A stretch of 64,000 nt of DNA from a virus. The stretch is taken from positions 124,001 to 188,000 of the IMG/VR virus record IMGVR_UViG_3300020154_000003; one strand, 5' to 3'. This document shows positions 1 to 64,000 of the stretch, one piece after another (the first letter of the stretch is position 1; every line of letters begins with the position of its first letter). The position numbers and the translations under genes are program-made. Under the pieces are notes generated by a model. The model had not been told where the DNA came from, did no database searches, and saw only the letters and a program-made list of their open reading frames with translations.

Positions 1-2
1 CT

Positions 3-674
3 AAGGTTAAATCCAAATTGGATTATACACACATAATCGCAGTACTGGACAAATCCAGTTCTATGCATTCAGTAGCGAATGCTGCCATGAAAGGTTTTAA
101 TGAATTCCTGACATCACAAAAAGCCTTAAAAGGGAAAGCCACTATGGACGTGTTATTGTTCAGTAGTGCTGATAAAATCGACTATATCTCGCAGGGTGTT
201 GACATCAGTGAGGTTGCTGAATTAACCTCTGAGACTTATCGTCCTCAGGGCACTACAGCATTATTCGATGCAATCGTGAAAGCCACTTCAACTTACAAAC
301 TGAAGTATGATGAATTGAAGCCTTCAAAGAGACCCGATAAGATTTTGGTAATTGCTATTACTGATGGAGAAGAAAATAGCAGCACAGAATTTCCTATAAG
401 TAAAGTTGGTGATGTCAAAGCATTGATCACAAAACGTAAGTCGGAAAACTGGCAGTTTATGTTCTTGTGCTCGACTGAAGATGCCGTGTTAACTGGCGAA
501 TCTCTTGGAGTTTCAAGAGGTAACACAATGCAGTTTACCAATAGCGATCTTGGTAATCAAGCCATGTACTCTGCTGTGGCATCTGCTGCGACCATGTACA
601 GATCGACTTCACTGAGAAGTAAGAGTTTTAGCAAGGTCAGCGATAATTTGCTGGCTGAGGATGATATTTCCTAA
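3..674 (+). CDS. VWA-domain protein, 5' end possibly outside window
   Basis: The frame is open from the left edge, so the true start may lie upstream; a TTG at 18 is the first start-like codon in the window. The protein has a von Willebrand factor A fold: DKSSS near the N-terminus is a DxSxS MIDAS motif, PQGTTALFDAIV supplies the MIDAS threonine, and ITDGEENSS matches the third metal-binding loop. No signal peptide is visible, so it is likely cytoplasmic, as in TerY-type VWA proteins. A second, secreted VWA protein lies at 14923. The partner and role are unknown. Confidence 0.75.
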   Translation, partial: KVKSKLDYTHIIAVLDKSSSMHSVANAAMKGFNEFLTSQKALKGKATMDVLLFSSADKIDYISQGVDISEVAELTSETYRPQGTTALFDAIVKATSTYKLKYDELKPSKRPDKILVIAITDGEENSSTEFPISKVGDVKALITKRKSENWQFMFLCSTEDAVLTGESLGVSRGNTMQFTNSDLGNQAMYSAVASAATMYRSTSLRSKSFSKVSDNLLAEDDIS

Positions 675-683
675 ATTTAATTA

Positions 684-716
684 ATGGGTGGTATGAATAA
701 TACCATCCATTTTTTT
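684..716 (+). terminator. Rho-independent terminator
   Basis: A hairpin with arms ATGGGTGGTAT and ATACCATCCAT and loop GAATA is followed by seven T. It sits just after the VWA gene. It also argues against starting the next gene at the ATG at 684, which lies inside the stem. Confidence 0.75.
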
Positions 717-977
717 ATGAAACGAAAGAAAGAACCAGTACCAATATTTCGAGATTACGTAGTGTTCTATGAGGTTAAGAATGATAAAAACTCTACCAAA
801 TGGGACATGTTATGGCGAGAAACAGGCGAAAAGGCAGGTGATGTAGAATTTTTTAAAGATAAATTCGACACTTATGTTTATAATGTTTTCCCACAATTTA
901 AGCGTTTAAGCGGGGTTTGGGTTGATCTCAGGAAACTTATAAAAGAAAAATCTGGTCACGACATTGCAAAATTCTAA
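717..977 (+). CDS. hypothetical protein (86 aa)
   Basis: I chose the ATG at 717 because the in-frame ATGs at 684 and 693 fall within the terminator hairpin. The product is small, basic at the N-terminus (MKRKKEP) and rich in aromatic residues, with no recognised domain. It ends inside the promoter that drives the tRNA unit. Confidence 0.6.
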   Translation: MKRKKEPVPIFRDYVVFYEVKNDKNSTKWDMLWRETGEKAGDVEFFKDKFDTYVYNVFPQFKRLSGVWVDLRKLIKEKSGHDIAKF

Positions 978-994
978 AACATTTTTTAGATTTG
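963..994 (+). promoter_or_regulatory. Bacteroidota-type promoter
   Basis: ATTG (963-966), 20 nt, then TAGATTTG (987-994). This fits the Bacteroidota -33 TTG / -7 TAnnTTTG pattern. It precedes the Pth2-like gene, three tRNAs and the methyltransferase gene, which probably form one unit. Confidence 0.5.
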
Positions 995-1022
995 CACGTA
1001 TATATAGAAAACACCAAAAATC

Positions 1023-1403
1023 ATGAAAAAAGAACTGTAGATTTCCAATCCTAGCGATCTTAAACTGGTAACCATTACCAGACAAGACCTACCAATGGGC
1101 GCAATCATTGCCCAAACAGTACATTCAACAGCATCATTTGCCATCCAGTACCCTGACAAATTTCGTCATTGGGAACAAACATCAAACTACGTAGCGTGTC
1201 TAGCTGCAAAGGATGAGCAAGAACTACTCAAGTATTACGACCGATTAATAAAGGCAGGAGCCGATGTGGTATTATTCCGTGAACCCGACATGGATAACCA
1301 AGCAACATCCCTATGCTTTTACGGCACTCCTGAGTTTCGGAAAATTACAAGCAGTTTACCATTAATGTTCAAGCAGAAGAAGGAGGTGGCTATGGCAGCA
1401 TAA
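1023..1403 (+). CDS. Pth2-like peptidyl-tRNA hydrolase with in-frame TAG codon
   Basis: From the ATG at 1023 the frame runs MKKEL, TAG (1038-1040), then continues without a break through KLVTITRQDLPMGAIIAQ to TAA. That stretch is the Pth2 N-terminal strand and catalytic helix pattern (R-x-D-L-x-x-G-x-x-A-Q); a FREPD motif is shared with the gene at 7253. Pth2 releases peptides from stalled peptidyl-tRNA. A CUA-anticodon tRNA lies about 180 bp downstream, so the TAG is probably read as an amino acid (Gln by analogy with recoded crAss-like phages). The alternative is a start at the later ATG at 1095, but that would remove the conserved first strand. Confidence 0.72.
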
Positions 1404-1411
1404 TTTCACAT

Positions 1412-1486
1412 CCTTTGGTAGCTTAAGCTGGTTAAAGCCCATGACTGATCCTCATGGAGATGGTTGTTCGAATCGGCCCCAAAGGA
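1412..1486 (+). tRNA. tRNA-Ile-like (anticodon GAU)
   Basis: All arms can be drawn: acceptor CCTTTGG/CCAAAGG with discriminator A, D stem GCTT/AAGC, anticodon stem CATGA/TCATG, T stem GGTTG/CGGCC and T loop TTCGAAT. The anticodon loop CTGATCC gives GAU. Position 37 is C, not a purine, which is unusual, so the identity is less certain than the structure. CCA is not encoded. Confidence 0.65.
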
Positions 1487-1493
1487 CTTAAAA

Positions 1494-1573
1494 CCTCGTG
1501 TAGCTTAGTGGTCTAAAGCAGCATACTTATAATATGCCTATCGTCTTAAACGGTTCGAATCCTACCACGAGGA
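1494..1573 (+). tRNA. tRNA-Ile-like (anticodon UAU), weak T arm
   Basis: Acceptor CCTCGTG/CACGAGG, D stem GCTT/AAGC and anticodon stem GCATA/TATGC are perfect, and loop CTTATAA gives UAU with A37. The variable region is long (about 11 nt) and only two pairs of the T stem form, although TTCGAAT is present. It could be a degenerate or unusual tRNA. CCA is not encoded. Confidence 0.6.
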
Positions 1574-1585
1574 CTTTAAAAAAAT

Positions 1586-1658
1586 GAGAGTATGGCTCAG
1601 TGGTTAGAGCAAGGACTTCTAAACTCCTAGGTCGTGGGTTCGAATCCCACTACTCTCT
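1586..1658 (+). tRNA. amber-suppressor tRNA (anticodon CUA)
   Basis: Acceptor GAGAGTA/TACTCTC, D stem GCTC/GAGC, T stem GTGGG/CCCAC, T loop TTCGAAT and a 5-nt variable loop are all standard. By position the anticodon stem is AGGAC/CTCCT (C31-C39 mismatch) and the loop TTCTAAA gives CUA at 1619-1621, with U33 and A37 in place. Shifting the frame to UCU would break the stem further. The charging amino acid cannot be told from sequence. It is flanked by two genes with in-frame TAG. Confidence 0.75.
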
Positions 1659-1677
1659 CTCAATAAAATAAAAAGTT

Positions 1678-2205
1678 ATGAAAACAATTAGAGAAACAAG
1701 TCAACCAGTAATCGATGCTCTTTTGAAGCATGTCGATCTTTGTGATGATCATTAGATACTTGAACCTTCAGCAGGCTTCGGTAATCTTGCGGATGGAATC
1801 GTAAGAGCGTGTCCTGACATAAAAGTTGATTGTGTCGAATTGAATGAACGCAACGTACAAATTCTCAAGGAGAAAGGGCATAACGTAGTTGGTCGTGACT
1901 TCTTTCACTTCAAAACAGAAAAGAAGTACTGGTACATCATCGCAGCACCAAACTTCAAAGACAATATTGATGTCGAACACATCATGAAGATGTACACACA
2001 TCTTAGTAATGGTGGAACGATAGTATCACTCACATCCCCGTACTGGATGACAGGAAACTCTGAACGTCAGATTAAACTCAGGTACTGGTTAGCAGATAAA
2101 AATTATAAAATTGAAATGCTTCCAGACAACACTTTCATGGAAGATGGTCAGACTGTTCCAACGTGCATTATTGTAATACGTAAATCTTACTGTGATGGGA
2201 ATTGA
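1678..2205 (+). CDS. SAM-dependent methyltransferase-like protein with in-frame TAG codon
   Basis: From the ATG at 1678 the frame reads 25 codons, a TAG at 1753-1755, and then directly the SAM-binding motif ILEPSAGFGNLA, followed by an acidic motif II (VDCVELNERN) and a C-terminal beta-strand region. Motif I cannot be dispensable, so starting at the later ATG (1840) would give a non-functional fragment. The usual NPPF catalytic motif is replaced by APNFKDN, so the substrate is unclear. The suppressor tRNA ends 20 bp upstream. Confidence 0.72.
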
Positions 2206-2641
2206 AAATAGCAAATATAAACCAGCGAAGAAAGTCTCTCCAATCCAAGTACGATGGAATGAGCCGTTAGGTAAAGCTGAATGTCCGTATGCTTTTAGAT
2301 GGGTGTTAAACCTTTGGGCATTCTCATTTAGAATACACCACTTCGTTAGGTCTGATGATAAGAGACATTTCCATGATCACGGTTGGTGGTTCCTTACGTT
2401 GGTATTGAAAGGTAGTTACGTGGATGTTAGCCCCGATAGGAGAGATCAATTAACCGCAGGTAGCATTAGATTCAGAAAGGCGACACATAAGCATTATGTT
2501 GAAGTACCTGATGGCGGTGTGTGGACATTCTTAATGACAGGCCCAAGTATAAGAAATTGGGGATTTTGGGTGAATGGAAAATTTAAACGACCATTGAAAT
2601 ATTTTCATCGATATGGTCATCCCCCGTGTGACGAACAATAA
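2195..2641 (+). CDS. cupin-like phage protein
   Basis: The 148-residue product has HFHDHGWWFLTLVLKGSY near residue 65 and a later KATHKHYVEVP, the two His-containing motifs of a small cupin barrel seen in many phage hypothetical proteins. The ATG at 2195 overlaps the methyltransferase stop. A metal-binding site is likely; the reaction is not known. Confidence 0.65.
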   Translation: MGIENSKYKPAKKVSPIQVRWNEPLGKAECPYAFRWVLNLWAFSFRIHHFVRSDDKRHFHDHGWWFLTLVLKGSYVDVSPDRRDQLTAGSIRFRKATHKHYVEVPDGGVWTFLMTGPSIRNWGFWVNGKFKRPLKYFHRYGHPPCDEQ

Positions 2642-2809
2642 TTTAAAAACTAAATAATAACGCTATGAAAAACTTATAGAGTATCTCGCGACCACCATAA
2701 TTGGGTTATACCGAATCGGTATTATAGTTCCGAAATCAGAAAAAACTATACCAACTTAGTATAATAAATTTAAAAACAGGCAGTATAATGCCTACAAAGA
2801 AAAACAATT
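2642..2809 (+). other. intergenic region with a 15-bp palindrome
   Basis: No convincing gene is seen. ATACCGAATCGGTAT (2708-2722) is a perfect palindrome with a one-base centre and could be an operator. A mini-frame at 2665 (MKNL-TAG-SISRPP) is too short to judge. Confidence 0.4.
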
Positions 2810-3268
2810 ATGGAAAATACAATAGAAAAAAGACACATTAACGTGAAGGATGTAAATTATGAATTGATCATCACAACATTGAATCAAATCAAAACTTTCG
2901 TCAAGGAAAACAACTATCAATTCAAAGATGAGAAGGGGTTTGATGAGATCACAAAGGAGAACTTTGAAAAAGCTTGGAATGACTTGAGCAAGAAAAAAAG
3001 AAAGAAATTAGCGTCATACATTTGGGCAGTCACCAATCACCCAACTTTCGCTAAGGTGAATAAATTCTTGCACTTCTTGATGAAGCATTTCATGCATTCA
3101 GATACCAGAATTCGTGTAATCAAATCAGAAAAGGAAATCGCCATTCAAGAAAAACGAAAAATGTATAAGGAAGCTTTAGCGAAAGCGAAGGCAGCTTATG
3201 GAGCATATAAATTAGAGAAGGGCGACTTCTATAAAATAAGATTAGCTAAAAATCAGGGAGTTCAATAA
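2810..3268 (+). CDS. hypothetical protein (152 aa)
   Basis: A lysine-rich, largely helical protein with no recognised domain. Its TAA overlaps the next ATG (TAATG), which suggests translational coupling with the gene at 3268. Confidence 0.65.
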   Translation: MENTIEKRHINVKDVNYELIITTLNQIKTFVKENNYQFKDEKGFDEITKENFEKAWNDLSKKKRKKLASYIWAVTNHPTFAKVNKFLHFLMKHFMHSDTRIRVIKSEKEIAIQEKRKMYKEALAKAKAAYGAYKLEKGDFYKIRLAKNQGVQ

Positions 3269-3915
3269 TGAAAACAAAGGATTTTATAAAAATGCTACAG
3301 GAAGCAGACCCCACAGGTGAAGGCTATATACGCCTCCCTGATGGGGGTGCCCCGTGGTTCGCAGAACAGAAGCCCGGATATTGGGATGGGCCTTATCAGT
3401 ACTTGGAAAAAATTAACCCGGAACAACATGACCATGCAGGGAATTTCAAATTGATTACTTCAACCAAAGGTTATAAGGTGGACATCCATTGTATGGATTT
3501 TTCAAGTATTGTTTGGGATGAAGACGGTGACATGGAAGAGATCAAGAAGCGTATTGCGTTTGATTATGCTGGCTATGGCCCGGACATTAGATCAGAGAAA
3601 GAAGAGCGATGCTGGAAAACAATTGAAGACGAAGCTAAATATGCACGGAACTTACACGAAAAGTCGCTCATTGAATGGACTGATCGTGTCATACGTGATT
3701 ACGTTGACTGTGGATATGAGATACGCCAGCCGTTGGATAAACCTATTGGCTATTATCATTGCATGACTGCACATACTCTATTCACTAAAAAAGTGTTCTG
3801 TCAGGGTGAATGTATGGCCGTTATAATGAGTGGTAAATTTTATCCTGAAAAGGGAGAAAAACATTACGTCTGGAAATACGACCCGGAAAGGGGTAAAGAC
3901 TGGTCTATTCGTTGA
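3268..3915 (+). CDS. hypothetical protein (215 aa)
   Basis: An aromatic-rich protein (several W and Y residues, e.g. GGAPWFAEQKPGYWDGPYQY) with no domain I recognise. It is coupled to the preceding gene and is followed by a clear terminator. Confidence 0.65.
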   Translation: MKTKDFIKMLQEADPTGEGYIRLPDGGAPWFAEQKPGYWDGPYQYLEKINPEQHDHAGNFKLITSTKGYKVDIHCMDFSSIVWDEDGDMEEIKKRIAFDYAGYGPDIRSEKEERCWKTIEDEAKYARNLHEKSLIEWTDRVIRDYVDCGYEIRQPLDKPIGYYHCMTAHTLFTKKVFCQGECMAVIMSGKFYPEKGEKHYVWKYDPERGKDWSIR

Positions 3916-3939
3916 ATCCTTAATTAAGAAATTGAATTT

Positions 3940-3967
3940 AAGAGGCTTTTTTTAGCCTCTTTTTTTT
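3940..3967 (+). terminator. Rho-independent terminator
   Basis: Arms AAGAGGCT and AGCCTCTT with a T6 loop, followed by a T-run. Confidence 0.85.
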
Positions 3968-3995
3968 GTGTATTTGTTATTTATTACTAGATTTA
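3965..3995 (+). promoter_or_regulatory. Bacteroidota-type promoter
   Basis: TTTG (3965-3968), 19 nt, TAGATTTA (3988-3995). It lies just before the ATG at 4002, so the leader would be very short or absent. Confidence 0.45.
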
Positions 3996-4001
3996 CACAA
4001 T

Positions 4002-4274
4002 ATGCAAGATTTCATTTTACTCAAAAAAACCTATCCTGTCTCAATCTATGAGAGGGCTTGTGATGCCTATAAGTACTTCGCTGAGTGTACCACTGAAGAC
4101 CAGCGCAAAGAATGGGGTATCGATATATCAAAAATGAAAAAGACAATCCAACCTTACGAAAAATACATCTATCAAGCTGGTATTGAGGGAGGTAATTTTA
4201 AAACACTCAGCAGTTCTTTTGAAAACTATGCTCTTGTTCGAGAGCATGTTTTTGGTATAAAAGATAATGAGTGA
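4002..4274 (+). CDS. hypothetical protein (90 aa)
   Basis: I chose the ATG at 4002 because the upstream in-frame region holds the promoter box. The product (MQDFILLKKTYPVSIYE...) is a small helical protein with no known domain. Confidence 0.6.
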   Translation: MQDFILLKKTYPVSIYERACDAYKYFAECTTEDQRKEWGIDISKMKKTIQPYEKYIYQAGIEGGNFKTLSSSFENYALVREHVFGIKDNE

Positions 4275-4360
4275 TTTTTATTTCGAAAAGTTTGCATTTC
4301 TTAAACTATTCACATAAGTTTACTTCTGACATAATATTATATTAAATTCCAGAACGGAAT

Positions 4361-4795
4361 ATGAGTGGAACCACTAAAAATTTGAATCAAACAAATGAGC
4401 CTAAAAGTACTTTTGAAAGAGAAATGGAGAATCCAGCATTTAAAGCTGAATTTGAGAAAGAGTACGCAAAAGATATTGAAGTAGCAGAATTAACAGAAGA
4501 TCAAATAAAATCTAAAATCGCCGAACTTCAAGAAGAAGAAAATGCAAAAAGACTCTTAAAGATTGAGGAAGTAAGAGCATTACATCCTTCTAAAGTGCTC
4601 AACCGCGCACAGCTTGAAGCACTTTTGTCTATCAAGGAAGAAGAACTGACTGATGCTGATAAAAGCAGAGTTCAACTTGCAACCCTTAGACTAAAACATC
4701 ATAAATATACTGGTACAGGCTACTCTAGCACCGAACGCAAAAAGGTTAGAGCAGCAAGAAGAGTATCCAGAAAATCTCGTAAGGTGAATAGATAA
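4361..4795 (+). CDS. hypothetical charged protein with basic tail (144 aa)
   Basis: The N-terminal two-thirds is acidic and coiled-coil-like (AELQEEENAKRLLKIEEV), and the last 20 residues are strongly basic (RKKVRAARRVSRKSRK), which suggests nucleic-acid contact. No family is recognised. Confidence 0.6.
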   Translation: MSGTTKNLNQTNEPKSTFEREMENPAFKAEFEKEYAKDIEVAELTEDQIKSKIAELQEEENAKRLLKIEEVRALHPSKVLNRAQLEALLSIKEEELTDADKSRVQLATLRLKHHKYTGTGYSSTERKKVRAARRVSRKSRKVNR

Positions 4796-4803
4796 AATCC
4801 GTC

Positions 4804-5163
4804 ATGGCAGAGCAAATTATTCAAAAAAAATGGGTAAGAAAAGTCGGCTATGTTTCGGAATTCGAAATTGATGCACGTTGGGTTCTCTATGAAGATGGTA
4901 ACCCAAGACCTCAAGGAAGCTTGCGTATAGTAAGCTTCCCTGATTTGCCTCCCGGACATTTAAAAAGTTTTTGCAGTATCGTCATCAAAAGAACACCAAA
5001 AACAGAACAGGAGATTATGGATACTGTAACTAAAAATGATATGACTGTCGAAGAATTAGAATTGTATTCAATTGATGAGCATATCGAAACTTGGGATGTA
5101 ACAGATACAGCACCACTATACAAACTAGAAAAAACATACGGAGTAAAAGTTTTTAACAACTAA
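4804..5163 (+). CDS. hypothetical protein (119 aa)
   Basis: A small mixed alpha/beta protein, nine bases after the previous stop and nine before the dNMP kinase gene, so probably in the same operon. No family is recognised. Confidence 0.6.
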   Translation: MAEQIIQKKWVRKVGYVSEFEIDARWVLYEDGNPRPQGSLRIVSFPDLPPGHLKSFCSIVIKRTPKTEQEIMDTVTKNDMTVEELELYSIDEHIETWDVTDTAPLYKLEKTYGVKVFNN

Positions 5164-5171
5164 ACAATATA

Positions 5172-5870
5172 ATGATCATAGGACTCTCCGGGCATATCAA
5201 AAGTGGTAAATCCACAGCAGCCCAATTAATTCAAAGCGAAACCAATAATAAATTTGTTGAGAAATATTTTGCATACAAGTTAAAATTTATTGCCTCTTAC
5301 CTAACTGGTGACCCCATTCAATTGTTTGAAACTCAAGAAGGTAAGGAAGGATATTTGGAAGATTGGGGTATGACAAGGCGAGAAATTCTTCAAAAGCTTG
5401 GTACAGAATCACTCCGAGAAAATTTCGATAAAAACGTTTGGATAAAAGGAGTGTTTGCTGATTATAAACCACAATCAGTATCAGCACCTGCAGCCATATC
5501 TGGCAATCCTCAAATTGAAAAGTATCCTAATTGGATTATCTCCGATGTTCGTTTCCCCAACGAAGCTGACGCGATCAAAACAAAAGGTGGTCTATTACTT
5601 AGGGTTAACCGTCCAGTTGATTTGATATACCCCAATGAATGGAACTCTTATGCTAGTGAAAATAAGGATTCTGAGTTGAGTGAAAAAGGATTCCATGAAT
5701 GGTTATCATATGGCGATACTAAACAGTTTGATTTATTCAAAAAATTAACCCACCCATCAGAAATTGGATTGGATGACTATGAAGATTTTGACTTTATAGT
5801 TGACAATAATGACACCCTAGAATCTTTTCAAGGGAAAATTAAACATATTATTCACACACATTTAAACTAA
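5172..5870 (+). CDS. deoxynucleoside monophosphate kinase
   Basis: A P-loop GHIKSGKST at residues 7-15, RREILQKLGTESLRE in the middle and ISDVRFPNEA later match phage dNMP kinases of the T4 gp1 type, at the usual length (about 230 aa). It phosphorylates dNMPs to dNDPs for phage DNA synthesis. It abuts a HAD nucleotidase gene, which fits a nucleotide-pool operon. Confidence 0.8.
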   Translation: MIIGLSGHIKSGKSTAAQLIQSETNNKFVEKYFAYKLKFIASYLTGDPIQLFETQEGKEGYLEDWGMTRREILQKLGTESLRENFDKNVWIKGVFADYKPQSVSAPAAISGNPQIEKYPNWIISDVRFPNEADAIKTKGGLLLRVNRPVDLIYPNEWNSYASENKDSELSEKGFHEWLSYGDTKQFDLFKKLTHPSEIGLDDYEDFDFIVDNNDTLESFQGKIKHIIHTHLN

Positions 5871-6635
5871 ATGTCTTCACTAACATACGATGTTGCATTT
5901 GCAAAAACGCAACTAAATAAACTGATTCAAATATATGGTGCGCAACCTAATTATACTTGGTCAGTACTTTTATCAAAAATAGAACATCACTCCAATGCAA
6001 TTGCAAGGGGTGAAGACTATGATAGTAATGAGTTTCTTCATAGCGTATGGGTTCAATATTATTCATCTTTATTAAGTGAAAGTTACATTTTGAATCCTAA
6101 TGGGGATGATCGAAATCATTCATATTTGAACACTCCGAATATTGGTTTGGATATTGATGAAGTTTTAGCTGATTGGGTTACTGCTTGGACTAAGTTATAT
6201 AATTTAGAACGTCCAACAGCATGGTCTTTTGATCGTAAAATTTTAGAACGATTTAAGGAAATGGAGAAGGCAGGTACATTGGATGATTTCTATTTAAATT
6301 TAGAACCTAAATCAAAAGGTTGTGATCTTCCCTTTGAACCTGTTTGTTACATCACCTCAAGACCCGTAAAAAGCGAAGTGACTCAAGAATGGTTGCATAA
6401 ACACGGGTTCCCTTCAAAACCAGTTCATACTGTTCCAGTATACGAATCTAAAGTTAAAGTCGCGAAAGAAGCCAACGTAGAAATTTTTGTTGATGATGGA
6501 TGGCACAATTTCAGAGAGTTCAACAAGAACGGCATATGTTGTTATTTGTTTGACGCACTTCACAACCAAAAATATAAAGTAGGACATAAAAGAATTAAAT
6601 CACTAAACGAATTGCCATGTCTGTATTACAAATGA
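5871..6635 (+). CDS. HAD-superfamily 5'-nucleotidase-like protein with N-terminal extension
   Basis: Residues from about 90 on carry the HAD motifs: GLDIDEVLADW (motif I, DxD), CYITSRP (motif II) and FVDDGWHNF (motif IV). Phage proteins of this kind resemble 5'(3')-deoxyribonucleotidases. The first 85 residues form an extra helical domain (an N-rich phage domain of the dATP/dGTP-pyrophosphohydrolase neighbourhood type is possible, but I cannot name it). It starts directly at the dNMP kinase stop. Confidence 0.7.
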   Translation: MSSLTYDVAFAKTQLNKLIQIYGAQPNYTWSVLLSKIEHHSNAIARGEDYDSNEFLHSVWVQYYSSLLSESYILNPNGDDRNHSYLNTPNIGLDIDEVLADWVTAWTKLYNLERPTAWSFDRKILERFKEMEKAGTLDDFYLNLEPKSKGCDLPFEPVCYITSRPVKSEVTQEWLHKHGFPSKPVHTVPVYESKVKVAKEANVEIFVDDGWHNFREFNKNGICCYLFDALHNQKYKVGHKRIKSLNELPCLYYK

Positions 6636-7024
6636 TTTATTTGGGTTGTGCTACTCTGCTGCTTGCAGACGCATTGTTTATGTTATTCAATTTTAAATAT
6701 AGTTATAATGTGTATTTAAAAGAACGAAAGATACATCACATAAACACCACCACGGAGGAAAGATCAGTACTTAATGATGAACATTTCAATGAGATGGGGC
6801 TGTACCGAAGTTTAGTAAAAATTTTCGTGTACTGGTTTTGGTTTATTGCAGGATTCTTCACCTTCTTGTGGCCTATACACTGTTCCGTATTCTTAATTAA
6901 TTTAATATCGGAACTGTCGGTTGGTGGGAAAATAAATATCTCAACTTTTTCATTTTTCTTTAAACTGTTTCTATATTTGTCCGTATATTTGACAACAATC
7001 ATAACTTTGTTAACAAGTTATTAA
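6617..7024 (+). CDS. multi-pass membrane protein (135 aa)
   Basis: Three or four hydrophobic segments (near residues 5-25, 65-90 and 110-134) indicate an inner-membrane protein. It overlaps the end of the nucleotidase gene by 19 bp. Role unknown. Confidence 0.65.
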   Translation: MSVLQMIYLGCATLLLADALFMLFNFKYSYNVYLKERKIHHINTTTEERSVLNDEHFNEMGLYRSLVKIFVYWFWFIAGFFTFLWPIHCSVFLINLISELSVGGKINISTFSFFFKLFLYLSVYLTTIITLLTSY

Positions 7025-7034
7025 TCCCACCAAC

Positions 7035-7253
7035 ATGAGTATAGCAAAAGAAAAATCTTTAGAGTTGACCGACTACGAAATACTATTTAAAGATTCAAAT
7101 GAATATTTCTGTGTTGAGAAAGCCAAAATGATTCAGGAGGGCGTGTTTGTACGATTCATCTGCTTCGAATCTCAACAAGGTGTCTCCACTGTCAAGGAAA
7201 ATGTTTGGTTTCCTATAGCAAACATTCACCGCATTAAATCTTACGCAAAATAA
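7035..7253 (+). CDS. hypothetical protein (72 aa)
   Basis: A small protein, probably beta-rich, whose TAA overlaps the next ATG. No family is recognised. Confidence 0.6.
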   Translation: MSIAKEKSLELTDYEILFKDSNEYFCVEKAKMIQEGVFVRFICFESQQGVSTVKENVWFPIANIHRIKSYAK

Positions 7254-7738
7254 TGATTGACAACAACTTGGACTACAATACCCTTGTTCAGAGGATGTAT
7301 TGTTTAACACTGTATAATATTAGCCCGATACAACAAGGTATACAATCGCTACATGCAGTTGTGGAGTACGCCAATCATTATGGCGACACACCTTCATACA
7401 AAAGATGGGCTAATGTTGATAAGACGGTAATTATTTTAAATGGTGGCTCATCCATCAGTTTAGAATCTCACATTCTCAACTTAAAAGCAATTGGTGTTGA
7501 TCTTGCAGTATTCAGAGAGCCAGATTTATTCAACGGTATTACTGCAGTTGGCCTCTTGGCAGATGAAAGAATTTGGGATCGAGAAAAATATCCAGATCGA
7601 TTACCACCATTAGAACCAATCAACGGTTTGACACCTGCGATTCATCGCGAATTTGATCTTGAGTTTTTCAAGAAAAGTATCGGAGGCGAAATGAATTTTC
7701 AATTAAAAGAATACTTATCTAAATTAAAATTAGCATAA
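7253..7738 (+). CDS. divergent Pth2-like protein
   Basis: The stretch SPIQQGIQSLHAVVEYANHYG resembles the Pth2 catalytic helix (G-x-x-xxx-H-A). Later VDLAVFREPDLFNGITAVGLL matches the C-terminal strand of the Pth2-like protein at 1023 (VVLFREPDMDNQATSLCF). The N-terminal strand is weaker and the active site may have changed, so catalysis is uncertain. It is one of three such proteins in the window. Confidence 0.6.
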   Translation: MIDNNLDYNTLVQRMYCLTLYNISPIQQGIQSLHAVVEYANHYGDTPSYKRWANVDKTVIILNGGSSISLESHILNLKAIGVDLAVFREPDLFNGITAVGLLADERIWDREKYPDRLPPLEPINGLTPAIHREFDLEFFKKSIGGEMNFQLKEYLSKLKLA

Positions 7739-8068
7739 ATGGGAAAAGCGAGTTCGAATGCAGGAAAAGATTATTATAGAAGACCAGATTATCAACATTT
7801 ATTCAAAGAGATCAAGGAAAAAGTTAAAGGAATACCATTTACCACCGAAACCCCGACATTTGTGGATACAGTAGTGAACACCGAGTACAAAGATAAGAAT
7901 GGGAAAGATTTGTTTTTCAGGGATGAAGTTCAGTTACAAGACGAAAAATTTATCATTGACTACGATGGAAAGCAATTCAAATGGGTAGTAAAAAATGAAA
8001 GTAAGGTAATTATGTTAAAAGAGGTCTCTAAAAAGATCGTTTTGACGAAAAAGCAAAAAAACCGTTAA
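7739..8068 (+). CDS. hypothetical protein (109 aa)
   Basis: A lysine-rich small protein starting directly at the previous stop. No family is recognised. Confidence 0.6.
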   Translation: MGKASSNAGKDYYRRPDYQHLFKEIKEKVKGIPFTTETPTFVDTVVNTEYKDKNGKDLFFRDEVQLQDEKFIIDYDGKQFKWVVKNESKVIMLKEVSKKIVLTKKQKNR

Positions 8069-8111
8069 AACAGCTATTTTCAGCGTTTTTTAAACATTTC
8101 ACTTACTTTTT

Positions 8112-8119
8112 CGTATAAT
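8112..8119 (+). promoter_or_regulatory. CGTATAAT promoter element
   Basis: CGTATAAT after a T-run, 19 nt before the ATG at 8139. The same octamer recurs just before starts at 19465 (minus), 19583, 32444 (minus), 33579 (minus), 35884 (minus), 47845 (minus) and 53954. Confidence 0.5.
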
Positions 8120-8138
8120 ATTGTATTAAAGTATACAT

Positions 8139-8540
8139 ATGGACGAGGAAGAAATTTTGCTAGAAAAAACCGTTATGGCGATTAGAAACGATTTCCTTAA
8201 CAGTAATATTAAATCTCTAGGGGATTGGCTTAAAATCTATGGTGAAGAAACCTATGATGAAACGGCCAAGATCATTGAAGATTACGTTACAAAGGTCAGT
8301 GAAGGCAGATTTGACGAGATCGAGCATTGGCAAAAAGTAGTCATGCTTAATTCAATCGCACTGTACATGATTGAAATGGACTTCGATTTCATACCGCCAG
8401 TACCTGAACATAGGAATAAAATCGTTGCAACATTTATTGAAACCATCCGCACATACAAATACATTAAATTAGGGTATTTAAAACCTACAGGGGAGATATT
8501 GATCTCCAACCCTAAGACCCAAGAATTTGTACAGGCATAA
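8139..8540 (+). CDS. hypothetical protein (133 aa)
   Basis: An acidic, helical protein (MDEEEILLEKTVMAIR). First gene after a 70-bp gap carrying a promoter element. No family is recognised. Confidence 0.6.
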   Translation: MDEEEILLEKTVMAIRNDFLNSNIKSLGDWLKIYGEETYDETAKIIEDYVTKVSEGRFDEIEHWQKVVMLNSIALYMIEMDFDFIPPVPEHRNKIVATFIETIRTYKYIKLGYLKPTGEILISNPKTQEFVQA

Positions 8541-8563
8541 TCTTAATTAAGGATTTTATTAAA

Positions 8564-8851
8564 ATGACAGAAAAAGACAGATTGATCAGTAGATTGATCG
8601 AAAAGGGAGAAATTACGGAGCAAGAAGCTGCGTTGTTGAAAGAAAGTGAAATTGTAATTGTTAAGGAAGAAGATAATGTTTTCCCGAATGACGTGAATCC
8701 GTTCCCACCTGCACAGTTTCCGAAGAATAATTGGATTAACGATGAACTTCAAAGAAGGGCTGATATTGCCAAAAATTGTGGTTGTAATCCTGCCAATGGT
8801 GGTAGTGGTATTTGTGGATGCACCCTTACTGGCCCAATCATAACCTGTTAA
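8564..8851 (+). CDS. hypothetical protein with Cys/Gly-rich tail (95 aa)
   Basis: An acidic helical N-terminus is followed by NCGCNPANGGSGICGC, a compact Cys-rich tail that could bind metal. No family is recognised. Confidence 0.6.
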   Translation: MTEKDRLISRLIEKGEITEQEAALLKESEIVIVKEEDNVFPNDVNPFPPAQFPKNNWINDELQRRADIAKNCGCNPANGGSGICGCTLTGPIITC

Positions 8852-8879
8852 TTTAGCTTTTTTCTTAGTATTTATTAGC

Positions 8880-9296
8880 ATGAAAGTTAAAGAAATTAAG
8901 AAAACGATAAATGAAAATGTGGGTAGAATGATGATTGACGAAGAATCCTTCTTTGAAGGTCATAACTTCATTACCTACGGCAAACAAATTGAATTGGTTA
9001 GCAGCGACAGTGAGCAAGGTCAAGTTGACAAGGATTCAGTAGTGGTCAAATGGATTGCCAAATTCGACATTGGAAATATTGGTGTGTTTGGTGTTAATAT
9101 TGATGTTAAATCGATCACTGCTGAAATTGGTGACGATGAGGACGAAGAGATCGAAAGAGCACCATTGAACTTAAATGGTTTCGAACACGTAATCACAAAA
9201 CGTAAAAATCCTGAAGTACAGGAATTACAAGTTTTTTTGTCGAGCGTTCATATAAACACTGCAGAACATAAAATCGAATACGAATTCACAATATAA
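8880..9296 (+). CDS. hypothetical protein (138 aa)
   Basis: A beta-rich, acidic protein with an N-terminal KVKEIKKTINENVGRMM helix. It is last in the plus-strand run and is followed by a bidirectional terminator. Confidence 0.6.
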   Translation: MKVKEIKKTINENVGRMMIDEESFFEGHNFITYGKQIELVSSDSEQGQVDKDSVVVKWIAKFDIGNIGVFGVNIDVKSITAEIGDDEDEEIERAPLNLNGFEHVITKRKNPEVQELQVFLSSVHINTAEHKIEYEFTI

Positions 9297-9322
9297 AAAA
9301 AGCCCTCCTTCGAGGGCTTTTT
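9295..9322. terminator. bidirectional terminator
   Basis: Stem AGCCCTC/GAGGGCT with loop CTTC, flanked by an A-run on the left and a T-run on the right. It serves the convergent genes 8880 (plus) and 9326 (minus). Confidence 0.85.
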
Positions 9323-9325
9323 CAT

Positions 9326-10204
9326 TTACCACATTACTGGTATTAAGTTTCTCAAAAAATCTTTATCCTGAGTGAAAATAGGTGGCTCAACGACTTGCCA
9401 AGTATTTCTCTTGATATAGTACTGGCCAACCCTTTCCAAATTCGGATGTTGATCATCATCTATCAACCATTTAACATTATCTGCAGTTTTAGGATTTTTC
9501 AAAGCAAGTTTGGCACGATCTTCGGGAAGTGCAACCCATGTCTCTTGTTTAAGAATTACCCTTCCTCTTTTTTGACCTACCGGATAATCATTCCAGTTCT
9601 GACCCTTTTTCCAAATCAGGTCTTGAAGTTGATCAGTGCTCTTCCCATTCAATTCCTTGTGTGAATATAGTGATTGAGCAACGGCCTGAATGGAGTTTCT
9701 GGTTGCATCTTGCTGCCTCCAAATGAAGTAATTAATGACTTCCTCTGATGGTGGAATGGTAAATAACCTGCTGTCAAACATTGCTGTTTTAAAATTTTCA
9801 ATATCCTCTGCAATCGGTATTAAGGCAGTTTCCTTAAACCAACGAGCAAGTCGTAATTGATTGAATTTAGCGGTAGCGAGACTCGATGAAATGGATGCCA
9901 TTTTCTGAACGTTACCATCAAACCATGCTGAGGTGGTTGTCTTTTCAAAATCACTCAATAGAATCGAAATTTCATCTGACTGGACATAACCAAATTTGGC
10001 TCCTTGAATGTTATCACAGAGATATTTTGTGGTTTCATCCATATCCTTAATTAAGTCCGCATCGAATGGTCGCTTAAGTCCACGAGTATAGGTGTGAAAT
10101 GCCTTCCCATCGATCCTTATCATTGTATAGGTTCTTCTAGGAAGATAGGTTCTACTTCTATCCTCATAATAGGTTTTCATTCTGTCGCCAAGTTCATCTT
10201 TCAT
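9326..10204 (-). CDS. Thg1-like tRNA 3'-5' polymerase (tRNA-His guanylyltransferase family)
   Basis: MIRIDGKAFHTYTRGLKRPFD near residue 28 and GYVQSDEISILLSD near residue 90 are the metal-binding carboxylate motifs of Thg1 and Thg1-like proteins, and the length (292 aa) fits. In bacteria, archaea and phages such proteins (TLPs) repair 5'-truncated tRNAs by templated 3'-5' addition. With three phage tRNAs, a suppressor among them, and several Pth2-like proteins nearby, tRNA repair is a sensible role here, but that is inference. It is a lone minus-strand gene among plus-strand genes. Confidence 0.85.
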   Translation of the reverse strand: MKDELGDRMKTYYEDRSRTYLPRRTYTMIRIDGKAFHTYTRGLKRPFDADLIKDMDETTKYLCDNIQGAKFGYVQSDEISILLSDFEKTTTSAWFDGNVQKMASISSSLATAKFNQLRLARWFKETALIPIAEDIENFKTAMFDSRLFTIPPSEEVINYFIWRQQDATRNSIQAVAQSLYSHKELNGKSTDQLQDLIWKKGQNWNDYPVGQKRGRVILKQETWVALPEDRAKLALKNPKTADNVKWLIDDDQHPNLERVGQYYIKRNTWQVVEPPIFTQDKDFLRNLIPVMW

Positions 10205-10251
10205 GATTCAAAATATTTTTTGTAAAAATACGAATAATTTAAATAATATCA

Positions 10252-10259
10252 TATATTTG
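10252..10259 (+). promoter_or_regulatory. possible TAnnTTTG promoter box
   Basis: TATATTTG lies in the divergent gap between the Thg1-like gene and 10264. No well-spaced -33 box is seen, so confidence is low. Confidence 0.3.
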
Positions 10260-10263
10260 CCAT

Positions 10264-10461
10264 GTGAAGCACACAAATTTCATCAAAGATAATGAAGTAC
10301 TACTTAAAGTTGACTTTATTTTTGAGCCAATCAAGGAAATTTCGGCTGTAATTAGGATTAAAGACTGTTTATATCGAGTTGAAAAATTTTGTGATGATTT
10401 CCCCGGACATCCAAATGCACATATACGACACGTCTTTCTAATAGATTGTGAACAATTTTAA
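10264..10461 (+). CDS. hypothetical protein (65 aa)
   Basis: The start is a GTG; the overlapping ATG is followed at once by TGA. The small product (KHTNFIKDNEVLLKV...) is probably beta-rich. No family is recognised. Confidence 0.5.
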   Translation: MKHTNFIKDNEVLLKVDFIFEPIKEISAVIRIKDCLYRVEKFCDDFPGHPNAHIRHVFLIDCEQF

Positions 10462-10503
10462 AACAAAAACAAGAACTTTACGTAAAATTCATAAATCCCC
10501 ACA

Positions 10504-11379
10504 ATGACACTAATATTAGACCTCACCAAAGGAGTCACCGAAACCACAGCATACAAAGCATGGAAATTTCCGGGTGGCGAAATTCACTTCAAGTTCTCAG
10601 ATGAATTTATACGTTGGCTAAATTCTCACAGATCGCTCGAAATTCAGACCAGAATAAACACCTCAGATGATTTTCTGTTTTTACTTCTAGTAATTGATAC
10701 GTTGAAGAAGGATTATCAGAATCACACCATCGATGTTTTCATCCCTTATATGCTTTACCAGCAAGCAGATAGAGATTTCAGTGTTGGCGAATGTTTTAGT
10801 CTCAGAACTGTAACCAAAATTCTGAATGCCATTGGTGTAAATTCATACACGATTTACGATCCCCACTCAGATGTTACTCCAGCTTTACTTCAGAACTGTA
10901 AGGTTATCGACAATAGCGATTACATCAAATGGGTGCTTGAGCAACTACCTTCATTAGGTAAATATTCCAATGGATTCAACGTTGTTATGCTTTCCCCCGA
11001 TGCTGGTGCATATAAGAAAATCTATAAACTCGCCAATAAAATTCAATTCAAGGGTGAGGTTGCGTCAGCCAATAAATCTCGTTCGATTTCAACTGGAAAT
11101 ATAGACTCATTGGAACTGTCGAAACATGATTTCGAAGGTAAGGATGTGTTGATTGTTGATGACATCTGTATCGGTGGTAGAACCTTTATTGAACTAGCAA
11201 AGAAGTTGAAGGAACGGAATGTTGGTGATTTATATCTCGCAATTTCTCACGGCATTTTTAGTAACGGATATGATGAACTAAGTCTCTACTACAAAAAGGT
11301 ATTCACTACTAACAGTAGAAAAAATGAATACAATCACGAATTAATTTCAACCTTTAACATTTTTGGCGATAATGACTGA
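10504..11379 (+). CDS. PRPP-synthetase-like enzyme, candidate ADP-ribose pyrophosphokinase (Adps-like)
   Basis: The protein has the ribose-phosphate pyrophosphokinase layout: FIPYMLYQQADRDFSVGECFS in the N-terminal half and the PRPP-binding loop VDDICIGGRTF near residue 220. It is a little shorter than cellular Prs (291 versus about 315 aa). Prs makes PRPP. In the phage NARP1 pathway a Prs homologue, Adps, instead pyrophosphorylates ADP-ribose for use by a NAMPT homologue, and a NAMPT-like gene lies at 12210. Sequence alone does not settle which substrate is used. Confidence 0.75.
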   Translation: MTLILDLTKGVTETTAYKAWKFPGGEIHFKFSDEFIRWLNSHRSLEIQTRINTSDDFLFLLLVIDTLKKDYQNHTIDVFIPYMLYQQADRDFSVGECFSLRTVTKILNAIGVNSYTIYDPHSDVTPALLQNCKVIDNSDYIKWVLEQLPSLGKYSNGFNVVMLSPDAGAYKKIYKLANKIQFKGEVASANKSRSISTGNIDSLELSKHDFEGKDVLIVDDICIGGRTFIELAKKLKERNVGDLYLAISHGIFSNGYDELSLYYKKVFTTNSRKNEYNHELISTFNIFGDND

Positions 11380-11791
11380 TAGTTCGTTAGATACATTTTT
11401 CGATATTAAAACTTGTATTGATAGACTTTACTGCGAGTGGAAGAAACATCCCAAATTAATTATCGCTGTCGATTTCGATGACACGGTTTTTGATTTCCAT
11501 AATAGAAATCAAGTTCATGATAATGTGATTAATCTCCTTCATGAATGTAAAAAAGAAGGTTTCTACATTGTCGTATTCACAGCATCCAAGCCTGAACGCT
11601 ATGACTTCATAAAGGACTACATGGAAATGAAGGGTATCGAAATTGATGGCATTAATAAAAATGTTATCGAACTTCCTTACGGCAATAACGGAAAGATATA
11701 CTACAACATTTTATTGGATGACCGTGCTGGCTTATTTCAAGCTGTTACTATTCTCACTAGCGTTTTATTTAAAATACGAAACAAAGCATGA
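11372..11791 (+). CDS. HAD-like phosphatase
   Basis: AVDFDDTVFDF (motif I DxD), VVFTASK (motif II) and LLDDRAG (motif IV) mark a compact HAD hydrolase of the phage nucleotidase kind. I chose the ATG at 11372, which overlaps the previous stop; the next gene overlaps its own stop (ATGA). It therefore sits inside the Prs-like/NAMPT-like operon. Confidence 0.7.
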   Translation: MTDSSLDTFFDIKTCIDRLYCEWKKHPKLIIAVDFDDTVFDFHNRNQVHDNVINLLHECKKEGFYIVVFTASKPERYDFIKDYMEMKGIEIDGINKNVIELPYGNNGKIYYNILLDDRAGLFQAVTILTSVLFKIRNKA

Positions 11792-12213
11792 TAGTATTTG
11801 TGGCGACTCCATTTTGGAGTTTTGATAAAGAAGTGTCTGAACGAAGAACTGCGATAATAAGCAAGTATTGCGGGCAATTATTGCGTGAGGGTATTATGTG
11901 TACTTCGCCAGTTGTTTTTGGAGTAACTATACTGAAATATACTGACCTACCGGGAAATTTTGCCTTTTGGGATAAACTTAGTTTTACCACTTTGGCAGCT
12001 TCAGATGTGCTACACGTACTTATGCTCCCCGGATGGGATGAATCGAGAGGCGTTAGTGAGGAAATAAAATTCGCACTAGAAAGAAAAATACCAATAAAAT
12101 ATTTTGATGTTTCCGAAGATAGATATGGCAGTCCCACTTTCAAAGAAAATAGCAGATCAATAGCTATTGGCAACCTAATAAGAAAAATTAATCATAAAAA
12201 AAATAACCCATGA
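11788..12213 (+). CDS. DUF1937-like (nucleoside 2-deoxyribosyltransferase-fold) protein
   Basis: VFVATPFWSFDKEVSERR at the start, CTSPVVFG in the middle and LPGWDESRGVSEEIKFAL in the second half follow the DUF1937 pattern, related to the nucleoside 2-deoxyribosyltransferase fold. Such folds bind nucleotide sugars. Coupled by ATGA overlaps on both sides to the HAD and NAMPT-like genes, so a role in the same NAD/nucleotide step is plausible. Confidence 0.6.
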   Translation: MIVFVATPFWSFDKEVSERRTAIISKYCGQLLREGIMCTSPVVFGVTILKYTDLPGNFAFWDKLSFTTLAASDVLHVLMLPGWDESRGVSEEIKFALERKIPIKYFDVSEDRYGSPTFKENSRSIAIGNLIRKINHKKNNP

Positions 12214-13781
12214 AAATGAATCCATTTTTAATGGCTGACTTTTACAAGATCGGTCACCCATTTCAATACCCCAAAGGTACAAATCTTGTTTATGCTAACT
12301 TAACACCACGTAATTCCAGAATCAAGGGAGTTGACAAGATGGTGTTCTTTGGCCTTCAATATTTTATCAAGCATTACTTGATTAAGTATTTCAACGAAAA
12401 CTTCTTCGATCTTCCGAAAGACGAAGTGATGAATTCATACAGAAGAAGAATTCTCACCTCATTAGGTTCCGATCTACCTTATTATGATCACATTGCAAAT
12501 CTTCACGATTTGGGTTATCTCCCAATCGAGATTAAAGCTTTGCCAGAAGGAAGCAAGGTGAAGATGCGTGTGCCAGTACTGACTGTCAAAAATACACACC
12601 CTGAATTTTATTGGTTGACCAATTTCATAGAAACAATCATGTCCGATATTGTGTGGCAACCATGTACCTCCGCTACTATTGCCCACGAATACCGTAAACT
12701 TCTCAACAAGTTTGGTGAAGAAACTGGTATGCACCCCGACTTTATTCAATGGCAAGGTCACGACTTCAGCTTTAGAGGTATGAGTTCCTTCGAGAGTGCA
12801 TATACTTCAGCTATGGGGCACTTATTATCTTTTACTGGCACTGACACCATTCCGGGGATTGATGCTCTTGAAACGTATTACAATGCTAATGCGGATTACG
12901 AATTAATTGGTGGTAGTGTCAATGCTACCGAACACAGTGTTATGTGTGCTGGTGAAAAGGATTCAGAGTACGAGACTTACAGACGTTTGATCTGTGATGT
13001 ATACCCTAAAGGCATCGTATCAATTGTTTCAGATACTTGGGATTTATGGTTCGTACTAACTCAGATCATACCTCAATTGAAAGAAGCGATTCTCAATAGG
13101 GAAGGTAAGGTTGTTATTCGTCCTGACAGTGGCGATCCTGTTAAAATTCTTACAGGTTACTTCAAGAACGAATTGACTGTGATCGATGGCAAATATTACC
13201 GTAACACTGATGTTGATGCTCATGATATTGACGCAACTAAGCTAACGCTTAAAGCAGGTGCCAAAGAAGTTGGTGAAGCTGAAAGAAAAGGTGTTATTGA
13301 GGTTCTTTGGGACGTGTTTGGTGGAACCATCACTGACAAAGGTTACAAACTACTGGACGAACATATTGGGGCAATTTACGGTGACAGTATCACACTTACT
13401 CGTGCAGAAGAAATTTGTCAGCGATTGAAAGATAAGGGATTTGCTTCACAAGTTGTACTTGGTATCGGTAGCTACACTTATCAGTACAACACCAGAGATA
13501 CCTTTGGTACTGCAATGAAGTCTACCTATGTTGAAGTTAACGGTGAAGGAAGAGAAATTTTCAAATCTCCTGCGACTGATGATGGAACTAAAAAATCTGC
13601 CAGAGGCTTGCTGAAAGTTGTGAAAGATGAGGACGGTGAATTCGTACTTGTAGATCAGGTGTCTTGGGAAGAAGAGGCTGAGGGAGAATTAACACCAGTC
13701 TTTAAGGATGGTAAGTTACTTGTTGACCAGTCATTGAGCGAAATAAGGGCAAGATTGAGTGAAGTAGTAGAGGTAGTATAA
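12210..13781 (+). CDS. NAMPT-like nicotinamide (ADP-)phosphoribosyltransferase, NadV/Namat-like
   Basis: Length 523 aa and motifs DFYKIGHPFQYP (start), HDFSFRGM, ATEHSVM (the conserved catalytic-region His), VIRPDSGDP and YGDSIT match nicotinamide phosphoribosyltransferases. NAMPT joins nicotinamide to PRPP to give NMN; the phage homologue Namat joins nicotinamide to ADP-ribose pyrophosphate to give NAD+ directly. Position two genes after a Prs homologue favours the NARP1 arrangement, which restores NAD+ during infection against NAD-depleting defences. Confidence 0.85.
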   Translation: MKMNPFLMADFYKIGHPFQYPKGTNLVYANLTPRNSRIKGVDKMVFFGLQYFIKHYLIKYFNENFFDLPKDEVMNSYRRRILTSLGSDLPYYDHIANLHDLGYLPIEIKALPEGSKVKMRVPVLTVKNTHPEFYWLTNFIETIMSDIVWQPCTSATIAHEYRKLLNKFGEETGMHPDFIQWQGHDFSFRGMSSFESAYTSAMGHLLSFTGTDTIPGIDALETYYNANADYELIGGSVNATEHSVMCAGEKDSEYETYRRLICDVYPKGIVSIVSDTWDLWFVLTQIIPQLKEAILNREGKVVIRPDSGDPVKILTGYFKNELTVIDGKYYRNTDVDAHDIDATKLTLKAGAKEVGEAERKGVIEVLWDVFGGTITDKGYKLLDEHIGAIYGDSITLTRAEEICQRLKDKGFASQVVLGIGSYTYQYNTRDTFGTAMKSTYVEVNGEGREIFKSPATDDGTKKSARGLLKVVKDEDGEFVLVDQVSWEEEAEGELTPVFKDGKLLVDQSLSEIRARLSEVVEVV

Positions 13782-13782
13782 T

Positions 13783-14208
13783 TTGAAAGGCGAAGATAGA
13801 TTAGATTTAAATCAGTTACTGAAAGGTTACCCAAAATGTGATCTTTTGGTGACTGATTTTTTTGGAGTTGAGGATAAGAACGAAATCCATTTCAGGGATT
13901 TATATGATTTTTTTGATAAGTACGATTACCATCCCACTGTTGAACACTATTATCGTAACGAAAACGCATATTGGGTTCACAATATAATGAACCCTTCGCA
14001 CCTACCAGTAAGTAAACAAAAAGAATTTAAGTATAGGAAAGATGCTGAACTGCAGATGTTTATACTCTCATTCCATAATATGGAGGAAATATTAACTCCA
14101 TTGGAACCACATTATAGAACTGACACAACATCAAACTTTGGATTTTATAATTATGGCGATAATGACGCTAACCAAAACACTACTGACTTTACGGAATTGC
14201 CTTTCTGA
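13783..14208 (+). CDS. hypothetical protein (141 aa)
   Basis: Starts at a TTG right after the NAMPT-like stop. Aromatic- and His-rich (HPTVEHYYRNENAYWVHN), ending in an Asn/Asp-rich tail. No family is recognised. Confidence 0.55.
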   Translation: MKGEDRLDLNQLLKGYPKCDLLVTDFFGVEDKNEIHFRDLYDFFDKYDYHPTVEHYYRNENAYWVHNIMNPSHLPVSKQKEFKYRKDAELQMFILSFHNMEEILTPLEPHYRTDTTSNFGFYNYGDNDANQNTTDFTELPF

Positions 14209-14545
14209 CGATCTTCTCAAACCAAAATATAGAAATCGGTATCGACCAATTAAAAGCACTGGTCATTGCTATGTCGCCTCTGAAGCAGTATATTATTTGG
14301 TTGGAAAGAAATTAGGATATAAACCACATTACGTTAAAATTAATGGTGATACCCATTGGTTTTTAATGACAGACAATGGAGTGGACATACTCGATCCCAC
14401 GTATGATCAATTTCCCTCATTACCAAATTATAGTTCAGGAAAGCGGTGTGGATTTTTAACAAAAAAGCCATCAAAAAGATGTAAAATTTTGTTGAAAAAG
14501 ATAAAAAGTTTAAATTTGAATAATGGACAAAGTAAACGAAATTGA
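14153..14545 (+). CDS. putative papain-like peptidase-fold protein
   Basis: I chose the ATG at 14153. GHCYVASEAVYYL, a later THWFLM and ILDPTYDQF supply Cys, His and Asp in the order of a papain/NlpC-like triad; this combination recurs in phage hypothetical proteins. Catalysis is inferred from these residues only. It overlaps both neighbours. Confidence 0.5.
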   Translation: MAIMTLTKTLLTLRNCLSDDLLKPKYRNRYRPIKSTGHCYVASEAVYYLVGKKLGYKPHYVKINGDTHWFLMTDNGVDILDPTYDQFPSLPNYSSGKRCGFLTKKPSKRCKILLKKIKSLNLNNGQSKRN

Positions 14546-14933
14546 ACAACCTTCCTCATTGGAGAGTTGTTTTGAATATCTGGATAAGAAATTAGTCGAT
14601 AAAGACTTATTTAAAAACTCACCAGAAAATAAAGTGCTTGGAATGTGCCACTTTTCCTTGGGAATGTGGATGAGAAATAATTGGTATCTCTGGTGGAGTG
14701 AAGATTTGGCAAAGCAATTTGCTGAGAAGGGTTACCCACAAGAAAAACCTCTTCTAGTAAAATACTTCAATGAAGAGTTAGGGATATTTCATGCTGATGA
14801 TATGAGTAGCATTATCATAACTTCGTATCATAGAAAACTTAATGACCTCACCTTACGTCTTGACCTGCAGGCTAAGAAATATCAAGATTTCTGGCAAAAT
14901 AGTGTCGATAAAAAATTGATGGATGAAGAATAA
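14523..14933 (+). CDS. DUF6794-type protein
   Basis: LGMCHFSLGMWMRNNWYLWW and HADDMSSIIITSYHRKL match the DUF6794 pattern (G-M-W-x-R-N-x-W then DDMSxII), a family common in Bacteroidota and their phages. Function unknown. Confidence 0.6.
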   Translation: MDKVNEIEQPSSLESCFEYLDKKLVDKDLFKNSPENKVLGMCHFSLGMWMRNNWYLWWSEDLAKQFAEKGYPQEKPLLVKYFNEELGIFHADDMSSIIITSYHRKLNDLTLRLDLQAKKYQDFWQNSVDKKLMDEE

Positions 14934-15552
14934 AATATCATACATATTAATACTCTTATTAGTAATATTAACTTCCTTTAATTCAAAACCAGCAACTGGT
15001 TGTCTCGAACTCGATTTAATTCTCATCGGGGATTACTCGTCCAGTTTAAGGGGTCAAGAACATTATTTTGTAGGTGCATGTAGAACATTCGTTAAGAAAT
15101 TTCAATTATCTGAACAAACAATCAAAATTGGTATAGTAACCTTTAATGATACTGCAAAACTAATCAGTCCTTTAAGTAGTGATACTTCCTTTATCACTAG
15201 CAGAATTAATGAGTTGGCTGAAGAAATAGGTGAAGATTGGACTAATATGGAGAAAGGATTATTCGTGGCTTTTAATGAGTTCACAAATAACGGCAGACCA
15301 AATGCACAGAAAATGATTATAATCCTTTCTGACGGTGCAGTCAACGATCCGGGCGATAAAACTTCAGCACCCATAACTACGATGGAAATTATTCAACAAC
15401 TTAGAATGACTGGTATGGGTGTGTGTAGCATCTTAATTAAGAGCGGTGAAGAGGAACCAGAATTCATGAAAGCGATTTCATCAGGATGTTACGCAGAATC
15501 TAGCTACGAAAATCTAGCAATCGAATTGGCTAAATTAGATGTTTGTCTCTAA
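14923..15552 (+). CDS. secreted VWA-domain protein
   Basis: A signal peptide (MKNKISYILILLLVILTSF) is followed by a VWA fold: GDYSSSLRG (DxSxS MIDAS), a central threonine region (DWTNMEKGL) and LSDGAVND. The mature protein should be periplasmic or outside the cell. It could bind a protein partner through Mg2+, but the partner is unknown. Its start overlaps the previous stop. Confidence 0.75.
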   Translation: MKNKISYILILLLVILTSFNSKPATGCLELDLILIGDYSSSLRGQEHYFVGACRTFVKKFQLSEQTIKIGIVTFNDTAKLISPLSSDTSFITSRINELAEEIGEDWTNMEKGLFVAFNEFTNNGRPNAQKMIIILSDGAVNDPGDKTSAPITTMEIIQQLRMTGMGVCSILIKSGEEEPEFMKAISSGCYAESSYENLAIELAKLDVCL

Positions 15553-16153
15553 AAAAAATGTGTGGAAGCCAGCTTCTCTGGATGTGATGCGTCAAATTGC
15601 AAACGCTGAGAAAGATTGGGCATCCTTACTGAAATCGGAGAACACATATAAAAAATTTTTCAAGAAATTGCTTTTTTGGCGTAAACCAAAAACACAATTC
15701 GAAGGAGTTACGTTTCCGGTAGTAAGAAAAGTCTTTGCTAATTTGATGGCTAACGATATTGTTGGAGTACAACCAATGGCAGCACCATCCAATGGTCTTT
15801 ATGCGAATTACATCACAATAACATTCAAACTTGGGAAACCAATTAAGCATAAAATTGTTGGAAAGACACCCGGAGAATATTTAATAAATTTAATACATGC
15901 TTGGAATAGTTTGCCTGATCGATTTGTGAAAGAGGACATTGTTGGTTACTATCACTATAAACTCGCGGCACTGCTTAAGGTTTATCCTACCATCCTCGAT
16001 GAGTATGAAACTGACGATTACACAAAAGATTTGATGTTTGTATTGGAAGGACAGAAGCCCAAACATAAATTTGAAGGTTACAAACCGATACCCCAAATTT
16101 TAAATGGTAATGATGGACATATACCGTTATGGCCTATTCCAAATAAAATATAG
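15539..16153 (+). CDS. protein with T4 gp23-like capsid motif (204 aa)
   Basis: FPVVRKVFANLMANDIVGVQ, continuing PMAAPSNGLYA, closely follows the T4 gp23 segment VRRAIPNLIAFDICGVQPM. The rest does not look like a full capsid protein, which would be over 400 aa. It may be a detached capsid-derived domain. The gene ends in TAG; readthrough would add only four more codons after it (CAA AAT GAA GAC) before TAA. Confidence 0.55.
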   Translation: MFVSKKNVWKPASLDVMRQIANAEKDWASLLKSENTYKKFFKKLLFWRKPKTQFEGVTFPVVRKVFANLMANDIVGVQPMAAPSNGLYANYITITFKLGKPIKHKIVGKTPGEYLINLIHAWNSLPDRFVKEDIVGYYHYKLAALLKVYPTILDEYETDDYTKDLMFVLEGQKPKHKFEGYKPIPQILNGNDGHIPLWPIPNKI

Positions 16154-16157
16154 CAAA

Positions 16158-16997
16158 ATGAAGACTAACAAAAAACAAAAACATATTGCAGTATTATTTT
16201 CCTCAGGATTGGATTCAACATATCTCATCTATAAAAATCTGAAGGAAGGACATATAGTCCAACCCTATTATGTTGACATTAAAAACAATGAGAATAAGCG
16301 GATAGTGGAATTGCAAAACGTGCAGAAGTTAACTGAATTATTCATTGAGGAATTTCCAAACATGCGATTCCATAAAACGTTGACTGAAGTTTCGGTTAAT
16401 ATTGAATGGGGTTGCGATCTTTTATTCACACAAATCCCTGTGTGGTTGTTTAGTTTATCTTTCATAAGCAATCCGAATGTTCAGGAAATTCATATCGGTT
16501 ATGTTTCAAACGATGATGCAATTTCTTATATAGATGAAATAAAGAAATTTTATAAAGCACAGCAGTGGTTACATAGAGATAAACTTCCTAAACTTTGTTT
16601 CCCGCTTTTGAAAGAAACGAAATCAAGTATGATGGAGGAACTACCAGTAAAGTACAGAACCTATATTACTTCTTGTGAAAATCCAACTTTAAAACCATAT
16701 TTTATTAAAAGTGGAAGTCGAAGAATCCAGTACTTCGAACCTTGTGGTACATGTGTCGCTTGTAATAGGGTTATAAGAGAAAAATTAGATTACAATTTTC
16801 AATATAGAAAACTCATAGTAGATCACTATAAAAAATTGGAGGAAGCACAATATTTTGCACGATTTAAAGAGCATCATCCCAAAGAATATGATGGGATTTT
16901 GAAACTCATTGAAGAAACGAATAGTAATGCTTTTGAGCAGGTGTGGATAGAATCAGGTGGGGATGTTAAAGGAGGTTATGAAGCTGTAGGATGTTGA
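16158..16997 (+). CDS. QueC-like PP-loop ATPase
   Basis: I chose the ATG at 16158. IAVLFSSGLDSTYLIYK is a PP-loop (SGGxDS type) and EPCGTCVACNR with an upstream SC forms the Zn-binding Cys set of QueC (7-cyano-7-deazaguanine synthase). QueC homologues in phages take part in preQ0-based DNA modification. No QueD, QueE, FolE or transglycosylase gene is in this window, so a pathway cannot be claimed; another PP-loop nucleotide enzyme is possible. Confidence 0.6.
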   Translation: MKTNKKQKHIAVLFSSGLDSTYLIYKNLKEGHIVQPYYVDIKNNENKRIVELQNVQKLTELFIEEFPNMRFHKTLTEVSVNIEWGCDLLFTQIPVWLFSLSFISNPNVQEIHIGYVSNDDAISYIDEIKKFYKAQQWLHRDKLPKLCFPLLKETKSSMMEELPVKYRTYITSCENPTLKPYFIKSGSRRIQYFEPCGTCVACNRVIREKLDYNFQYRKLIVDHYKKLEEAQYFARFKEHHPKEYDGILKLIEETNSNAFEQVWIESGGDVKGGYEAVGC

Positions 16998-17092
16998 TTT
17001 TAAGCACTTTATGAATTTTTCTTAGGGGTTTTCGTACCAAAGTAAAAAATGCTGGTATTTATAGAATATTACGCAATAAACTAAAGCATGGT

Positions 17093-17293
17093 ATGAATTA
17101 TATATTAACTGTCGATAGTTCCAAAGTAGATAAGGTTATCTCTCAGCTTTCTGCGCTGAACATTGAAATAACTGATGTCGTCCGATCAAGTGGGTACATT
17201 CATGTTAATACCAAGACCTCTCAAAAATTGAATCAATTAAATGAAGTGGTTGAAATCAAAAGAGACACATTTTTCTCCCAACTTCTTTTCTAA
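17093..17293 (+). CDS. hypothetical protein (66 aa)
   Basis: A small alpha/beta protein resembling a ferredoxin-like half-fold (YILTVDSSKVDKVISQLSAL...). No family is recognised. Confidence 0.5.
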   Translation: MNYILTVDSSKVDKVISQLSALNIEITDVVRSSGYIHVNTKTSQKLNQLNEVVEIKRDTFFSQLLF

Positions 17294-17345
17294 ATTAAGC
17301 ATTTTTTTAAAAACATTTTCATTCCAGTTACGTATATTTACTACG

Positions 17346-17522
17346 GTGGATAAAAGCAAAATAGTAAGTATTAAGCTTGAAATATTAGAACAAAATTATT
17401 GGGAACACTTTAAATTTGCGAAGGATTTGGCACAATATTTTCCAATAAGCCACCCCAAACGGCAATTACTCGATAAAGAGATGAATTCAATGCTTAAACA
17501 GATAAACGCATTAAAACAATGA
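17346..17522 (+). CDS. hypothetical protein (58 aa)
   Basis: I chose the GTG at 17346, which follows a CGTATATT box (17329 region). The helical product ends HPKRQLLDKEMNSMLKQ. Its C-terminal region resembles the small paralogue family at 24.3 and 57-62 kb only loosely. Confidence 0.45.
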   Translation: MDKSKIVSIKLEILEQNYWEHFKFAKDLAQYFPISHPKRQLLDKEMNSMLKQINALKQ

Positions 17523-17656
17523 AAAATCACGAAACAACCACAGCCCCTCAACCTACAATAAAGCCCGATGTTGCTCCATCACCTACGATCACTCCTAGGC
17601 CAACTCAAACCCCATTCACCCCTTCTATAGAGCCAGAAACGACTCCTAAAGGGTAA
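17519..17656 (+). CDS. Pro/Thr-rich small protein (45 aa)
   Basis: The ATG overlaps the previous TGA. The product is low complexity, with repeated TP and PT pairs (TAPQPTIKPDVAPSPTITPR), like a flexible linker. The next gene starts after one base. Confidence 0.5.
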   Translation: MKNHETTTAPQPTIKPDVAPSPTITPRPTQTPFTPSIEPETTPKG

Positions 17657-17657
17657 A

Positions 17658-18044
17658 ATGGAACCAGCTAAGAATCTCTTGATATTACTTTTGGCAATGG
17701 GCGTATTTACCGCCCTTTGCTGTTTATTGGGGGAAATTATTTTCCGTTACTTGAAACGGTTAGGTCAAAAGCATATGATGACATATGCCGAATACATCCC
17801 TGACTGTACTATCGGTGAAAGGGACGATAATAGATTTTTTGTCGTTTCTGGAGTGATTCGTAAGGATGGAATATTCCACTCTGGATGGTTTGTCTATGAT
17901 AGAGAACTTAAAAAATATGTTGACGTTGATTTTTCAACCACGGATCATCCTCTCGGTGTAGCAAAAGATCGTGCAGGTCTTCTCAATCATGCCAGCAGTA
18001 ATCAACCATACAATAAAGTCGTTTGGGATTTTATACAAAACTAG
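17658..18044 (+). CDS. membrane-anchored protein (128 aa)
   Basis: An N-terminal membrane segment (NLLILLLAMGVFTALCCLLG) is followed by a soluble domain. The stop is TAG (18042-18044); readthrough would extend it by about 16 codons to TGA. Confidence 0.6.
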   Translation: MEPAKNLLILLLAMGVFTALCCLLGEIIFRYLKRLGQKHMMTYAEYIPDCTIGERDDNRFFVVSGVIRKDGIFHSGWFVYDRELKKYVDVDFSTTDHPLGVAKDRAGLLNHASSNQPYNKVVWDFIQN

Positions 18045-18066
18045 GTATTTATGAGAAATCATAGAT

Positions 18067-18378
18067 ATGAAAAAGAACAGACTCTTTGAAGTATTCGAGT
18101 ACGTTACTGGTGTTAAAATCAATGAAGACTTAACCTACGCTCACGTAGATGATGCTTCGCCTGAGCAAGATCAATCTCAGATCGGTACTGAAGTCAGTGA
18201 AGGTAGAGGAATATATAACTTTGACAACAAGCCCGGACAGTCCAAGAACAATTTCCTTCAGAACGAATGGTCGAAGAAATACAGAAGACAATTCGGTTCT
18301 TATCGAGAATATCTAGCTGCAATGGAAAGTAAGGCAGTATTGAATCCTGAAACGCAGACCTATCAGTGGTCTATGTAA
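18067..18378 (+). CDS. hypothetical protein (103 aa)
   Basis: An acidic middle and a basic C-terminus; no family is recognised. It is followed by a bidirectional terminator. Confidence 0.6.
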   Translation: MKKNRLFEVFEYVTGVKINEDLTYAHVDDASPEQDQSQIGTEVSEGRGIYNFDNKPGQSKNNFLQNEWSKKYRRQFGSYREYLAAMESKAVLNPETQTYQWSM

Positions 18379-18388
18379 TAAAAACAAA

Positions 18389-18457
18389 TCCCCGTAGGCC
18401 ACTCCAAACAGGATGTACAGCCATTTGTGATGCACACTTTACGGGGACATTTTTTTA
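18389..18457. terminator. bidirectional terminator with long loop
   Basis: TCCCCGTA and TACGGGGA pair across a 43-nt loop; a T-run follows on the plus side and an A-run on the other. It separates convergent genes. Confidence 0.65.
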
Positions 18458-19465
18458 ATCTACGTACTTGTTCTTCTCGTAGTCTTTCAAATCGTAGTAG
18501 CAATTTCTTGCCAGTACCTCAAATTTTGAACGATTGGGATTACCATTCAGAATACCTTCGGTAAGTGATACTACATCGTCAGCAGGAAGTTTCGATAGTG
18601 CGACAATGAACATTTCGAAGAAAGATGGATGTTCGTAATACTTCTCAAAGTTGTCGAGCAAGTAAGTTCGGAGTGCATTGAGTAACATCTTACCACACCC
18701 AATATCTTCAATCTCGCTATAGATCGAATCAGTATATTCAGTGATCTCATAGTACTCATTCACGTCATCATAAGCATTGAGCGTGAGATAAGTGTATACT
18801 CCTTTGATAATCTCATGAACCAAGTTCACGTAATTCTTGGCCCTAGCTACAATATAAGGAACCCCATTTCTGAATTCAACTTTATTTGTGCCTCCCACAT
18901 CGTTGTGATCATTCGCCATCATAGCCATCCTTGCAAAGTGCTCGGTAGGAATGTTCAAATAAGCTGCTTCATTTGACTTCATGAGCACGTCATAATTCTC
19001 TATGAGGAACGGGCTGACATGGTTCATAGCCTCAGAGTTCATATGATGAATACTATTCATCGACACCCCTGCACCCTGAGTAATGGCATTGAGTATTTTT
19101 TGTTTGGCAATTTTTTTGTATAATTCGGGATTATCCTTCGGGGTTGGTTTAGGGAAATTTGGTGTTCCCCTTGGACTGAGATCAGTATGAGAAATCTCAT
19201 AAGAAATTTCAGCCTCGATTTGGATTTTGGCAATATCAATTACAGGGAACAATTCCTTGGCTGTTGTAACGGCCATCTGCTCCAACTGTGGTTTGTAACT
19301 AGCCTCCATGCCGATGATTTTGACCAGTGTGGGGATAATTTTACTGTAGTCAACCTGAAAGTTCAAGGCAGCAGCTTGCTGCTCTTTGAAAGCTTCGTAT
19401 TTTCGTTGGAAGGTTTGTCCAAAGAAATTAGGGTCGGCAAAACTGATGAAATTTTTATTCTTCAT
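18455..19465 (-). CDS. hypothetical protein, possible virion protein (336 aa)
   Basis: I chose the ATG at 19465 over the TTG two codons upstream. The mostly helical protein contains NYVNLVHEIIKGVYTYLTL, a HEIIKG pattern I associate with uncharacterised structural proteins of large myoviruses, not with a proven metalloprotease. Lone minus-strand gene in this region. Confidence 0.6.
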   Translation of the reverse strand: MKNKNFISFADPNFFGQTFQRKYEAFKEQQAAALNFQVDYSKIIPTLVKIIGMEASYKPQLEQMAVTTAKELFPVIDIAKIQIEAEISYEISHTDLSPRGTPNFPKPTPKDNPELYKKIAKQKILNAITQGAGVSMNSIHHMNSEAMNHVSPFLIENYDVLMKSNEAAYLNIPTEHFARMAMMANDHNDVGGTNKVEFRNGVPYIVARAKNYVNLVHEIIKGVYTYLTLNAYDDVNEYYEITEYTDSIYSEIEDIGCGKMLLNALRTYLLDNFEKYYEHPSFFEMFIVALSKLPADDVVSLTEGILNGNPNRSKFEVLARNCYYDLKDYEKNKYVD

Positions 19466-19471
19466 ATACAA

Positions 19472-19479
19472 ATTATACG
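19472..19479 (-). promoter_or_regulatory. CGTATAAT promoter element
   Basis: It ends 7 nt before the ATG at 19465, so transcription would begin at or next to the start codon (leaderless mRNA). Confidence 0.5.
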
Positions 19480-19569
19480 CAAAAATAGATAAAAGGTTTT
19501 GAATTGTTTAAACTATACTTTATTTTTGATAAATCTTTGCATGAATTTGCAACAAAATACTACGTTTTC

Positions 19570-19577
19570 CGTATAAT
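19570..19577 (+). promoter_or_regulatory. CGTATAAT promoter element
   Basis: It lies 5 nt before the ATG at 19583, again implying a leaderless transcript. Confidence 0.5.
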
Positions 19578-19582
19578 TAACC

Positions 19583-21601
19583 ATGAAAGTAACGAAAGAA
19601 TATCTCAAGGCCAGAAACATCAGCGAAAACAACGGTGCTGTTCAAGCCATCCTGAAACTTACTGAAAAAAACCCAAATTATGAATTCTTTTTCATAAAAT
19701 CCCATTTTGGGACGGAGCACGTTGCCTTGAAAGATATTGAGGAAACCTTTAAAACCATGCGGGATAAAAACATTAAGGTTTCCCGGTCAGTTGATCAGTA
19801 CGTGAGATTTGTCGTTAAAGAAGCCTTCACCCATAAAGTCAACACTTATAATGATAAGGGTGAGATCACAGGCGAAAAGAAAACCGACTTTGAACAGGGT
19901 GAGGTCATTGATAAAAAACTCTATAAATCACTTCCTGACTTCGATAAAGAAAAGGTTGACGTTCGCACAGACTTCGAAGCTTTCTCTGATGAAATTCGGG
20001 ATGCGTTAACAAAAACGAACGCAAACAAAATTATCCAGCAATTCCCTGCAGCAGCTAAACATGTTGTTGAAAACTTAACTCCAGAAGAAAAGAAAGAATT
20101 TTACTTCAACTTGAATTCTTTGTTGGAAATGAACACCAAATATTTGGTGGTGAATCCCTTCGTAAAAAAATATAAAGTTGAACGTGGCGATAGAACCGAA
20201 GTCGCTGAAAAAACTTTCAACCGTGGAGCCAAACTCACTCTTGAAGTTTACAAAACTCTTACCGATGCACAAAGGGAGAATGTACTTGAAGAATATCAAA
20301 AACCCCTTCTGGCCTTCATTAAAAAATCTGCAAGGTATAAAAACAAAGAAGCATTGTTCTCTGATCTCAATGCTGCCATGTATTCTCTTTCAGGTGATGA
20401 GGAATACAAAAGCCTGATCGAGAGAATCGAAGATACGGAAGGTGCAATACTTGAAGGTCTGAATCCTGATAAGGGTATTGTGGTTGCCTCTGCTTTGAAT
20501 GCAGAAGCCTACAAGAAAATAGGTGGTAATAACACTAACCATTGTATTCGTGCTCAACACACCTTTTCTTCGTATGTTAAATTCGCATACAAGCAATATT
20601 TAATTACCAACACGAAATTGGAGCCTACTGATGACCTTCGCATTATCGGTATGACTATTGATGGGAGGGGCAACGTGACCCATGCTCACACTAAAAGTGA
20701 CGTTAACATCCGTGATAGAATATCTGGTATCCTATTAAAATGGAATATTGCTCAGTACGTTAAACCGATGAGTGAAGATGACATCATTGAGATGTTGTAC
20801 ATCGGTATCAATGATGGCACCATATTCACGGACAAGGAACGTTCTGATATGGTGGTTGCTTATCTCCCTAAACTGGATAAGACCAGATTTGAAAAGAAAA
20901 AGTTGTTGCAATTTATCCGTCATTGCCATGAGCCTAAAGAAATGATGGAGATTGTTAGAACTTCTCTGGACATGAGAAATTCTAAGGAATTCAGCGAGAA
21001 CTATGATTACTTGGCAAACAACATTTTGAAGTTGATTTCCGATGAAAATCAGTCTTACAATATCGTTCAGTCTTTTGTTGCGGAATACAACAACAAGGTT
21101 GGAATAACTCCTGAAGATGCAGTGACCATGCTGGTTAATAAATCCAAGTACATCCAACCTAATAAGTTGCTTGAAATTATTGGAAGAGATAAATTCCAGA
21201 CGTTCATAAAAGAATTTACTGAAGAGCAGTTCGAAAAAATATTGAACACTATCCCTCAATTCTTTATCAATTTTGTTAGGGATAGAAAGACTCTGAACAA
21301 CCGTGAGATCGTCAAAATCATTGCTGCGATGTATGAGTATGAAACAAGAAAAGACATCAGACAACTGGTTTTGATAAAAATCTACAAGAAAGGTTATTTT
21401 GATAACTTGGATTTGACTAGTCATCCTCAGTTGTTGAACTTAATTGTGGCTGACAATAATCCTTTGGACAATGCAATATTGGCCATTGCAGTTAAGTTAG
21501 GTCACAAGGACAATAAAATCAAGGTAGACGATAAGAAAATAGATTTCGCAAGTGCCATACAGTCAATAACCTCATCGTTAAAACCGTCTAGTCAACGGTA
21601 A
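19583..21601 (+). CDS. large hypothetical protein (672 aa)
   Basis: The largest gene in the window. The centre has ALNAEAYKKIGGNNTNHCIR, then a beta segment IIGMTIDGRGNVTHAHTKSD; the HC motif followed by a G/N-rich strand resembles PcfJ-like proteins from mobile elements. The C-terminal half is all-helical with repeat-like units. It has its own promoter element and terminator. The function is unknown and the PcfJ link is tentative. Confidence 0.65.
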   Translation: MKVTKEYLKARNISENNGAVQAILKLTEKNPNYEFFFIKSHFGTEHVALKDIEETFKTMRDKNIKVSRSVDQYVRFVVKEAFTHKVNTYNDKGEITGEKKTDFEQGEVIDKKLYKSLPDFDKEKVDVRTDFEAFSDEIRDALTKTNANKIIQQFPAAAKHVVENLTPEEKKEFYFNLNSLLEMNTKYLVVNPFVKKYKVERGDRTEVAEKTFNRGAKLTLEVYKTLTDAQRENVLEEYQKPLLAFIKKSARYKNKEALFSDLNAAMYSLSGDEEYKSLIERIEDTEGAILEGLNPDKGIVVASALNAEAYKKIGGNNTNHCIRAQHTFSSYVKFAYKQYLITNTKLEPTDDLRIIGMTIDGRGNVTHAHTKSDVNIRDRISGILLKWNIAQYVKPMSEDDIIEMLYIGINDGTIFTDKERSDMVVAYLPKLDKTRFEKKKLLQFIRHCHEPKEMMEIVRTSLDMRNSKEFSENYDYLANNILKLISDENQSYNIVQSFVAEYNNKVGITPEDAVTMLVNKSKYIQPNKLLEIIGRDKFQTFIKEFTEEQFEKILNTIPQFFINFVRDRKTLNNREIVKIIAAMYEYETRKDIRQLVLIKIYKKGYFDNLDLTSHPQLLNLIVADNNPLDNAILAIAVKLGHKDNKIKVDDKKIDFASAIQSITSSLKPSSQR

Positions 21602-21620
21602 TTTAAAATCCCCTATTTAT

Positions 21621-21658
21621 AAGTATGATGCCTCATAATTGGTGTCATACTTATTTTT
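21621..21658 (+). terminator. Rho-independent terminator
   Basis: AAGTATGA and TCATACTT pair across a 16-nt loop, followed by ATTTTTG. It supports starting the next gene at 21664 and not at the ATG within the hairpin. Confidence 0.6.
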
Positions 21659-21663
21659 GTATT

Positions 21664-22101
21664 ATGAAACAACCTGACTCGCATAAATGGGAAATCCGCA
21701 CCGTCACACTAAGTTCTGACGAACTAAAAAAACAGCTAGGAGAAAAACGATTTGCTGCATTGATGGATGATATAAATAATAGATTGAATGTAACTATTAT
21801 TTACGAATTCTACGATGAGAATGATGACATGTTTCCTGATCAGGGAGCCTACGCACATGTCATAGGAGTAAAACCTTCAAATTTGAAAATTCAACTCAAC
21901 AACATGTCATCCTCAACTCTGAAAAAAATAATCTCGCAATCATTCGAGTCGATGGAAGAAAATCTAAAAAAGGTAATTGAAAGGCAGTCAAGGGGTGAGT
22001 ATACCTGTATTGGTTATAATGCTTACGCAGAAGATCGTAAAACATATACCATTCTGTACATTCAGTATAAACTTAAAAAGTTAGAAACAGAGGTTAATTA
22101 A
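21664..22101 (+). CDS. hypothetical protein, paralogue of next gene (145 aa)
   Basis: VTIIYEFYDENDDMFPDQ and YAEDRKTYTILYIQYKLKKL align with VIYEYYDEEDNLFLVKD and YCEYRKDSAIVYVQYKV of the next gene, so the two are tandem duplicates. No known family. Confidence 0.6.
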   Translation: MKQPDSHKWEIRTVTLSSDELKKQLGEKRFAALMDDINNRLNVTIIYEFYDENDDMFPDQGAYAHVIGVKPSNLKIQLNNMSSSTLKKIISQSFESMEENLKKVIERQSRGEYTCIGYNAYAEDRKTYTILYIQYKLKKLETEVN

Positions 22102-22103
22102 GA

Positions 22104-22481
22104 ATGGAACAATATGAGGATGAATTTGAAGACGATCAAGGGGATTTTTCTGATGATGATCCTGATCAAATAGATCAAATCGACAACAGGTTGTATCTCT
22201 ATTCTGATAATTACAATACCACCGTCATATATGAGTATTATGATGAAGAGGATAATTTATTTTTAGTTAAAGACAAAAAATATGTTGGACTTATAAGTAA
22301 GAGAAATATCCAAAGCATGGTTGACTTTTCTCGTACTGAAGAATACTTCAATGAAACGGAAAAACAAATTCAAAATAATGAAAATACTTTAATTTTACAT
22401 GCCATTCATAGCTATTGCGAATATCGAAAAGATAGTGCAATCGTGTATGTACAGTATAAAGTCAGTGCAAAAAATGAGTGA
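22104..22481 (+). CDS. hypothetical protein, paralogue of previous gene (125 aa)
   Basis: A very acidic N-terminus (EQYEDEFEDDQGDFSDDDPD) is followed by the domain shared with the gene at 21664. Its stop overlaps the next start. Confidence 0.6.
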   Translation: MEQYEDEFEDDQGDFSDDDPDQIDQIDNRLYLYSDNYNTTVIYEYYDEEDNLFLVKDKKYVGLISKRNIQSMVDFSRTEEYFNETEKQIQNNENTLILHAIHSYCEYRKDSAIVYVQYKVSAKNE

Positions 22482-22731
22482 GAAAGAACTTAAGGATGAA
22501 TTAGAATACTGTTATAGCACCCTTGATACTGACAAGAATGGGGAAGATGAAGATTTATCGTACATTGACTATGATATGAGACAAGCTGATCTAGTCGATG
22601 CGTATGAAGAGTGGGAAGAACATAGTAGAAATATAATTTTCCAGAACACCCTCAATAAAATGCTTAAGAAGCAAATGAAAACTGAACGAAGAAAATATTT
22701 GAAATCGATCAATCAATTTTTAAAGTCCTAA
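22474..22731 (+). CDS. hypothetical protein (85 aa)
   Basis: The ATG at 22474 overlaps the previous stop. An acidic N-terminal half and a basic C-terminal half; helical. No family is recognised. Confidence 0.55.
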   Translation: MSEKELKDELEYCYSTLDTDKNGEDEDLSYIDYDMRQADLVDAYEEWEEHSRNIIFQNTLNKMLKKQMKTERRKYLKSINQFLKS

Positions 22732-22734
22732 AAA

Positions 22735-22971
22735 GTGTATTGTGCAAAACCATCCATAAATCTAAAACTAACCAGCATCGTAGTTCAAGCTGAGACAAGA
22801 AAATTACGTGCAGAATGGACACCTGAAGCAGTGATGGAAATAAATAATTTTATAGACATGGACATGGGTGTTAATGTAAATGAAGTTATGGTAGATATGT
22901 TGGTTGCAAATTTAAAAGAAAAGGAAATTATAAAATATAACGAACTCCTAAATGATTGGTTGAAACTATGA
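22735..22971 (+). CDS. small protein with T4 gp23-like motif (78 aa)
   Basis: VVQAETRKLRAEWTPEAVMEI followed by a helical stretch resembles the gp23 segment IEAKSRQLKAAYSIELAQDL. It is far too short to be a capsid protein. The start codon is GTG; a TTG five bases later is possible. Paired in theme with the gene at 15539. Confidence 0.5.
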   Translation: MYCAKPSINLKLTSIVVQAETRKLRAEWTPEAVMEINNFIDMDMGVNVNEVMVDMLVANLKEKEIIKYNELLNDWLKL

Positions 22972-23147
22972 AAGGCGAAAAAGTAATTAATGAAACTATA
23001 AAATATCTCAACAATAATTCCAATAGGGTGGGGGAGAAATTAACCGAATATGATTGGCGCGAATGCTGTGACCTAATTATGTGCTTGGAGGAATTGTTGA
23101 AAACAGGAGTACTAAAAAATGTTGAACTACCTAAAAATAAATTATGA
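22968..23147 (+). CDS. hypothetical protein (59 aa)
   Basis: ATGA overlap with the previous gene and with the next one. The small helical product has WRECCDLIMCLEELL. No family is recognised. Confidence 0.55.
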   Translation: MKGEKVINETIKYLNNNSNRVGEKLTEYDWRECCDLIMCLEELLKTGVLKNVELPKNKL

Positions 23148-23476
23148 AATACGAATGGAGTTTAAGGAAGTACTGGAAGTCTTGGTTCATTCAAGATGTA
23201 AAAAAAATCTGGTATAAAACAGTGCATGGTATTGAATTAGGAAACTACAAAACCATCATCCCTAGTACTGGCAATGGTAGATTTTATTCCGTGAAAAGGA
23301 AAACAGCAATCTTCGAGATTACTGAAAAGAAAACAGGTAATTTGGTTAGGATTATTCCATACAAAGAAAACCACGGGTTCATGATTGAAAATTGGATGGA
23401 TGGAAAGTTGATCAGCAGGAAATGTTTGGGTTTCGAGGAATTATGGGTTGGTGCAGAAATTCATGAAAATGCTTAG
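23144..23476 (+). CDS. hypothetical protein (110 aa)
   Basis: A basic, Trp-rich N-terminus (KYEWSLRKYWKSWFIQD). The gene ends in TAG, followed directly by a TTAATTAAG motif. No family is recognised. Confidence 0.55.
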   Translation: MKYEWSLRKYWKSWFIQDVKKIWYKTVHGIELGNYKTIIPSTGNGRFYSVKRKTAIFEITEKKTGNLVRIIPYKENHGFMIENWMDGKLISRKCLGFEELWVGAEIHENA

Positions 23477-23496
23477 TTAATTAAGTATTTATTGGT

Positions 23497-24309
23497 ATGG
23501 ATTTACGTAAACTAGTTCAGGAAGAGTTTGAAAATCAGATTGTACCGACACATTCTGGCCAATTCCTCTACCACGTAACCAATACCAAGAACTACAACGA
23601 CATAAAGTCCTATGGCCTGCTACCTCAATTTGGTGAGACCGTAAAACAAGCCTATGGCGATTCTTACGATCTGGATGGTGATGGAGATAACGAAGAACTG
23701 GTTAAATTGGATATTGATGGCCTGCTATTTTTCTCCGAGAAACCAATGCTTGGGTATTCTCAACCAATGCAGCAGAATTTTAAGTGGAATGAGGTACTGG
23801 TTGTGATTGTGGAAAAGAATGACACTATCTTTAGAAAGGTGGATTCTTACCCCAAATTCACTGATCATCAAGGTAATGAGGTGAGTTCTGTTAATTACAT
23901 ACACATCCATGATCTTCCTATAATCATTGAAACAGGAGATTGGTTTTCATTTGAAGAGCAGGAACCTGCCTACCTGCTTTATGGCGATCTCCTAATGAAA
24001 TTTCTGGAGAAAAACTTCCCCGATCTTATAGAAAAACACACTCCAACCTCCTTAAATGAGGGTTCCGACTTTGAGAAGTTAAAGAAAAATAAGGTAACTT
24101 TGACCGATGAGGAACGTGCTGAGGTCATGAAGCGCAAAGCTGTATGGCATATGGGGGCTGATGGGAAGGCTTCTCCTGCGGTTTGGAAGAGCGTAAACGA
24201 CAAAGGGGAGGTAACTTATGTTACCAATACTCACCGAGCCTATAACACAGCTAAAACGCTTAAAGGAGCCATTGGAAGGTATCATAAATTTATCAAAGGA
24301 ACTGCTTAA
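23497..24309 (+). CDS. two-domain protein, ADP-ribosyltransferase-like N-terminus
   Basis: The N-terminal part has FLYHVTNTKNYNDIKSYGLLP, then LLFFSEKP, a pattern of RNA 2'-phosphotransferase/ADP-ribosyltransferase folds (YHxT...GLxP). The C-terminal 75 residues (LTDEERAEVMKRKAVWHMG then VTNTHRAYNTAKTLKGAI) form a small domain found at the ends of various phage proteins. The acidic insert GDSYDLDGDGDNEE is unusual. Enzyme activity is not shown. Confidence 0.55.
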   Translation: MDLRKLVQEEFENQIVPTHSGQFLYHVTNTKNYNDIKSYGLLPQFGETVKQAYGDSYDLDGDGDNEELVKLDIDGLLFFSEKPMLGYSQPMQQNFKWNEVLVVIVEKNDTIFRKVDSYPKFTDHQGNEVSSVNYIHIHDLPIIIETGDWFSFEEQEPAYLLYGDLLMKFLEKNFPDLIEKHTPTSLNEGSDFEKLKKNKVTLTDEERAEVMKRKAVWHMGADGKASPAVWKSVNDKGEVTYVTNTHRAYNTAKTLKGAIGRYHKFIKGTA

Positions 24310-24313
24310 TTAA

Positions 24314-24511
24314 ATGGATGAGGAATTATTATATCCATCAACTGGCTTGGTTTATGCTACAGATTATACTGCGACCTTCACCGAGCGATCCTTAGTAGAT
24401 AGAATTTATGTTGATGGTGAGATGTCAATGGCCCTAATGCTTCAAAAGATAAAAAATGATGAATATAACGCTTATAACGAATCAGTAATAAAATTTGCTT
24501 ATGGAGAATGA
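24314..24511 (+). CDS. small paralogue-family protein (65 aa)
   Basis: YATDYTATFTERSLVDRIYV and IKNDEYNAYNESVIKFAYG fit the small-protein family also seen at 57220, 57511, 59498, 62097 and 62314 (closing motif N-x-E-Y-x-x-Y). Overlaps the next gene. Confidence 0.55.
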   Translation: MDEELLYPSTGLVYATDYTATFTERSLVDRIYVDGEMSMALMLQKIKNDEYNAYNESVIKFAYGE

Positions 24512-24731
24512 GATAGTTATTACCGAAATGCAAATGCCTGTTGATTATGTTGAAAACAGCACTGCGGAAAATGATTATCTGACAGCGTATATGGACACAT
24601 TACTTGAGATATGTCTAATAGAACAAGAGCAATCCCATCAAATAAAAAAAAGGCGAATGTTGCTCAAGAAAATTAAAGTTGAAGAACACAAAGCATACAA
24701 TAAACAAGTCAACCTTTTTATTGCTTCATGA
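24501..24731 (+). CDS. small paralogue-family protein (76 aa)
   Basis: The ATG at 24501 is used. It ends with KVEEHKAYNKQVNLFIAS, matching the closing motif of the preceding gene. Its stop overlaps the next ATG. Confidence 0.55.
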   Translation: MENEIVITEMQMPVDYVENSTAENDYLTAYMDTLLEICLIEQEQSHQIKKRRMLLKKIKVEEHKAYNKQVNLFIAS

Positions 24732-24886
24732 AAAAAATGAAATTCTCTGATCGAGATATTTTTACTAAAATAAGATACACCGAAGGGAAAAAATATCGCG
24801 AAAACAATCCATTTTATTTCGAAACCCTTGAAGCATTTCTAGGGAAAAAAATATGTCTCTATAAACGAGACGGAGAATTTAGGTAA
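24728..24886 (+). CDS. hypothetical small protein (52 aa)
   Basis: ATGA overlap with the previous gene. A basic, aromatic product (MKKMKFSDRDIFTKIRY). It is last in the plus-strand run; the facing minus-strand gene ends five bases away with no clear terminator between them. Confidence 0.55.
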   Translation: MKKMKFSDRDIFTKIRYTEGKKYRENNPFYFETLEAFLGKKICLYKRDGEFR

Positions 24887-24890
24887 ATGT

Positions 24891-25106
24891 TTATTTAAAC
24901 AATCGATTTCTGAAAGTAAACAACAAACCAGAAATACATCCCAACAAAATTAATCCATAACCTGCAATCGCTCTGAATGTTTGATTGCACAGATAACTAT
25001 CATTGCATTGCCAATCCAAAGTGTATATCAAACCAAGTCCGGGTAGTATTAGAAGTATTCCATACAACAAATCTCCTAGTCCTAAATTTTTAAAGATTTT
25101 TTTCAT
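24891..25106 (-). CDS. two-pass membrane protein (71 aa)
   Basis: Two hydrophobic segments (DLLYGILLILPGLGLIYTL and AGYGLILLGCISGLLFTF) joined by a short loop with two Cys. It could act in lysis or be an envelope protein; nothing in the sequence decides. Confidence 0.6.
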   Translation of the reverse strand: MKKIFKNLGLGDLLYGILLILPGLGLIYTLDWQCNDSYLCNQTFRAIAGYGLILLGCISGLLFTFRNRLFK

Positions 25107-25720
25107 GTTACTTTTGGGGTTTCCCTGTCGAAAATATGACCTACTACCCTGACGGTTCCTTTATCAATATCAAAATAATAGTCTGACGTTTTCCACCAAA
25201 GTTTAAAACCACCATCTCGAAACTTAACAACTAAGTTGATCGTAACATCTTTGATGTAATTGTTAGTGTATGATACAATGTCGCCTTCGTAAATTTCAAC
25301 TCCAGTTATGTCCTTGATGCCAGTATATTCCTGCCACACATAATTTGCATCGGATTTAAATAAAGATTTATCCGTGATGTAAATCTCCTTACTTATGTTG
25401 TTGAATTGTACTGCATCGTAAATGATTTTCTTAGCATCCAAATCCCACGCTCTAAATTTAATGATTCTTTGAGATGGTAATACGGCATGATTCTTATTCA
25501 TTTCCTCAACTTCAAATGTTGTATAGGTTGTTTCACATAGCGGACAAATGTAACCCGCAGTGCGAATACCTCCAACTTTATTCTGTGGTTTTAATTCCCC
25601 ACATTCACATATCTGACAGATAGCACGACTTATCTCCTGAGGATTGAGAGAAACGAGGTTTGATCTTACTTCTGCTGTTTGACGTAACACTTTGAAAATT
25701 AGGGTTGAATGAGTTTCCAT
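25103..25720 (-). CDS. YopX-domain protein with zinc-ribbon N-terminus
   Basis: The C-terminal half has IIKFRAWDLDAKKI, VWQEYTGIKDITGVEIYEGD and VVKFRDGGFKLWW, the YopX family signature. The N-terminal 80 residues carry CQICECG and CPLC pairs like a zinc ribbon. YopX proteins are common in phages of Firmicutes and Bacteroidota; function unknown. Overlaps both neighbours. Confidence 0.8.
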   Translation of the reverse strand: METHSTLIFKVLRQTAEVRSNLVSLNPQEISRAICQICECGELKPQNKVGGIRTAGYICPLCETTYTTFEVEEMNKNHAVLPSQRIIKFRAWDLDAKKIIYDAVQFNNISKEIYITDKSLFKSDANYVWQEYTGIKDITGVEIYEGDIVSYTNNYIKDVTINLVVKFRDGGFKLWWKTSDYYFDIDKGTVRVVGHIFDRETPKVT

Positions 25721-25911
25721 TTAAACTTAAACTTGTCTGTATTATAGGGTTTAGGTTCACCTGTACTGGCAATTTCCCGAAAAGGCAATGTCGCGAATTC
25801 TGTTGTTGTAAGTGATTTACCGCAATTAAGACATTGATACCATGCGGATAATGATCCTTGATGGTACGTTAATTGACCACCACAACTACACGCTCTTTCA
25901 GGCTCGTTCAT
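25699..25911 (-). CDS. zinc-ribbon protein (70 aa)
   Basis: ACSCGG and CLNCGK make two Cys pairs about 20 residues apart. It overlaps the YopX gene. Confidence 0.6.
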   Translation of the reverse strand: MNEPERACSCGGQLTYHQGSLSAWYQCLNCGKSLTTTEFATLPFREIASTGEPKPYNTDKFKFKWKLIQP

Positions 25912-26102
25912 GATGTAAGTTCTGCTTTTCCAAACATTAGTGCAAGAGCCAATCTCATATCACCAGATGCAAGCGCACCGTTGATACAAATATCTCTTTC
26001 TTTTTCATTATCCAAAATAAATTGGGCAACTTTTGTTCGCTCTTCGATACTTAAATTTTCTCTACCTCTAGCTAACAATTCCTCAAATTCTTTTTTATTC
26101 AT
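25908..26102 (-). CDS. hypothetical protein (64 aa)
   Basis: I chose the internal ATG (26102) because the upstream stretch belongs to the small membrane gene at 26107-26259 in another frame. Helical product MNKKEFEELLARGRENLS. Confidence 0.55.
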   Translation of the reverse strand: MNKKEFEELLARGRENLSIEERTKVAQFILDNEKERDICINGALASGDMRLALALMFGKAELTS

Positions 26103-26106
26103 AATC

Positions 26107-26259
26107 TCAAAGTTTAAAGACAACAAAACAACCCCATATCCCATAAGCACCAATAGCAATAAAAACTAGATAGGCAAGCCAAGGGCATTCATCAAACATG
26201 CAAGTCGGATTGGGCCTTGGGCTAAGGTGCAAGTAAATGGCTTTAAATATTTTTTTCAT
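26107..26259 (-). CDS. single-pass membrane protein (50 aa)
   Basis: A short N-terminal soluble part with two Cys (PTCMFDEC) and a membrane segment WLAYLVFIAIGAYGIWGCFV. Its start overlaps the end of the gene upstream. Confidence 0.5.
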   Translation of the reverse strand: MKKIFKAIYLHLSPRPNPTCMFDECPWLAYLVFIAIGAYGIWGCFVVFKL

Positions 26260-26441
26260 CTTCCTTCTTGATAACAATGTTTGATGCGGGGATGTATGGG
26301 TTCATCACCTAATGCCCTAAGATATTTTGGATAAATAAACGTCTTACAAAACATCATGACTCTCTGATCACCCTCTGCGATGGCTGCAAGGAGAATACTT
26401 TCGAGTTCATACAATTTGGTTGTTGGCAATGTGACACTCAT
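26256..26441 (-). CDS. hypothetical protein (61 aa)
   Basis: Helical product (TTKLYELESILLAAIAEGDQ). ATGA overlap with the next gene downstream. No family is recognised. Confidence 0.55.
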   Translation of the reverse strand: MSVTLPTTKLYELESILLAAIAEGDQRVMMFCKTFIYPKYLRALGDEPIHPRIKHCYQEGR

Positions 26442-26445
26442 AATT

Positions 26446-26811
26446 TCACGAATTTTCTCTGGCCTTTAGTTGAGCGTAATCTACAAAAACGAAAGTGAAA
26501 CATTCACTATCATCTGACTGAGTTTTTTTCATTGTGGGTATTCTAAAAACAAATTTATCAGTCAGAACGATATATTCTTCAACTCCTTCACTAATTTGTC
26601 TGGTGTCAAGAGGAAGTATGATTTTACGATCATCTTTCCTGTAAAAATTCTTTTTGAACGTACAATCGAATCCACTGTAATTCTTAATTACCCTTTCGAT
26701 TCTATTGATGATAAGCTGAGGTAATTCACTCACTCCTTTATGAATTGTATTAAACTCATCAACATTATTGGTAATGATATTGGGGAAGTATGGTTTTTCG
26801 GTGGTATTCAT
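26446..26811 (-). CDS. hypothetical protein (121 aa)
   Basis: An alpha/beta protein whose start overlaps the stop of the first tandem paralogue. No family is recognised. Confidence 0.6.
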   Translation of the reverse strand: MNTTEKPYFPNIITNNVDEFNTIHKGVSELPQLIINRIERVIKNYSGFDCTFKKNFYRKDDRKIILPLDTRQISEGVEEYIVLTDKFVFRIPTMKKTQSDDSECFTFVFVDYAQLKARENS

Positions 26812-27437
26812 TGCCTGTATGGTTTGGTGTATTTTTTAAAATGTCCTTTACTGATTCTACCATCATCAAACTGCACATCGATGAGTGTTTCCTCACCTGA
26901 CTCATATTCGGAAAGAATTCTGGCAGGTAGATAGAATTGTGAGTTATCACCAACATCACCAATTTTTTGCCATGAGTCAGAATCGAATACGGTGACCTTA
27001 TCTTGTTTCATCATCTCGTTGTATGCTTTAACAAAATTAACGACACCCTTAAAGATCGCTTCCTTCTTGCTTAATGACTCTGCCTTCTCAATAGTTTCTA
27101 AATCCATCAACGTTTCTGCAATGACGTTGTAATCCAAACTCACAACAAACTGATGAAATTTCCCACCTGCAGAATCACGGTACTCGATAGCTGTGTGGTA
27201 ACCCATCGACTCAATTTTCTCCACAACTTCCATCAACCATTCCCAATCAGTCCTGTAGTAAAGACCTTTTTCGTCACAAATAACATATTCTTTATCCTTG
27301 ATAATTCTGCGATTAAACGGCCATGTTGATTTGAAGTGATACATGAACCTGTCACCAAACCCAAGATTATATACGTGCTGTTCAGCACCCATAAATATTG
27401 CTACAATCTCTTCATCAGTTAATGGTGTCTTTTTCAT
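26808..27437 (-). CDS. tandem paralogue family member 6 (209 aa)
   Basis: It has the three signatures of the array: EEIVAIFMGAEQ, YYRTDWEWLMEVVEKIESMG and FKGVVNFVKAYNEM. It alone carries about 60 extra C-terminal residues. The family is unknown; members run in the same direction with short overlaps. Confidence 0.65.
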   Translation of the reverse strand: MKKTPLTDEEIVAIFMGAEQHVYNLGFGDRFMYHFKSTWPFNRRIIKDKEYVICDEKGLYYRTDWEWLMEVVEKIESMGYHTAIEYRDSAGGKFHQFVVSLDYNVIAETLMDLETIEKAESLSKKEAIFKGVVNFVKAYNEMMKQDKVTVFDSDSWQKIGDVGDNSQFYLPARILSEYESGEETLIDVQFDDGRISKGHFKKYTKPYRQ

Positions 27438-27808
27438 GCCCTATCTTGTTTGTTGTTATAATACCAATCCATAAAATTCGCAACTGCCTTGTATAAGTGA
27501 TCGATTGATAAAAAAGAATCTCTGAAATAAATCCGAACAATACGCAACCTGCCAGCCCTTGTATTTGAAATGATGATTGCGTTCTCTCCAATACTCTGCT
27601 CCCAACAAACACCATATTTCTGCCTACCCCAACTCATGATCTTAATCCATACAGGCATGAGCGTATGCCATTTACGGTAATCTGGCAAAGGTACTGGCAT
27701 AGGGTCTTCCGCTCCTTTAAACCACCACTTATTACCAGTACAAATACCACCCATGAATTTGGCGATCATTGTGTCGAACTCAACTTTCCTTGTTGCTTCA
27801 ATCTCCAT
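27434..27808 (-). CDS. tandem paralogue family member 5 (124 aa)
   Basis: I chose the ATG at 27808. FDTMIAKFMGG, LMPVWIKIMSWG and YKAVANFMDWYYNNK match the family; the WEWL core is changed to KWHTLMPV. Confidence 0.6.
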   Translation of the reverse strand: MEIEATRKVEFDTMIAKFMGGICTGNKWWFKGAEDPMPVPLPDYRKWHTLMPVWIKIMSWGRQKYGVCWEQSIGENAIIISNTRAGRLRIVRIYFRDSFLSIDHLYKAVANFMDWYYNNKQDRA

Positions 27809-28325
27809 ACATCGCTTCAAATTTCTTCTTCCATTCATTGAAATCAATCCCATTAATCCCTGCAGCGTAAGCAGCACGAAGTTTATCGTCAGTATGCTTC
27901 TTCTTTCGAAATCTTACTGATTTCGGTCTAACAGGGTTGTTGAACCATTCTATGAATTCAACAACTGCTTTGTATGTGGCTTGTTGCTTTGTTACATGTA
28001 ATGGTACTGGAATATTGGAAATAATTAAGTTTTCTGCTTTACGTCTATATGATGGTATACTGTCCCATACCTGACATTGATGACCATCCTCATCTTTGAA
28101 AATAGTCGTATCAAAACCAAGACTTTCAATTTTATCCACTGCAAGCATTATCCACTCCCATGAAAGGTGGAAAGCAAGATGATCAGGGTCAAATGATTTG
28201 TCATTCCCGGTAATTGGGTTGTAGAGAAAATCATCAAATTGTTTGTAATATCCGTAGACCCCGATACTATTCAGTTTCCAACCTAAAAAATCAGCGATCA
28301 GCTTATTATTTACTTGCGTGTTCAT
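27798..28325 (-). CDS. tandem paralogue family member 4 (175 aa)
   Basis: NKLIADFLGWKL, HLSWEWIMLAVDKIESLGF and YKAVVEFIEWFNN match the family. A 50-residue basic C-terminal tail (RFRKKKHTDDK) is extra. Confidence 0.65.
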   Translation of the reverse strand: MNTQVNNKLIADFLGWKLNSIGVYGYYKQFDDFLYNPITGNDKSFDPDHLAFHLSWEWIMLAVDKIESLGFDTTIFKDEDGHQCQVWDSIPSYRRKAENLIISNIPVPLHVTKQQATYKAVVEFIEWFNNPVRPKSVRFRKKKHTDDKLRAAYAAGINGIDFNEWKKKFEAMYGD

Positions 28326-28638
28326 TGTGCCATTTAATATAATCAACAACTCCCATATATACGGCTTGTTTCTTTGTGCGTCTCAGTGTGCCAATTTCAA
28401 TCCACCCACTAGCGTCATCGGTGTTCTCAATTAAGATTCCTGATCGTTCAATTGTCACCCGATGCTTTTCTTCGATTTTGCTAACAACTTCCATTAGCCA
28501 TTCCCAAGAAGTGTCAAACTTGAATGTGTTAATCGTTTCAACACGTCCACCAAACCTGTACACATGATTTTTATCTGGAAATGAGTTATCAATAACCCAC
28601 CCCATGAAAATGGCAATCAACTCGTTATCGTTTCTCAT
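28306..28638 (-). CDS. tandem paralogue family member 3 (110 aa)
   Basis: NELIAIFMGWVI, DTSWEWLMEVVSKIEEK and YMGVVDYIKWHNEH match the family. This is close to the minimal form. Confidence 0.65.
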   Translation of the reverse strand: MRNDNELIAIFMGWVIDNSFPDKNHVYRFGGRVETINTFKFDTSWEWLMEVVSKIEEKHRVTIERSGILIENTDDASGWIEIGTLRRTKKQAVYMGVVDYIKWHNEHASK

Positions 28639-28978
28639 TCTCGTTAAGCCATTTAATGAAGTCAACAACAGCTTCGTAAAGCACTTCGAACTTCACGAAT
28701 ATTTTCATGTTTCCAATCCTGTCGGTTTGCTCAGGATATGCAAGACGATAAGTAAGCACCTGATTAACTACTGGCATAAGCCACTCATACGACTCATCAT
28801 ATTTCAATTCCTCAACTTCGACCAATTGTCCATGAAGCTTCCAGTTTGGCTTACGAAACAAAATGAATGTTCCATCTTCATTTTCAGCTTCAACCTCACC
28901 ACCCATGAAGGCAGCGATCAGTGGGTTGTAAACAGTTTTGTTGATCTTAAAAAGATCACCCATTAGTTCTTTCTCCAT
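28625..28978 (-). CDS. tandem paralogue family member 2 (117 aa)
   Basis: NPLIAAFMGGEVE, DESYEWLMPVVNQVL and YEAVVDFIKWLNENE match the family. Confidence 0.65.
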   Translation of the reverse strand: MEKELMGDLFKINKTVYNPLIAAFMGGEVEAENEDGTFILFRKPNWKLHGQLVEVEELKYDESYEWLMPVVNQVLTYRLAYPEQTDRIGNMKIFVKFEVLYEAVVDFIKWLNENEKR

Positions 28979-29375
28979 GACTGTTATAATATTTTATGAA
29001 TTCAACAATTGCGAGATAGGTTTTATCCAAATAAGGAATCTGGTACTTGATATTACTGAAAATACCCAACGGCCCTGAAGGAGGATGTGGCCTGTCACCA
29101 GTAGATGGTAGATTGCAAATCTTTTGGTATACTACCATGAGCCATTCCCATGAGGAGTGAAACTGCATAGACCTTGTTTCCATCATCTTTTGAGATTTAC
29201 CGTTTATTATTATCCCTTCGCGGGGATGTTCAAAGATGTTGAAGTCTTTATCAGTTGGAGTTGTGTTAATGTACCCCATGAACTTCGCAATCATTCTGTT
29301 GGTAGCATAATGAGATGGCTCGAACTGTTTTCGCATAGATTCAATATCCCAATGACAATGATCTTTAGGTGTCAT
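28956..29375 (-). CDS. tandem paralogue family member 1 (139 aa)
   Basis: NRMIAKFMGYINT, HSSWEWLMVVYQKICN and YLAIVEFIKYYNSHG match the family. First gene of the array in transcription order. Confidence 0.65.
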   Translation of the reverse strand: MTPKDHCHWDIESMRKQFEPSHYATNRMIAKFMGYINTTPTDKDFNIFEHPREGIIINGKSQKMMETRSMQFHSSWEWLMVVYQKICNLPSTGDRPHPPSGPLGIFSNIKYQIPYLDKTYLAIVEFIKYYNSHGERTNG

Positions 29376-29623
29376 ACTTCTTCTTTGGCTTGATGATATT
29401 CTTCTTCTGCCTTATCAGCAGTGATCGACCAGTACATGATTTCCTTCTGATTGATCTCACTCTCGTAAGGTGAAATCCAACAATAAACAGGATTACCACG
29501 TTGAACCCTTCTGTTAAGTCCGTGAGGATCGTCAATTCGATCAAGCTTCAATGCTTCAATCAAATCTTCAGCATCCCTGTATTTGGCTTGCTTAAAGGTT
29601 GAACCGTTGTAAACGTAGATCAT
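29372..29623 (-). CDS. hypothetical protein (83 aa)
   Basis: Small alpha/beta protein ending in a charged helix (DKAEEEYHQAKEEV). Overlaps the first array member by 4 bp. Confidence 0.55.
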   Translation of the reverse strand: MIYVYNGSTFKQAKYRDAEDLIEALKLDRIDDPHGLNRRVQRGNPVYCWISPYESEINQKEIMYWSITADKAEEEYHQAKEEV

Positions 29624-29627
29624 CGAT

Positions 29628-29819
29628 TCAGACAGTTATCTTATCAAAAAGAAATTTAAACGTTTCGATTTTGGATTGAACTGAAGCGAAAATGGTTTGA
29701 TGAACCTCAACAGGTAATTCACCATCCATGCGAAGTAATTCAATTCTCTTTCCCTTGGCTGGTTTGAAGTAGATAGGTCTGTCACCCATCCACCTATCAG
29801 GCATAATTAATTTTCCCAT
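29628..29819 (-). CDS. hypothetical protein (63 aa)
   Basis: I chose the ATG at 29819, five bases after the previous stop. Product MGKLIMPDRWMGDRPIYFKP; no family is recognised. Confidence 0.55.
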   Translation of the reverse strand: MGKLIMPDRWMGDRPIYFKPAKGKRIELLRMDGELPVEVHQTIFASVQSKIETFKFLFDKITV

Positions 29820-29823
29820 AGTT

Positions 29824-30120
29824 TTATTCTTTGAAATTGAATGGTAATTGATCTCCACGCTTCAACCTCTGAAGCACGTCCTCCCAACAGTAAGCCATAT
29901 TAGCCATAGCTGCCAGCTTCTTGGCAATCTCTGTTAACTTCTCTTCTCTGGTAGGAGGTTCAAACTCCTTAAGAACAACCCCTTGCTGTTCAGCAATCTT
30001 CAACATTTCATCGATACCCGTTTGACAAGCATACATCCAGATGTCGTAATGTAAAAAATTATCGGATGTAACACTCATGTAAAGGTGTCTCGCAAGTTTC
30101 TTTGAATCTATTTTTTCCAT
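29824..30120 (-). CDS. hypothetical protein (98 aa)
   Basis: A helical protein with a central PPTREEKLTEIAKKLAAM segment. No family is recognised. Confidence 0.6.
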   Translation of the reverse strand: MEKIDSKKLARHLYMSVTSDNFLHYDIWMYACQTGIDEMLKIAEQQGVVLKEFEPPTREEKLTEIAKKLAAMANMAYCWEDVLQRLKRGDQLPFNFKE

Positions 30121-30121
30121 A

Positions 30122-30517
30122 TTATTTAAATCTTGCTTTAATCAACTCACTGGCAAGCTTACCATCGTAACGACCACCGTACTCTGCCTTCAGCACGGCC
30201 ATGATCTTGCCCATATCCTTAATGGAATTACAACCCTCATCGTCACCGATCTGAGCAATCAACATCTTAAGCTGATCCTCAGTAAGCATCGCAGGCAAGT
30301 ACGAATAAATGATCTCTGCTTCAACAGGATTCGCACTTGCAGGGTTCGTGGCATTCTCCAACATCTTTTTCAAAATGGCAGAAGCCTTCGCATCGTCAAC
30401 CTCCTTACCAACACGGTTAAACTCTCCGATGATAACCCGAAGCAACGACTTCTTAGTCTCATCCTTTGCAAGCATCGCCTGCTTTAAATCCTGTGTGATC
30501 TTCTCCTGTATAGTCAT
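30122..30517 (-). CDS. GatB/YqeY-domain protein
   Basis: MTIQEKITQDLKQAMLAKDE, then LLRVIIGEF and YSYLPAMLTEDQLKMLI, with GKIMAVLKAEYGGRYDGK near the end, is the YqeY pattern at near full length (131 aa). The domain resembles the tRNA-binding tail of GatB; its role in phages is unknown. Another link to tRNA in this genome. Confidence 0.85.
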   Translation of the reverse strand: MTIQEKITQDLKQAMLAKDETKKSLLRVIIGEFNRVGKEVDDAKASAILKKMLENATNPASANPVEAEIIYSYLPAMLTEDQLKMLIAQIGDDEGCNSIKDMGKIMAVLKAEYGGRYDGKLASELIKARFK

Positions 30518-30519
30518 AA

Positions 30520-30636
30520 TCATTTCATTTCAGTGTACTTAAAAGAAATCAATGCAAGTAAAGCACCACGCTTAAACCAAAACTTACTGTGCTTTGTAGG
30601 TGCATAGGTACGCTTTACTTTAGCATTCATTTCCAT
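30520..30636 (-). CDS. small basic protein (38 aa)
   Basis: ATG at 30636; a Lys/Arg-rich peptide with KFWFKRGALLALISF. Ends just before the YqeY-like gene. Small size limits certainty. Confidence 0.45.
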   Translation of the reverse strand: MEMNAKVKRTYAPTKHSKFWFKRGALLALISFKYTEMK

Positions 30637-30780
30637 AGTCGATAGTACTGGCCGCAAAGCAAACAAGTGTCAAGCGGCTTCGTTTATATTTTTTTATAAA
30701 TTTTTTCAAAAACCCGCTTCTCAATACTCATAAAGAATATCTCCCTGCGTACAACCAGTACCAGATTAGATAATATTCGT

Positions 30781-30954
30781 TTAACCGTTTTCATTTTCTG
30801 TGGTGTTTATTTGCCTTACAAAATCCATAGCCTTCTTCGTTTCCTCCACAATGTACTTCTCACTCACTGGCCCTATGGTTATACTCATGCCCGGACGCAA
30901 TAAAGGTGCCTCGATCTTAATTATATATGGGGTATTCTTAACTGTCTTTGCCAT
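30781..30954 (-). CDS. hypothetical small protein (57 aa)
   Basis: ATG at 30954, 5 bp from the upstream gene's stop. Product KTVKNTPYIIKIEAPLLRPG, a mostly beta peptide with a helical end. No family is recognised. Confidence 0.55.
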   Translation of the reverse strand: MAKTVKNTPYIIKIEAPLLRPGMSITIGPVSEKYIVEETKKAMDFVRQINTTENENG

Positions 30955-30958
30955 GTTT

Positions 30959-31282
30959 TTATTTATTCAATTCAATCTCCTGTTTTTCAAGCAAACCCAA
31001 ACCCCTCATAAAATCCTGCTTCGCTTCATCAAAATATCTGGTGGCAGATTCACCATACTCATACCCAAGCAATGTACAAAGGTATCTGGCTGCATCCACA
31101 CTGTTACCCTCAAGTTCAATGTCCCCACCCGAACTATCCTTAAACACCAAGCTGAAATATACCAACTTGTCGTTCGCCTTGTCATCATCCTCATTCACAG
31201 GATGACCAACCTGAATGGCACATTCCCTCCTAAAGAAATTCAACACATCCCTCTTATAATACTCCGCTTTCAAATATTTCAT
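30959..31282 (-). CDS. hypothetical protein (107 aa)
   Basis: A degenerate CCAGTACC site lies 3 nt before the ATG. Alpha/beta protein with an acidic middle. No family is recognised. Confidence 0.6.
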   Translation of the reverse strand: MKYLKAEYYKRDVLNFFRRECAIQVGHPVNEDDDKANDKLVYFSLVFKDSSGGDIELEGNSVDAARYLCTLLGYEYGESATRYFDEAKQDFMRGLGLLEKQEIELNK

Positions 31283-31297
31283 ATCCAGTACCTTTGT

Positions 31298-31510
31298 TTA
31301 TTTTCTAAACTTCCAACTATCATTTATGCCAGACCAATTACTGGCCCGCGATAACTCCATCTGATTTCCAATCTCACGCGACTCGTAATAAAACTGAACG
31401 TCCCTGCGATCCTGAGCACTCAAACTCGCCAGTACCTTCTTCGCTCTGGCAATACGCTCTTCATTCTCACGCTTCATGCGTTCACGCCATTGCTCAACCG
31501 TCTCTTCCAT
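31298..31510 (-). CDS. hypothetical coiled-coil-like protein (70 aa)
   Basis: A highly charged helix (EETVEQWRERMKRENEERIA). A full CCAGTACTGG palindrome ends 2 nt before the ATG. Confidence 0.6.
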   Translation of the reverse strand: MEETVEQWRERMKRENEERIARAKKVLASLSAQDRRDVQFYYESREIGNQMELSRASNWSGINDSWKFRK

Positions 31511-31528
31511 ATCCAGTACTGGTTTATT

Positions 31529-31834
31529 TTATCGTTTTCTTCTGTCAGACCAACCTTCAAATGTCCAAACAGGTAAGGACGTATCCTTCTCAGGTAAAGC
31601 CAGTACCCGTTCCAAATCACTCTGACCGTCCGACCTTTTCTCTAACTGGCTTTCAGCCAAATATCCCCAAATGTGACCTGTCTTTTCTTCCATCACAAAA
31701 GGTACATACCAGCCCCTGTGGTCACCGTCCAGACATGCGTTGCACATTACTCGCTCCTGTCTGAAGAACTCGCCATACGGCCTGTATAAGCGAACCTGCG
31801 TGTCCTTGCAACCGTGACAGATATATTTTGCCAT
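31529..31834 (-). CDS. zinc-finger-like protein (101 aa)
   Basis: CHGC at residues 5-8 and CNAC about 30 residues later could bind zinc. A near-palindrome (AAGTACTGG on the plus strand) lies next to the start. Confidence 0.6.
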   Translation of the reverse strand: MAKYICHGCKDTQVRLYRPYGEFFRQERVMCNACLDGDHRGWYVPFVMEEKTGHIWGYLAESQLEKRSDGQSDLERVLALPEKDTSLPVWTFEGWSDRRKR

Positions 31835-31847
31835 ATCAAGTACTGGT

Positions 31848-32186
31848 TTAAGCTTTGTATCTGCAAACTTCCTGCGAAGTAAGAACCTTATTCAAAAGCT
31901 TCTCCTTCAATTCCATAAGATTCATACGCTCCTTGCGCAATGCATCTTCATCTGCCTGCAACTCTTCCAGCTTTTTCCAAACGTGCTTGTTTGTTGCTAT
32001 GGTGAAAACACCAGCACCTCCAAAGACCACAAGAAACCCTGCAACAACAAGCGCAGGCAAAATAAAGCCCCAATTCAAGGATACAAAGTCGATTGGCTTC
32101 TGTGACCAAATACTGATCGCCACAACAGCTATAAACATGGTGGCGATAATAGACATCGTGGCACAAATTTTATAAAGCGTTCTCAT
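31848..32186 (-). CDS. two-pass membrane protein with coiled-coil tail (112 aa)
   Basis: Membrane segments at about 10-30 and 42-66, then a charged helix (KKLEELQADEDALRKERMNL). Layout suits a membrane-anchored scaffold. Role unknown. Confidence 0.6.
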   Translation of the reverse strand: MRTLYKICATMSIIATMFIAVVAISIWSQKPIDFVSLNWGFILPALVVAGFLVVFGGAGVFTIATNKHVWKKLEELQADEDALRKERMNLMELKEKLLNKVLTSQEVCRYKA

Positions 32187-32195
32187 TTTTATTAT

Positions 32196-32444
32196 TTATT
32201 TAACAGTAATTGAAACCTTTCTCCAATCTGTCTCAGTGACAGAACATGACCAGTTGGCATCTTCTATGATATTGCTCCCGATCATGTCGCAAAGAAATAG
32301 GTACACAATGGGCCTATCAGAATAATCTGCCAGATAATTCTCCAACCCTCCAGTTTCCCTGTCAAAAGCTTCCTTGAGACCATTCTCTCTGGCCAATTCA
32401 ACAATGGTAGTGTAAACCTTGGGCTTTAATGTGACCTTTTTCAT
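32196..32444 (-). CDS. hypothetical protein (82 aa)
   Basis: Alpha/beta protein; a CGTATAAT element lies 17 nt before its start. No family is recognised. Confidence 0.6.
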   Translation of the reverse strand: MKKVTLKPKVYTTIVELARENGLKEAFDRETGGLENYLADYSDRPIVYLFLCDMIGSNIIEDANWSCSVTETDWRKVSITVK

Positions 32445-32461
32445 TTTGTTGCGTTTATTCT

Positions 32462-32469
32462 ATTATACG
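32462..32469 (-). promoter_or_regulatory. CGTATAAT promoter element
   Basis: Minus-strand CGTATAAT upstream of the gene starting at 32444. Confidence 0.45.
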
Positions 32470-32487
32470 CAGAAAAATGTATATTGT

Positions 32488-33579
32488 TTAGGATTTTGTA
32501 ACCGTAAGGGTAACCTTATGGGATTGCATCACATTGAACTCACGCTCAATTACTTTGTACCTTTTTTCACCAACGTTGATCACATCACCCTTGTTTGGTA
32601 CAACATCAGCAATATATTCAACGATGGGAGAATCACTACTGCTATCCAAATAACCCCTTACCGTGATGTTGAACATCCCCGGTCTACGAGCCTTGAAATC
32701 CATATCCTCCTTGGTGATGAAATTAACTTTCTCACGATTCAAATGGCTGGATGGCATCTCATGATTGATCACAGGTTGATCAGTACCAATACGCCCAATC
32801 TTGCTCCTGTATTCAGGAGAAGTATACGCTTTGACAGCTTGGTCAGCATCCAGACAATTCACGCCCGGAATAGGTTTCATATCGTAAGACACCTTCCTTG
32901 AAACCTGTAAATCAACCCCCGAATCAGGATGGAATTCACCATACAGGGAATTCTTCTCAGATTTTAATCCAGTACCATCCGCTTTTTGAGGAATTTCCAC
33001 GATCTCGATCTTGGGTGTGGAACGCAAGAAGTTAGCAACCTCCTTGGAGAATTCCGGGGTACGCTCAGGTTCCTTGTAAACAAGTTCCTGAAACTTAAGA
33101 CTCTGCAGCGAACTGTGCAAAATGTGGGTCAGTACCTGAAGACCAGTACCTGCCTTCCCAACAATGGCAACTTGGAATTTGTCATCGACCTTTTTCATGG
33201 TTGAAATTATTTCGGGTAAAAGATGATTATTATAATAGTTTTCAGCACCCTCTAACGCATCATGAATGGTTGCGTACTTGTGCTGGACTGTGGTAGCCCC
33301 GTTAAGGTGAGATTCGCTTTTGGGATGCGTGATCTGATAGCCCCACATCGGATTGCCAGTACTAGTAGAAAAATCCTCATAGATCACAGAAACCAGATGG
33401 TCATCCAAAAACCCGACTTTAGCATAATCAGGTACTGGCCTGAATACAGCCTTGGCATTGCGATAATTCCTTTCAGCTTCCTGCCTTGCTTCGGTTATGC
33501 TGGTTCCATATTGGATTCTGACCTTATTATTCATCTTGTTTTGTTTGTAATCGTGATAATGTTTCTGCGTGTAAGGCAT
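32488..33579 (-). CDS. hypothetical protein (363 aa)
   Basis: Mixed alpha/beta protein. VAIVGKAGTGLQVLTHIL looks like a P-loop at first sight but lacks the GK[ST] ending, so it is not called an ATPase. The C-terminal 60 residues are beta-rich. No family is recognised. Confidence 0.6.
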   Translation of the reverse strand: MPYTQKHYHDYKQNKMNNKVRIQYGTSITEARQEAERNYRNAKAVFRPVPDYAKVGFLDDHLVSVIYEDFSTSTGNPMWGYQITHPKSESHLNGATTVQHKYATIHDALEGAENYYNNHLLPEIISTMKKVDDKFQVAIVGKAGTGLQVLTHILHSSLQSLKFQELVYKEPERTPEFSKEVANFLRSTPKIEIVEIPQKADGTGLKSEKNSLYGEFHPDSGVDLQVSRKVSYDMKPIPGVNCLDADQAVKAYTSPEYRSKIGRIGTDQPVINHEMPSSHLNREKVNFITKEDMDFKARRPGMFNITVRGYLDSSSDSPIVEYIADVVPNKGDVINVGEKRYKVIEREFNVMQSHKVTLTVTKS

Positions 33580-33602
33580 ATGATTGATCTGGTACTGGTT
33601 AA

Positions 33603-33610
33603 ATTATACG
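33603..33610 (-). promoter_or_regulatory. CGTATAAT promoter element
   Basis: Minus-strand CGTATAAT 23 nt before the gene starting at 33579, next to a half CCAGTACC site. Confidence 0.45.
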
Positions 33611-33637
33611 TAAATATCGTTAAATTGTTTCCAGTAC

Positions 33638-33952
33638 CTATTTAATTTCGATTTTATTGAATAGATCAAGATACTGTAGTCTATTGATTCCGTAGAGTTT
33701 CACTTTTGTCCACATCCATTGAATATTCATAAATTCCTTTTCATTCCAATGGGTGTTCCAAGTAGGCACTTCGCTAAACTCAAATCCCTCAATCAGATAG
33801 ATTTTACCCCTTTGCAGGTCTTTAGGGGTCTTATATTGCTTATCCTCATCGGTATCATCATCAACACATATGATTCGATCTCCCACAGCCAGACCGAATT
33901 TCTCCAATAACTGCTTTTCTTCTTTTCTCGTCAATTTAGTCATCTTCTCCAT
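33638..33952 (-). CDS. hypothetical protein (104 aa)
   Basis: A basic N-terminal helix (MTKLTRKEEKQLLEKFG) is followed by VGDRIICVDDDTDEDKQY, suggesting a small beta barrel. No family is recognised. Confidence 0.6.
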   Translation of the reverse strand: MEKMTKLTRKEEKQLLEKFGLAVGDRIICVDDDTDEDKQYKTPKDLQRGKIYLIEGFEFSEVPTWNTHWNEKEFMNIQWMWTKVKLYGINRLQYLDLFNKIEIK

Positions 33953-34138
33953 TGTTTAGGTTGGTTAAGTAGAACATTCATTTTTACCAAATTCAAAAAA
34001 TTTCCCGGAAAAATTTTAGGGCTTTTTTCTAAACCTAAAAAAATTTCCCCAAAAAAAATTATAAAATTTTATAAAAGGAAGAGGTCGATTTTCTAGGGAG
34101 GAAAATATTTATTCATGTAGGGCCGACAGCCCTATAGA

Positions 34139-34181
34139 GGGGGCGGGGGAGGGAGGGGAGACCAAGGGGGGGATACGGGGG
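34139..34181 (+). repeat. G-rich tract, G-quadruplex-like
   Basis: Runs of 5, 5, 3, 4, 7 and 5 G separated by 1-7 bases, in an otherwise AT-rich region. It meets the usual quadruplex pattern several times over. Confidence 0.6.
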
Positions 34182-34220
34182 CCACAGTGGGAGGGTAGTC
34201 CCAAGGTGGGAAGGGTGTCC

Positions 34221-34276
34221 CATAATGAGAAAGCCCCACCGTATTGGTGAGGCTTAATTCAGATGGGCTTTCTTAA
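34221..34276 (-). terminator. nested hairpin, probable terminator
   Basis: An outer stem AGAAAGCCC/GGGCTTTCT encloses an inner stem GCCTCACC/GGTGGGGC. There is no long T-run, so termination strength is uncertain. Confidence 0.45.
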
Positions 34277-34277
34277 T

Positions 34278-34562
34278 TTACTTTACCATTGCTTTGAGTT
34301 CAGCCTTAACTCTTTTTGCAACCTCCCCGCGCCAAGTGCTGGCATTGCTAAGGAAGTAGAGCACGATACTTTTTGCGTCATCCGCACCATACATATCGTT
34401 CACTGAGTTGAGCGTTCCCATTGCTTGCAGATAAGGAACAGCACCAAAGTTAACGTTTTTCCAGTCACTGCGGATTTCGCGGGCGATTTCAGATAGACTT
34501 CTTTTGCGAGTCAAATCTTTGTTCAGAAGAGTTCCGTTTGTTGTCATGATGATAAGTGCCAT
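34278..34562 (-). CDS. conserved phage hypothetical protein (94 aa)
   Basis: VPYLQAMGTLNSVNDMYGAD and IVLYFLSNASTWRGEVAKRV form a pattern I have seen in many phage and plasmid hypothetical proteins. Function unknown. First of the promoter-gene-terminator cassettes. Confidence 0.65.
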   Translation of the reverse strand: MALIIMTTNGTLLNKDLTRKRSLSEIAREIRSDWKNVNFGAVPYLQAMGTLNSVNDMYGADDAKSIVLYFLSNASTWRGEVAKRVKAELKAMVK

Positions 34563-34584
34563 TTTGTTTCGTTGTTTATACTAA

Positions 34585-34613
34585 GTTAAACGGGAATTCT
34601 TAATTAAGGTTAC
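34585..34613 (-). promoter_or_regulatory. phage promoter, cassette class
   Basis: GTAACCTT (34606-34613), 13 nt carrying AATTAAG, then CGTTTAAC. Faces the gene at 34278-34562. Confidence 0.65.
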
Positions 34614-34921
34614 AGTATATCCGCTTTTTCTTTGTAGCATTTTTCAGCATACTGAATTGCCTCAAAGTCATCGTTGGCCACAACCAGCCCATGAGTTTCC
34701 CCGAAACTTGTTAGCCAAAAGTATAAGGTTGCCTTTACCTTTCCAACCAGACAAGGGTAAATTCCTGCTTCAGTTGGCACAGGTTCAGCGATACTGAAAA
34801 TATCGTATCCGTTTTCACTCTCCAATTTGCCGTGCAGGTAAGTGAAAGGAATGCGTTTGGAAGGGAAGTCGAAACGTTGCTTTCCTAAAACTGATTCGGG
34901 GTTGATCCTAAGTGTTTCCAT
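34610..34921 (-). CDS. hypothetical protein (103 aa)
   Basis: Alpha/beta protein with VPTEAGIYPCLVGKVKATLYFW. No family is recognised. The end of the gene overlaps the -35 box of the next cassette. Confidence 0.6.
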   Translation of the reverse strand: METLRINPESVLGKQRFDFPSKRIPFTYLHGKLESENGYDIFSIAEPVPTEAGIYPCLVGKVKATLYFWLTSFGETHGLVVANDDFEAIQYAEKCYKEKADIL

Positions 34922-34924
34922 ATC

Positions 34925-34956
34925 TCATTAAACGTCAAATAGTTAATTAAGGTTAC
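34925..34956 (-). promoter_or_regulatory. phage promoter, cassette class
   Basis: GTAACCTT (34949-34956), 14 nt with AATTAA, then CGTTTAAT. Faces the gene at 34610-34921. Confidence 0.6.
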
Positions 34957-34965
34957 ACAAAAGTA

Positions 34966-34995
34966 ATAAAAAAAAGGGACTTTTTTAAGTCCCGT
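34966..34995 (-). terminator. Rho-independent terminator
   Basis: GGGACTT/AAGTCCC stem and a T8 run on the minus strand, downstream of the gene at 35000. Confidence 0.8.
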
Positions 34996-34999
34996 ATTT

Positions 35000-35884
35000 T
35001 TATGCTGCTTCAACCGTTTCGGTTTCTTTGGTCAACTTTTTGTCGAACAGTTGCAGGATGTTCGCATAGATTTTATTGTCGGCTTCCATGCGTAACTTTT
35101 GCGAAAGGTCTGCTTCACAATTTTCCAAGATAAAGTTCATGGAATTGTAAAGTATCCAAAGGTTCAAGTCACATTCAAACACGTCCATTTCATACTCAAT
35201 CCGTTGAATCGTTTCGTCAATCGACTTGAGCGGGAAGTGAGTTCCTTTGACAAGGTTGCGAATTAATTTTTCAATTTTCGCAGACGTTGGCTTTTCAATG
35301 GTCACGGCTTTCATAAGGTTGATCTGATTTTCAACCGTCTCAAAATTCGTGATATAGTTATCAATGTGGGTTGAAACCTCTTCCATTGAATAAATCGCTG
35401 AGTTGCTATGTTTGAATTCATACACGAAAGAAAGACCTTTCAGGTACGTTGAGAACGTTACAGATACACGTCCCTTTTCGTCAACCATATAGCGAACCAG
35501 CCCACCGATTGCTTGTGCTTTGATTTTTCCATCGTAAGAATTCACGAAAGAAACGGCAGGCAGAATGATTTCAGATTTCGGGCTGACAGTCGGGATAGTC
35601 GGAGTAACGTTCACGAAAAATTGTGCATCTTTCGTTGACTTTACGCGAGTCTCAAAACCTTTGAATTTCTTTTCCAGTACTGGCATAAGAGGTTCGAGCA
35701 CGGCACTGTTTTCAACCAGCTTGTAAACGTCTGAACAAAAGTTCAGGGCTTTTTTACGTTTACCGATACGACCAACAATGGCGTAAGCGTTTTCGCTATT
35801 CACTTCCATTGTCGCATCTTTGAAGAGTTCCACAGTCGCCTCTTTTGTGACAGGGAAACAGATAGCTTTAATTTCGGGATGCAT
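35000..35884 (-). CDS. DUF932-like protein
   Basis: Near residue 55 it has VYKLVENSAVLEPLMPVLEK, then a strand-rich middle with VSFVNSYDGKIKAQAIGGLVRY, as in DUF932 (phage/plasmid-like) proteins, and a helical C-terminus. The length (294 aa) fits. These are abundant early phage proteins of unknown function. Confidence 0.55.
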   Translation of the reverse strand: MHPEIKAICFPVTKEATVELFKDATMEVNSENAYAIVGRIGKRKKALNFCSDVYKLVENSAVLEPLMPVLEKKFKGFETRVKSTKDAQFFVNVTPTIPTVSPKSEIILPAVSFVNSYDGKIKAQAIGGLVRYMVDEKGRVSVTFSTYLKGLSFVYEFKHSNSAIYSMEEVSTHIDNYITNFETVENQINLMKAVTIEKPTSAKIEKLIRNLVKGTHFPLKSIDETIQRIEYEMDVFECDLNLWILYNSMNFILENCEADLSQKLRMEADNKIYANILQLFDKKLTKETETVEAA

Positions 35885-35905
35885 ATTTTTGGTTGTTTGT
35901 TATAT

Positions 35906-35937
35906 CCTATTATACGTACTTAATTCAGAAAGGTTGC
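35906..35937 (-). promoter_or_regulatory. phage promoter, cassette class with CGTATAAT
   Basis: GCAACCTT (35930-35937), 13 nt, then CGTATAAT (35909-35916). It joins the two promoter families seen in the window. Faces the DUF932-like gene. Confidence 0.65.
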
Positions 35938-35943
35938 CTTAAT

Positions 35944-36168
35944 TTAGAATATTTTTCTTAATTCCCTGCTAGGTACTGGCACGTATCCGGTGAATTCATA
36001 AACCTCCACTATCCTGCCAGCCGTATTGTATTTGACAAATAGCGACCTGTTTTGAGTGTATTCCCTTTTAATGAGTTCAAACACTTTTACGACTGCTAAT
36101 TGAGCACGGACTAAAGTATAGTCGGGATTGCCTAAAATATCGTTGACAGTTTTCATATTAGAATACAT
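35944..36168 (-). CDS. hypothetical protein (74 aa)
   Basis: Helical start, beta end (YNTAGRIVEVYEFTGYVPVP). It overlaps the gene at 36158 by 11 bp. No family is recognised. Confidence 0.55.
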   Translation of the reverse strand: MYSNMKTVNDILGNPDYTLVRAQLAVVKVFELIKREYTQNRSLFVKYNTAGRIVEVYEFTGYVPVPSRELRKIF

Positions 36169-36451
36169 AACAGTTCAGTTCATACTTTACTTTCATGCCA
36201 TAGACTTGAACGGCAAGGGCTTTCTTTGACTCTTTGCCATCTTTCAGAAGGGCAATTATATAGCGATTAGTTATTCCCTCAGAAGGTCTTTTTGGCCCTA
36301 CTGTGACCTTATTAAACCAGTCCGTTTCGTCAATGGTGAAACCTTTGGAGGTTGCAACGCGAACGGCCTCTGCCATTGCTGAGGTAAAAGAGTCGTGATA
36401 TAGTTGAAAGTTCATGTGAGTATTAACGTAGTTAATTAAGAAAGGTTGCAC
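36158..36451 (-). CDS. hypothetical protein (97 aa)
   Basis: Alpha/beta protein (SFTSAMAEAVRVATSKGFTI). Its own cassette promoter lies directly upstream and covers the downstream gene too. Confidence 0.6.
   Translation of the reverse strand: MQPFLINYVNTHMNFQLYHDSFTSAMAEAVRVATSKGFTIDETDWFNKVTVGPKRPSEGITNRYIIALLKDGKESKKALAVQVYGMKVKYELNCYVF
36418..36449 (-). promoter_or_regulatory. phage promoter, cassette class
   Basis: GCAACCTT (36442-36449), 13 nt with TTAATTAA, then CGTTAATACTC. Faces the gene at 36158. The ORF start overlaps the element, so the real start may be the inner ATG at 36416. Confidence 0.6.
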
Positions 36452-36458
36452 TAAATTA

Positions 36459-36485
36459 AGAAAAAAGCCCGTTAATTTACGGGCT
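36459..36485 (-). terminator. Rho-independent terminator
   Basis: AGCCCGT/ACGGGCT stem with a T-run on the minus strand; it overlaps the stop of the gene at 36472. Confidence 0.75.
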
Positions 36486-36798
36486 GTTCATTTGCAATGC
36501 GAGTCAATTGCTTTGCGTATTTCATGATTTTCTTTTTGGCCATTGCCAGTTGCTTTGCAGTCATGAAACCCTTTTCAATATACCACTTTGCAAATTTAGT
36601 CATGATAAACGCATCCGTACCGTTGAAACCTACTCCATTGTTGTGAGCAGTCGAATCGGAATTCTTTTCGTCTTCCGTTTGACGTTCATAGATTTTCACT
36701 ACCGAACGCATAACAAATTTGTCATCGTTTTCGAGCAGCAATTTGATTTGTTCAACTTGCCAGACTCTTTTTTTGGTTGCTATGATCGTTGTTTCCAT
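36472..36798 (-). CDS. hypothetical protein (108 aa)
   Basis: Helical, basic protein with DAFIMTKFAKWYIEKGFMTA near the centre. No family is recognised. Confidence 0.6.
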   Translation of the reverse strand: METTIIATKKRVWQVEQIKLLLENDDKFVMRSVVKIYERQTEDEKNSDSTAHNNGVGFNGTDAFIMTKFAKWYIEKGFMTAKQLAMAKKKIMKYAKQLTRIANEQPVN

Positions 36799-36802
36799 AC
36801 TG

Positions 36803-36832
36803 AGTTAAACGGACTTAATTAAGAAAGGTTGC
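36803..36832 (-). promoter_or_regulatory. phage promoter, cassette class
   Basis: GCAACCTT (36825-36832), 13 nt with TTAATTAAG, then CGTTTAACTC. Faces the gene at 36472. Confidence 0.65.
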
Positions 36833-36852
36833 GTTAATTAAGAAATATTTTT

Positions 36853-36945
36853 CCAGTACTGGTAAAAAAAATAAAAAGTAGGTTGGAGTACACTCTCTCG
36901 AAAACATTGACGTTTTCCACCCATCTTAACATATTGCAGGTTCGA
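36853..36945 (-). ncRNA. candidate small RNA a1 (minus strand)
   Basis: A cassette promoter (36949-36980) is followed by no reading frame. The transcript would contain a GAAAAC/GTTTTC hairpin, the near-palindrome GAGTGTACTC, a T-rich tract and a CCAGTACTGG site. GAGTRTACTCCAAC and the ending are shared with the locus at 38246. Confidence 0.5.
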
Positions 36946-36948
36946 TAA

Positions 36949-36980
36949 GTATATTAACGGCAATACTTAATTAAGGTTGC
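36949..36980 (-). promoter_or_regulatory. phage promoter, cassette class
   Basis: GCAACCTT (36973-36980), 13 nt, CGTTAATATAC. No gene follows; it drives the candidate RNA a1. Confidence 0.65.
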
Positions 36981-37003
36981 GTAAAAGCTAAATTATTTTC
37001 GAA

Positions 37004-37252
37004 TTATTTTGGAGGTCTGACAGACCAGTTCAGTTCCCCGTTGTGGATGTAGTAACCAAACTGTTTAAATTTATCCGGGCTGTTCAGTGTAACCCTGATA
37101 ATAAAATCATGTTTCTCCTTTTCGCTCCATTGTTGTGGCATTGTTTGGCTTTCCCTATGTTCCGGGAAGTCGCACCAAAGATTTACAAGGGTATGCATAA
37201 AATGGTCAGTGCTTACCACAAAGTTTGCAAAAGTTAAAATGTGTGCTTTCAT
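37004..37252 (-). CDS. hypothetical protein (82 aa)
   Basis: His/Trp-rich small protein (TFANFVVSTDHFMHTLVNLW). No family is recognised. Confidence 0.6.
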   Translation of the reverse strand: MKAHILTFANFVVSTDHFMHTLVNLWCDFPEHRESQTMPQQWSEKEKHDFIIRVTLNSPDKFKQFGYYIHNGELNWSVRPPK

Positions 37253-37259
37253 ATACTGA

Positions 37260-37288
37260 GTTAAACGGGTAAACTTAATTAAGGTTAC
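37260..37288 (-). promoter_or_regulatory. phage promoter, cassette class
   Basis: GTAACCTT (37281-37288), 13 nt with AATTAAG, CGTTTAACTC. Faces the gene at 37004. Confidence 0.65.
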
Positions 37289-37294
37289 ATAAAA

Positions 37295-37322
37295 AGAAAA
37301 AAATCCCTGATTTATTCAGGGA
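37295..37322 (-). terminator. Rho-independent terminator
   Basis: TCCCTGA/TCAGGGA stem with a T-run on the minus strand; it overlaps the end of the gene at 37312. Confidence 0.75.
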
Positions 37323-38181
37323 CTGACATATAAACGTCTTCCATTATACTATGAGTGTAACCACGTCTAAGGGTATAATTTGGTACTTCATTCTTACCGA
37401 TTAGCACGGCTTTCCAAGTGATATTCCCCTCTGAATCTTTGTAAAGTTTCACGTCCATACCGTCAAAATAATTTGCAAGTTCTTGAGCGGGATTGTTAGT
37501 ACAAAACTCTTCAAAGAATGCGTAAAAGTCACAAAGGGTATTTCTGTTTTCCAAAGTATCGGGAATCATTTTTGCAGCCATACGGTAACCGTATCTATGG
37601 AGGTCAGCAATTTTGCGGAAACTCACAGACTTTTTATAATCTTCCCCGTATTGTCTTTCATCTTCATAGTTAGTATCGGGTGAAAATTGTTTCACCTTAT
37701 TCCAGTACTCAGATATTTGATCTTCCAAGTCATAGTCATTTGTCGGACGTTGTTTCGGTACGTTGCTTTCCAGCGTTGAACCAAACTGAGTATTCCCGCA
37801 TTCAATAGATTCTTGAATCATGTCTTGAGTCGTTAACCTCATTAGTTCAGCATTTGAATAGCGATAGTTACGACCTTGCAGCCTATTCCATACTCCGAGC
37901 GTATTGATATAATACCACATTGCGCCCATTGCAGCCATTTCGCCCCCTACATTCATTGCATAGTCCCCGCGAAAGTATTTGTTTGAATATTCATGACTAT
38001 GTTCAAACACGTCATGAAAAATTCCAGTACCACCCCAAAATGCATTGAATGACGAACCTGAATGGTTATTGTCATAGGTATCTTTGTGCGCTAAACCATA
38101 TTCACCAGTTGCATCGTCACAAAAGAACGTCAATTCGACTTTTTTAACTAACCGTTTCATATTCTTTGTTGTTGTGTTCAT
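37312..38181 (-). CDS. hypothetical protein (289 aa)
   Basis: The N-terminal half has many aromatic and acidic residues, e.g. FFCDDATGEYGLAHKD and WGGTGIFHDVFEHSHEY; the HDVFEHSHE cluster could bind metal. The C-terminal part is helical. No family is recognised. Confidence 0.6.
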   Translation of the reverse strand: MNTTTKNMKRLVKKVELTFFCDDATGEYGLAHKDTYDNNHSGSSFNAFWGGTGIFHDVFEHSHEYSNKYFRGDYAMNVGGEMAAMGAMWYYINTLGVWNRLQGRNYRYSNAELMRLTTQDMIQESIECGNTQFGSTLESNVPKQRPTNDYDLEDQISEYWNKVKQFSPDTNYEDERQYGEDYKKSVSFRKIADLHRYGYRMAAKMIPDTLENRNTLCDFYAFFEEFCTNNPAQELANYFDGMDVKLYKDSEGNITWKAVLIGKNEVPNYTLRRGYTHSIMEDVYMSVPE

Positions 38182-38183
38182 GA

Positions 38184-38215
38184 GTATATTAACGGACTTA
38201 ATTAAGAAAGGTTGC
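38184..38215 (-). promoter_or_regulatory. phage promoter, cassette class
   Basis: GCAACCTT (38208-38215), 13 nt with TTAATTAAG, CGTTAATATAC. Faces the gene at 37312. Confidence 0.65.
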
Positions 38216-38245
38216 CTTAATTAAGATTTTTTTTGAATTATTTCA

Positions 38246-38308
38246 CCAGTACTGGTAAAAAAAAGAGGGCGTGTTGGAGTATACTCGGTGCCGTTTTTAA
38301 GAAACGTT
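38246..38308 (-). ncRNA. candidate small RNA a2 (minus strand)
   Basis: Behind its own cassette promoter (38313-38345) there is no reading frame. The transcript has GAGTATACTC, the shared CCAAC, a T8 run and a CCAGTACTGG site, as in a1. Confidence 0.5.
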
Positions 38309-38312
38309 ACAA

Positions 38313-38345
38313 GTATATTAACGGGCAAACCTTAATTAAGGTTAC
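38313..38345 (-). promoter_or_regulatory. phage promoter, cassette class
   Basis: GTAACCTT (38338-38345), 14 nt with AATTAAGG, CGTTAATATAC. Drives candidate RNA a2. Confidence 0.65.
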
Positions 38346-38354
38346 ACAAAAGAT

Positions 38355-38384
38355 GAAAAAAAGAGGGACTTTTTTTGTCCCTCC
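38355..38384 (-). terminator. Rho-independent terminator
   Basis: GAGGGAC/GTCCCTC stem with a T-run on the minus strand, after the gene at 38393. Confidence 0.8.
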
Positions 38385-38392
38385 CTTTCGTG

Positions 38393-38524
38393 TTAACTGA
38401 TTGCACTTTCCGGGCATCCCTCTGCTTTCATTGCCATTTCCTTGGCAGCTTTCAGGGATTGAGCGGTGACCTTTAAAACCTTTGTCCCGTTGTCATGTTT
38501 CAATCTGAGTGCAAAGGTTGTCAT
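38393..38524 (-). CDS. hypothetical small protein (43 aa)
   Basis: ATG at 38524; beta strand then helix (FALRLKHDNGTKVLKV, AQSLKAAKEMAMKAEG). No promoter of its own is seen, so it is probably co-transcribed with the gene at 38545. Confidence 0.55.
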   Translation of the reverse strand: MTTFALRLKHDNGTKVLKVTAQSLKAAKEMAMKAEGCPESAIS

Positions 38525-38544
38525 TCTTAAGTGTCGAGGCAATT

Positions 38545-38790
38545 TCATGCGTTTTGTGGGTTACGTAAAAGATTCATTTCGATAACTTTTTCACGGCATT
38601 GTCTACAGCTAGGCAAACTTAATGCCTGCCCCATAAATGTGGGAACCAGATTCAAACTACCTTTACCACCGTTCCATAGTCCTTTCCCGCAAAGGGTAGA
38701 GCCGTGCTGGAATTGTGTCAATCCTTCCCGACTTGCGGGCATGTGAGTAAGATCGTTTAAGTTCGTTGTCATATGTATACTAACGGGCAT
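38545..38790 (-). CDS. hypothetical protein (81 aa)
   Basis: Small protein with single Cys residues (STLCGK, LPSCRQCREK), perhaps metal-binding. No family is recognised. Confidence 0.55.
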   Translation of the reverse strand: MPVSIHMTTNLNDLTHMPASREGLTQFQHGSTLCGKGLWNGGKGSLNLVPTFMGQALSLPSCRQCREKVIEMNLLRNPQNA

Positions 38791-38806
38791 CCTTAATTAA
38801 GGTTAC
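38775..38806 (-). promoter_or_regulatory. phage promoter, cassette class
   Basis: GTAACCTT (38799-38806), 13 nt with TTAATTAAGG, CGTTAGTATAC. Faces the genes at 38545 and 38393; the upstream-most start codon of 38545 lies within it, so the later ATG (38772) is more likely. Confidence 0.6.
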
Positions 38807-38817
38807 ACAAAAAGGAT

Positions 38818-38845
38818 AAAAAAAAGGGACTTTTTTTCAAGTCCC
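38818..38845 (-). terminator. Rho-independent terminator
   Basis: GGGACTT/AAGTCCC stem with a T8 run on the minus strand, after the gene at 38853. Confidence 0.8.
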
Positions 38846-38852
38846 CTAATTT

Positions 38853-39098
38853 TCAGGCTGTTAGCAGATGTGCCACTTTGAACTTTGTCACCGTGTCGTT
38901 GAAGTCGTCAGCGAGGTTGTTTTCCTCATAGGTACGTTTCAGTTCTGCCAGTACCTTGAGATTCGATGCACCTTTGGGCAGTCCCACCAGTCTCTTAAAT
39001 TGAGCCTTTACAGGGGCAGCATTTCTGGCGATAGGCATTCCGAATTTAATTTCGGTAATGATCGACATAAGGAGGACTTTTAGAGTGAATGAATTCAT
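38853..39098 (-). CDS. hypothetical protein (81 aa)
   Basis: Either the ATG at 39098 or an inner ATG (MSIITEIKFGM) may start it. Basic helical protein with KVLAELKRTYEENNLADDF. No family is recognised. Confidence 0.55.
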   Translation of the reverse strand: MNSFTLKVLLMSIITEIKFGMPIARNAAPVKAQFKRLVGLPKGASNLKVLAELKRTYEENNLADDFNDTVTKFKVAHLLTA

Positions 39099-39120
39099 AT
39101 TGTTTTTTGTTTTGTTATAT

Positions 39121-39152
39121 GAGTTATAACGGCATTCCTTAATTAAGGTTAC
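39121..39152 (-). promoter_or_regulatory. phage promoter, cassette class
   Basis: GTAACCTT (39145-39152), 13 nt with AATTAAGG, CGTTATAACTC. Faces the gene at 38853. Confidence 0.6.
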
Positions 39153-39162
39153 ACAAAACGAG

Positions 39163-39188
39163 AAAAAAAAGGGACTTTTTTCAGTCCC
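39163..39188 (-). terminator. Rho-independent terminator
   Basis: GGGACT/AGTCCC stem with a T-run on the minus strand, after the gene at 39189. Confidence 0.8.
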
Positions 39189-39551
39189 TTAAATTTTGAT
39201 CGCTTTGTTGGTTACATGTGGCTTATTCCATTTCCCTATGTGGATGTTATAGTAATAATTCGGGATATTACCATAGTCGCCATCGGTTGAAACCGTTCTG
39301 CTTTTTGCGCTGATTATTTCAGCGATTGACAAAAGGAATTCAAGATAAGGCTTTCCCGCATGATGTTCTTTTATGTACATCGGGATAGGATTGAGTTGCA
39401 TGTAATTTTCGGGAAACTCAAAAGGGCTTTCCATTACCGCGACCTCAATGGTCGAAAGGTGTTGGCGTGTTATGCTAAATTTCACATTCGGATATTTAGC
39501 TTTGATCTTTGCCCTCATTTCCTGAACGGTCTCGGTTGTGATATAACTCAT
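39189..39551 (-). CDS. hypothetical protein (120 aa)
   Basis: Alpha/beta protein (VQEMRAKIKAKYPNVKFSITR at the start, a beta-rich end). No family is recognised. Preceded in the same unit by a 25-residue membrane peptide. Confidence 0.6.
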   Translation of the reverse strand: MSYITTETVQEMRAKIKAKYPNVKFSITRQHLSTIEVAVMESPFEFPENYMQLNPIPMYIKEHHAGKPYLEFLLSIAEIISAKSRTVSTDGDYGNIPNYYYNIHIGKWNKPHVTNKAIKI

Positions 39552-39555
39552 AACT

Positions 39556-39633
39556 TTAACGGTTATAAAGTGAAAGTAAGTAAAAACTGGTTAACACCAA
39601 AAAAACGAAGATGTTTATTATTATGCGTTTCAT
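39556..39633 (-). CDS. 25-residue membrane peptide
   Basis: ATG at 39633 follows the promoter -10 closely. Sequence MKRIIINIFVFLVLTSFYLL is one basic-then-hydrophobic segment, as in small phage membrane peptides. Its size limits certainty. Confidence 0.4.
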   Translation of the reverse strand: MKRIIINIFVFLVLTSFYLLSLYNR

Positions 39634-39635
39634 GA

Positions 39636-39668
39636 GTATATTAACGGGCAAACGTTAATTAAGGTTAC
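39636..39668 (-). promoter_or_regulatory. phage promoter, cassette class
   Basis: GTAACCTT (39661-39668), 14 nt with TTAATTAAC-type core, CGTTAATATAC. Faces 39556 and 39189; a plus-strand copy starts 33 bp away in the other direction. Confidence 0.65.
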
Positions 39669-39700
39669 AAAAAAAAATATTTTATTTTTTCGTGAATAAT

Positions 39701-39732
39701 GTAACCTTTGTGAATAGTTCACGTTAATATAC
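39701..39732 (+). promoter_or_regulatory. phage promoter, cassette class, plus strand
   Basis: GTAACCTT, 13 nt with the palindrome GTGAATAGTTCAC, CGTTAATATAC. Drives candidate small RNA s1. Confidence 0.65.
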
Positions 39733-39734
39733 AT

Positions 39735-39813
39735 ACGAACGCTGACAAGCTAGTAGGAGAGCCGAAAAGAAGGAAAAGGAGAGAACGGTTTCTGCAGCCA
39801 TCCGTTCTTTTTT
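39735..39813 (+). ncRNA. candidate small RNA s1 (about 79 nt)
   Basis: Promoter upstream, no start codon with a usable frame, and a terminator (AGAACGG/CCGTTCT plus T-run) at 39781-39813. ACATACGAACGC, AGTAGGAGAGCCGAAAA and AACGGTT..TGCAG recur in s2 (47184) and s3 (48288), which points to a conserved RNA. Flanked by minus-strand genes. Confidence 0.6.
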
Positions 39814-39830
39814 AAAAAAAAGAGAAACAA

Positions 39831-39853
39831 AAAAAGGGGATTATTCTCCCCTT
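39831..39853 (-). terminator. terminator hairpin
   Basis: AAGGGGA/TCCCCTT stem with a T-run on the minus strand; it overlaps the end of the gene at 39841. Confidence 0.6.
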
Positions 39854-39966
39854 GCTTCTTTGTCAAGTTGTTCTTTCAGGTCTTGTTCGTGCTGTTTTTC
39901 AGCCTCGATGTCCAAAAGTTCCTCAACTTGCTGCTCGATAATAAAATCCGGGATTTCGTCTTCCAT
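39841..39966 (-). CDS. small acidic protein (41 aa)
   Basis: ATG at 39966; a single charged helix (IIEQQVEELLDIEAEKQHEQ). Co-transcribed with the gene at 39973. Confidence 0.5.
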   Translation of the reverse strand: MEDEIPDFIIEQQVEELLDIEAEKQHEQDLKEQLDKEARGE

Positions 39967-39972
39967 TGCTTT

Positions 39973-40251
39973 TTATTTAAGTTGTGGGTATCTCCATAGA
40001 GTATCTTTCACCGTGCGGTTGTTAACTATGACTTTCGTTTCATCCATGATGCAGGAAAGTTCACAGTTCCCGAAGTAGGATGTTTGAGCGTTTTTCTTTG
40101 CTTGTTTCAAAGAATTGCCCCAACCTTCCCGGACTGAATAACCTGATTGTTTCAGGCCATTTTTTTCGCAAAGTACCCTTTCCATTGCATCAGCTAAAAA
40201 GAATTCGACCAATAGAAAGTAGCAGGCGTTTCGTGTTGTTGTGTGTCTCAT
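39973..40251 (-). CDS. hypothetical protein (92 aa)
   Basis: FLADAMERVLCEKNGLKQSG and NSLKQAKKNAQTSYFGN indicate a helical protein; no family is recognised. Confidence 0.6.
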   Translation of the reverse strand: MRHTTTRNACYFLLVEFFLADAMERVLCEKNGLKQSGYSVREGWGNSLKQAKKNAQTSYFGNCELSCIMDETKVIVNNRTVKDTLWRYPQLK

Positions 40252-40253
40252 GA

Positions 40254-40285
40254 GTATATTAACGGGGATTGTTAATTAAGGTTGC
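40254..40285 (-). promoter_or_regulatory. phage promoter, cassette class
   Basis: GCAACCTT (40278-40285), 13 nt with TTAATTAAC core, CGTTAATATAC. Faces 39973 and 39841. Confidence 0.65.
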
Positions 40286-40307
40286 GTGAAAAGAAAAAAT
40301 ATTTTTT

Positions 40308-40340
40308 GTAACCTTTGTTGCATTGTTCCCGTTAACAATG
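40308..40340 (+). promoter_or_regulatory. phage promoter, cassette class, plus strand
   Basis: GTAACCTT (40308-40315), 14 nt, CGTTAACAATG. Faces the gene at 40358; divergent from the copy at 40254. Confidence 0.55.
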
Positions 40341-40357
40341 CCAAACAACGAAAAACT

Positions 40358-40573
40358 ATGAAATTTTATGGCTATGTTCCCACAAAAGAGGGGAAAGAAC
40401 CTTTAGGGACTGAAGGGCGCACAATGTTTGAACTTGAAACAGTTCCGGGCGCAATTCGAAAGATGAGACGGTATGCCAGTACTGTGAATTCTCCTAAACT
40501 TTCCGCTCCATCATTTAAGCTATTCAGCTATTCTAATTTTTACGATCAATCAACTTTTACTGAAATTATTTAA
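40358..40573 (+). CDS. hypothetical protein (71 aa)
   Basis: I chose the ATG at 40358, 18 nt after the promoter. Small basic product (KFYGYVPTKEGKEPLGTEGR). A lone plus-strand gene in a minus-strand block. Confidence 0.6.
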   Translation: MKFYGYVPTKEGKEPLGTEGRTMFELETVPGAIRKMRRYASTVNSPKLSAPSFKLFSYSNFYDQSTFTEII

Positions 40574-40576
40574 AAG

Positions 40577-40616
40577 GAAAGGGACTATTTTTTAGTCCTT
40601 TTTAGTCCCTTTTTTT
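40577..40616. terminator. bidirectional terminator
   Basis: AAAGGGACT/AGTCCCTTT with an alternative inner pairing and T-runs on both strands, between convergent genes 40358 and 40592. Confidence 0.75.
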
Positions 40617-41017
40617 GCCTTTACCCTTGCGTAATTTCCGCTACTCTTATAGTATGTTCCCACATACGTTAGGCCATTCACTGCCTTTATTGTGACTGCC
40701 TGTCGCTTGTCACCAAAGTTTGATCGCCATTCCCTGCCAAGTACCACTACTCCTAATTTGTCGCCTGTCCAAGTTGTGGCGTATGTCATCGGAGTTCCTT
40801 CAGTGATATACAGGAAATAATTCTCAGGCTTATCGTGCATGAATTCGTAGCACTCAACCAGACTGCGAAGATCGTTTGTAACAATGTCCGCATGAGGGAA
40901 TGTCGCACAGATTTCAGCAGGGATGCCATTGGTCTTGTGCAATGTACGGTACTCTAAAGATGCTGCATCGTATTCAGCGATTTTCATCTTGTAGATTGCG
41001 TAATGTTCAGCGTTCAT
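40592..41017 (-). CDS. hypothetical protein (141 aa)
   Basis: Helical N-terminal half, then beta-rich with GDKLGVVVLGREWRSNFGDK and a basic tail (ARVKAKKGTKK). No family is recognised. Confidence 0.6.
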   Translation of the reverse strand: MNAEHYAIYKMKIAEYDAASLEYRTLHKTNGIPAEICATFPHADIVTNDLRSLVECYEFMHDKPENYFLYITEGTPMTYATTWTGDKLGVVVLGREWRSNFGDKRQAVTIKAVNGLTYVGTYYKSSGNYARVKAKKGTKKD

Positions 41018-41039
41018 ATCGTGTTTGTTTTGTTGTTAA

Positions 41040-41071
41040 GTATATTAACGGACAATGTACGTAAAGGTTAC
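41040..41071 (-). promoter_or_regulatory. phage promoter, cassette class, ACAATGTAC spacer
   Basis: GTAACCTT (41064-41071), 13 nt spanning ACAATGTAC, CGTTAATATAC. Faces the gene at 40592. Confidence 0.65.
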
Positions 41072-41089
41072 ATAAAATGTTATATTATT

Positions 41090-41200
41090 TTAGGACAATG
41101 TTCACCGTGCCAGTACTGGTATAGGACAATGTACGTGCTGGTTAATTAAGGATAGGACAATGTACGCTGGCAGGGCATGAGGGAAGGACAATGTACATAA
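41090..41200. repeat. cluster of GGACAATGTAC repeats and a CCAGTACTGG site
   Basis: GGACAATGT at 41093, and ACAATGTAC at 41126, 41157 and 41188 are spaced about 31 bp, three helical turns, with CCAGTACTGG at 41110 and TTAATTAAG at 41142. No gene. The phasing suggests cooperative protein binding. Confidence 0.55.
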
Positions 41201-41203
41201 AAT

Positions 41204-41233
41204 AAAAAAAGGGGGTTAACAACTCCCCCTTTT
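41204..41233 (-). terminator. Rho-independent terminator
   Basis: GGGGG/CCCCC stem with a T7 run on the minus strand, after the gene at 41260. Confidence 0.7.
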
Positions 41234-41259
41234 GAACACAAAACAACAAAACAACAATG

Positions 41260-41898
41260 CTAATTATTATGACCCCATTCACCGTCCCAATTCGGATTGA
41301 TGTGGGAGTTCTTTTTATCTGCGATCATTCGGTCGATGAAAAGTTTCTGTCCGGGATTCAATCCCTTGATGTCAACGCGACCGTTTTTAAATGCTTTCAC
41401 TGAAATCTTTTGAACTAGTTCACCTTTCTCATCCAGAATGTGAATATCCTTCAGGTCGTTACCTGCTGCCCGGAATTCTTTTGCAATGTCAGCAGCGATG
41501 GTAAAATCCGGGTCTTGTTTCTTCAGGATCACAAAGCGAAGGAAACCAAACAGGTTTGTATCCGCATAGTGAATGTCTGAGATGGTATAATGGTCGCCAG
41601 ACTTTCTGAAGTAATAGTGCCAAAACAGGCTGTTATTGTTCGCATACGCGAGAAACAGATTTTTGTTTCCATCGTAATTTTTCTTCAGCCACTGGTCGAA
41701 CCTGTCAGCATTCCACTGAAAAGATTTCGTAAAATCGAACAGGGAGCGACCAAAGAACCTGCTTTCCCTCGGATAATATCCGATATACGTGCTCACTTTG
41801 TTTTCTGTGATTGCTTTCACAGTATCCATCAGGGCATCCTCATCCAATAGATCAAGATTATCGGAGATGTACTTGAGTCTTTTCTGAATTGTATCCAT
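41260..41898 (-). CDS. hypothetical protein (212 aa)
   Basis: Mixed alpha/beta protein; a beta-hairpin near the end (VQKISVKAFKNGRVDIKGL) and a charged, His/Asn-rich tail. No family is recognised. Confidence 0.6.
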   Translation of the reverse strand: MDTIQKRLKYISDNLDLLDEDALMDTVKAITENKVSTYIGYYPRESRFFGRSLFDFTKSFQWNADRFDQWLKKNYDGNKNLFLAYANNNSLFWHYYFRKSGDHYTISDIHYADTNLFGFLRFVILKKQDPDFTIAADIAKEFRAAGNDLKDIHILDEKGELVQKISVKAFKNGRVDIKGLNPGQKLFIDRMIADKKNSHINPNWDGEWGHNN

Positions 41899-41921
41899 TT
41901 TCTTTAGTTGTTTGTTGTTAC

Positions 41922-41953
41922 TACGTTTAACGGAAACAGTTTGAAAAGGTTAC
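41922..41953 (-). promoter_or_regulatory. phage promoter, cassette class
   Basis: GTAACCTT (41946-41953), 13 nt, CGTTAAACG-type box. Faces the gene at 41260. Confidence 0.55.
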
Positions 41954-41954
41954 A

Positions 41955-42293
41955 TTATTCTTCAGTTATTTGCCCCAAAAGTTCAACCAAGTCAGCAGCC
42001 GTGAATAAATTTCTTCCAGTACCTTCCAGATCATAGCTGGAATTGTATGCAAAATCATCTTCTTCAGCATCTTCAAAATCCATGTTCCCTTCATTTTCAG
42101 TTGCCAGTACCTCCACAATTCCCTTATCGCTTACCCATGCACCAACGATTGACACGTTCTCATCTTTCTCAGCAGCGAAGGGATTATCAATCAGGATTTT
42201 CCCTAATTGTTTTACCTGCTTTATAATAGCTTCGCGGGCCTGATCTTCAATCCCCTGAAGTTGTTCGAGTAATACTATTGATAGCTTATCCAT
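41955..42293 (-). CDS. hypothetical acidic protein (112 aa)
   Basis: I chose the ATG at 42293. Acidic alpha/beta product with MDFEDAEEDDFAYNSSYDLE. Follows 42298 by 4 bp, so same transcript. Confidence 0.6.
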   Translation of the reverse strand: MDKLSIVLLEQLQGIEDQAREAIIKQVKQLGKILIDNPFAAEKDENVSIVGAWVSDKGIVEVLATENEGNMDFEDAEEDDFAYNSSYDLEGTGRNLFTAADLVELLGQITEE

Positions 42294-42297
42294 CGGA

Positions 42298-42579
42298 TTA
42301 AAGATTTTTGTCTGAAACAATTTTTTGTGCTTCTTTGAGACTCATTTTCGGTTGCTCATCTTCCCCTGAGAGGTTGAATGCTTCTTCTTCAGTCACAATT
42401 GCTTTTTGTACTGCCGTATCCTGAATGTGGTCAATGAGATTGATGATTCCTTCCAGCGTATCCCATTCAGGTTTGGTGATTGTCTTCTTTGCCTGAAGGT
42501 TAACCAGTACTGATTTTTGTGCTTTCAGTAGGGTGAAGTCCAGTTTCATTAGAACTTCGAATGCGGGTGCTGTTGCCAT
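42298..42579 (-). CDS. hypothetical protein (93 aa)
   Basis: Helical protein (EVLMKLDFTLLKAQKSVLVN). No family is recognised. Confidence 0.6.
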   Translation of the reverse strand: MATAPAFEVLMKLDFTLLKAQKSVLVNLQAKKTITKPEWDTLEGIINLIDHIQDTAVQKAIVTEEEAFNLSGEDEQPKMSLKEAQKIVSDKNL

Positions 42580-42603
42580 TTTCTTTTGTTGTTTGTTTTG
42601 TAT

Positions 42604-42636
42604 GTATACTAACGGCTGCTATCCGCAAAAGGTTAC
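42604..42636 (-). promoter_or_regulatory. phage promoter, cassette class, GATAGCAGC spacer
   Basis: GTAACCTT (42629-42636), 14 nt with GCGGATAGCAGC, CGTTAGTATAC. Faces 42298 and 41955. Confidence 0.65.
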
Positions 42637-43331
42637 GCATTCACAAAAGATTTTACGGATTTGTTGTATTGTTTGAATTCTAAATTAAACTTGTCGAATT
42701 CTTTAACGTTCAAACCTCCGAGACCATTTGTGAATAAGTCCACATCTTTCACATAGAAAGATTTGTGTTTGAAATACCACACAACAAAATCGTATGCTTC
42801 TTTCAAAGTAGGGAAACTCATTCCAGCGTACCCACCGATTCCCATTCTGCCAGCTTCGAAACTGAATTGTATGGTTCTGTTCGGGTTCTGCCAGACTTCA
42901 TAAAAGGTTTTTTCCTTTGGAAGTCTTTCCCTACTCCATACGGGTTCGAAAGTTCCCGTTATGGTGAGGTTGTATTTTTTAATTAAGATGCTCTTTCTGA
43001 ATTCAGGGTATTTCATCCCTACTTCACAACGTTGGTTGCCTTTCATGTATTGTTCTGCGAACTCAATTGCAATGCCCAACATAATCGTATCGTGCATACG
43101 CGACCAATTCCAGCTACTAGCCAATTCATTTTCGCATTGAGGCGTTTCAGGAATGCCGTGAACGGCAGCGTGAGCGTATTTGTGAGGGATGCCTGCGAAT
43201 TCCAAAATTTCAATTGCAGCTTCATTCGCTCCGGGAATTTCAATGTATCTTTCCCGGTTTTTGATGGTGGAGAAAGTGATGCCCAACTTTTTGCATACTT
43301 CGAGCACCTTGTTTGTTAATTCCGTTTTCAT
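42633..43331 (-). CDS. hypothetical protein (232 aa)
   Basis: No recognised family. SFEAGRMGIGGYAGMSFPTL suggests a strand-turn-strand; the stop codon lies inside the -35 of the next cassette. Confidence 0.6.
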   Translation of the reverse strand: MKTELTNKVLEVCKKLGITFSTIKNRERYIEIPGANEAAIEILEFAGIPHKYAHAAVHGIPETPQCENELASSWNWSRMHDTIMLGIAIEFAEQYMKGNQRCEVGMKYPEFRKSILIKKYNLTITGTFEPVWSRERLPKEKTFYEVWQNPNRTIQFSFEAGRMGIGGYAGMSFPTLKEAYDFVVWYFKHKSFYVKDVDLFTNGLGGLNVKEFDKFNLEFKQYNKSVKSFVNA

Positions 43332-43351
43332 CGCTTTGTTGTTTTGTTGTT

Positions 43352-43385
43352 GCTATGTTTAACGGCTGCTATCCGCAAAGGTTAC
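43352..43385 (-). promoter_or_regulatory. phage promoter, cassette class, GATAGCAGC spacer
   Basis: GTAACCTT (43378-43385), 13 nt with GCGGATAGCAG, CGTTAAACATAG. Faces 42633 and lies entirely within the end of the upstream gene 43359. Confidence 0.6.
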
Positions 43386-43664
43386 ATTATTTCCGACTAA
43401 ATTTGAAAAAGGATAAAAATAATCGAATTGAACCTCAACAAAATCGGAAGTGAATGCCATAAAGGCCATCAGTTTATTTTTGTAATACACTGAAATTACC
43501 CAACCATTTGTCGAGCGAATTTCAGAACTTACCCTAGGATCAATGTTTTTCACATTCTGAATATCCAGCGTGTAAACACTATGTTTCACCTTTCCTTCGG
43601 TGAGTTTTACGTTACCTCTTTTGAGAGACTGGAAAATCTTTTCGACACGTTTGGGAGTAGTCAT
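43359..43664 (-). CDS. hypothetical protein (101 aa)
   Basis: I chose the ATG at 43664 (TTPKRVEKIFQSLKR). Its last codons (NNVTFADSSR) are encoded by the promoter of the next gene, a notable double use. Confidence 0.6.
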   Translation of the reverse strand: MTTPKRVEKIFQSLKRGNVKLTEGKVKHSVYTLDIQNVKNIDPRVSSEIRSTNGWVISVYYKNKLMAFMAFTSDFVEVQFDYFYPFSNLVGNNVTFADSSR

Positions 43665-43687
43665 TTTGTGTGTTTGTTGTGTTGTAC

Positions 43688-43719
43688 GTATATTAACGAA
43701 AAAACCCTGCAAAGGTTGC
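43688..43719 (-). promoter_or_regulatory. phage promoter, cassette class
   Basis: GCAACCTT (43712-43719), 13 nt, CGTTAATATAC. Faces 43359. Confidence 0.65.
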
Positions 43720-43747
43720 AAGGTTTTCGTTTTTTTCTTTTCACCTT

Positions 43748-44017
43748 TTAGCTTATCGCATGGTGAGTCACATTGCCATCGGGAGTCATAAGGGCATAGT
43801 CAATTTTGATTTGATTCCTACCCTTTGCCGTTTGTGGCCAAATTTCAGCACTTACTACCGAGTTCCCTTTTTCTTTCTGGTACTGGTTCTCTGCTGCGAT
43901 AATTCCTTTCACTTCTTTGAAAGTCATTGCACCGTAACAGGTCTGAGTGCTCAACACTTTTCCACCGTTGGAGAGGTTGATGTTTACTGCGAAGTTACAA
44001 GTTACTGAGCGTCCCAT
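43748..44017 (-). CDS. hypothetical protein (89 aa)
   Basis: Small beta-alpha-beta product (SVTCNFAVNINLSNGGKVLS, FKEVKGIIAAENQYQ). No family is recognised. Confidence 0.6.
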   Translation of the reverse strand: MGRSVTCNFAVNINLSNGGKVLSTQTCYGAMTFKEVKGIIAAENQYQKEKGNSVVSAEIWPQTAKGRNQIKIDYALMTPDGNVTHHAIS

Positions 44018-44040
44018 ATCGTTTTGTTTTGTTGTTAATT

Positions 44041-44070
44041 AGTTAAACGTGAACAAAACGAAAAGGTTAC
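44041..44070 (-). promoter_or_regulatory. phage promoter, cassette class
   Basis: GTAACCTT (44063-44070), 13 nt, CGTTTAACT. Faces 43748. Confidence 0.6.
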
Positions 44071-44357
44071 GATAATCCGTGAATAAAATTGAATAATTCT
44101 TCCACCTGCAATTCCAAAATTATTTGTAAGGATAGTTCTGAGTCCTCATTCACGAAATCGCCTTGCCTATCTGTAATTGCATAGAAAGGATTATTTATAT
44201 CCTTAATTACACTTCCAAGTAGTACGTGCTTTTCGTATGGAATGTATTTTGTGCTGGCATAGAACTTTGTGACCAGTACTGGCAGATGTGCTGCTACCCG
44301 CTTTTTCCAGTCCTTAAACTTTTCGCGGGCATATCGCTTATATCTTGCGGTTGCCAT
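44067..44357 (-). CDS. hypothetical protein (96 aa)
   Basis: Basic N-terminus (ATARYKRYAREKFKDWKKR). Its ATG overlaps the stop of 44357. A CCAGTACTGG site (44273) lies inside the coding region (LPVLVTK part). Confidence 0.6.
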   Translation of the reverse strand: MATARYKRYAREKFKDWKKRVAAHLPVLVTKFYASTKYIPYEKHVLLGSVIKDINNPFYAITDRQGDFVNEDSELSLQIILELQVEELFNFIHGLS

Positions 44358-44656
44358 TACCAGAAAAGTGATTTTGGCAGCTTTGCTTTTTCTCTAATCC
44401 AGTCCATTACTTGTTCAGAATAGTAATGCGTAGTCAACTCATTCAGAAATTGCGTGAGTGTTCTTTGCAGTTGTGGGTCACCGATAGCCACAGTTTCGCG
44501 TGTGAATTCTTTTGCGTTTGACTGGTTGGAAGACTTTCCATAGCCTGTTGAAGTATCCCAATCTTTACCGATAACGGTGATGGTCTTCTTTGTAATTTCA
44601 ACGGTGATAACACCACCTTTGCAGTACTCACCGATTTTGAATGTTTTCGTTGCCAT
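44357..44656 (-). CDS. hypothetical protein (99 aa)
   Basis: Beta-rich start (TFKIGEYCKGGVITVEITKK), helical end. No family is recognised. Confidence 0.6.
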   Translation of the reverse strand: MATKTFKIGEYCKGGVITVEITKKTITVIGKDWDTSTGYGKSSNQSNAKEFTRETVAIGDPQLQRTLTQFLNELTTHYYSEQVMDWIREKAKLPKSLFW

Positions 44657-44679
44657 TTAGTTTGTTGTTTGTGTTATAC

Positions 44680-44712
44680 TATCTTTTAACGGCTGCTATG
44701 TGAAAAGGTTAC
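44680..44712 (-). promoter_or_regulatory. phage promoter, cassette class, ATAGCAGC spacer
   Basis: GTAACCTT (44705-44712), 13 nt with CATAGCAG, CGTTAAAAG. Faces 44357 and 44067. Confidence 0.6.
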
Positions 44713-45035
44713 ATTCTTTTCAATTTATTTAGCAAACGCATATGTTCATCGATGTATCCTTTCTTTTTCCATTTGATAGGATCGTAACAGAATTGAGGAT
44801 CGAATACCCTTCCCGATTCCCGCTCGAATTCGTTAATTAAGGATAGCAGGCGTTTGACCGTTGGATTGCTTTTTGGAATTTCTTCACCCGTTTTGAGACT
44901 GACAAATTCAACTCCATAGCAGTTAACTACCCATTGGTACTTATCACATACTCGAACTATTTCACCAAGTATTGTATCTTCGATGTGAGTAGCAAGTTTG
45001 TGAAGTTTGTCGTATTCTTTTCGTAGCGTTCTCAT
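44709..45035 (-). CDS. hypothetical protein (108 aa)
   Basis: Helical, with IVRVCDKYQWVVNCYGVEFV in the middle. No family is recognised. Confidence 0.6.
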   Translation of the reverse strand: MRTLRKEYDKLHKLATHIEDTILGEIVRVCDKYQWVVNCYGVEFVSLKTGEEIPKSNPTVKRLLSLINEFERESGRVFDPQFCYDPIKWKKKGYIDEHMRLLNKLKRM

Positions 45036-45037
45036 AA

Positions 45038-45070
45038 TGTTAATTAACGAACCAGTACTGGAAAGGTTAC
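45038..45070 (-). promoter_or_regulatory. phage promoter, cassette class, CCAGTACTGG spacer
   Basis: GTAACCTT (45063-45070), 13 nt that contain the full CCAGTACTGG palindrome (45052-45061), CGTTAATTAAC. Faces 44709. It ties the palindrome to promoter control. Confidence 0.65.
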
Positions 45071-45080
45071 ACTATATAAC

Positions 45081-45108
45081 AAAAAAAAGGGAGAAACTTT
45101 CCCCCTTT
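45081..45108 (-). terminator. terminator hairpin
   Basis: AAAGGG/CCCTTT stem with a T8 run on the minus strand, after the gene at 45107. Confidence 0.65.
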
Positions 45109-45304
45109 AAACTAACCTGTATTTGTAGACAAGTTCTTTCGTGCTTTCCTTTTGCAGGGCTTCTGCGATAGCTTTGCAATAGTCCCGGAAAAACATTTGT
45201 CCACTGCTGAGTCTTTTCTTTTTACTCTTTCGGGCAATTTCATTTACCAAGGCATTGATTTGATGCGTTGGAAGATTCTGAATGTTTTCGACCAAATTTT
45301 CCAT
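45107..45304 (-). CDS. hypothetical protein (65 aa)
   Basis: Helical and basic (EIARKSKKKRLSSGQMFFRD). Five bases after 45309's stop; same transcript. Confidence 0.6.
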   Translation of the reverse strand: MENLVENIQNLPTHQINALVNEIARKSKKKRLSSGQMFFRDYCKAIAEALQKESTKELVYKYRLV

Positions 45305-45308
45305 AGCT

Positions 45309-45665
45309 TTATGATTTGTTTTCGTTTCTTTTATTTTTTACGAATTCAGCCCAATACTTGTCTCTGGCCACATGTTCTTTGATGTCCTTACCAGTCATCC
45401 GGTGTGCCAAGGGTGCATCCCATGCGTCACCTATCGGAAGGTGAATAAGTTTCACAGGTTTGGTACTGAAAACTACGTAGGCTGCTTTTCCATCAGCGTG
45501 AGGGATGTAGATCGTTTCCCCTGCGAGTTCATCTTTGCTGTTTTTCTTTGCCCATTCGCGAATGCTATTCACGTAAGCCTCTTCTGCTTCTCTTGATGCT
45601 TTCAAGTTGCGAAAGTCGAATTTCGGTAGTTCGAATTCTTTTGGAGCGTTATAAACTTTTCCCAT
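45309..45665 (-). CDS. hypothetical protein (118 aa)
   Basis: Charged helical ends and a beta middle (AAYVVFSTKPVKLIHLPIGD). No family is recognised. Confidence 0.6.
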   Translation of the reverse strand: MGKVYNAPKEFELPKFDFRNLKASREAEEAYVNSIREWAKKNSKDELAGETIYIPHADGKAAYVVFSTKPVKLIHLPIGDAWDAPLAHRMTGKDIKEHVARDKYWAEFVKNKRNENKS

Positions 45666-45689
45666 TGTTTTGTTAGTTTGTTTTGTGTT

Positions 45690-45723
45690 ACTACATTTAA
45701 CGGGAAAGATTTGGTAAGGTTAC
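45690..45723 (-). promoter_or_regulatory. phage promoter, cassette class
   Basis: GTAACCTT (45716-45723), 13 nt, CGTTAAATG. Faces 45309 and 45107. Confidence 0.6.
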
Positions 45724-45929
45724 GTAAAATGTAAATTATTTTCTTTTTTGTATTTCTCCCATTCCGCTATGACTCTATGTTCAGACTCAAACGGATAGCG
45801 GGCGCAAAGTGTGCTCATGAGGTCGCTGGCAAAATAGGCAGCGTTATAGTTTTGCTGAACAGTATACTTTTGGCGTTCATTGTGAATTAACCATTTGGCG
45901 AATTCCAGTAGTTCATTTTTCTTTTCCAT
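45720..45929 (-). CDS. hypothetical protein (69 aa)
   Basis: Helical (LEFAKWLIHNERQKYTVQQN). Overlaps the gene at 45913. Confidence 0.55.
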   Translation of the reverse strand: MEKKNELLEFAKWLIHNERQKYTVQQNYNAAYFASDLMSTLCARYPFESEHRVIAEWEKYKKENNLHFT

Positions 45930-46224
45930 CTACGTTAAATGTTTTTCTTGCAACGTTAATTAACTGTTCATCCGTCAATCGTTCTAACCTATGGAATTCA
46001 TTCGAGGTTGCTAAACTTGCATGGATACCACAGGAACATCTTACAAAAAATGCAAGTCCTTTAAGATCATTTCTTACCTGTTCAGGCTTTCTTGTACCAT
46101 AGGCAAGCGATTCCAATTGTATCATGAAGAACCTTTTGATATGACCCTCAATTAACTCCGAAGGAATTTTTTGGTCGTCAGCAATTGGCCTGCCCGGACA
46201 AGATGTATCGTATATTGGATACAT
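45913..46224 (-). CDS. hypothetical protein (103 aa)
   Basis: Cys pairs FVRCSCGIHA could bind metal. Its ATG overlaps the previous stop. No family is recognised. Confidence 0.55.
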   Translation of the reverse strand: MYPIYDTSCPGRPIADDQKIPSELIEGHIKRFFMIQLESLAYGTRKPEQVRNDLKGLAFFVRCSCGIHASLATSNEFHRLERLTDEQLINVARKTFNVDGKEK

Positions 46225-46418
46225 TATTCTTTATCTTTGATTGATACCTCAGTTCTTTTATTCCATGTTCTGGAATATCTGAAACCTTTTGCAGATTCCA
46301 CAACCAGATCAACTTTCCCGGAAGGAGTGCTGATACCTGCTGAGGGAGCGACAACCACTTTCACATTTGTGGGAGTAAGGATGTCACCTACACTTAAATC
46401 TTTTACCAGTTTTTTCAC
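46224..46418 (-). CDS. hypothetical protein (64 aa)
   Basis: Beta-rich small protein (LSVGDILTPTNVKVVVAPSA). No family is recognised. Confidence 0.55.
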   Translation of the reverse strand: MKKLVKDLSVGDILTPTNVKVVVAPSAGISTPSGKVDLVVESAKGFRYSRTWNKRTEVSIKDKE

Positions 46419-46421
46419 GGC

Positions 46422-46604
46422 TCAATTGTTTTCTGATTTCTGAAAATAAACAAACTCTTTTATTTCATCCTCGAAGTCACGTTTCACGTCATGAAAGTTA
46501 GGATATTTGCAAGCATAGTATGCTTGAACTTCCTTTTGCTTTTCCTCGGATGAGGCACGATACCATTCCTTTGCATCACTCCAAGATATTGTTTCTGTTT
46601 CCAT
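46422..46604 (-). CDS. hypothetical protein (60 aa)
   Basis: ATG at 46604. Acidic, with an EWYRASSEEKQKEVQAYYA helix. Heads a four-gene overlapping run; a promoter was not clearly seen in front of it. Confidence 0.55.
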   Translation of the reverse strand: METETISWSDAKEWYRASSEEKQKEVQAYYACKYPNFHDVKRDFEDEIKEFVYFQKSENN

Positions 46605-46667
46605 ACCCATATAAACGAAAAAAAGTACTGTAGGGTTACAGTACTTTTCACATTTTTCAAACTTTTT

Positions 46668-47063
46668 TTAATCTTCGACTGTTACGTCATCCAGTTTCAG
46701 GAAGTCATAGGCATCGGAACCACGTTGGTGTGCTGCTTTTTCTGACCTTTCCTCTAAGCCTTGTATTTGAGCAATTATCCTTGGATACCCGAAACGAGGT
46801 ACGGTAATGTGACCGAACGCTCTACCTTCATCCACAAAGGCATCCGCATAGATGATTCCCTTTTCAGAACCGATCATATAATACTTGATATTCGGGCTGC
46901 TGAAATGGAGTTTCAGTTTTACCGTTTTGCCATTGACAATGCCTGACACTGAAAGATCATCATGGTCAATCAGTACCCGTATATCAATGCCAGTTGCAAT
47001 TGTTGCCAGTACTGACAGAATGAGGGCGATGTCATGCTTTTGATGTGATTGAACAATTTCCAT
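46668..47063 (-). CDS. hypothetical protein (131 aa)
   Basis: I chose the ATG at 47063 because the region upstream is a cassette promoter. SHQKHDIALILSVLATIATG is followed by a beta-rich body. No family is recognised. Confidence 0.6.
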   Translation of the reverse strand: MEIVQSHQKHDIALILSVLATIATGIDIRVLIDHDDLSVSGIVNGKTVKLKLHFSSPNIKYYMIGSEKGIIYADAFVDEGRAFGHITVPRFGYPRIIAQIQGLEERSEKAAHQRGSDAYDFLKLDDVTVED

Positions 47064-47086
47064 AGTTTTTTGTTGTTTGGTGATAT

Positions 47087-47118
47087 GAGTATAAACGGCA
47101 CTATTCACAAAAGGTTGC
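47087..47118 (-). promoter_or_regulatory. phage promoter, cassette class
   Basis: GCAACCTT (47111-47118), 13 nt, CGTTTATACTC. Faces 46668. Confidence 0.6.
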
Positions 47119-47149
47119 CAGAAATTTAAAATATATTTTCTTGAATATT

Positions 47150-47181
47150 GTAACCTTTTCAAACGGCATCCGTTAATATAC
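47150..47181 (+). promoter_or_regulatory. phage promoter, cassette class, plus strand
   Basis: GTAACCTT (47150-47157), 13 nt, CGTTAATATAC. Drives candidate small RNA s2. Confidence 0.65.
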
Positions 47182-47183
47182 AT

Positions 47184-47270
47184 ACGAACGCTAACAAAGC
47201 AAGTAGGAGAGGGGAAACCAACCAAATTAGAGGACGGTTATTGCAGGGGTCTGTCTGTTTACTATTGATG
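47184..47270 (+). ncRNA. candidate small RNA s2
   Basis: After the promoter, ACATACGAACGC, AAGTAGGAGAG and ACGGTTATTGCAGGGGTCTG match s1 and especially s3. No reading frame. The 3' end is uncertain; GGACGG and CTGTCT can pair weakly. Confidence 0.55.
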
Positions 47271-47284
47271 GCAAATATAGGAGG

Positions 47285-47845
47285 TTACAATTCGAACTCC
47301 AAAGTTTCTCCGTTCATTCTGATTTCAACCAACTTGTCAACGCAAAACTGTCTGAACGTATTGGTTTTCAAATTTTTGCGAATGATGTTTTTCGCGATTG
47401 TCAAAGGTGCGCTATTCACTTCCCGGTATCTTACAGGAACCAGCACTTCTTTTGAGATACGATTTCCGTAAACGTAAACTCTGCCAGTTTCATTGTGAAC
47501 GCGAACATTCGGGAAAACTTGGGTATACGTACCCTGCTGCGCCCGCGACTGATTTGATTCATTCTCAATGGCATACAAAAGGGCTATCCGGGCTTGCTCC
47601 GCATATTGAGCCACAGAACCAAATTCGAGACCAGCAATATTGCTAGGGTCGCTAAGGAATTTTCTGTCAGCTTCTTTTGCGTTTGCATAGGAGGCACCAA
47701 CGTTTACCACGTAGTTTGAAATTTCACCCTGATTGTTGCAGTAGTTTTTTACCGATACAAAGGTAGGGGTTTTTTGACCTGCCAAATTCGCATACAATTT
47801 GAGTTGAGCGATAACTTCGGAAGGTGATAAGAGGACAAGTATCAT
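47285..47845 (-). CDS. hypothetical protein (186 aa)
   Basis: Helical first half (EVIAQLKLYANLAGQ...), then VFPNVRVHNETGRVYVYGN and a helical end. No family is recognised. Confidence 0.6.
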   Translation of the reverse strand: MILVLLSPSEVIAQLKLYANLAGQKTPTFVSVKNYCNNQGEISNYVVNVGASYANAKEADRKFLSDPSNIAGLEFGSVAQYAEQARIALLYAIENESNQSRAQQGTYTQVFPNVRVHNETGRVYVYGNRISKEVLVPVRYREVNSAPLTIAKNIIRKNLKTNTFRQFCVDKLVEIRMNGETLEFEL

Positions 47846-47870
47846 GGTTCGTTTTGTGTTTGGTTATATG

Positions 47871-47900
47871 TATTATACGGCTGCTTCAATAAAAGGTTGC
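47871..47900 (-). promoter_or_regulatory. phage promoter, cassette class with CGTATAAT
   Basis: GCAACCTT (47893-47900), 13 nt with GAAGCAGC, CGTATAAT. Faces 47285. Confidence 0.65.
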
Positions 47901-47923
47901 GATAATATAGGGTTATTTTTCAA

Positions 47924-48157
47924 TTAATCCATATATCCATGCTCAATTGAAAAGTCACTTTCCTTTGCACCCTCATTCTCAATTAAGTGTGCCTTAACGC
48001 GATCAAAGTAGGCGTAGTTAGTCATATTACCCTGAACAATTCCCTCAGTAATTGTCCTTCCATTTTGTCTTAAGCGCATACCGATGCAGCAAGTTCCTTG
48101 GTCACCCATTTCAGATATGACCTCCTTTGCGATTTGTTTCAGTGTTATTGCGTCCAT
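47924..48157 (-). CDS. hypothetical protein (77 aa)
   Basis: AKEVISEMGDQGTCCIGMRL includes a CC pair. No family is recognised. Confidence 0.6.
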   Translation of the reverse strand: MDAITLKQIAKEVISEMGDQGTCCIGMRLRQNGRTITEGIVQGNMTNYAYFDRVKAHLIENEGAKESDFSIEHGYMD

Positions 48158-48180
48158 GTTTTTTTGTGTTTGTTAATATA

Positions 48181-48211
48181 GAGTTAAACGGCCATGCCCG
48201 CAAAAGGTTGC
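48181..48211 (-). promoter_or_regulatory. phage promoter, cassette class
   Basis: GCAACCTT (48204-48211), 13 nt with GGGCATGGC, CGTTTAACTC. Faces 47924. Confidence 0.6.
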
Positions 48212-48254
48212 GTAATTAAGGATAAAAAAAGTTAAATTATTTTCACAAATAATG

Positions 48255-48286
48255 TAACCTTTGTGAATAGTTCCCGTTAATATACA
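48255..48286 (+). promoter_or_regulatory. phage promoter, cassette class, plus strand
   Basis: GTAACCTT (48255-48262), 13 nt with GTGAATAGTTCC, CGTTAATATAC. Nearly identical to the s1 promoter. Drives s3. Confidence 0.65.
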
Positions 48287-48287
48287 T

Positions 48288-48355
48288 ACGAATCAAGTAG
48301 GAGAGCCGAAAAAAAGGAAATTAGAAAACGGTTATTGCAGGGGTCTGTCTTGTTT
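48288..48355 (+). ncRNA. candidate small RNA s3
   Basis: CATACGAA, CAAGTAGGAGAGCCGAAAA and ACGGTTATTGCAGGGGTCTG align with s1 and s2. No reading frame. It ends before CCAGTACTGG (48364). Confidence 0.58.
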
Positions 48356-48404
48356 AACTTATGCCAGTACTGGAAAAAATATTTAAACTATTTTCGTGAA
48401 AAAC

Positions 48405-48437
48405 GTAACCTTTGTACAAAAGTCAACGTATAAAGAG
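48405..48437 (+). promoter_or_regulatory. phage promoter, cassette class, plus strand
   Basis: GTAACCTT (48405-48412), 14 nt, CGTATAAAG. Faces the GP88 gene. Confidence 0.6.
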
Positions 48438-48474
48438 CATACGCAAACAACAAACAAAACAAACTTTACTAGCT

Positions 48475-49278
48475 ATGCGACACGACTTTAATTTTTCCTA
48501 CATTGGCGGTGTTAACCTGACTGCGAAAATTGCACACGGTAAAGAGTACGGTATTGATACTTATACTCTATATTTTGCTCCTTATAAATTGAGCGGGCAA
48601 AACGTGTGCGCAAAGGCAACAAAGGAATGTATAATGGGTTGCCTTAACACGTCCGGGCGGGTTAAAATGGACAAAAAGAACATTATTGTCAATGCCCGCA
48701 CACAAAGGACTATTGCCTTTTACGAACAAAGGGAAAAATTTATGACTTTAATGATTCATGAAATTTCCCTTGCAAAAAAGCGTTCGGAAAAAAAGGGGAC
48801 TATCTTTGCAGTCCGTTTAAACGGTACTTCCGACCTGTCCCCGGAAATTTTCAAAGCGTTCGGGCAAAATATTCTCGAATTGTTCCCGGATGTTCAGTTT
48901 TACGATTACACAAAGGTACTGAACCGCAAAAAGTTGGTTGAAAAATACCCAAATTACGACCTGACTTTTTCTTATACGGGCTACAATTGGTCTGAATGCC
49001 AGCAAGCGTTATCGGACAATGTTCGGGTCGCTGTAGTGTTTGACGTGAAAAGAGGTAAAGCCCTGCCTAAAACTTTCAACGGGTACAAAGTTATTGACGG
49101 TGATTTGAATGATTACCGTCCAATGGATGAAAAGAATGTGATTGTAGGCTTACGGTGGAAAGATATTGCAAACCGTGAAAATAATACCGCGATCAAAAAT
49201 AGTCCCTTCGTGGTAAAGGTAACGACTGAAAATGTCGTTACCACTTCGGACAATGTACATGAAACACAAACAGTTTAA
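48475..49278 (+). CDS. GP88-family phage protein
   Basis: I chose the ATG at 48475, after the promoter. FNFSYIGGVNLTAKIAHGK, the Cys-rich NVCAKATKECIMGCLNTSGR, RTIAFYEQREKF, VRLNGTSDLSPE and FYDYTKVLNR follow the GP88 family, known from mycobacteriophages and many others. Function unknown; the Cys cluster suggests a metal centre. Confidence 0.75.
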   Translation: MRHDFNFSYIGGVNLTAKIAHGKEYGIDTYTLYFAPYKLSGQNVCAKATKECIMGCLNTSGRVKMDKKNIIVNARTQRTIAFYEQREKFMTLMIHEISLAKKRSEKKGTIFAVRLNGTSDLSPEIFKAFGQNILELFPDVQFYDYTKVLNRKKLVEKYPNYDLTFSYTGYNWSECQQALSDNVRVAVVFDVKRGKALPKTFNGYKVIDGDLNDYRPMDEKNVIVGLRWKDIANRENNTAIKNSPFVVKVTTENVVTTSDNVHETQTV

Positions 49279-49289
49279 ATAGTACTGGC

Positions 49290-49535
49290 ATGAAAACTAC
49301 AAACCTACTCAGAAAATACAATAGGCTTGAGGACAATAACGATCACAATGAAGCTGCTGCCTTGCTGGTTAATAACTTTGGTACGGATGACGAAAAGCAA
49401 ACCATGAAGGAAATTATTGCCCGTGCTGAAAAACAAAACGGCATGACCAGTGAGGATATAAAATTGAGGTATGAAATATCTCAAAAGTACTATCCGATAA
49501 TCACAGGCAAAGCCTATCCAATACAAAAGAAGTAA
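49290..49535 (+). CDS. hypothetical protein (81 aa)
   Basis: A TAGTACTGG near-palindrome lies one base before the ATG. Helical protein, no family. Confidence 0.6.
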   Translation: MKTTNLLRKYNRLEDNNDHNEAAALLVNNFGTDDEKQTMKEIIARAEKQNGMTSEDIKLRYEISQKYYPIITGKAYPIQKK

Positions 49536-49568
49536 CCCGGACAATGTTCACCCTTAATTAATAAAGCT

Positions 49569-49874
49569 ATGGACACTCAAAAAATTGATAACCTTATCCA
49601 TCAATTGGATAGTATTGCACGAAGTTACGATGGCTATGAGTATGGCCTGCCTACTCATCATGACCATACGATGATTGAAATGGAGAATGCTATTAAACAT
49701 GCTTTCCCGGACAATGTACAGACCAGTACTGACAAGTCAGAAAAGATGCGGGCGGTATTGGAAAAATTGGTAGCTTCGTTCCCGGAAATGGATACCGATG
49801 AACCAATAGCTGGCAGCGATGCCGTTGACATCCTTTGCGGGATGTGGGATGAAATTAAAGACGCTATAAAATAA
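49569..49874 (+). CDS. hypothetical protein (101 aa)
   Basis: Helical, acidic protein (DTQKIDNLIHQLDSIARSYD). ACAATGTAC (49711) lies within the coding region. No family. Confidence 0.6.
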   Translation: MDTQKIDNLIHQLDSIARSYDGYEYGLPTHHDHTMIEMENAIKHAFPDNVQTSTDKSEKMRAVLEKLVASFPEMDTDEPIAGSDAVDILCGMWDEIKDAIK

Positions 49875-49880
49875 CCTCCT

Positions 49881-50033
49881 ATGAAAAATCCGATTATCAT
49901 AATTAAGGTTGGTAAAACTGTAATTGGAGATACTAGGGATTCACGTACAACTAATGATGCTAAGAGAAAATTTCTCAAGCAATACTCAGGGTACAATCCT
50001 AAATCAGTTACTGCGACTATTAAATATAACTAA
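49881..50033 (+). CDS. hypothetical small protein (50 aa)
   Basis: ATG at 49881, TAA at 50031. Basic product (NPIIIIKVGKTVIGDTRDSR). The next gene starts after one base. Confidence 0.55.
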   Translation: MKNPIIIIKVGKTVIGDTRDSRTTNDAKRKFLKQYSGYNPKSVTATIKYN

Positions 50034-50034
50034 T

Positions 50035-50307
50035 ATGGCAAAGAAAAATAAAATTGTCATCACTGACAATAAGGAAATGATAGCAGAGTTCATGAACTTA
50101 ATTAACAAACCCATCTACGAAAAGAAGTCCCCGATGTTCTTTAAGGATGAGGGAGGTTATTACGTAACCAAACTGACTGCCAGTAATGAGCCTGCTGACC
50201 CTAACAAAATGTATGAATTCGGTACGCTCACAGAGGTGCCAGTACCAAATAAAAGGACTGCCATCCAATACGCAAAACAATTCGGTCGCACTGCAATATT
50301 TGGTTAG
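50035..50307 (+). CDS. hypothetical protein (90 aa)
   Basis: I chose the ATG at 50035. Product AKKNKIVITDNKEMIAEFMN; small alpha/beta. No family. Confidence 0.6.
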   Translation: MAKKNKIVITDNKEMIAEFMNLINKPIYEKKSPMFFKDEGGYYVTKLTASNEPADPNKMYEFGTLTEVPVPNKRTAIQYAKQFGRTAIFG

Positions 50308-50313
50308 AATAAT

Positions 50314-50345
50314 GTAACCTTTACGTACAATGTACGTTAGATAAC
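50314..50345 (+). promoter_or_regulatory. phage promoter, cassette class, ACAATGTAC spacer
   Basis: GTAACCTT (50314-50321), 13 nt centred on ACAATGTAC (50327-50335), CGTTAGATAAC. It ends 2 nt before the ATG at 50348, so the mRNA may be leaderless. Confidence 0.65.
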
Positions 50346-50347
50346 AT

Positions 50348-50590
50348 ATGAACAAACGCATCTTAGAATTCGCAAAGCTTCCCTTGGAGGAAAGAATCAA
50401 AGTGATCATGCTCTTCGGAGTATCCCTGATGACTATCCCTCATTGTGGCCTGATTGGTTCACTCTTTACCCTTGGCACTGAGTACGTTGAAATGATGGCT
50501 GATACCCGTACTGGTGAGATAGTTCACCTTGGCATCGCGGATTACAGCGACCTGAATAAGTACGCTGCTCACATCGACCTCGATATTTAA
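50348..50590 (+). CDS. hypothetical protein (80 aa)
   Basis: A central hydrophobic segment (KVIMLFGVSLMTIPHCGLIG) may be buried or membrane-associated. No family. Confidence 0.6.
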   Translation: MNKRILEFAKLPLEERIKVIMLFGVSLMTIPHCGLIGSLFTLGTEYVEMMADTRTGEIVHLGIADYSDLNKYAAHIDLDI

Positions 50591-50601
50591 TAAACTGTAC
50601 A

Positions 50602-51267
50602 ATGTACGTCAAGTATAACGATTTCAAAGATCATTGTGGATTACTGCCTGACTGGTACTCTGAAGAGATACATGATCAAATAAACAAATACCTGCCTGAA
50701 AGTAAGCTGCAGGCCGTTAAGTATCTGAAGGACACCTCCAAAGAATTCGAGACTGAAACCACGCATGGCTTAGGGCTGAAGGAATGTAAAGACATCGTTG
50801 ACTCGATGGCCACAGTACTGGCAAAGCTTGAGTCTATTCGAGAGGCATATGATCATGAACTTTCTTCATTTATTGAGCATTCATTAATTAAGAATACCAA
50901 TACCGCCCTGTCTCTAAAAGAATTCAAACAAAAAGCAAAAATCATTCTCCCAAACTGGTATACTGAATCTTTCCATCAAAAGGTCGTTAACCTGATGGTC
51001 AATGAACAGAAACTCAATGCCTGCAAATTGATCTGCGATACCTCATCCAGCTATGGAACCCGCCACATCTATGATCTGAAGTGGGCAAAGATTGAAATCG
51101 TTGACGTACTCAACGATATGATGAGCAAAATCAATAAAGATGAACTGTCTGGCAAAATTATATCCTTAATTGAGGATGGAGCCTTCCGCACCAGTATTTT
51201 AAAAGAAGTACTGGAATTCGTCCCAAAAGCGGAAATGCTTAAAATAGTTGAAAAATATTCACCATAA
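50602..51267 (+). CDS. duplicated-domain protein resembling bL12 C-terminal domain
   Basis: Two repeats of about 95 residues: LPDWYSEEIHDQI then KLQAVKYLKD and HGLGLKECKDIVDSM; and LPNWYTESFHQKV then KLNACKLICD and YDLKWAKIEIVDVL. The K-x-x-A-(V/C)-K plus G-L-K-E-x-K-D-(I)-V pattern is that of the L7/L12 C-terminal domain, which contacts translation factors; phage versions exist. The start ATG lies within an ACAATGTAC motif. Confidence 0.6.
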   Translation: MYVKYNDFKDHCGLLPDWYSEEIHDQINKYLPESKLQAVKYLKDTSKEFETETTHGLGLKECKDIVDSMATVLAKLESIREAYDHELSSFIEHSLIKNTNTALSLKEFKQKAKIILPNWYTESFHQKVVNLMVNEQKLNACKLICDTSSSYGTRHIYDLKWAKIEIVDVLNDMMSKINKDELSGKIISLIEDGAFRTSILKEVLEFVPKAEMLKIVEKYSP

Positions 51268-51291
51268 TTCGAAACAATTTTCTTAACTTTC

Positions 51292-51323
51292 GCAACCTTT
51301 ACGTACAATGTACGTTAGTATAC
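51292..51323 (+). promoter_or_regulatory. phage promoter, cassette class, ACAATGTAC spacer
   Basis: GCAACCTT (51292-51299), 13 nt with ACAATGTAC (51305-51313), CGTTAGTATAC. Faces the sigma-factor gene, which may thus control itself. Confidence 0.65.
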
Positions 51324-51355
51324 ATAAAAGAAAATAACTTTAACTAACCACTCTT

Positions 51356-51919
51356 ATGAAATCCAGCAAAGTTGTCATCCTTGAGATCAATGCAATTTAC
51401 AAAGCTTTCAAGCCTGCGATCACGAAGTACGTGAATCTCAAGATCAGGGATAAGATGATTGCTGAAGAACTCATCAATGACGTGTTCGTTAAAGTTCACA
51501 CATCTCTCCGCACCTACGATTCGAAGAAAGCACAATTTAATACTTGGATATTCAACATCGCCAAGAATGTGCTGATCGACCACTTCAGAAAGAAGTCGCT
51601 CGAAACCACCTCTCTGGAAGTTTCCAAACAGGATGACTCTGAAGACACAATGTCTGAGACTCTGCCCGTGGCTACCCCGGATCGGAACCCCCTTGAATCC
51701 ATGATCAGCGATGAAACAATGTACAATGTACAAACCGCTATGGGCCACCTCAATGAGACTCAACGTGAAATGCTCACAATGTACGCTCTGGATAACCTGA
51801 CCTACGAAGAGATCGCAGCCATGCTCAACATGCCTATGGGTACTGTCAAAGGCACGATCTTTAACGCTCGTACCAGACTGAAAGAAATCCTTGGCAACCG
51901 TATACCAGTACTGGCATGA
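51356..51919 (+). CDS. ECF-like sigma-70-family factor
   Basis: 187 residues, the ECF size. Region 2 is seen as IAEELINDVFVKVHTSLRTY and FNTWIFNIAKNVLIDHFRKK; region 4 as LNETQREMLTMYALDNLTYEEIAAMLNM then GTVKGTIFNARTRLKEIL (helix-turn-helix). A linker of about 35 residues is acidic. Candidate reader of the 33 cassette promoters, as T4-like phages use gp55; this needs testing. Coupled by ATGA to a zinc-ribbon gene. Confidence 0.85.
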   Translation: MKSSKVVILEINAIYKAFKPAITKYVNLKIRDKMIAEELINDVFVKVHTSLRTYDSKKAQFNTWIFNIAKNVLIDHFRKKSLETTSLEVSKQDDSEDTMSETLPVATPDRNPLESMISDETMYNVQTAMGHLNETQREMLTMYALDNLTYEEIAAMLNMPMGTVKGTIFNARTRLKEILGNRIPVLA

Positions 51920-52092
51920 ATAATATAGCACAACCTGAAGACATGTTGAAGTGTAGCGATTGTAAGACAATCTACGATCCTCTGCTCAACAAAAGATGTC
52001 CCTGCTGTGGGAATAACCAGCGATTTCTTAATAGCGTTATTGAAGGGCTGGATGATGAGTCCAACTTCATTGGCGAGGATGATGACCATTAA
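51916..52092 (+). CDS. zinc-ribbon protein coupled to sigma factor (58 aa)
   Basis: CSDCKTIYDPLLNKRCPCCG gives two Cys pairs; the tail is acidic. The ATG overlaps the sigma stop, so the two are translated together. It might bind the sigma factor, but nothing in the sequence proves that. CCAGTACTGG lies one base before its ATG. Confidence 0.65.
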   Translation: MNNIAQPEDMLKCSDCKTIYDPLLNKRCPCCGNNQRFLNSVIEGLDDESNFIGEDDDH

Positions 52093-52103
52093 TTAAGGAA
52101 ACC

Positions 52104-52250
52104 ATGTTACAAGCATTCTTAGCACAAACCGCACAAGATTACGATCTGCCAGTACATATCGTGCAACAGATTTGGGAGAAGTATGAAGGTACTGGATTGT
52201 TTTACGATAAATTGGAAGAATATCTCAAAAGTCGTAACCTTTGTAACTAG
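52104..52250 (+). CDS. hypothetical small protein (48 aa), TAG stop
   Basis: ATG at 52104; the gene ends in TAG inside the spacer of the next promoter. Readthrough would give about 44 unrelated codons across the next gene, so here TAG is probably a real stop. Confidence 0.5.
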   Translation: MLQAFLAQTAQDYDLPVHIVQQIWEKYEGTGLFYDKLEEYLKSRNLCN

Positions 52251-52265
52251 TTCTCGTTAACATAC
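52234..52265 (+). promoter_or_regulatory. phage promoter, cassette class
   Basis: GTAACCTT (52234-52241), 13 nt (TGTAACTAGTTCT), CGTTAACATAC. It ends five bases before the ATG at 52270. Confidence 0.65.
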
Positions 52266-52269
52266 TCAT

Positions 52270-52437
52270 ATGGACTCACCCAAAGAAATTGTAGTAAGCG
52301 TCAAGACGAAACACACCTACAAGGTAGGGGAAGACCGTCTGGAACTCGACACACCTCTGACTGTCGATATGAAGAAATATAAAAAGACAGGGGAAAATAA
52401 CCACTTCATCTTCTATACCAGAAAGTCTTCCAAATGA
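52270..52437 (+). CDS. hypothetical small protein (55 aa)
   Basis: Beta-rich basic product (EIVVSVKTKHTYKVGEDRLE). ATGA overlap with the next gene. Confidence 0.6.
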   Translation: MDSPKEIVVSVKTKHTYKVGEDRLELDTPLTVDMKKYKKTGENNHFIFYTRKSSK

Positions 52438-52703
52438 ATAAGCATCTCATCAACACGGGAACCCCGAAGTCAGCCCAACAAGCTTATAACAAACTTGCAA
52501 GCTTTCTTCATAAGAATTCTCAAGGGATCAATGATCCTGACACAGCCTTCCTGAAGCACCAGAAAGTATTATCAGTACTGGTTGGGAGGTACACGCCCGC
52601 TATCGATATGATGATCAGGGTCTGGTATAACGTGGAAGACTTCGTGGCTGATGGCGAACCTATGGATCAGGTATGGGCTGACATCGAAGACATGTGCAAT
52701 TAA
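52434..52703 (+). CDS. hypothetical protein (89 aa)
   Basis: Helical protein (KSAQQAYNKLASFLHKNSQG). No family. Followed by CCAGTACTGG. Confidence 0.6.
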   Translation: MNKHLINTGTPKSAQQAYNKLASFLHKNSQGINDPDTAFLKHQKVLSVLVGRYTPAIDMMIRVWYNVEDFVADGEPMDQVWADIEDMCN

Positions 52704-52716
52704 ACCAGTACTGGAT

Positions 52717-52920
52717 ATGAATAAGAAAGATATAAAAGTAGCTTGCTGGCTCAAGAATGGTACTGAATGGTATTATCCGGTAAAGACTATCGACTTGAGC
52801 GAATACGATCACGTTCAACTCCTAATCAAGGATGACCATTCAGGTGACATTTACATTGCTTGGAATGGTGATTCTGATGCTCAGAAACATGCCACAGGTA
52901 GACTCTTCAAATCAAAATAA
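52717..52920 (+). CDS. hypothetical protein (67 aa)
   Basis: I chose the ATG at 52717, two bases after the CCAGTACTGG palindrome; the upstream in-frame part overlaps the previous gene. Product MNKKDIKVACWLKNGTEWYY. Confidence 0.6.
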   Translation: MNKKDIKVACWLKNGTEWYYPVKTIDLSEYDHVQLLIKDDHSGDIYIAWNGDSDAQKHATGRLFKSK

Positions 52921-52932
52921 ACCAGTACTGGT

Positions 52933-53106
52933 ATGACATCATTATCCGAACAACAACTCAATGACGTTTTGGAACATCTCAAAGAAAAACTTGAGGTAAA
53001 AGTCAAGACCAAAAGAGACGAAGGTTATCTCGCAGTAAGGGTTGAACTCTATTTGGATGGCGAAGTCATCGCTGCTGATGAGGACTCAGCCAGAGTGGAT
53101 TACTAA
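52933..53106 (+). CDS. hypothetical small protein (57 aa)
   Basis: ATG one base after CCAGTACTGG. Alpha then beta product (LNDVLEHLKEKLEVKVKTKR). No family. Confidence 0.6.
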   Translation: MTSLSEQQLNDVLEHLKEKLEVKVKTKRDEGYLAVRVELYLDGEVIAADEDSARVDY

Positions 53107-53121
53107 ATTAAGGATCGGACA

Positions 53122-53412
53122 ATGTACAAGACACCCACAATAGTCGAACAATTGGATCGAATAGGAGAGGATATATTGCGAGTACTGGCCGAAGAGAAGA
53201 CCCCTATGACTGTCTTTCAACTACACGTCTTGAGAGATAAGGAAAAATGCGATCTCTCATCCTATGGCTGGTCATTCGCCCTCGATAGACTCGAAAGAAA
53301 ACATCTGGTAGAATTCGTATCACCATGCCACTGGCAACTCAAAGATCAATCCCGCACAATGTACATAAGAGAACTCGAAGATTTATTGGATAAAAGAATA
53401 ACCCCCGACTAA
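53122..53412 (+). CDS. winged-helix-like protein (96 aa)
   Basis: DILRVLAEEKTPMTVFQLHV, then YGWSFALDRLERKHLVEFVS and a beta hairpin look like a winged helix-turn-helix. It might bind DNA, perhaps one of the palindromes here. The ATG is inside an ACAATGTAC motif. Confidence 0.5.
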   Translation: MYKTPTIVEQLDRIGEDILRVLAEEKTPMTVFQLHVLRDKEKCDLSSYGWSFALDRLERKHLVEFVSPCHWQLKDQSRTMYIRELEDLLDKRITPD

Positions 53413-53579
53413 TGAAATATTTCAGGATCACCAGCAAAAAAACCAGTACTGGTGAAGTTCACTATTACATCGAAGCAAAAAGGAAATGGTATCACTTCTG
53501 GAAACTGCAGGGTGTATATGCAACCCATAAGATCGCTGCAGGAGTACTGGAGAAGCTGCTGGCTCAACCCCTTAATTAA
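53412..53579 (+). CDS. hypothetical small basic protein (55 aa)
   Basis: ATG overlaps the previous TAA. Basic and aromatic (EAKRKWYHFWKLQGVYATHK). A CCAGTACTGG site (53443) is inside the coding region as KTSTGE. Confidence 0.55.
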   Translation: MKYFRITSKKTSTGEVHYYIEAKRKWYHFWKLQGVYATHKIAAGVLEKLLAQPLN

Positions 53580-53598
53580 GTAAACTGTACAATGTACG

Positions 53599-53904
53599 AT
53601 GAATAAGAACGTCAAAATCTATAAGCGAGACGAAATCCAAAAGGTCTATCATCAACACGCTTACCATTGTGGTTCCGTGCTCTATTCCAATGATGGCTAT
53701 ACGTGGCAGTCAGTACCGATGGATTCCGGGAAATGGGATATTCACAAATGGTCATTCGCCTTCATTGAACGGCCAAAAACCAGTACCGTGACATCGCTGC
53801 AGAGATTCCAGAATTATGTCTATAAGAATATCTGTGGGGCATATACCCCGGAGAAGCGACTGAAATCAATCGAAACATTGTACAGTAAAATTAATGGAAA
53901 TTGA
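53599..53904 (+). CDS. hypothetical protein (101 aa)
   Basis: ACAATGTAC ends two bases before the ATG. Aromatic-rich product (YHQHAYHCGSVLYSNDGYTW). No family. Confidence 0.6.
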   Translation: MNKNVKIYKRDEIQKVYHQHAYHCGSVLYSNDGYTWQSVPMDSGKWDIHKWSFAFIERPKTSTVTSLQRFQNYVYKNICGAYTPEKRLKSIETLYSKINGN

Positions 53905-53936
53905 TCCTGAATTCATGAACAAGTTAATACTTTTGA

Positions 53937-53944
53937 CGTATAAT
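53937..53944 (+). promoter_or_regulatory. CGTATAAT promoter element
   Basis: TTTTGA then CGTATAAT, 9 nt before the ATG at 53954. Confidence 0.5.
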
Positions 53945-53953
53945 TGATCACAT

Positions 53954-54253
53954 ATGAACTCTCCAATCATTTCAGTTAAACCAGTACGAGGCAGCAAAGG
54001 AAAGCTTGAAGTCTTCCCCCAACACCTCTTCGTAAAGAATTGGGTCTTCAATGAAGACGAAAAGGATGAGGCAGCACTCGCCCATTACATCGCTGCAGTA
54101 GCTGAAAAGAATGGTATGTCAGCAAATGAAGTATACCAAATATTCCCTGCCATGCTCCGTATGCTCAGAAGCAATATCGATTGGGCTAACCCCAATAAGA
54201 TCACTCAAGCTGATCTCGATAAGGCAAATGAAAAAGGAATGATGTCCAAATAA
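53954..54253 (+). CDS. hypothetical protein (99 aa)
   Basis: Alpha/beta product with EVFPQHLFVKNWVFNEDEKD and a helical end. No family. Confidence 0.6.
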   Translation: MNSPIISVKPVRGSKGKLEVFPQHLFVKNWVFNEDEKDEAALAHYIAAVAEKNGMSANEVYQIFPAMLRMLRSNIDWANPNKITQADLDKANEKGMMSK

Positions 54254-54267
54254 ACCAGTACTGGATA

Positions 54268-54552
54268 ATGACAACAACCATCGAGAAACTCAGAGACCTG
54301 ACCGTGGAGCAACTACTCATCCTGTCAAACGAACTTTGTCAAACGACAGTACCTGAAGACGCTCTTATCCGGGAAGTGATCAAAGATACCCAACTAGACA
54401 CACTAACTCCGGGTCTGGCTTTCATTGGCTTGGCAGGCCATCTACATGTGGAAATGGCTGAACGTCTTAAACTCTTGACCAGTACTGGACAAATATCTTC
54501 CCCGGATGATACCTTAGAAAGATTGAACCCGAAAGGAAAAATGATCCTCTAA
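54268..54552 (+). CDS. hypothetical protein (94 aa)
   Basis: CCAGTACTGG lies three bases before the ATG, and a second copy (54479) is inside the gene as TSTG. Helical, no family. Confidence 0.6.
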   Translation: MTTTIEKLRDLTVEQLLILSNELCQTTVPEDALIREVIKDTQLDTLTPGLAFIGLAGHLHVEMAERLKLLTSTGQISSPDDTLERLNPKGKMIL

Positions 54553-54561
54553 TCAGTAATT

Positions 54562-54678
54562 ATGAATATGGAATTCCGATTCGTCCTCATGGTGCCTTGC
54601 CCTAATTGCCATATCCAAATAAGCTGCATGGCCAGTACTTGCACCCATTGCAAAACCAAAGTGAGCAATCACAATTAA
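54562..54678 (+). CDS. mini zinc-ribbon protein (38 aa)
   Basis: CPNC and CTHC Cys pairs 14 residues apart fit a zinc ribbon. ATG at 54562, TAA at 54676. Confidence 0.5.
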   Translation: MNMEFRFVLMVPCPNCHIQISCMASTCTHCKTKVSNHN

Positions 54679-54694
54679 AAACCAGTACTGGACA

Positions 54695-54928
54695 ATGTAC
54701 AAGACTCTTGCGCTCATCAGCATATTCCTTTTATCCTTCTCCTGTTCCCCTAAATTAAGTAAGATAGAAAGACAACAAGCCAACGCTGACTCGCTATTAA
54801 CAAAATCCCAACCAGAACAACAGCGAATTCTTAAAGAAAAGAAATATCACATTACCACAGCCAAGATTAGCTTAATTGTCTTTGCAGTATGGTTTGTGGC
54901 CTTCCAAAATGCTGAAGATAAGGATTGA
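54695..54928 (+). CDS. lipoprotein with C-terminal membrane segment, spanin-like layout (77 aa)
   Basis: MYKTLALISIFLLSFSCSPK has a lipobox-like LSFSC; a charged linker follows, and the C-terminus has KISLIVFAVWFVAF as a membrane segment. A lipid anchor at one end and a membrane anchor at the other is the plan of unimolecular spanins (T1 gp11), although this protein is short for one. The ATG is in an ACAATGTAC motif two bases after CCAGTACTGG. Confidence 0.5.
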   Translation: MYKTLALISIFLLSFSCSPKLSKIERQQANADSLLTKSQPEQQRILKEKKYHITTAKISLIVFAVWFVAFQNAEDKD

Positions 54929-54929
54929 C

Positions 54930-55190
54930 TTACTCGTCATTGATCTTGGCCAGCATCTTCTTAATTACATCAACCCTCTTCGAAGCTACCTTCAGTTCCT
55001 TTTCCAATACACTCCTGAGAATAGGCTCTTCATTCCCATCCACATGAAAGGTGATCTCATACCCATCAACCTTTACCTTCGTGTTGACATTGTTCGACTC
55101 CTGCTCTCCATCGTTCTCTGGAAACTTAGTGCGCTTCATGCTCGTCTTACCAGTACCTTTCTTGTTACGATTATAAATTCCTCTTGGCAT
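54930..55190 (-). CDS. hypothetical basic protein (86 aa)
   Basis: A basic N-terminus (PRGIYNRNKKGTGKTSMKRT) and a C-terminal helix (ASKRVDVIKKMLAKI). Convergent with the gene at 54695, one base apart. Confidence 0.6.
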   Translation of the reverse strand: MPRGIYNRNKKGTGKTSMKRTKFPENDGEQESNNVNTKVKVDGYEITFHVDGNEEPILRSVLEKELKVASKRVDVIKKMLAKINDE

Positions 55191-55494
55191 ATTAAAAATT
55201 GTTTAAGTGAAAAATCTAGTCCCAATTGGTTTAATGGCCCCAAGTTAAGAAATTTTATATACCCTCCAAATCACTGACGGTACAATGTACGTTCCCGCTC
55301 GGTAATATTTACCCCTCTCCAGTACTGGCCTATACCAAATGTTCCCGCACGGTAATATATAAATCCCACAACACCATATCCTAATACCAGTACTGGCCCC
55401 TGTCAATATCAACCCCGTTTTGACAGATCGTACAATGTACTGTCAATCTTAATTAAGACTACCCCACAATGTACGGTGATAAACCAGTACCTGT

Positions 55495-55519
55495 ATAATA
55501 AACCTCCCTAGTTTATTAT
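55495..55519. repeat. perfect 9-bp inverted repeat
   Basis: ATAATAAAC and GTTTATTAT around a CTCCCTA loop. Confidence 0.65.
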
Positions 55520-55534
55520 CCGAGATCAGGTTTA

Positions 55535-55596
55535 TTATATGCAATCACATATAATGTACGCCTCTCCAGTACTGGTTATATGCATTCACATATAAT
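55535..55596 (+). repeat. pair of 21-bp direct repeats
   Basis: Copies at 55535-55555 and 55576-55596, core TATATGCAWTCACATATAA, spaced 41 bp (four helical turns), with CCAGTACTGG between them. Confidence 0.65.
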
Positions 55597-55600
55597 TCCC

Positions 55601-55617
55601 GTTCATGGCCCATGAAC
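55601..55617. repeat. 17-bp palindrome
   Basis: GTTCATGG-C-CCATGAAC is perfect around one base. Confidence 0.6.
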
Positions 55618-55971
55618 ATGTAAACTTCGTGAACAGAAATTTACCAGTACTGGTTCCTGAATTAAGTATCCAGTACCTAATTAAGTATTCGAGTATTAAT
55701 TAAGGTACAGTAAAAAACAGGTACTGGCAGCAGGATACCGCGAAGAAAACGCCCATTCTGGTACTGGTTTCCACTTTTGGTACTTATAAATTTTTATAAA
55801 ACAGGATTCCCAAAATGGTACTGGTCTTAAATCGAGACATGTGGGGCATACATAAACGCTAAAATTTACGTATATGGGTTAAAAATCGCAATATCCAGTA
55901 CTTGAGTAAGATACAAAAGTACGTATACCCCCCCTATTAAGGTACAATTAAAATGGGGTTAAAAACCAGTA

Positions 55972-56313
55972 CTACTTAACTTGTAAATGTTCGATATAGG
56001 ATTTCATCATTGCGTGAACAATGGAATTAAACATTTCTATTATTGTCTTATTATCAAATTCTTTAATCCTCAACTTAGGATTTTTACGGTTTAATTTCAT
56101 TCTGACGTATAGATCGAATCTATCCCAATCATTCTGTATAGTCTCAGGTAAATGCTTTTTAAAAACATTCAATCTCGACTTTATATATTGATGAACAGAC
56201 TTTACTTTATCGTAATGGCTCTCTGATGAAGCAGCCACTCCCATAAGACCATGAAAAAATACTTCAAATAAAATATAGGTATCGGTTACGTGAGTAGGAT
56301 ATTCTTCTTCCAT
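55972..56313 (-). CDS. hypothetical protein (113 aa)
   Basis: Helical protein (DRFDLYVRMKLNRKNPKLRI, then NSIVHAMMKSYIEH). A CCAGTACTA near-site lies by its stop. No family. Confidence 0.6.
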   Translation of the reverse strand: MEEEYPTHVTDTYILFEVFFHGLMGVAASSESHYDKVKSVHQYIKSRLNVFKKHLPETIQNDWDRFDLYVRMKLNRKNPKLRIKEFDNKTIIEMFNSIVHAMMKSYIEHLQVK

Positions 56314-56331
56314 AACTTATATTTAGGTGGT

Positions 56332-56583
56332 TTAATTATCTGATCCTAATCTTTTAATGCCAAGGAATTCGATCCATTCATTATAATAGGTCTGACCGAA
56401 TGTTGGAATATATCCTAATCTATGGCAAGTCTGTATTAATAATTCCTTATTTTCAATACGTACTGGAAAGCCATTATTCATAATGACCTGATCACCACGT
56501 TCCAGTTTTTCAAGGAGTCTACCATATTCGACACCATAGGTGAAGGATTGCGATGCATCGGGGAAGGAGATGAATAATTCCAT
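56332..56583 (-). CDS. hypothetical protein (83 aa)
   Basis: Alpha/beta product (YGRLLEKLERGDQVIMNNGF, CHRLGYIPTFGQTYYNEW). No family. Confidence 0.6.
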   Translation of the reverse strand: MELFISFPDASQSFTYGVEYGRLLEKLERGDQVIMNNGFPVRIENKELLIQTCHRLGYIPTFGQTYYNEWIEFLGIKRLGSDN

Positions 56584-56611
56584 TGGTTATAGGATAAAGT
56601 AAAGTGGGTGA

Positions 56612-57208
56612 TCACTTTTTATAATCCCATCCAGTAAGGATGGCGTGTTTATGTTTTGCTTCCACCCAAGTTTTAGGGGATATAAACTTATCTAACCAAA
56701 AATCATCATAGGCCATACGCATTTGTTTTGCTGCTTGTCCGAAGGGCATTGCACCGACACCAGTACAGAATCCGCTCATTGTTATGGAATTAATATTACG
56801 GTCAGGAGCATATTCTTTTAGGGTTAGGAATACAGCACGGGCAGCGAGATAGGCATTCAATGTATCTGGAACGAACAATGGAATTCGCATTGTTGGGGCT
56901 ACGATACACCAAGGAATATCTGTATGAGTGGTATCCACCAGAATTGCTTGGCCAACCAAGAGTTCTCCACTATAATAGTTTCTTATTATGTTTTGAACTT
57001 TAGTTTGTAGTTGCCAACCGAATCTTTTTGAAATAACCAGATCAAGGCCACCATCCATATATCCGAACGAATTAGCGGGAGAAACGATACAATCTACTTT
57101 TTGGGAGAAGAAATCACCATGTATGACATTTACGTCATTTTCACCGTGGAATTCTTTTCTCCACATTTCGACCATTTCTTCGTTTCTATCTATTAGGTAG
57201 AACTTCAT
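56612..57208 (-). CDS. macro-domain protein
   Basis: VDCIVSPANSFGYMDGGLDL, GELLVGQAILVDTTH, CIVAPTMRIP and MSGFCTGVGAMPFGQAAKQM cover the whole macro-domain core, as in phage tail-associated macro proteins. Macro domains bind ADP-ribose and can remove it from targets. In a genome that also has Adps/Namat-like and ART-like genes, a link to ADP-ribose or NAD metabolism is worth testing. A CCAGTACTA near-site is one base from the start. Confidence 0.85.
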   Translation of the reverse strand: MKFYLIDRNEEMVEMWRKEFHGENDVNVIHGDFFSQKVDCIVSPANSFGYMDGGLDLVISKRFGWQLQTKVQNIIRNYYSGELLVGQAILVDTTHTDIPWCIVAPTMRIPLFVPDTLNAYLAARAVFLTLKEYAPDRNINSITMSGFCTGVGAMPFGQAAKQMRMAYDDFWLDKFISPKTWVEAKHKHAILTGWDYKK

Positions 57209-57219
57209 TCCAGTACTAT

Positions 57220-57492
57220 TTAGGAATATAACTGATGGTTGAGATAAAGGAATTCGGATAGGGTTGCATCGTATGCTTTATAGTCTTTATTCATTCTATT
57301 ACACTGGTCATATACGTGAGTGGCAAAATCGTTGGAATTGATAAGTTCTTGGTACACTACTTTTCTTGATAATATATCGATAATCTTCACCAATCTTGAT
57401 GGTATGATTAATTTGGGGATGGTATGTTCAGTATGTGGTTCCACCTTTATTTTCCCATAAAATAAGGCTTCTTCAACTAAGTATTTTCCCAT
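57220..57492 (-). CDS. small paralogue-family protein (90 aa)
   Basis: LVKIIDILSRKVVYQELINS and YDQCNRMNKDYKAYDATLSEFL match the small family whose last motif is C-x-x-M/L-N-x-E/D-Y-x-x-Y. Confidence 0.6.
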   Translation of the reverse strand: MGKYLVEEALFYGKIKVEPHTEHTIPKLIIPSRLVKIIDILSRKVVYQELINSNDFATHVYDQCNRMNKDYKAYDATLSEFLYLNHQLYS

Positions 57493-57510
57493 ATCAGTAC
57501 CTTGATTTTT

Positions 57511-57807
57511 TTATTGGGAGTTGACATATTCGAGTACTATTTTTTGGTAAGCTTCGTATTCATCATTAAGCATGATACATCTATCAAGAATATAGGATGC
57601 GGGTTCACAACTTTGGGTTATGTTTACCGTATGCACAGGGGTTTTAGGGTTGAATCTATCCATAATTCTCATTATACGACAGGGTATTGGATCGAGATCA
57701 TATATTCTTCCTTGGGATGCTATTTTAGGAGGATCGGAGAATGCTAAGAGTTCATCAATATAGTATCGATCATTTTTATCGCTGCGTAATGCAGGTATGT
57801 TATTCAT
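57511..57807 (-). CDS. small paralogue-family protein (98 aa)
   Basis: RIMRIMDRFNPKTPVHTVNI and LDRCIMLNDEYEAYQKIVLEYV match the family. CCAGTACTGG (57809) ends one base from its start. Confidence 0.6.
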   Translation of the reverse strand: MNNIPALRSDKNDRYYIDELLAFSDPPKIASQGRIYDLDPIPCRIMRIMDRFNPKTPVHTVNITQSCEPASYILDRCIMLNDEYEAYQKIVLEYVNSQ

Positions 57808-57819
57808 ACCAGTACTGGT

Positions 57820-58245
57820 TTAAAACAATTCCAGTTTACTAGTGATTTCATCTACTTCATCTGACCATGCAGGCCCGATTGCGCAGCAGGTGATGGTTGG
57901 TACGCCATTAAACTCGGTCAGTCCTGCATCTTTAATTAAGGAACATGGTAATCCTTTCTGTCTTGCAGCCCCATAGAGTGCCATAATTTCTTCTTCGGTT
58001 TCGACCACACAGCAGATTTTGGTGAAGATACCTGTAATCCAGTTATGTATTGCACTTTCTTTATCCAAGGTCAATACCAAATTATCCCAATCATTAGCAC
58101 CTTTTACAAATTCACCAGAGTCAAGAATTGCCTTCAGGGATGCATGGGCACCTTGGCCGATATACTTTCCTTTTCTTGGGGTGACTTTCTTTCCATCGAC
58201 AACGAAGGATTTACGCATCACTATGACTTGTTTGCTTACTTTCAT
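57820..58245 (-). CDS. peptidyl-tRNA hydrolase 2 (Pth2)
   Basis: KQVIVMRKSF at the start, KYIGQGAHASLKAI (catalytic helix), IFTKICCVVETEEEIMALYG, GLPCSLIKDAGLTEF and TCCAIGPAWSDEVDEITSKL cover a full Pth2 domain; length 141 aa. Catalyses hydrolysis of peptidyl-tRNA (EC 3.1.1.29). This is the clearest of three Pth2-like proteins here. It likely recycles tRNA from drop-off products in heavy phage translation. Confidence 0.88.
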   Translation of the reverse strand: MKVSKQVIVMRKSFVVDGKKVTPRKGKYIGQGAHASLKAILDSGEFVKGANDWDNLVLTLDKESAIHNWITGIFTKICCVVETEEEIMALYGAARQKGLPCSLIKDAGLTEFNGVPTITCCAIGPAWSDEVDEITSKLELF

Positions 58246-58547
58246 ATGAATGTCTTTAGTTCTCTCATGTAATTCAATTTATTCACCTTCTTTGCCTTCT
58301 CATCTATAAACTCATCAACTGGCAACACGTAAACAATATATTCATCCCCCTTTTTAATGAATTTCAAAATATTGTATTTAGACTTACGGATAAGTATGAT
58401 GTTTCGTTTTTCAATAAACTCTTTAAAACTGGTGATAAGGTATCTTGCCCACGAATTATCTTTTTTTGGATGTTTATCTTTCCAATATAGATGACCTGTT
58501 TTAAAATCATAATAGGATAATGTTATTTTATCCATCATGTGCTTCAA
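58242..58547 (-). CDS. hypothetical protein (101 aa)
   Basis: Basic alpha/beta product (TSFKEFIEKRNIILIRKSKY). Overlaps the Pth2 start by 4 bp. No family. Confidence 0.6.
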   Translation of the reverse strand: MKHMMDKITLSYYDFKTGHLYWKDKHPKKDNSWARYLITSFKEFIEKRNIILIRKSKYNILKFIKKGDEYIVYVLPVDEFIDEKAKKVNKLNYMRELKTFI

Positions 58548-58908
58548 ATACTATATATCCTTTGGGGAGGTCGGAGTTGAATTCTTTCCAATCCCACCAC
58601 CCTTCGGTTTTTGTTTTCTTATAGGTGCCACTGGCTGAATGATAAGAAATCCAATTAGAATTAATCTCACAAACATCATTCAAGGGATCATAATTAACAC
58701 CTTTGATCAGGCTATGTGCTGGTATTGGGGTTTGGTGTTCGATGCCGTGTTGGACATAAAAATCGTCACCCTCGCGATAGTCTTTATAAAGGTTTTCGAA
58801 ATAAGTTCGCATAGCTTGAAAAGCTTCTTCCATTGAATCAGCCACGACAATCCACATCACTACTTCGTAGCTACCGAATACCTTTTGGAATATGAAGGTT
58901 TTATTCAT
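58528..58908 (-). CDS. hypothetical protein (126 aa)
   Basis: VVMWIVVADSMEEAFQAMRTYF looks like a beta-alpha unit; the second half is Trp-rich (KKTKTEGWWDWKEFN). No family. Confidence 0.6.
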   Translation of the reverse strand: MNKTFIFQKVFGSYEVVMWIVVADSMEEAFQAMRTYFENLYKDYREGDDFYVQHGIEHQTPIPAHSLIKGVNYDPLNDVCEINSNWISYHSASGTYKKTKTEGWWDWKEFNSDLPKGYIVFEAHDG

Positions 58909-58915
58909 TTACAAA

Positions 58916-59233
58916 TTAAGGTTTATTCACTTTATTATGCAATTCCACGATCTGCAGTTTCAGCAATTCGACTTCCAGTTCTTCTTTTGTGAGGTTTACC
59001 ACAGCTACGGTAAATCCGGTATGATGTGAGGTATTATCCATACTCAGGCTCCATACGCCATACTTCATCCCATGACGTTCTTCTTCATGGTACTGGTAAT
59101 TAAAGTAAGAACTATTGTCATAAAATTTTTCCTTTGTGGAATAAGATCGTTCTTGTGCATCTGCGGTTCTTGGTTTAATCTCACAGTTAGCCAGTACTGT
59201 GAAAATGGCTATGAGTATAATTATCTTTTTCAT
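58916..59233 (-). CDS. exported protein or lipoprotein (105 aa)
   Basis: KKIIILIAIFTVLANCE is a signal peptide ending in a Cys at a lipobox-like LANC, although Asn before Cys is unusual. The mature part is polar with a C-terminal helix. Role unknown. Confidence 0.6.
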   Translation of the reverse strand: MKKIIILIAIFTVLANCEIKPRTADAQERSYSTKEKFYDNSSYFNYQYHEEERHGMKYGVWSLSMDNTSHHTGFTVAVVNLTKEELEVELLKLQIVELHNKVNKP

Positions 59234-59496
59234 TCTTCAGGTATGGATTTTAATTCAATAGTAAATTTCAGGGTTTTGATGTCGTAGCCACGTTCTTCCA
59301 GTTCTTTAAGGAAGTTTTCCATCTTATATGGTGGACGGTGGTTATATTTGTTTTCACTCCATTTGGTGTAGTCGAAGATCATCCTGTCACTGAGTAGCAT
59401 ATAATGGACGAGTGCGCCATCACATCTTCGTGGGTAGTGTATCATCAGATCATTCTCCCGTTTGCTCCATTTGACTGCCAGTACTGTGTCTTTCAT
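59230..59496 (-). CDS. hypothetical protein (88 aa)
   Basis: Alpha/beta product (LLSDRMIFDYTKWSENKYNH). ATGA overlap with 58916. No family. Confidence 0.55.
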   Translation of the reverse strand: MKDTVLAVKWSKRENDLMIHYPRRCDGALVHYMLLSDRMIFDYTKWSENKYNHRPPYKMENFLKELEERGYDIKTLKFTIELKSIPEE

Positions 59497-59497
59497 C

Positions 59498-59722
59498 TTA
59501 ATTTAGGGCAGTAACTCGCCTCAAGTATGTGTTATATTCCTCATTCAGGACTTTACAGCGTTTGTCCATTTCAGTTTCAATCTTAATTACAAATTCAATT
59601 ATGGATGAACCTGTGACTTCGCCATCTTGAATTTCTTCGACTATTTGATTATTCTTATGTCTGTCAACCACACAATAATATTTTCCATCACGGGGATCAA
59701 CATCTACAGCATATCGTTCCAT
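59498..59722 (-). CDS. small paralogue-family protein (74 aa)
   Basis: RYAVDVDPRDGKYYCVVDRH and MDKRCKVLNEEYNTYLRRV match the family; its start overlaps the next gene's stop by one base. Confidence 0.6.
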   Translation of the reverse strand: MERYAVDVDPRDGKYYCVVDRHKNNQIVEEIQDGEVTGSSIIEFVIKIETEMDKRCKVLNEEYNTYLRRVTALN

Positions 59723-59943
59723 CAGGTATTAATTTGATCAATGAGCAGTTTCACGTAATGGAGAGCATTCTTTTTATTGGGTTTCAAGCTGGAATGCCAA
59801 GTCATTTGATCTCCATCGTAGACCACTGTGATTATGTAGTTGTACTTTTTGTAATTGAGGTTATTGTCTTTCCATATGTGAGGACGTGTTGTCCACAGTA
59901 CGTAGCCATTATCGAGATTGAATTGAACTGATTTTATTTTCAT
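59722..59943 (-). CDS. hypothetical protein (73 aa)
   Basis: Beta-rich (SVQFNLDNGYVLWTTRPHIW) with a C-terminal helix. No family. Confidence 0.55.
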   Translation of the reverse strand: MKIKSVQFNLDNGYVLWTTRPHIWKDNNLNYKKYNYIITVVYDGDQMTWHSSLKPNKKNALHYVKLLIDQINT

Positions 59944-59944
59944 C

Positions 59945-60145
59945 TTAGCCCTTATGTTTTCTCATGATGGCCAGTACTGCTTCACCGAACGCAATTAATT
60001 CACGTTCCTTTACGACTATAGCTTCAACACCACGTTCTTCCCAAATGGCCAGTCGTTCTCTCCTGCGGGCTTGTACTCGTTCATACTGTTCGATAGTATA
60101 ACCCTCTTCAATAATGTCTTTGGCTGCTTCTTCTGGATTTCTCAT
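59945..60145 (-). CDS. hypothetical coiled-coil-like protein (66 aa)
   Basis: Charged helix (EQYERVQARRRERLAIWEER). One base from each neighbour. No family. Confidence 0.6.
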   Translation of the reverse strand: MRNPEEAAKDIIEEGYTIEQYERVQARRRERLAIWEERGVEAIVVKERELIAFGEAVLAIMRKHKG

Positions 60146-60379
60146 TTATCTGTGTTTATACCTCACCTTCGAATCGTATCGCCTGCTTAGGTCTGCATAA
60201 TCCACATCATTGAAGTTCTCAGATGCCTCACCATCAGTGAAGGCAATGATCAGGTTATCATCATTAAAACCTTGGGCAGATGTAAAGAATACGTCTTTGA
60301 TGTCTTTCTTGATACCTTTGTGGATAGCAAATTTAGCATCACGTTTTATCCACCATGTAAATTCGGTATGGCCGCTCAT
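60146..60379 (-). CDS. hypothetical protein (77 aa)
   Basis: Mixed product (KDVFFTSAQGFNDDNLIIAF). Its start overlaps the stop of 60376. No family. Confidence 0.6.
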   Translation of the reverse strand: MSGHTEFTWWIKRDAKFAIHKGIKKDIKDVFFTSAQGFNDDNLIIAFTDGEASENFNDVDYADLSRRYDSKVRYKHR

Positions 60380-60561
60380 GATTTTTCAGGGATTAGTTCA
60401 TCCAGATAAGTGAGGGAAGTGCAGTTATCACAGCAGATTACCACAGCCTGTTTCTCTTGTTGCGTATCGTCCTCAACGTATTTGCTTATTTTATAATTGA
60501 AGAACTTATTACTTCCACATATTCCGCAGATGATATGTATTCGTGGATTAGCAATTGCCAT
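60376..60561 (-). CDS. zinc-ribbon protein (61 aa)
   Basis: CGICGS and CCDNC pairs fit a zinc ribbon. CCAGTACTGG (60564) ends two bases from its start. Confidence 0.6.
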   Translation of the reverse strand: MAIANPRIHIICGICGSNKFFNYKISKYVEDDTQQEKQAVVICCDNCTSLTYLDELIPEKS

Positions 60562-60581
60562 CGCCAGTACTGGTTAATATT

Positions 60582-61019
60582 TTAGTCTTCCTGATATATT
60601 TTTTCATCCTCAGGAAGTCCTTCGTTGCTATCCAGCATGGTAAGCTGTTCAGCGAAATCTCCTTCATACTTACCATTCTTGTCAGGGATAAGCAATCTCA
60701 ACACTTTTCTTCCGCATTCCATTGCTTCGATGAATCTGACCATATATCCACCTCCTACAATATTTGCGTACTCTTTATTGGGTTCAAATCTTTCCCCTGC
60801 CTTGATCTTATCAATGATGTCACCTACGATATGGTGAGCAGTTTCCATACGCAATGGTAGTACGATCTGGATGTTGGGATGGTTGTAGGATGCTTCCATA
60901 CCGTGTGTGTGGTAGTTGTAACCTCCACACGGCGTATTGTCACCTGCTGGAACGCAATGGGCGAACCATCCAAATTTCTCGAAACCTTGTTCGTCTGAAT
61001 GTGAGAGTGTGTGTGGCAT
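60582..61019 (-). CDS. DUF4262-like protein
   Basis: GDNTPCGGYNYHTHGMEASY, then HPNIQIVLPL, HHIVGDIIDKIKAGERF resemble DUF4262 (pattern HTHG...P..qIvlpl...ii..ikaGe.F). Function of the family is unknown. Confidence 0.5.
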   Translation of the reverse strand: MPHTLSHSDEQGFEKFGWFAHCVPAGDNTPCGGYNYHTHGMEASYNHPNIQIVLPLRMETAHHIVGDIIDKIKAGERFEPNKEYANIVGGGYMVRFIEAMECGRKVLRLLIPDKNGKYEGDFAEQLTMLDSNEGLPEDEKIYQED

Positions 61020-61023
61020 ATTT

Positions 61024-61431
61024 TTACATTCTTGCTGTCAAATAGGTGAACGCTTTCTCTATTGCTCCATCAAAGGCATCATATTTCGTAGCGAACTCTT
61101 TATCACGGGAAATTTCAGCACCATGTTTACCAACATCAAATTTCCATTGCCACTGGCCATTATATCTGAAAGCATAGATGTAAATATCATATCGCTCAAA
61201 CCAGTCAATGACTTGCCAGTACATGGGAGCGGAAACTATATCGTCAACGGGGGATGAACGCCATGTTTTGTTGAACTCGAAGTTATTGTAGTTTAACGGC
61301 TTTCCTATTCCGATTGGCCCATTCTCTGGATAGTCCTCGTTATAGATTGAGAAGCATGGGTCAACAAATCCAAGTTCTTTTAACTTCTTTGCGGTTGGGT
61401 ATTTGACGAATACGTTTTTGAAGTCTTTCAT
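61024..61431 (-). CDS. hypothetical protein (135 aa)
   Basis: MYWQVIDWFERYDIYIYAFR and DAFDGAIEKAFTYL are reminiscent of the WEWL...KIE / VVeFIkW plan of the 27-29 kb array, but too weak to assign. Overlaps 61428 by 4 bp. Confidence 0.6.
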   Translation of the reverse strand: MKDFKNVFVKYPTAKKLKELGFVDPCFSIYNEDYPENGPIGIGKPLNYNNFEFNKTWRSSPVDDIVSAPMYWQVIDWFERYDIYIYAFRYNGQWQWKFDVGKHGAEISRDKEFATKYDAFDGAIEKAFTYLTARM

Positions 61432-61706
61432 GGTTTCTCTTTTCGCAATGCTACGAGTTTATTGATAAGTTCCTCATGAAGTAGTCTACCTTCTTGTGAC
61501 AGGTAGGGCTTATATCCACCGCTTCCCCATTGGGAGAAAGGTATATAGACACGACCAGCTTCCAAGTCTTCAGCAGCCCTTAACATTTCGTATGCATCGG
61601 GAGAGGTGTATTTCTCTTCGATGGGGTCTGAGGTTGGGTCATAGTCTGGTCTGACACCAGCATACTGGTCAATAAATTTCCTTATTTCTTCTGAGAGTGT
61701 CATCAT
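61428..61706 (-). CDS. hypothetical protein (92 aa)
   Basis: Helical with DAYEMLRAAEDLEAGRVYIP. No family. Its start abuts the stop of 61706. Confidence 0.6.
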   Translation of the reverse strand: MMTLSEEIRKFIDQYAGVRPDYDPTSDPIEEKYTSPDAYEMLRAAEDLEAGRVYIPFSQWGSGGYKPYLSQEGRLLHEELINKLVALRKEKP

Positions 61707-62056
61707 TATTTAACGTATTCCATTTCACCCAATTCTCTTATGGTTTGGTCAAGCATCGATTTATAGAAGTATTCCTTACCCATTTTCTCGATAATCTCCA
61801 CAATAAATTTAGTTGCCTCAAGGTATTGTTGGTCAAGAGAGTTTGGATTTTTAACTTCTTGTATCCATCGTTCGTAACGAGCGAAGACATCATCTTTAAA
61901 CCTGATCGTGATGTATAGATCAAGTTCCTTAAAATATCGCCTTGCTTCTTGGTCTGGTACAATGGATTGGGAAAGGTATTTCACCCTGAAATCTTCGATC
62001 TCAGTCTTGCTCATCGAGTCCAGTACCTGCTTACCTTTTGGTTTTATTGTTGCCAT
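61706..62056 (-). CDS. hypothetical protein (116 aa)
   Basis: Helical product (ELDLYITIRFKDDVFARYER). A CGTATAAG element (62063-62070) lies 6 nt before the start. No family. Confidence 0.6.
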   Translation of the reverse strand: MATIKPKGKQVLDSMSKTEIEDFRVKYLSQSIVPDQEARRYFKELDLYITIRFKDDVFARYERWIQEVKNPNSLDQQYLEATKFIVEIIEKMGKEYFYKSMLDQTIRELGEMEYVK

Positions 62057-62062
62057 TTATTT

Positions 62063-62070
62063 CTTATACG
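62063..62070 (-). promoter_or_regulatory. possible CGTATAAK promoter element
   Basis: TTTACGTATAAG on the minus strand; one mismatch from the octamer used elsewhere. Confidence 0.35.
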
Positions 62071-62096
62071 TAAACATGAGGAAATTGTTCAAATCC

Positions 62097-62324
62097 TTAA
62101 TTAAGGATGTCTGCCATTACTTTCTCATATTCCTCATGTTCGCGGTTCAACTCTTCACACAATCTATTTAACTGATCACGGTGTGGAGAATTGCCAGCAG
62201 AGAACCTTGATTTTCTAACGGTTACTTCCTCCACAACCTTCAATCCGTTCATCGTATCTAAAATACCAAAGGTTCGATAATTATGTATGGTCACCGACCT
62301 AAGGATATATCTTTTATTCACCAT
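62097..62324 (-). CDS. small paralogue-family protein (75 aa)
   Basis: YRTFGILDTMNGLKVVEEVT and LNRLCEELNREHEEYEKVM match the family. Confidence 0.6.
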   Translation of the reverse strand: MVNKRYILRSVTIHNYRTFGILDTMNGLKVVEEVTVRKSRFSAGNSPHRDQLNRLCEELNREHEEYEKVMADILN

Positions 62325-62559
62325 TATAATGAGGCCAACAACCTAATTCCATCAACTCTTTATTATACCACCTATATTCCCTATTCATCTGCTTACACAT
62401 AAATTTAATATTTCTATGCCCATCATCTTCATAATTGAATATATTAAAAAATTCTTCCTTATGAATTATTTGATATTGATTATAAGTATCTCTGAGGATG
62501 TAACGATGTTTTGAATCAACCATTTCCACATCCACAACATATCTTTCTTCAACTCCCAT
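62314..62559 (-). CDS. small paralogue-family protein (81 aa)
   Basis: RYVVDVEMVDSKHRYILRDT and MCKQMNREYRWYNKELMEL match the family; overlaps 62097 by 11 bp. Confidence 0.6.
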   Translation of the reverse strand: MGVEERYVVDVEMVDSKHRYILRDTYNQYQIIHKEEFFNIFNYEDDGHRNIKFMCKQMNREYRWYNKELMELGCWPHYNGE

Positions 62560-62673
62560 TCAACAACTACAGATTGACAATAGCACAATTATAAAAAACA
62601 TGAGTAGACCTGACAGGCCAGCAAGACCGAGTATCCAAGGATTGGTTTCCTTTTCCAGTTTTTTGCCTTCCAT
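62560..62673 (-). CDS. single-pass membrane protein (37 aa)
   Basis: ATG at 62673, TGA at 62560. Charged start (EGKKLEKETN) then PWILGLAGLSGLLMFFIIVL and a CSC end. Could be holin-like or just a small membrane peptide. Confidence 0.5.
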   Translation of the reverse strand: MEGKKLEKETNPWILGLAGLSGLLMFFIIVLLSICSC

Positions 62674-62675
62674 GT

Positions 62676-63008
62676 TTATCTATCTTGAAGGGATGCAGTC
62701 ACAATAAATTTAGAGGCAATCATCTTGCAGCGTTTCAGCTTAACAAAATTGAATGTGGTTATTGTTGTGGTTTCTCCATCGCGATCACTCACTATCCAAG
62801 AATCCTTAGTTTTAGTTCTTGTCTTCCAATTATTCTGATGGAGTTTTGTATATCCGTTACCTCTACGATGTTCCTTTTCCTTTTTATCAACATACTTCCT
62901 AGCAGCCTTTCCATTTTCAAATAGAAGGTCACCCATTACGTATGAAGCAGAATGCTCGTAATCAGTTTTATAGTTTGAGTGTTGGATGTGTTTGAGAATA
63001 ACAACCAT
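62676..63008 (-). CDS. hypothetical protein (110 aa)
   Basis: Basic central helix (RKYVDKKEKEHRRGNGYTKL) and beta end (SWIVSDRDGETTTITTFNFV). No family. Confidence 0.6.
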   Translation of the reverse strand: MVVILKHIQHSNYKTDYEHSASYVMGDLLFENGKAARKYVDKKEKEHRRGNGYTKLHQNNWKTRTKTKDSWIVSDRDGETTTITTFNFVKLKRCKMIASKFIVTASLQDR

Positions 63009-63011
63009 TAC

Positions 63012-63212
63012 TTAAAATTTAGGATCAAATCTTTCGTCAACATAGGTTCGTCTTGCCCTTGCAGCCATGTTACAGCGATCCTGTATCATTTGGTGCAGCT
63101 TCCAAGCATCTTCTTCTGCAAGGTAGATCACTAATGCTGTTTGACCATCCTCTTGGGTAAAGGTCATCTTGATCTTTCCTTGGTTGTAATCGACTGCTTC
63201 TGGATTTAACAT
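63012..63212 (-). CDS. hypothetical protein (66 aa)
   Basis: Beta then helix (KIKMTFTQEDGQTALVIYLA, AWKLHQMIQDRCNMAAR). No family. Confidence 0.6.
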   Translation of the reverse strand: MLNPEAVDYNQGKIKMTFTQEDGQTALVIYLAEEDAWKLHQMIQDRCNMAARARRTYVDERFDPKF

Positions 63213-63218
63213 GAGCGT

Positions 63219-63944
63219 TTACTTTATATGTTTTTGAAACCATTCATCGGAAGACATGTGTGTAATTTGGAACTTCTCAGGTGCAGTTCTATTTCCTTCC
63301 ATTGCCTTGATGAAGTTGTGATACTTATAGCAGAAGGTAATCACTTCGTCTCGCGTGTATTTTTCTTCTTCCTCAACACGATGGAGAGTAGTTTTATAGT
63401 TGGAATTTAGTTTGACTTCATATCGCCACTTATATCTATGCTCAACCCTATCCTCTGGATTAGGGTGATACACCTTTTCACATTCTACCAATACCTTATC
63501 ACCATTCTTCATCTTACCATCTACAATTGCTTGCATATGTTCAGGTGAGAATTGTTCAGGTAGGACAAGTACCTTCTTTCCCATTCCATTTGGTTCAAAA
63601 GCACCATAGTCTTTATCTTCTTTAGTATGAATTATATCGCCAGTGAAAGGCATCCACCATTTATCACCTGACTCTATATTCTCTGTTTCAGAAATGATAA
63701 TTGGTTTGTAGCATTTACCTTTAGAATCACCATCTGAGTTTATACCTAGGAATGGCTCACAGAGAAATAATCTACCGTCCGATTTCTTAAAAATTAGATA
63801 TTTATTTTCCTCCCAATGTGTTTCAATAAGAAGAAGTTTACCTTCAACAACAGGCACATCCATCGTTACCATTTGAGGTAGTCCATCATTATTATCAGGA
63901 TATGTGATGGTGTGATTTTTAATGTTTCTAACCTTAATTCCCAT
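63219..63944 (-). CDS. hypothetical protein (241 aa)
   Basis: Beta-rich protein with many charged strands (NGDKVLVECEKVYHPNPEDR) and a helical end (EVITFCYKYHNFIKAMEGNR). No family is recognised. Confidence 0.6.
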   Translation of the reverse strand: MGIKVRNIKNHTITYPDNNDGLPQMVTMDVPVVEGKLLLIETHWEENKYLIFKKSDGRLFLCEPFLGINSDGDSKGKCYKPIIISETENIESGDKWWMPFTGDIIHTKEDKDYGAFEPNGMGKKVLVLPEQFSPEHMQAIVDGKMKNGDKVLVECEKVYHPNPEDRVEHRYKWRYEVKLNSNYKTTLHRVEEEEKYTRDEVITFCYKYHNFIKAMEGNRTAPEKFQITHMSSDEWFQKHIK

Positions 63945-64000
63945 GTCTTCCTTTTATGAAGTTTTTCTTTTTAAATTCTTCCCATGCAGTTTCATCACTA
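63934..64000 (-). CDS. 3' end of a gene cut by the window edge
   Basis: An open minus-strand frame enters from the right edge, encodes SDETAWEEFKKKNFIKGRHG-N and stops at TAA (63934-63936), overlapping the next start by 11 bp. Too little remains to name it. Confidence 0.5.
   Translation of the reverse strand, partial: SDETAWEEFKKKNFIKGRHGN

Follow-up and report, generated by a model that had tools for sequence, protein, structure and literature searches.

A predicted NARP1-type operon of a giant phage joins a conserved phosphatase gene and a DUF1937 gene to the two-enzyme core

By its sequence, an operon in a giant phage (virus record IMGVR_UViG_3300020154_000003, 366,038 bases) consists of the known NARP1 two-enzyme kit and two additional genes. 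It lies within the 64,000-nucleotide stretch of this record that was analysed here (the window), and we consider it likely that this is a NARP1 operon for counter-defence, in which the core is joined by a conserved phosphatase and by a glycosidase-fold protein specific to the lineage. On the plus strand, an Adps-type gene (a Prs homologue and putative ADP-ribose pyrophosphate synthetase; 10504..11379, 291 aa) is followed by the gene for a small HAD phosphatase (11372..11791 from an ATG, with a listed TTG start at 11363; 139 aa), a DUF1937 gene (11788..12213, 141 aa) and a Namat-type gene (putative nicotinamide ADP-ribose transferase; 12210..13781, 523 aa). The two core genes therefore share one operon and one strand, with two genes in between, and the junctions overlap by 8, 4 and 4 nt in gene order, those on both sides of the DUF1937 gene being ATGA overlaps. 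This is the arrangement given in the initial annotation, where a Prs and a NAMPT homologue were joined by overlapping HAD and DUF1937-like genes, and all four reading frames are indeed present. The arrangement is far beyond chance, because the core genes and the HAD gene recur as a same-strand cluster at about 100 other loci. PADLOC returned nothing useful. A dNMP kinase gene is also encoded in the window (5172-5870).

The NAMPT homologue (PF04095/PF18127; phrog_448, 2e-205) is 55% identical to the Namat of Bacillus phage SPbetaL1, and its residues 420-430, GSYTYQYNTRD, match the published Namat SCH signature (GS-X-phi-X-phi-X-phi-TRD, with aromatics at positions 3 and 7), a motif found in none of 80 canonical NadV loci. 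Of the 20 residues that contact NAD+ in the crystal structure of the SPbetaL1 Namat, 18 are identical in the window protein, the two others being changed from F392 to Y422 and from A362 to S393. The residues of the adenine clamp (R37, Y422, Y426, T428, R429, D430) are all present, as are the catalytic R304 and D306. In a maximum likelihood tree the protein groups with Namats and apart from 14 canonical NadV (separating branch 100/100), and it does not belong to the Nampt clade that lacks the Namat motif (canonical NadV, PRPP-specific). These features point to a Namat-type enzyme, which would convert ADPR-PP and nicotinamide to NAD+. The Prs homologue (PF13793/PF00156; phrog_619, 9e-70) is 38% identical over 203 aa to the SPbetaL1 Adps and 36% identical to the Prs-like protein of phage ICP1. 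It carries DPHSDV at the position of DLHAEQ in E. coli Prs, and groups with NARP1 Adps apart from six canonical Prs (E. coli, two Mucilaginibacter and three viral; separating branch 100/99). It appears to be of the Adps type, with a predicted preference for ADP-ribose (ADPR) over ribose-5-phosphate. The NARP1-type core proposed in the initial annotation is thus borne out at the level of the clamp and of the phylogenies, in which fully supported branches place both proteins on the NARP1 side and not with cellular Prs and NadV.

Both core enzymes, their common strand, the clamp motif, the NAD+ contacts and the tree position are shared with the NARP1 systems of SPbetaL1 and, as a bacterial homologue, of Paenibacillus foliorum, whose Adps-Namat pairs, the latter assayed as two proteins, make NAD+ (PMC12774641). 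In contrast to these, the window operon has two extra overlapping genes between adps and namat, and its Namat contains an insertion of ~35 residues. The Adps/Namat homologues NrsAB of the Vibrio cholerae phage ICP1 reportedly keep NAD+ higher against Nezha (PMC11559045); they belong to a different phage group and were described as two proteins.

The DUF1937 protein qualifies as a member of its family (PF09152, 36.3 bits against a gathering cut-off of 23). That the NARP1 core is real and this gene only a passenger, or a general nucleotide-metabolism gene inserted by chance, is a serious possibility, although we lean towards the opposite. NARP1 is absent from 79 of 80 viral DUF1937 loci, the operon of a sister jumbo phage (L022) is the same but lacks the gene, and the window copy deviates at residues that are usually conserved. 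The scan profile behind these loci was built from a close set of four proteins, as one of nine diverse proteins proved too variable. Against chance insertion stand the ATGA overlaps at both ends of the gene, the one other NARP1 locus with DUF1937, an independent one with the order Adps-DUF1937-PF15891-Namat-HAD (L263), and an exact four-gene analogue (L233) in which a PF15891 protein occupies the DUF1937 slot. Strong PF15891 matches also occur in 19 of 80 viral Namat loci versus none of 80 canonical NadV loci. This enrichment in the viral sets was absent from one bacterial order, where PF15891 was present in 2 of 7 Namat genomes versus 19 of 141 others, and adjacent to Namat only in the centre genome; PF15891 was accordingly rejected as a general NARP1 partner. 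Merging it with DUF1937 was rejected as well: direct profile comparison found no detectable relation (probability 0.4%), and for this reason the two are treated as separate families with NDT-like annotation.

The small HAD protein is a putative phosphatase. It matches phrog_1238 (1e-21), with a sub-threshold Pfam HAD match, and the superfamily motifs I (DxDxT), III (Lys) and IV (acidic) can be recognised: D37, D39, T41, K111 and D120 (numbered from the TTG start) are invariant in 14 relatives, and D119 nearly so. Its structural model (pLDDT 93) and its sequence both have BT_0820 (PDB 2obb) as best match (E 2e-10, Z 11.2), yet the protein falls far below the NCBIfam cut-off for the BT0820-family phosphatases (NF046079, 21.1 bits against 165). 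BT_0820 was the sole clear match in the fold search. Pnkp and the phage D-arabinose-diphosphate phosphatase 9iqw were considered as substrate hints and discarded, their Z scores of ~7 being tied with those of many unrelated HADs.

Across phages and bacterial chromosomes, the HAD protein recurs as a third component of NARP1. We identified 102 distinct loci that combine Adps, HAD and Namat, in phages as well as on Bacteroidota and Paenibacillaceae chromosomes, including 46 distinct bacterial trios; they display six gene orders, with all three genes always on the same strand and HAD at most 60 bp from a partner gene in 88 of the 102. Starting from HAD, both Adps and Namat lie no more than 7 kb away in 52 of 80 viral loci, and starting from Namat, a strong HAD match occurs in 14 of 80 loci versus one of 80 canonical NadV loci used as a control. 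In genomes selected independently of HAD, the gene was present in 4 of 6 Namat genomes of one order versus none of 141 others (p 8e-7), and in 2 of 7 of one family versus none of 96 others (p 0.004), near Namat every time. Among the carriers are crAss-like phages, and Lak megaphages, where adps and HAD stand together and namat lies elsewhere in the genome. Its company with NARP1 in so many unrelated phages and bacterial chromosomes makes it probable that the HAD protein is a functional third part of the system that has so far escaped notice. Two open papers on NARP1, other than its original description (Nature 2024), make no mention of a phosphatase.

The HAD protein is not essential, because the SPbetaL1 pair, beside which no HAD relative was found, and the two-protein P. 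foliorum pair make NAD+ on their own. Its substrate need not be related to ADPR either, as three Mucilaginibacter loci of one lineage have the gene close to canonical Prs-NadV, a further locus (L388) has it next to NadV, and ~20 contigs where no Namat was found contain it too; by eye, the copies outside NARP1 had no shared neighbour theme. These occurrences lend some credit to a general phosphatase serving any NAD+ salvage. Such an enzyme could pull the Namat/Nampt reaction as an inorganic pyrophosphatase, PPi being the shared product, or it could be a (d)NMP phosphatase that deprives a defence such as Kongming of its trigger. The Kongming trigger is a protein of dNMP kinase type (PMC12774641), and the window phage encodes one. 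We nevertheless hold such a general role to be possible rather than probable, since genomes sampled without regard to HAD have strong matches to it almost only in NARP1 loci, and the fold search brought out no conspicuous structural link with known pyrophosphatases or nucleotidases.

The DUF1937 protein is predicted from its structural model (pLDDT 90; best match 1t1j, Z 17) to adopt the NDT / N-glycosidase / TIR fold, in common with NDT, MilB, DNPH1 and TIR NADases, whereas sequence similarity is confined to families of the DUF1937/DUF4406 type. The shared features include a Glu in an S-x-G-x-x-x-E context, Glu92, which 72 of 73 aligned relatives retain, the other having a gap there; the motif suggests that this residue is equivalent to the NDT nucleophile. 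NDT Tyr7 contacts this nucleophile, and the position judged by eye to be equivalent is Tyr in 67 of the 73 but Phe4 in the window protein, L263 and L258. The window copy has Phe at two conserved Tyr positions and Val at a mostly conserved His, changes that may reduce catalysis. A TIR-like decoy or signal sponge devoid of enzyme activity, binding a TIR protein or an ADPR-type signal, would agree with these substitutions, with the sequestering forms known among RyDEP relatives, and with a model that matches the TIR domains of SPARTA (Z 10.8), ThsB (9.9) and SARM1 (9.5) about as well as the enzymes MilB (10.9), NDT (10.7) and DNPH1 (9.4); the almost universal retention of the Glu at the expected nucleophile place speaks against it and makes such a decoy unlikely.

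The operon may be proposed to work as follows. A host NADase of TIR, SIR2 or SEFIR type would cut NAD+ into ADPR and nicotinamide. As shown for its homologues, Adps would transfer pyrophosphate from ATP onto ADPR to give ADPR-PP, from which Namat, again by homology, would form NAD+ directly with nicotinamide. Very improbably, the Prs homologue would instead make PRPP and the NAMPT homologue NMN, as in an ordinary NadV-type salvage operon, a route favoured by the PRPP-to-NMN activity that Namat retains in vitro (PMC12774641) and by the Prs and NAMPT labels of family tools, but at odds with the Namat clamp motif and contacts, the absence of that motif from canonical NadV loci and the position of both proteins in the trees. 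Within the NARP1 reading, the most likely function of the HAD protein is to restore ADPR from a blocked form of the substrate by removing a phosphate; its partnership is indicated by conservation, and 2'-phospho-ADPR from NADP+ or ADPR-1''-phosphate from ADPR-PP decay are guesses at the substrate. Judging by fold, conserved Glu and position, the most likely targets of the DUF1937 protein are ADPR-based molecules. The protein could split the ribosyl bond of a TIR-made signal and feed ADPR to Adps, or only bind an ADPR-based molecule or a TIR partner.

The former role has a precedent in RyDEP, a glycosidase encoded inside the NARP1 operon of mycobacteriophage DyoEdafos that turns cADPR signals into ADPR (PMC13232231). 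Both operons hold an extra gene inside NARP1, but RyDEP is an RyR-domain protein (PF02026), whereas the window gene encodes a DUF1937 protein with a modelled NDT/TIR fold. A PF02026 scan of the 366 kb record gave no match, but it gave none in any control genome either. An ADPR-releasing or signal-binding role is plausible, but the evidence for it is weak. Of the extended pathway suggested in the initial annotation, the HAD protein as a recurrent partner is the part that stands well supported, and the DUF1937 protein the part for which support is weak.

Descriptions of NARP1 have so far presented it as a minimal pathway of two enzymes, and the accessory genes are the new part. As the phosphatase co-travels with it on Bacteroidota and Paenibacillaceae chromosomes and in crAss-like phages, Lak megaphages and the jumbo phage of the window, a missing NARP1 step is suggested, the clearing of a phosphorylated dead-end or side product. 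A wider reading, which we regard as rather doubtful, is that NARP1 is often a three-part system of Adps, HAD phosphatase and Namat in phages and on bacterial chromosomes, complemented by a swappable ADPR-releasing or signal-binding module (candidates being RyDEP, NDT-like PF15891, DUF1937, a macrodomain, NADAR and an ADP-ribosylglycohydrolase), and that the DUF1937 protein of the window represents a novel kind of enzyme or decoy directed at immune signals made by TIR proteins. The variety of neighbours that have a glycosidase fold or process ADPR hints at a possible general rule whereby NARP1 operons acquire ADPR-releasing enzymes, which, if true, would provide a guide to new anti-Thoeris and anti-TIR proteins.

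The four-ORF operon proposed in the initial annotation was recovered in the 366,038-base virus record, within which the window spans bases 124001-188000. It consists of an Adps-type gene (10504-11379), a HAD gene (11372-11791), a DUF1937 gene (11788-12213) and a Namat-type gene (12210-13781), all on the + strand and overlapping by 8, 4 and 4 nt, and the names originally given to these genes were matched by Pfam, PHROGs and NCBIfam. The HAD gene is present as annotated, its most likely start being the ATG at 11372 and not the TTG listed at 11363.

The NAMPT homologue shares 55% identity with SPbetaL1 Namat, the Bacillus phage enzyme for which an NAD+-bound structure has been published (PMC12774641). 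The motif diagnostic of Namat, GS-X-phi-X-phi-X-phi-TRD, whose aromatic residues clamp adenine (PMC12774641), reads GSYTYQYNTRD in the window protein. Among the NAD+-touching residues listed for SPbetaL1 Namat, 18 of 20 are identical, the exceptions being F392 to Y, which the motif permits, and A362 to S. In the Namat tree, a 100/100 branch separates 14 canonical NadV from all NARP1 Namats, including that of the window, and a 100/99 branch of the Adps tree separates the window protein and other Adps from canonical Prs (E. coli Prs, two from Mucilaginibacter and three viral); at the site of DLHAEQ in E. coli Prs, the window Adps carries DPHSDV. Both trees thus place the proteins on the NARP1 side, so that the proposed Adps/Namat identity held against an assignment to cellular Prs and NadV. 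The core of the operon is very probably NARP1, and its enzymes would have the activities that we infer from characterised relatives. Since Namat retains PRPP activity in vitro (PMC12774641), it is possible that the window enzyme also makes some NMN.

The nearest relative, the 371 kb phage L022, has the same flanking genes and operon without DUF1937. Identity to the window proteins is 64% for the L022 Adps, 72% for its HAD and only 49% for its Namat; the Namat closest to that of the window comes from another compared locus, L102 (68% in the tree alignment, 64% by tblastn). The simplest reading of this discordance is that namat, perhaps along with DUF1937, was exchanged by recombination in the window lineage.

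Just ahead of the operon lies a tRNA-His guanylyltransferase (Thg1) gene (9326-10204, - strand), a position conserved in L022, and after it come genes for a von Willebrand A domain protein that looks secreted (14923-15552, +) and a QueC-like protein (16104-16997, +). Further upstream lies a gene for a dNMP kinase (5172-5870, +), the kind of protein to which Kongming responds, and directly after it one whose product weakly resembles 5'(3')-deoxyribonucleotidases (5871-6635, +). The window also carries an amber-suppressor-like tRNA with anticodon CTA, called tRNA-Pyl (1586-1659, +), despite which TAG remains the stop of 9 of 83 ORFs sampled, and a macrodomain protein with an ADP-ribose-binding fold (56612-57208, - strand; PF01661, 47 bits).

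The DUF1937 model (pLDDT 90) matched best the DUF1937 structure 1t1j (Z 17), followed by MilB CMP N-glycosidase (10.9), the SPARTA TIR domain (10.8), NDT (10.7), ThsB (9.9), SARM1 (9.5) and DNPH1 (9.4), the predicted fold being one that TIR NADases share with nucleoside N-glycosidases. Glu92, at the position expected by motif for the NDT nucleophile, is present in 72 of 73 aligned relatives and gapped in the other. The window protein has Phe at two conserved Tyr sites, one of which appears by motif to correspond to NDT Tyr7, and Val where 56 of 73 relatives have His. Tyr7 contacts the nucleophile, and in one NDT the double substitution Y7F/D72N lowers activity. Given these changes at usually conserved sites, the protein may have altered specificity, or be a binder instead of an enzyme.

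Viral DUF1937 loci lay away from NARP1 in 79 of 80 cases, the exception being L263:2513-8893 on a 251 kb viral contig (Adps, DUF1937, PF15891, Namat and HAD in a single run), where adps and namat each appear split by intron-like insertions. In L233, a Pseudarcicella MAG, an NDT-like PF15891 protein occupies the exact DUF1937 slot (Adps-HAD-NDT-Namat). PF15891 was found in 19/80 viral Namat loci, versus 0/80 canonical ones at strong score; in the Bacteroidota order of L233 it is common, without linkage to Namat. Beyond the window, the same phage genome carries a PF15891 NDT-like gene (G000:C1:264397-264705, - strand; locus L419:1384-1875) overlapping a Nudix hydrolase gene putatively assigned by eye.

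The HAD gene recurs with NARP1. By tblastn it was detected in crAss-like phages, whose copy overlaps each of the two core genes, in Phass-1 (after adps and namat), in Vibrio phage VPT02 (flanked by the two), and in Lak phages; in the two Lak records examined (MK250029, Lak-C1; MK250024, Lak-B5) it adjoins adps, with namat about 85 kb or more distant. A profile scan of viral contigs gave 80 loci, of which 52 had Adps as well as Namat no more than 7 kb away; a scan of bacterial genomes gave 64, which left 46 distinct Adps-HAD-Namat trios once near copies were dropped (Paenibacillus, Cohnella and many Bacteroidota). The 102 pooled distinct trios show six gene orders, always on a single strand, and in 88 the HAD gene overlaps Adps or Namat or lies at most 60 bp from one of them. 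Because these trios were picked largely via HAD, genomes not selected by HAD were also tested. Among 148 genomes of the Bacteroidota order, strong HAD occurred in 5/7 Namat genomes, each time less than 1 kb from Namat, versus 0/141 others (p = 8e-7 with the centre genome, that of L233, excluded); among 104 Paenibacillaceae genomes, in 3/8 versus 0/96 (p = 0.004, centre genome excluded), both statistics ignoring shared ancestry. In viral loci, strong HAD accompanied 14/80 Namat, the loci closest in sequence to the window, versus 1/80 canonical NadV (L388), a comparison that likewise ignores shared ancestry. About two dozen canonical loci have weaker HAD relatives (about 40-55 bits) no more than roughly 4 kb from NadV, and these could form a related subfamily. 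We consider it likely, with fairly high confidence, that HAD is a genuine recurrent partner of NARP1.

NARP1 neighbourhoods also include macrodomain, NADAR, ADP-ribosylglycohydrolase, Nudix, nicotinamidase and NAD synthetase genes, mostly as presence and not enrichment. In the bacterial HAD-NARP1 loci L189-L252 (for example L206:3185-4081, L211:9102-10928 and L213:8880-10104) a Nudix protein is frequent (a cluster of 40 loci), and some have an ADP-ribosylglycohydrolase, NADAR or macrodomain gene. Phass-1 and two viral contigs (L009:1812-6334, L073, L080) group nicotinamidase, Adps, a diverged Namat-like protein, HAD and NAD synthetase, possibly a further NARP variant rebuilding NAD+ via nicotinic acid adenine dinucleotide.

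As to function, the phosphatase residues of HAD (DxDxT, Lys, Asp) are invariant across 14 aligned relatives, and the only fold match of its model (pLDDT 93) well over background was the HAD phosphatase BT_0820. We infer a phosphatase that would return phosphate-blocked ADP-ribose to the NARP1 pathway. Candidate substrates would be 2'-phospho-ADPR, left by NADases that cut NADP+, and phosphorylated ADPR, which should arise from ADPR-PP by likeness to PRPP, whose decay is established chemistry. Against an ADPR-specific role, HAD lies close to a canonical Prs-NadV pair in three loci from Mucilaginibacter and adjoins NadV in L388, and no Namat was found in about 20 HAD contigs, many of them fragments; HAD is possibly a pyrophosphatase or nucleotidase instead. 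If HAD does act on blocked ADP-ribose, its help would be conditional, since the SPbetaL1 and P. foliorum NARP1 pairs function in assays as two proteins (PMC12774641). It is this phosphatase partner of NARP1, apparently undescribed in the open NARP1 literature searched (the original NARP1 paper lying outside that search), that is of main interest here to specialists.

Follow-up and report, generated by a model that had tools for sequence, protein, structure and literature searches.

A probable self-activating ECF sigma factor regulon in a compact gene block of a jumbo phage

Introduction

Within the 366-kb record of the jumbo phage under study (G000), a promoter-like motif with a fixed layout is repeated through a 17.7-kb block that also holds a gene for an ECF-type sigma factor, here called sigma1. 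The locus raises the question of whether the block is a dedicated phage regulon that includes the sigma factor's own gene, as the original prediction had it. The window analysed comprised 64,000 nucleotides of the record, and the positions given below for G000 features refer to it unless the whole record is named.

Results

The motif, termed class I, was defined in its strict form as GYAACCTT-N13/14-CGT. A pattern search of the window located 33 strict sites, all within 34,590-52,257, with 25 on the minus and 8 on the plus strand, exactly the number and strand distribution claimed originally, while 200 dinucleotide shuffles of the block gave a mean of 0.02 sites and a maximum of 2. The spacer was 13 nt in 27 of the 33 sites and 14 nt in the other 6, equal to AAC-to-CGT distances of 16 and 17. 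CGT was found exactly 13 or 14 nt beyond 33 of the 35 GYAACCTT words of the block, with no other offset occurring more than once. The -10 variants listed earlier, CGTTAATATAC, CGTATAAT and CGTTTAAC, were each present among the sites. The whole block, to which no strand is assigned, spans 34582-52265 and contains the 33 strict sites and a 34th, the near-copy GTAACCCT with a spacer of 14 (46607-46639, minus strand). At 29 of these 34 sites, an ATG within about 50 nt begins a frame of 30 codons or more. When the scan was extended to the whole record, as had been proposed, 33 of the 39 class I copies fell inside the block; five others were at 203.1-211.8 kb and one at 240.9 kb, just 6 copies over the remaining 348 kb. 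The reversed pattern, searched over the whole record as a control, matched once.

For ECF holoenzymes the -35 and -10 boxes must be strict and the spacers nearly fixed (PMC6411747), and in a flavobacterium a CGT -10 box has been treated as an ECF mark (PMC9723704). Class I sites fulfil the description of ECF-type promoters (AAC in the -35 box, CGT in the -10 box, a fixed distance of 16-17 nt), and on sequence grounds their geometry of AAC, 16 bp and CGT is that of ECF-sigma promoters. Constraint was limited to the two boxes and the distance between them, the spacers and flanks being mostly dissimilar between sites. The contrast drawn earlier with a host promoter of the type TAnnTTTG was not confirmed, because TAnnTTTG was not enriched in the phage (434 matches vs 492 in the control) and the host was not identified.

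The sigma1 gene (51356-51919, plus strand) encodes a protein of 187 aa with regions 2 and 4, recognised as an ECF-type sigma factor by Pfam (Sigma70_r2, 7.6e-13, residues 15-81; Sigma70_r4_2, 2.8e-14, residues 125-175), PHROG 1740 (8e-30) and the ECF superfamily model TIGR02937 of NCBIfam (94.6 bits, cut-off 42.9). The protein has the group IV layout (regions 2 and 4 only, about 180-200 aa), and its closest structural relatives are RpoE, SigW and SigH. Among its best 25 matches the cut-offs of the named NCBIfam ECF subfamilies (SigW, RpoE, SigM, Sig70_bacteroi1 and others) were not met, the score against Sig70_bacteroi1 being 86.6 with a cut-off of 126.4. A class I copy (51292-51323, plus strand) begins 64 bp ahead of the sigma1 ATG, which is 43 nt past the CGT. 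The original report of an ECF-like sigma gene behind a copy of the motif is thus borne out; that this copy is a target of sigma1 itself, the proposed autoregulation, is inferred. No host-type promoter was evident before sigma1, and the first synthesis of sigma1 is therefore unexplained. The sigma1 stop codon is overlapped by a 58-aa zinc-ribbon-like ORF (51916-52092, plus strand) that scores under every Pfam cut-off and is not conserved in the second phage described below; it was considered as a conserved anti-sigma factor and rejected since it does not adjoin sigma1 in that phage.

A single-sequence search of viral contigs returned no relatives of sigma1. A two-sequence profile picked up G001, a second jumbo phage of 371.5 kb, together with one distant gene in a contig of 217.7 kb (L029) in which no motif cluster was found. 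In G001, the one relative found to carry both sigma1 and a motif cluster, 20 of the 21 motif copies were located within 254.5-268.1 kb (13.6 kb). The sigma1 homologue (38% identity, E 1e-34) lies inside this cluster behind its own class I copy at 259174(-), 62 bp ahead of the ATG, and in the tree the two sigma1 proteins group as sisters (83/86). The spacer was 14 nt (AAC-CGT distance 17) among all G001 sites listed, and the change from 13 to 14 is a coherent shift; ATAC at +7 to +10 was invariant in 20 of 20 G001 class I sites. Of the block-region proteins, 14 have homologues encoded in the cluster region of G001, with the gene order reshuffled, and for 7 of these a class I promoter immediately precedes the gene in both phages. 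Conserved genes include 36472-36798, 47285-47845 (58% identical in G001) and that for a GP88-family protein (48475-49278, plus strand; Pfam PF17338, 1.3e-31), which is 71% identical and has a class I promoter in both phages. When two conserved block proteins were used as profiles, G001 was the only relative recovered, and no comparable AAC-16-CGT peak was seen around the ECF genes of crAss-like phage cr1_1, Bacteroides phage SJC03 and a 636-kb phage. Since the same arrangement is present in a distantly related giant phage, it looks like a real, conserved, self-amplifying expression programme. Class I pattern matches in contigs L019-L021 and L025-L027 were isolated and were dismissed as chance matches. 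Bacterial ECF relatives in genome contigs (22-38% identical, mostly Streptomyces) gave no pointer to a donor or host.

By the usual numbering of ECF promoters, transcription would start some 12-13 nt past the C of CGT. A start at this position is more likely than the one first proposed, 5-9 nt after CGTTAATATAC, and would be 3-8 nt further upstream. For gene 47285-47845, the product can be aligned with that of the G001 homologue from M1 to M1 over 186 columns, and the ATG of the homologue is 12 nt from the C of CGT, so that transcription there must start no later than +12. An ATG is found at the predicted start in about a third of the block promoters. With +1 at C+12/13, about a third of the mRNAs would begin at or no more than 2 nt from the AUG, implying leaderless mRNAs, the start site and leaderless translation both being inferred. 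Counted from the C of CGT, the ATG is at +13 for the minus-strand promoters at 34924-34956 (spacer 14), 36418-36449, 36801-36832 (gene 36472-36798), 38184-38215, 38775-38806, 39636-39668 (spacer 14, 25-aa ORF) and 40254-40285 and for the plus-strand promoter at 50314-50345; at +7 and +13 for the near-copy; at +14 for 45039-45070 (minus), with CCAGTACTGG within the spacer; and at +15 for 37257-37288 (minus) and 52234-52265 (plus). Most of the remaining block mRNAs would carry an A/C-rich leader of 13-24 nt. For the other gene promoters, on the minus strand except where indicated, the ATG is at +28 for 40308-40340 (plus, spacer 14), +30 for 34582-34613, +32 for 35906-35937 (DUF932-like gene 35000-35884) and 44039-44070, +33 for 39121-39152, 41040-41071, 43354-43385 and 48180-48211, +34 for 41922-41953, 43688-43719, 47087-47118 and 47869-47900 (gene 47285-47845), +35 for 42604-42636 (spacer 14) and 44681-44712, +37 for 45692-45723 and +48 for 48405-48437 (plus, spacer 14, GP88 gene).

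Five class I promoters are predicted to drive short non-coding transcripts. Those at 36949-36980 and 38313-38345 (minus strand) are candidates for a family B. The promoters at 39701-39732, 47150-47181 and 48254-48285 (plus strand) belong to a family A, with a predicted short RNA at 39735-39813 that has the core GTAGGAGAGCCGA and a terminator-like hairpin followed by a T run, and predicted short RNAs or leaders of uncertain 3' end at 47184-47255 and 48288-48359, all on the plus strand. No structured RNA is claimed for family A because a search for conserved structure gave just 2 consensus pairs; Rfam offered no credible match.

Outside the block, a second class of promoters (class II, AACA-N15-CGTATA) has the same geometry as class I, and a third word with promoter character, GTATTTAT, is similar to the late promoters of T4. 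A second ECF paralog, sigma2, is conserved in G000 and G001; its ECF match takes in both region 2 and region 4, and it is better conserved than sigma1 (tree branches of 0.12 and 0.38 vs 0.93 and 0.81). With a further ECF paralog and a further promoter class of ECF type, the programme is not a single-sigma one. No gene for an RNA polymerase beta or beta' subunit was detected: the Rpb1 and Rpb2 domains (PF00623, PF00562) were absent from both phage records, which may be incomplete, while all 14 control genomes matched. Recoding of TAG, prompted by a tRNA with a CTA anticodon, was rejected, coding density being hardly altered by TAG read-through.

Discussion

The block is probably a sigma1 regulon that activates itself and uses the core polymerase of the host. 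Sigma1 would bind the host core RNA polymerase and direct it to the GYAACCTT (-35) and CGTTAATATAC-like (-10) boxes that precede some 30 small gene units and five or more short non-coding transcripts. It would also act on the sigma1 gene, whose transcription from its own class I copy would form a positive feedback loop. The loop is inferred, as is the origin of the first sigma1 molecules, which may be carried in the virion, arise by read-through or come from an unrecognised early promoter. The original prediction of a dedicated regulon with self-control is supported by the ECF sigma factor, the confined motif and the recurrence in G001; the programme does not rest on a single sigma factor, and the pairing of sigma1 with class I is inferred from location, the self-promoter and co-conservation, with no biochemical or expression data.

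The presence of two sigma factors and two promoter classes of the same geometry demands some assignment, and sigma2 could read class I, leaving to sigma1 the other class or a minor part. Sigma2 is the more strongly conserved of the two, has an ECF match over both regions and, being kept in both phages, could share or take over the role of sigma1. Against this assignment, which is judged improbable, sigma2 lies some 124 kb away from the block, and in neither phage is a class I or class II copy seen immediately upstream of it, whereas sigma1 is within the cluster behind its own copy in both, and the T4-late-like word GTATTTAT offers sigma2 a different role.

A host ECF sigma factor might instead read class I, the phage parasitising a host stress regulon, given that Bacteroidota have many ECF sigma factors and one or more promoter classes of the CGT type (PMC9723704, PMC7366714). 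The confinement of the motif to the block holding the phage's own ECF gene, the coherent spacer shift between the phages and the retention of the sigma gene in the block in both make this very hard to sustain. Equally slight is the chance that the repeats are mobile promoter cassettes spread by copying and serving mainly as homology for gene shuffling. For T4-type phages 'mobile regulatory cassettes' are cited in the literature; the block is crowded with small genes whose order is shuffled between G000 and G001, and the spacer words TTAATTAAG and GATAGCAGC are common to some sites. The mostly dissimilar spacers and flanks are nevertheless unlike traces of recent cassette copying, and cassettes would need a reading factor anyway; this view and that of a sigma1 regulon are compatible. 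An extension of the sigma1 regulon to a layered programme is only tentative and rather unlikely: autocatalytic sigma1 would drive the short RNAs and small genes that make up the compact block, class II (AACA/CGTATA) the rest of the non-late genome and sigma2 the late-type GTATTTAT promoters, a third of the sigma1 transcripts would be leaderless, and virion-carried sigma1 would prime the loop, a step invoked because no promoter other than its own is apparent for sigma1.

Phage sigma regulons are already known, and the one proposed for G000 would be a variant of ECF type and of unusual size. Gp47 of Salmonella phage 7-11 is a sigma factor shown in vitro to use bipartite promoters (GTAAtg-16-aCTA) with a fixed 16-nt spacing (PMC8948821) and, like gp36 of phiEco32, steers the host core polymerase to a dedicated set of phage promoters. 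The 7-11 promoters have other boxes, number just 8 and are upstream of late genes with no compact block, whereas G000 has about 33 in a single block of small genes, including that of the sigma gene. T4-type group 2 jumbo phages are likewise large, lack their own RNA polymerase and recruit the host enzyme with sigma factors; the survey describing them reports single-HTH minimal and RpoD-like sigma factors and no ECF regulon with identified promoters (PMC7824862). Bacterial ECF regulons (SigW, RpoE, SigH) share with sigma1 the family, the AAC-type -35 and CGT/GTT-type -10 boxes, the 16-17 nt spacing and the self-promoter. In contrast to them, no conserved anti-sigma partner was evident beside sigma1, conservation at class I extends beyond the -10 box and many start codons are at the predicted +1. 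ECF genes annotated as 'RNA polymerase sigma-W factor' also occur in crAss-like phages, mostly from gut samples, and are 25-29% identical to sigma1, with no comparable promoter cluster near the one gene examined and no regulon found in the literature consulted; nor was any tie found there between a promoter set and the ECF sigma genes annotated in crAss-like and giant phages.

Sigma1 and class I are a concrete, testable sigma-promoter pair, available in two independent natural versions with sigma factors 38% identical and spacers of 13 vs 14. Leaderless mRNAs and short RNAs are new predictions that can be checked; a leaderless third of sigma1 transcripts, if true, would far exceed the 4-6% reported for Bacteroidota. 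The pair is a possible orthogonal expression part for Bacteroidota and, with its two versions and with class II, which differs from class I by a few bases, is useful for studying the evolution of ECF specificity and spacing.

Class I promoters and sigma1

The motif GYAACCTT-N13/14-CGT (class I) was present 33 times in the window, in agreement with the original prediction (25 minus-strand and 8 plus-strand copies), and all 33 were confined to the block at 34.59-52.26 kb. Dinucleotide shuffles of the block contained a mean of 0.02 motifs versus the 33 real copies. The block holds 35 GYAACCTT words, and CGT follows 33 of them at 13 or 14 nt, other offsets being nearly empty. The whole phage genome (G000) is a record of 366,038 bp, with the window at bases 124001-188000, and contained 39 copies. 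Apart from those in the block, 5 lie at 203-212 kb and a single one at 240.9 kb; a reversed-pattern control across the same genome gave 1 match. The repetition is not due to chance.

The gene at 51356-51919 (plus strand) encodes a protein of 187 residues (sigma1) in which sigma regions 2 and 4 were found. The protein matched PHROG 1740 (phage sigma) and scored above the cut-off of the ECF superfamily model, but above that of none of the named subfamilies among the best matches listed. The closest solved structural relatives were RpoE, SigW and SigH. A class I copy precedes sigma1 with the CGT 43 nt from the ATG. Based on location and this self-promoter, class I was assigned to sigma1, with transcription inferred from sequence. 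The class I copy is the sole promoter recognised immediately upstream of the gene, which leaves the priming of the proposed sigma1 loop unexplained. A search of the G000 genome for RNA polymerase beta and beta' domains found none, and for this reason the phage presumably works through the host core enzyme, by analogy with other sigma-bearing jumbo phages for which such use has been argued (PMC7824862). Compared with the known phage sigma regulon, this system has a complete ECF-type sigma, a larger regulon gathered in a single block, and a sister promoter class.

The spacer of about a dozen class I promoters (window 34.6-40.3 kb) contains TTAATTAA(G), which in some promoters forms with the -35 box the perfect palindrome AACCTTAATTAAGGTT, a possible operator. 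A tRNA-Arg identified by ARAGORN, below the Rfam gathering score, adjoins the block at 33954-34038 (minus strand).

Conservation in a second phage

A pattern scan of viral contigs identified a distantly related jumbo phage, IMGVR_UViG_3300032157_000001 (G001, 371.5 kb), and the class I cluster is known from these two phages only. G001 contains 21 copies, 20 of them within 13.6 kb, and the cluster includes a homologue of sigma1 sharing 38% identity (E 1e-34), with a motif copy 62 bp before the ATG. The spacer was 14 nt in every listed copy and the -10 element was CGTnnnnATAC, with ATAC invariant (20 of 20). The cluster region of G001 encodes homologues of 14 block-region proteins. For 7 of these, including sigma1 and a GP88-family protein, the gene has a class I promoter immediately upstream in each of the two phages, despite a different gene order. 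Retention of boxes, spacing, self-promoter and targets over this distance is strong comparative evidence for function.

The palindrome CCAGTACTGG occurs 21 times in the window versus 0.02 expected, 26 times in the G000 genome and 44 times in G001. Together with the word ACAATGTAC, it is concentrated in and beside the promoter block (window 31.5-60.6 kb; G001 252.5-274.2 kb), often inside promoter spacers or just before start codons. Both run past the last class I promoter and thus constitute a separate layer.

Transcription start and leaders

For class I, the distance from the C of CGT to the ATG had a bimodal distribution, chiefly +13 to +15 or +27 to +48 for G000 and +12 to +13 or +26 to +40 for G001; neither phage had an ATG at positions 16 to 25. 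GTT is the -10 element of sigma-H promoters (PMC6411747); transferring ECF numbering to the class I motif would place +1 near C+13. One homologous pair of proteins aligns M1 to M1 over 186 columns; the G000 member has its ATG at +34, the G001 member at +12. The latter requires a start no later than +12, from which leaderless mRNAs are predicted, again without direct evidence of transcription. With the start originally proposed, at 5-9 nt after CGTTAATATAC, such start codons would not be transcribed. 5' UTRs shorter than 10 nt make up only about 3.7% of the total in Bacteroides (PMC7366714), and leaderless mRNAs constitute 5.5% in a flavobacterium (PMC9723704). Among longer ORFs, no more than 9% and 7% have a Shine-Dalgarno-like word upstream, a rarity that fits a Bacteroidota host, the host not being identified.

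Class I promoters at 39701, 47150 and 48254 (plus strand) have no near gene start and share the downstream core AGTAGGAGAG(CC)GA, which also follows three promoters in G001. The 39701 copy has a 3' end consisting of a 12-bp hairpin and T run, and the promoters at 36980 and 38345 are followed within about 120 nt by the hairpin GAGTRTACTC with a T run. The AGTAGGAGAG(CC)GA family yielded no conserved fold. The resemblance of GGAG/AAGGA words in these predicted non-coding outputs to an anti-Shine-Dalgarno target is no more than a speculative hint at their function.

Additional promoter classes and neighboring features

The pattern AACA-N15-CGTATA (class II) was absent from the block. Outside it, a sharp peak was obtained at AAC-16-CGT, the distance seen in class I, with 31 sites in 214 kb versus 0-1 at other distances; 40 looser sites were upstream of genes such as those for polynucleotide kinase and rIIA. 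Class II, a second promoter class of ECF type, is spread over G000 outside the block, for example at window 978, 8093 and 17312 (plus strand). In G001 the peak was weaker (10 sites) and stood at 17, displaced by one base just as class I is in that phage; this joint shift could reflect one sigma for both classes or a distance set by the host core. A second ECF paralog in both phages adjoins a gene that we take, from sequence without a search, to be primase-like.

A third word, GTATTTAT, precedes genes without a -35 partner in both phages (23 versus 3.8 expected; 8 versus 0.6). It resembles T4 late promoters and is a candidate late promoter. Copies are located at 84-104 kb and 282-322 kb of G000 and, on the plus strand, at window 8868, 17055, 18045 and 23485; attempts to name the GTATTTAT targets as virion genes did not succeed.

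A tRNA with a CTA anticodon (window 1586-1659), which ARAGORN labels Pyl and which scores 67 bits in Rfam, is a possible amber suppressor. No TAG recoding was evident, and TAG still serves as a stop. Genes of NAD and tRNA metabolism at window 9326-16997 encode nicotinamide phosphoribosyltransferase, ribose-phosphate pyrophosphokinase, tRNA-His guanylyltransferase and a QueC-like protein.
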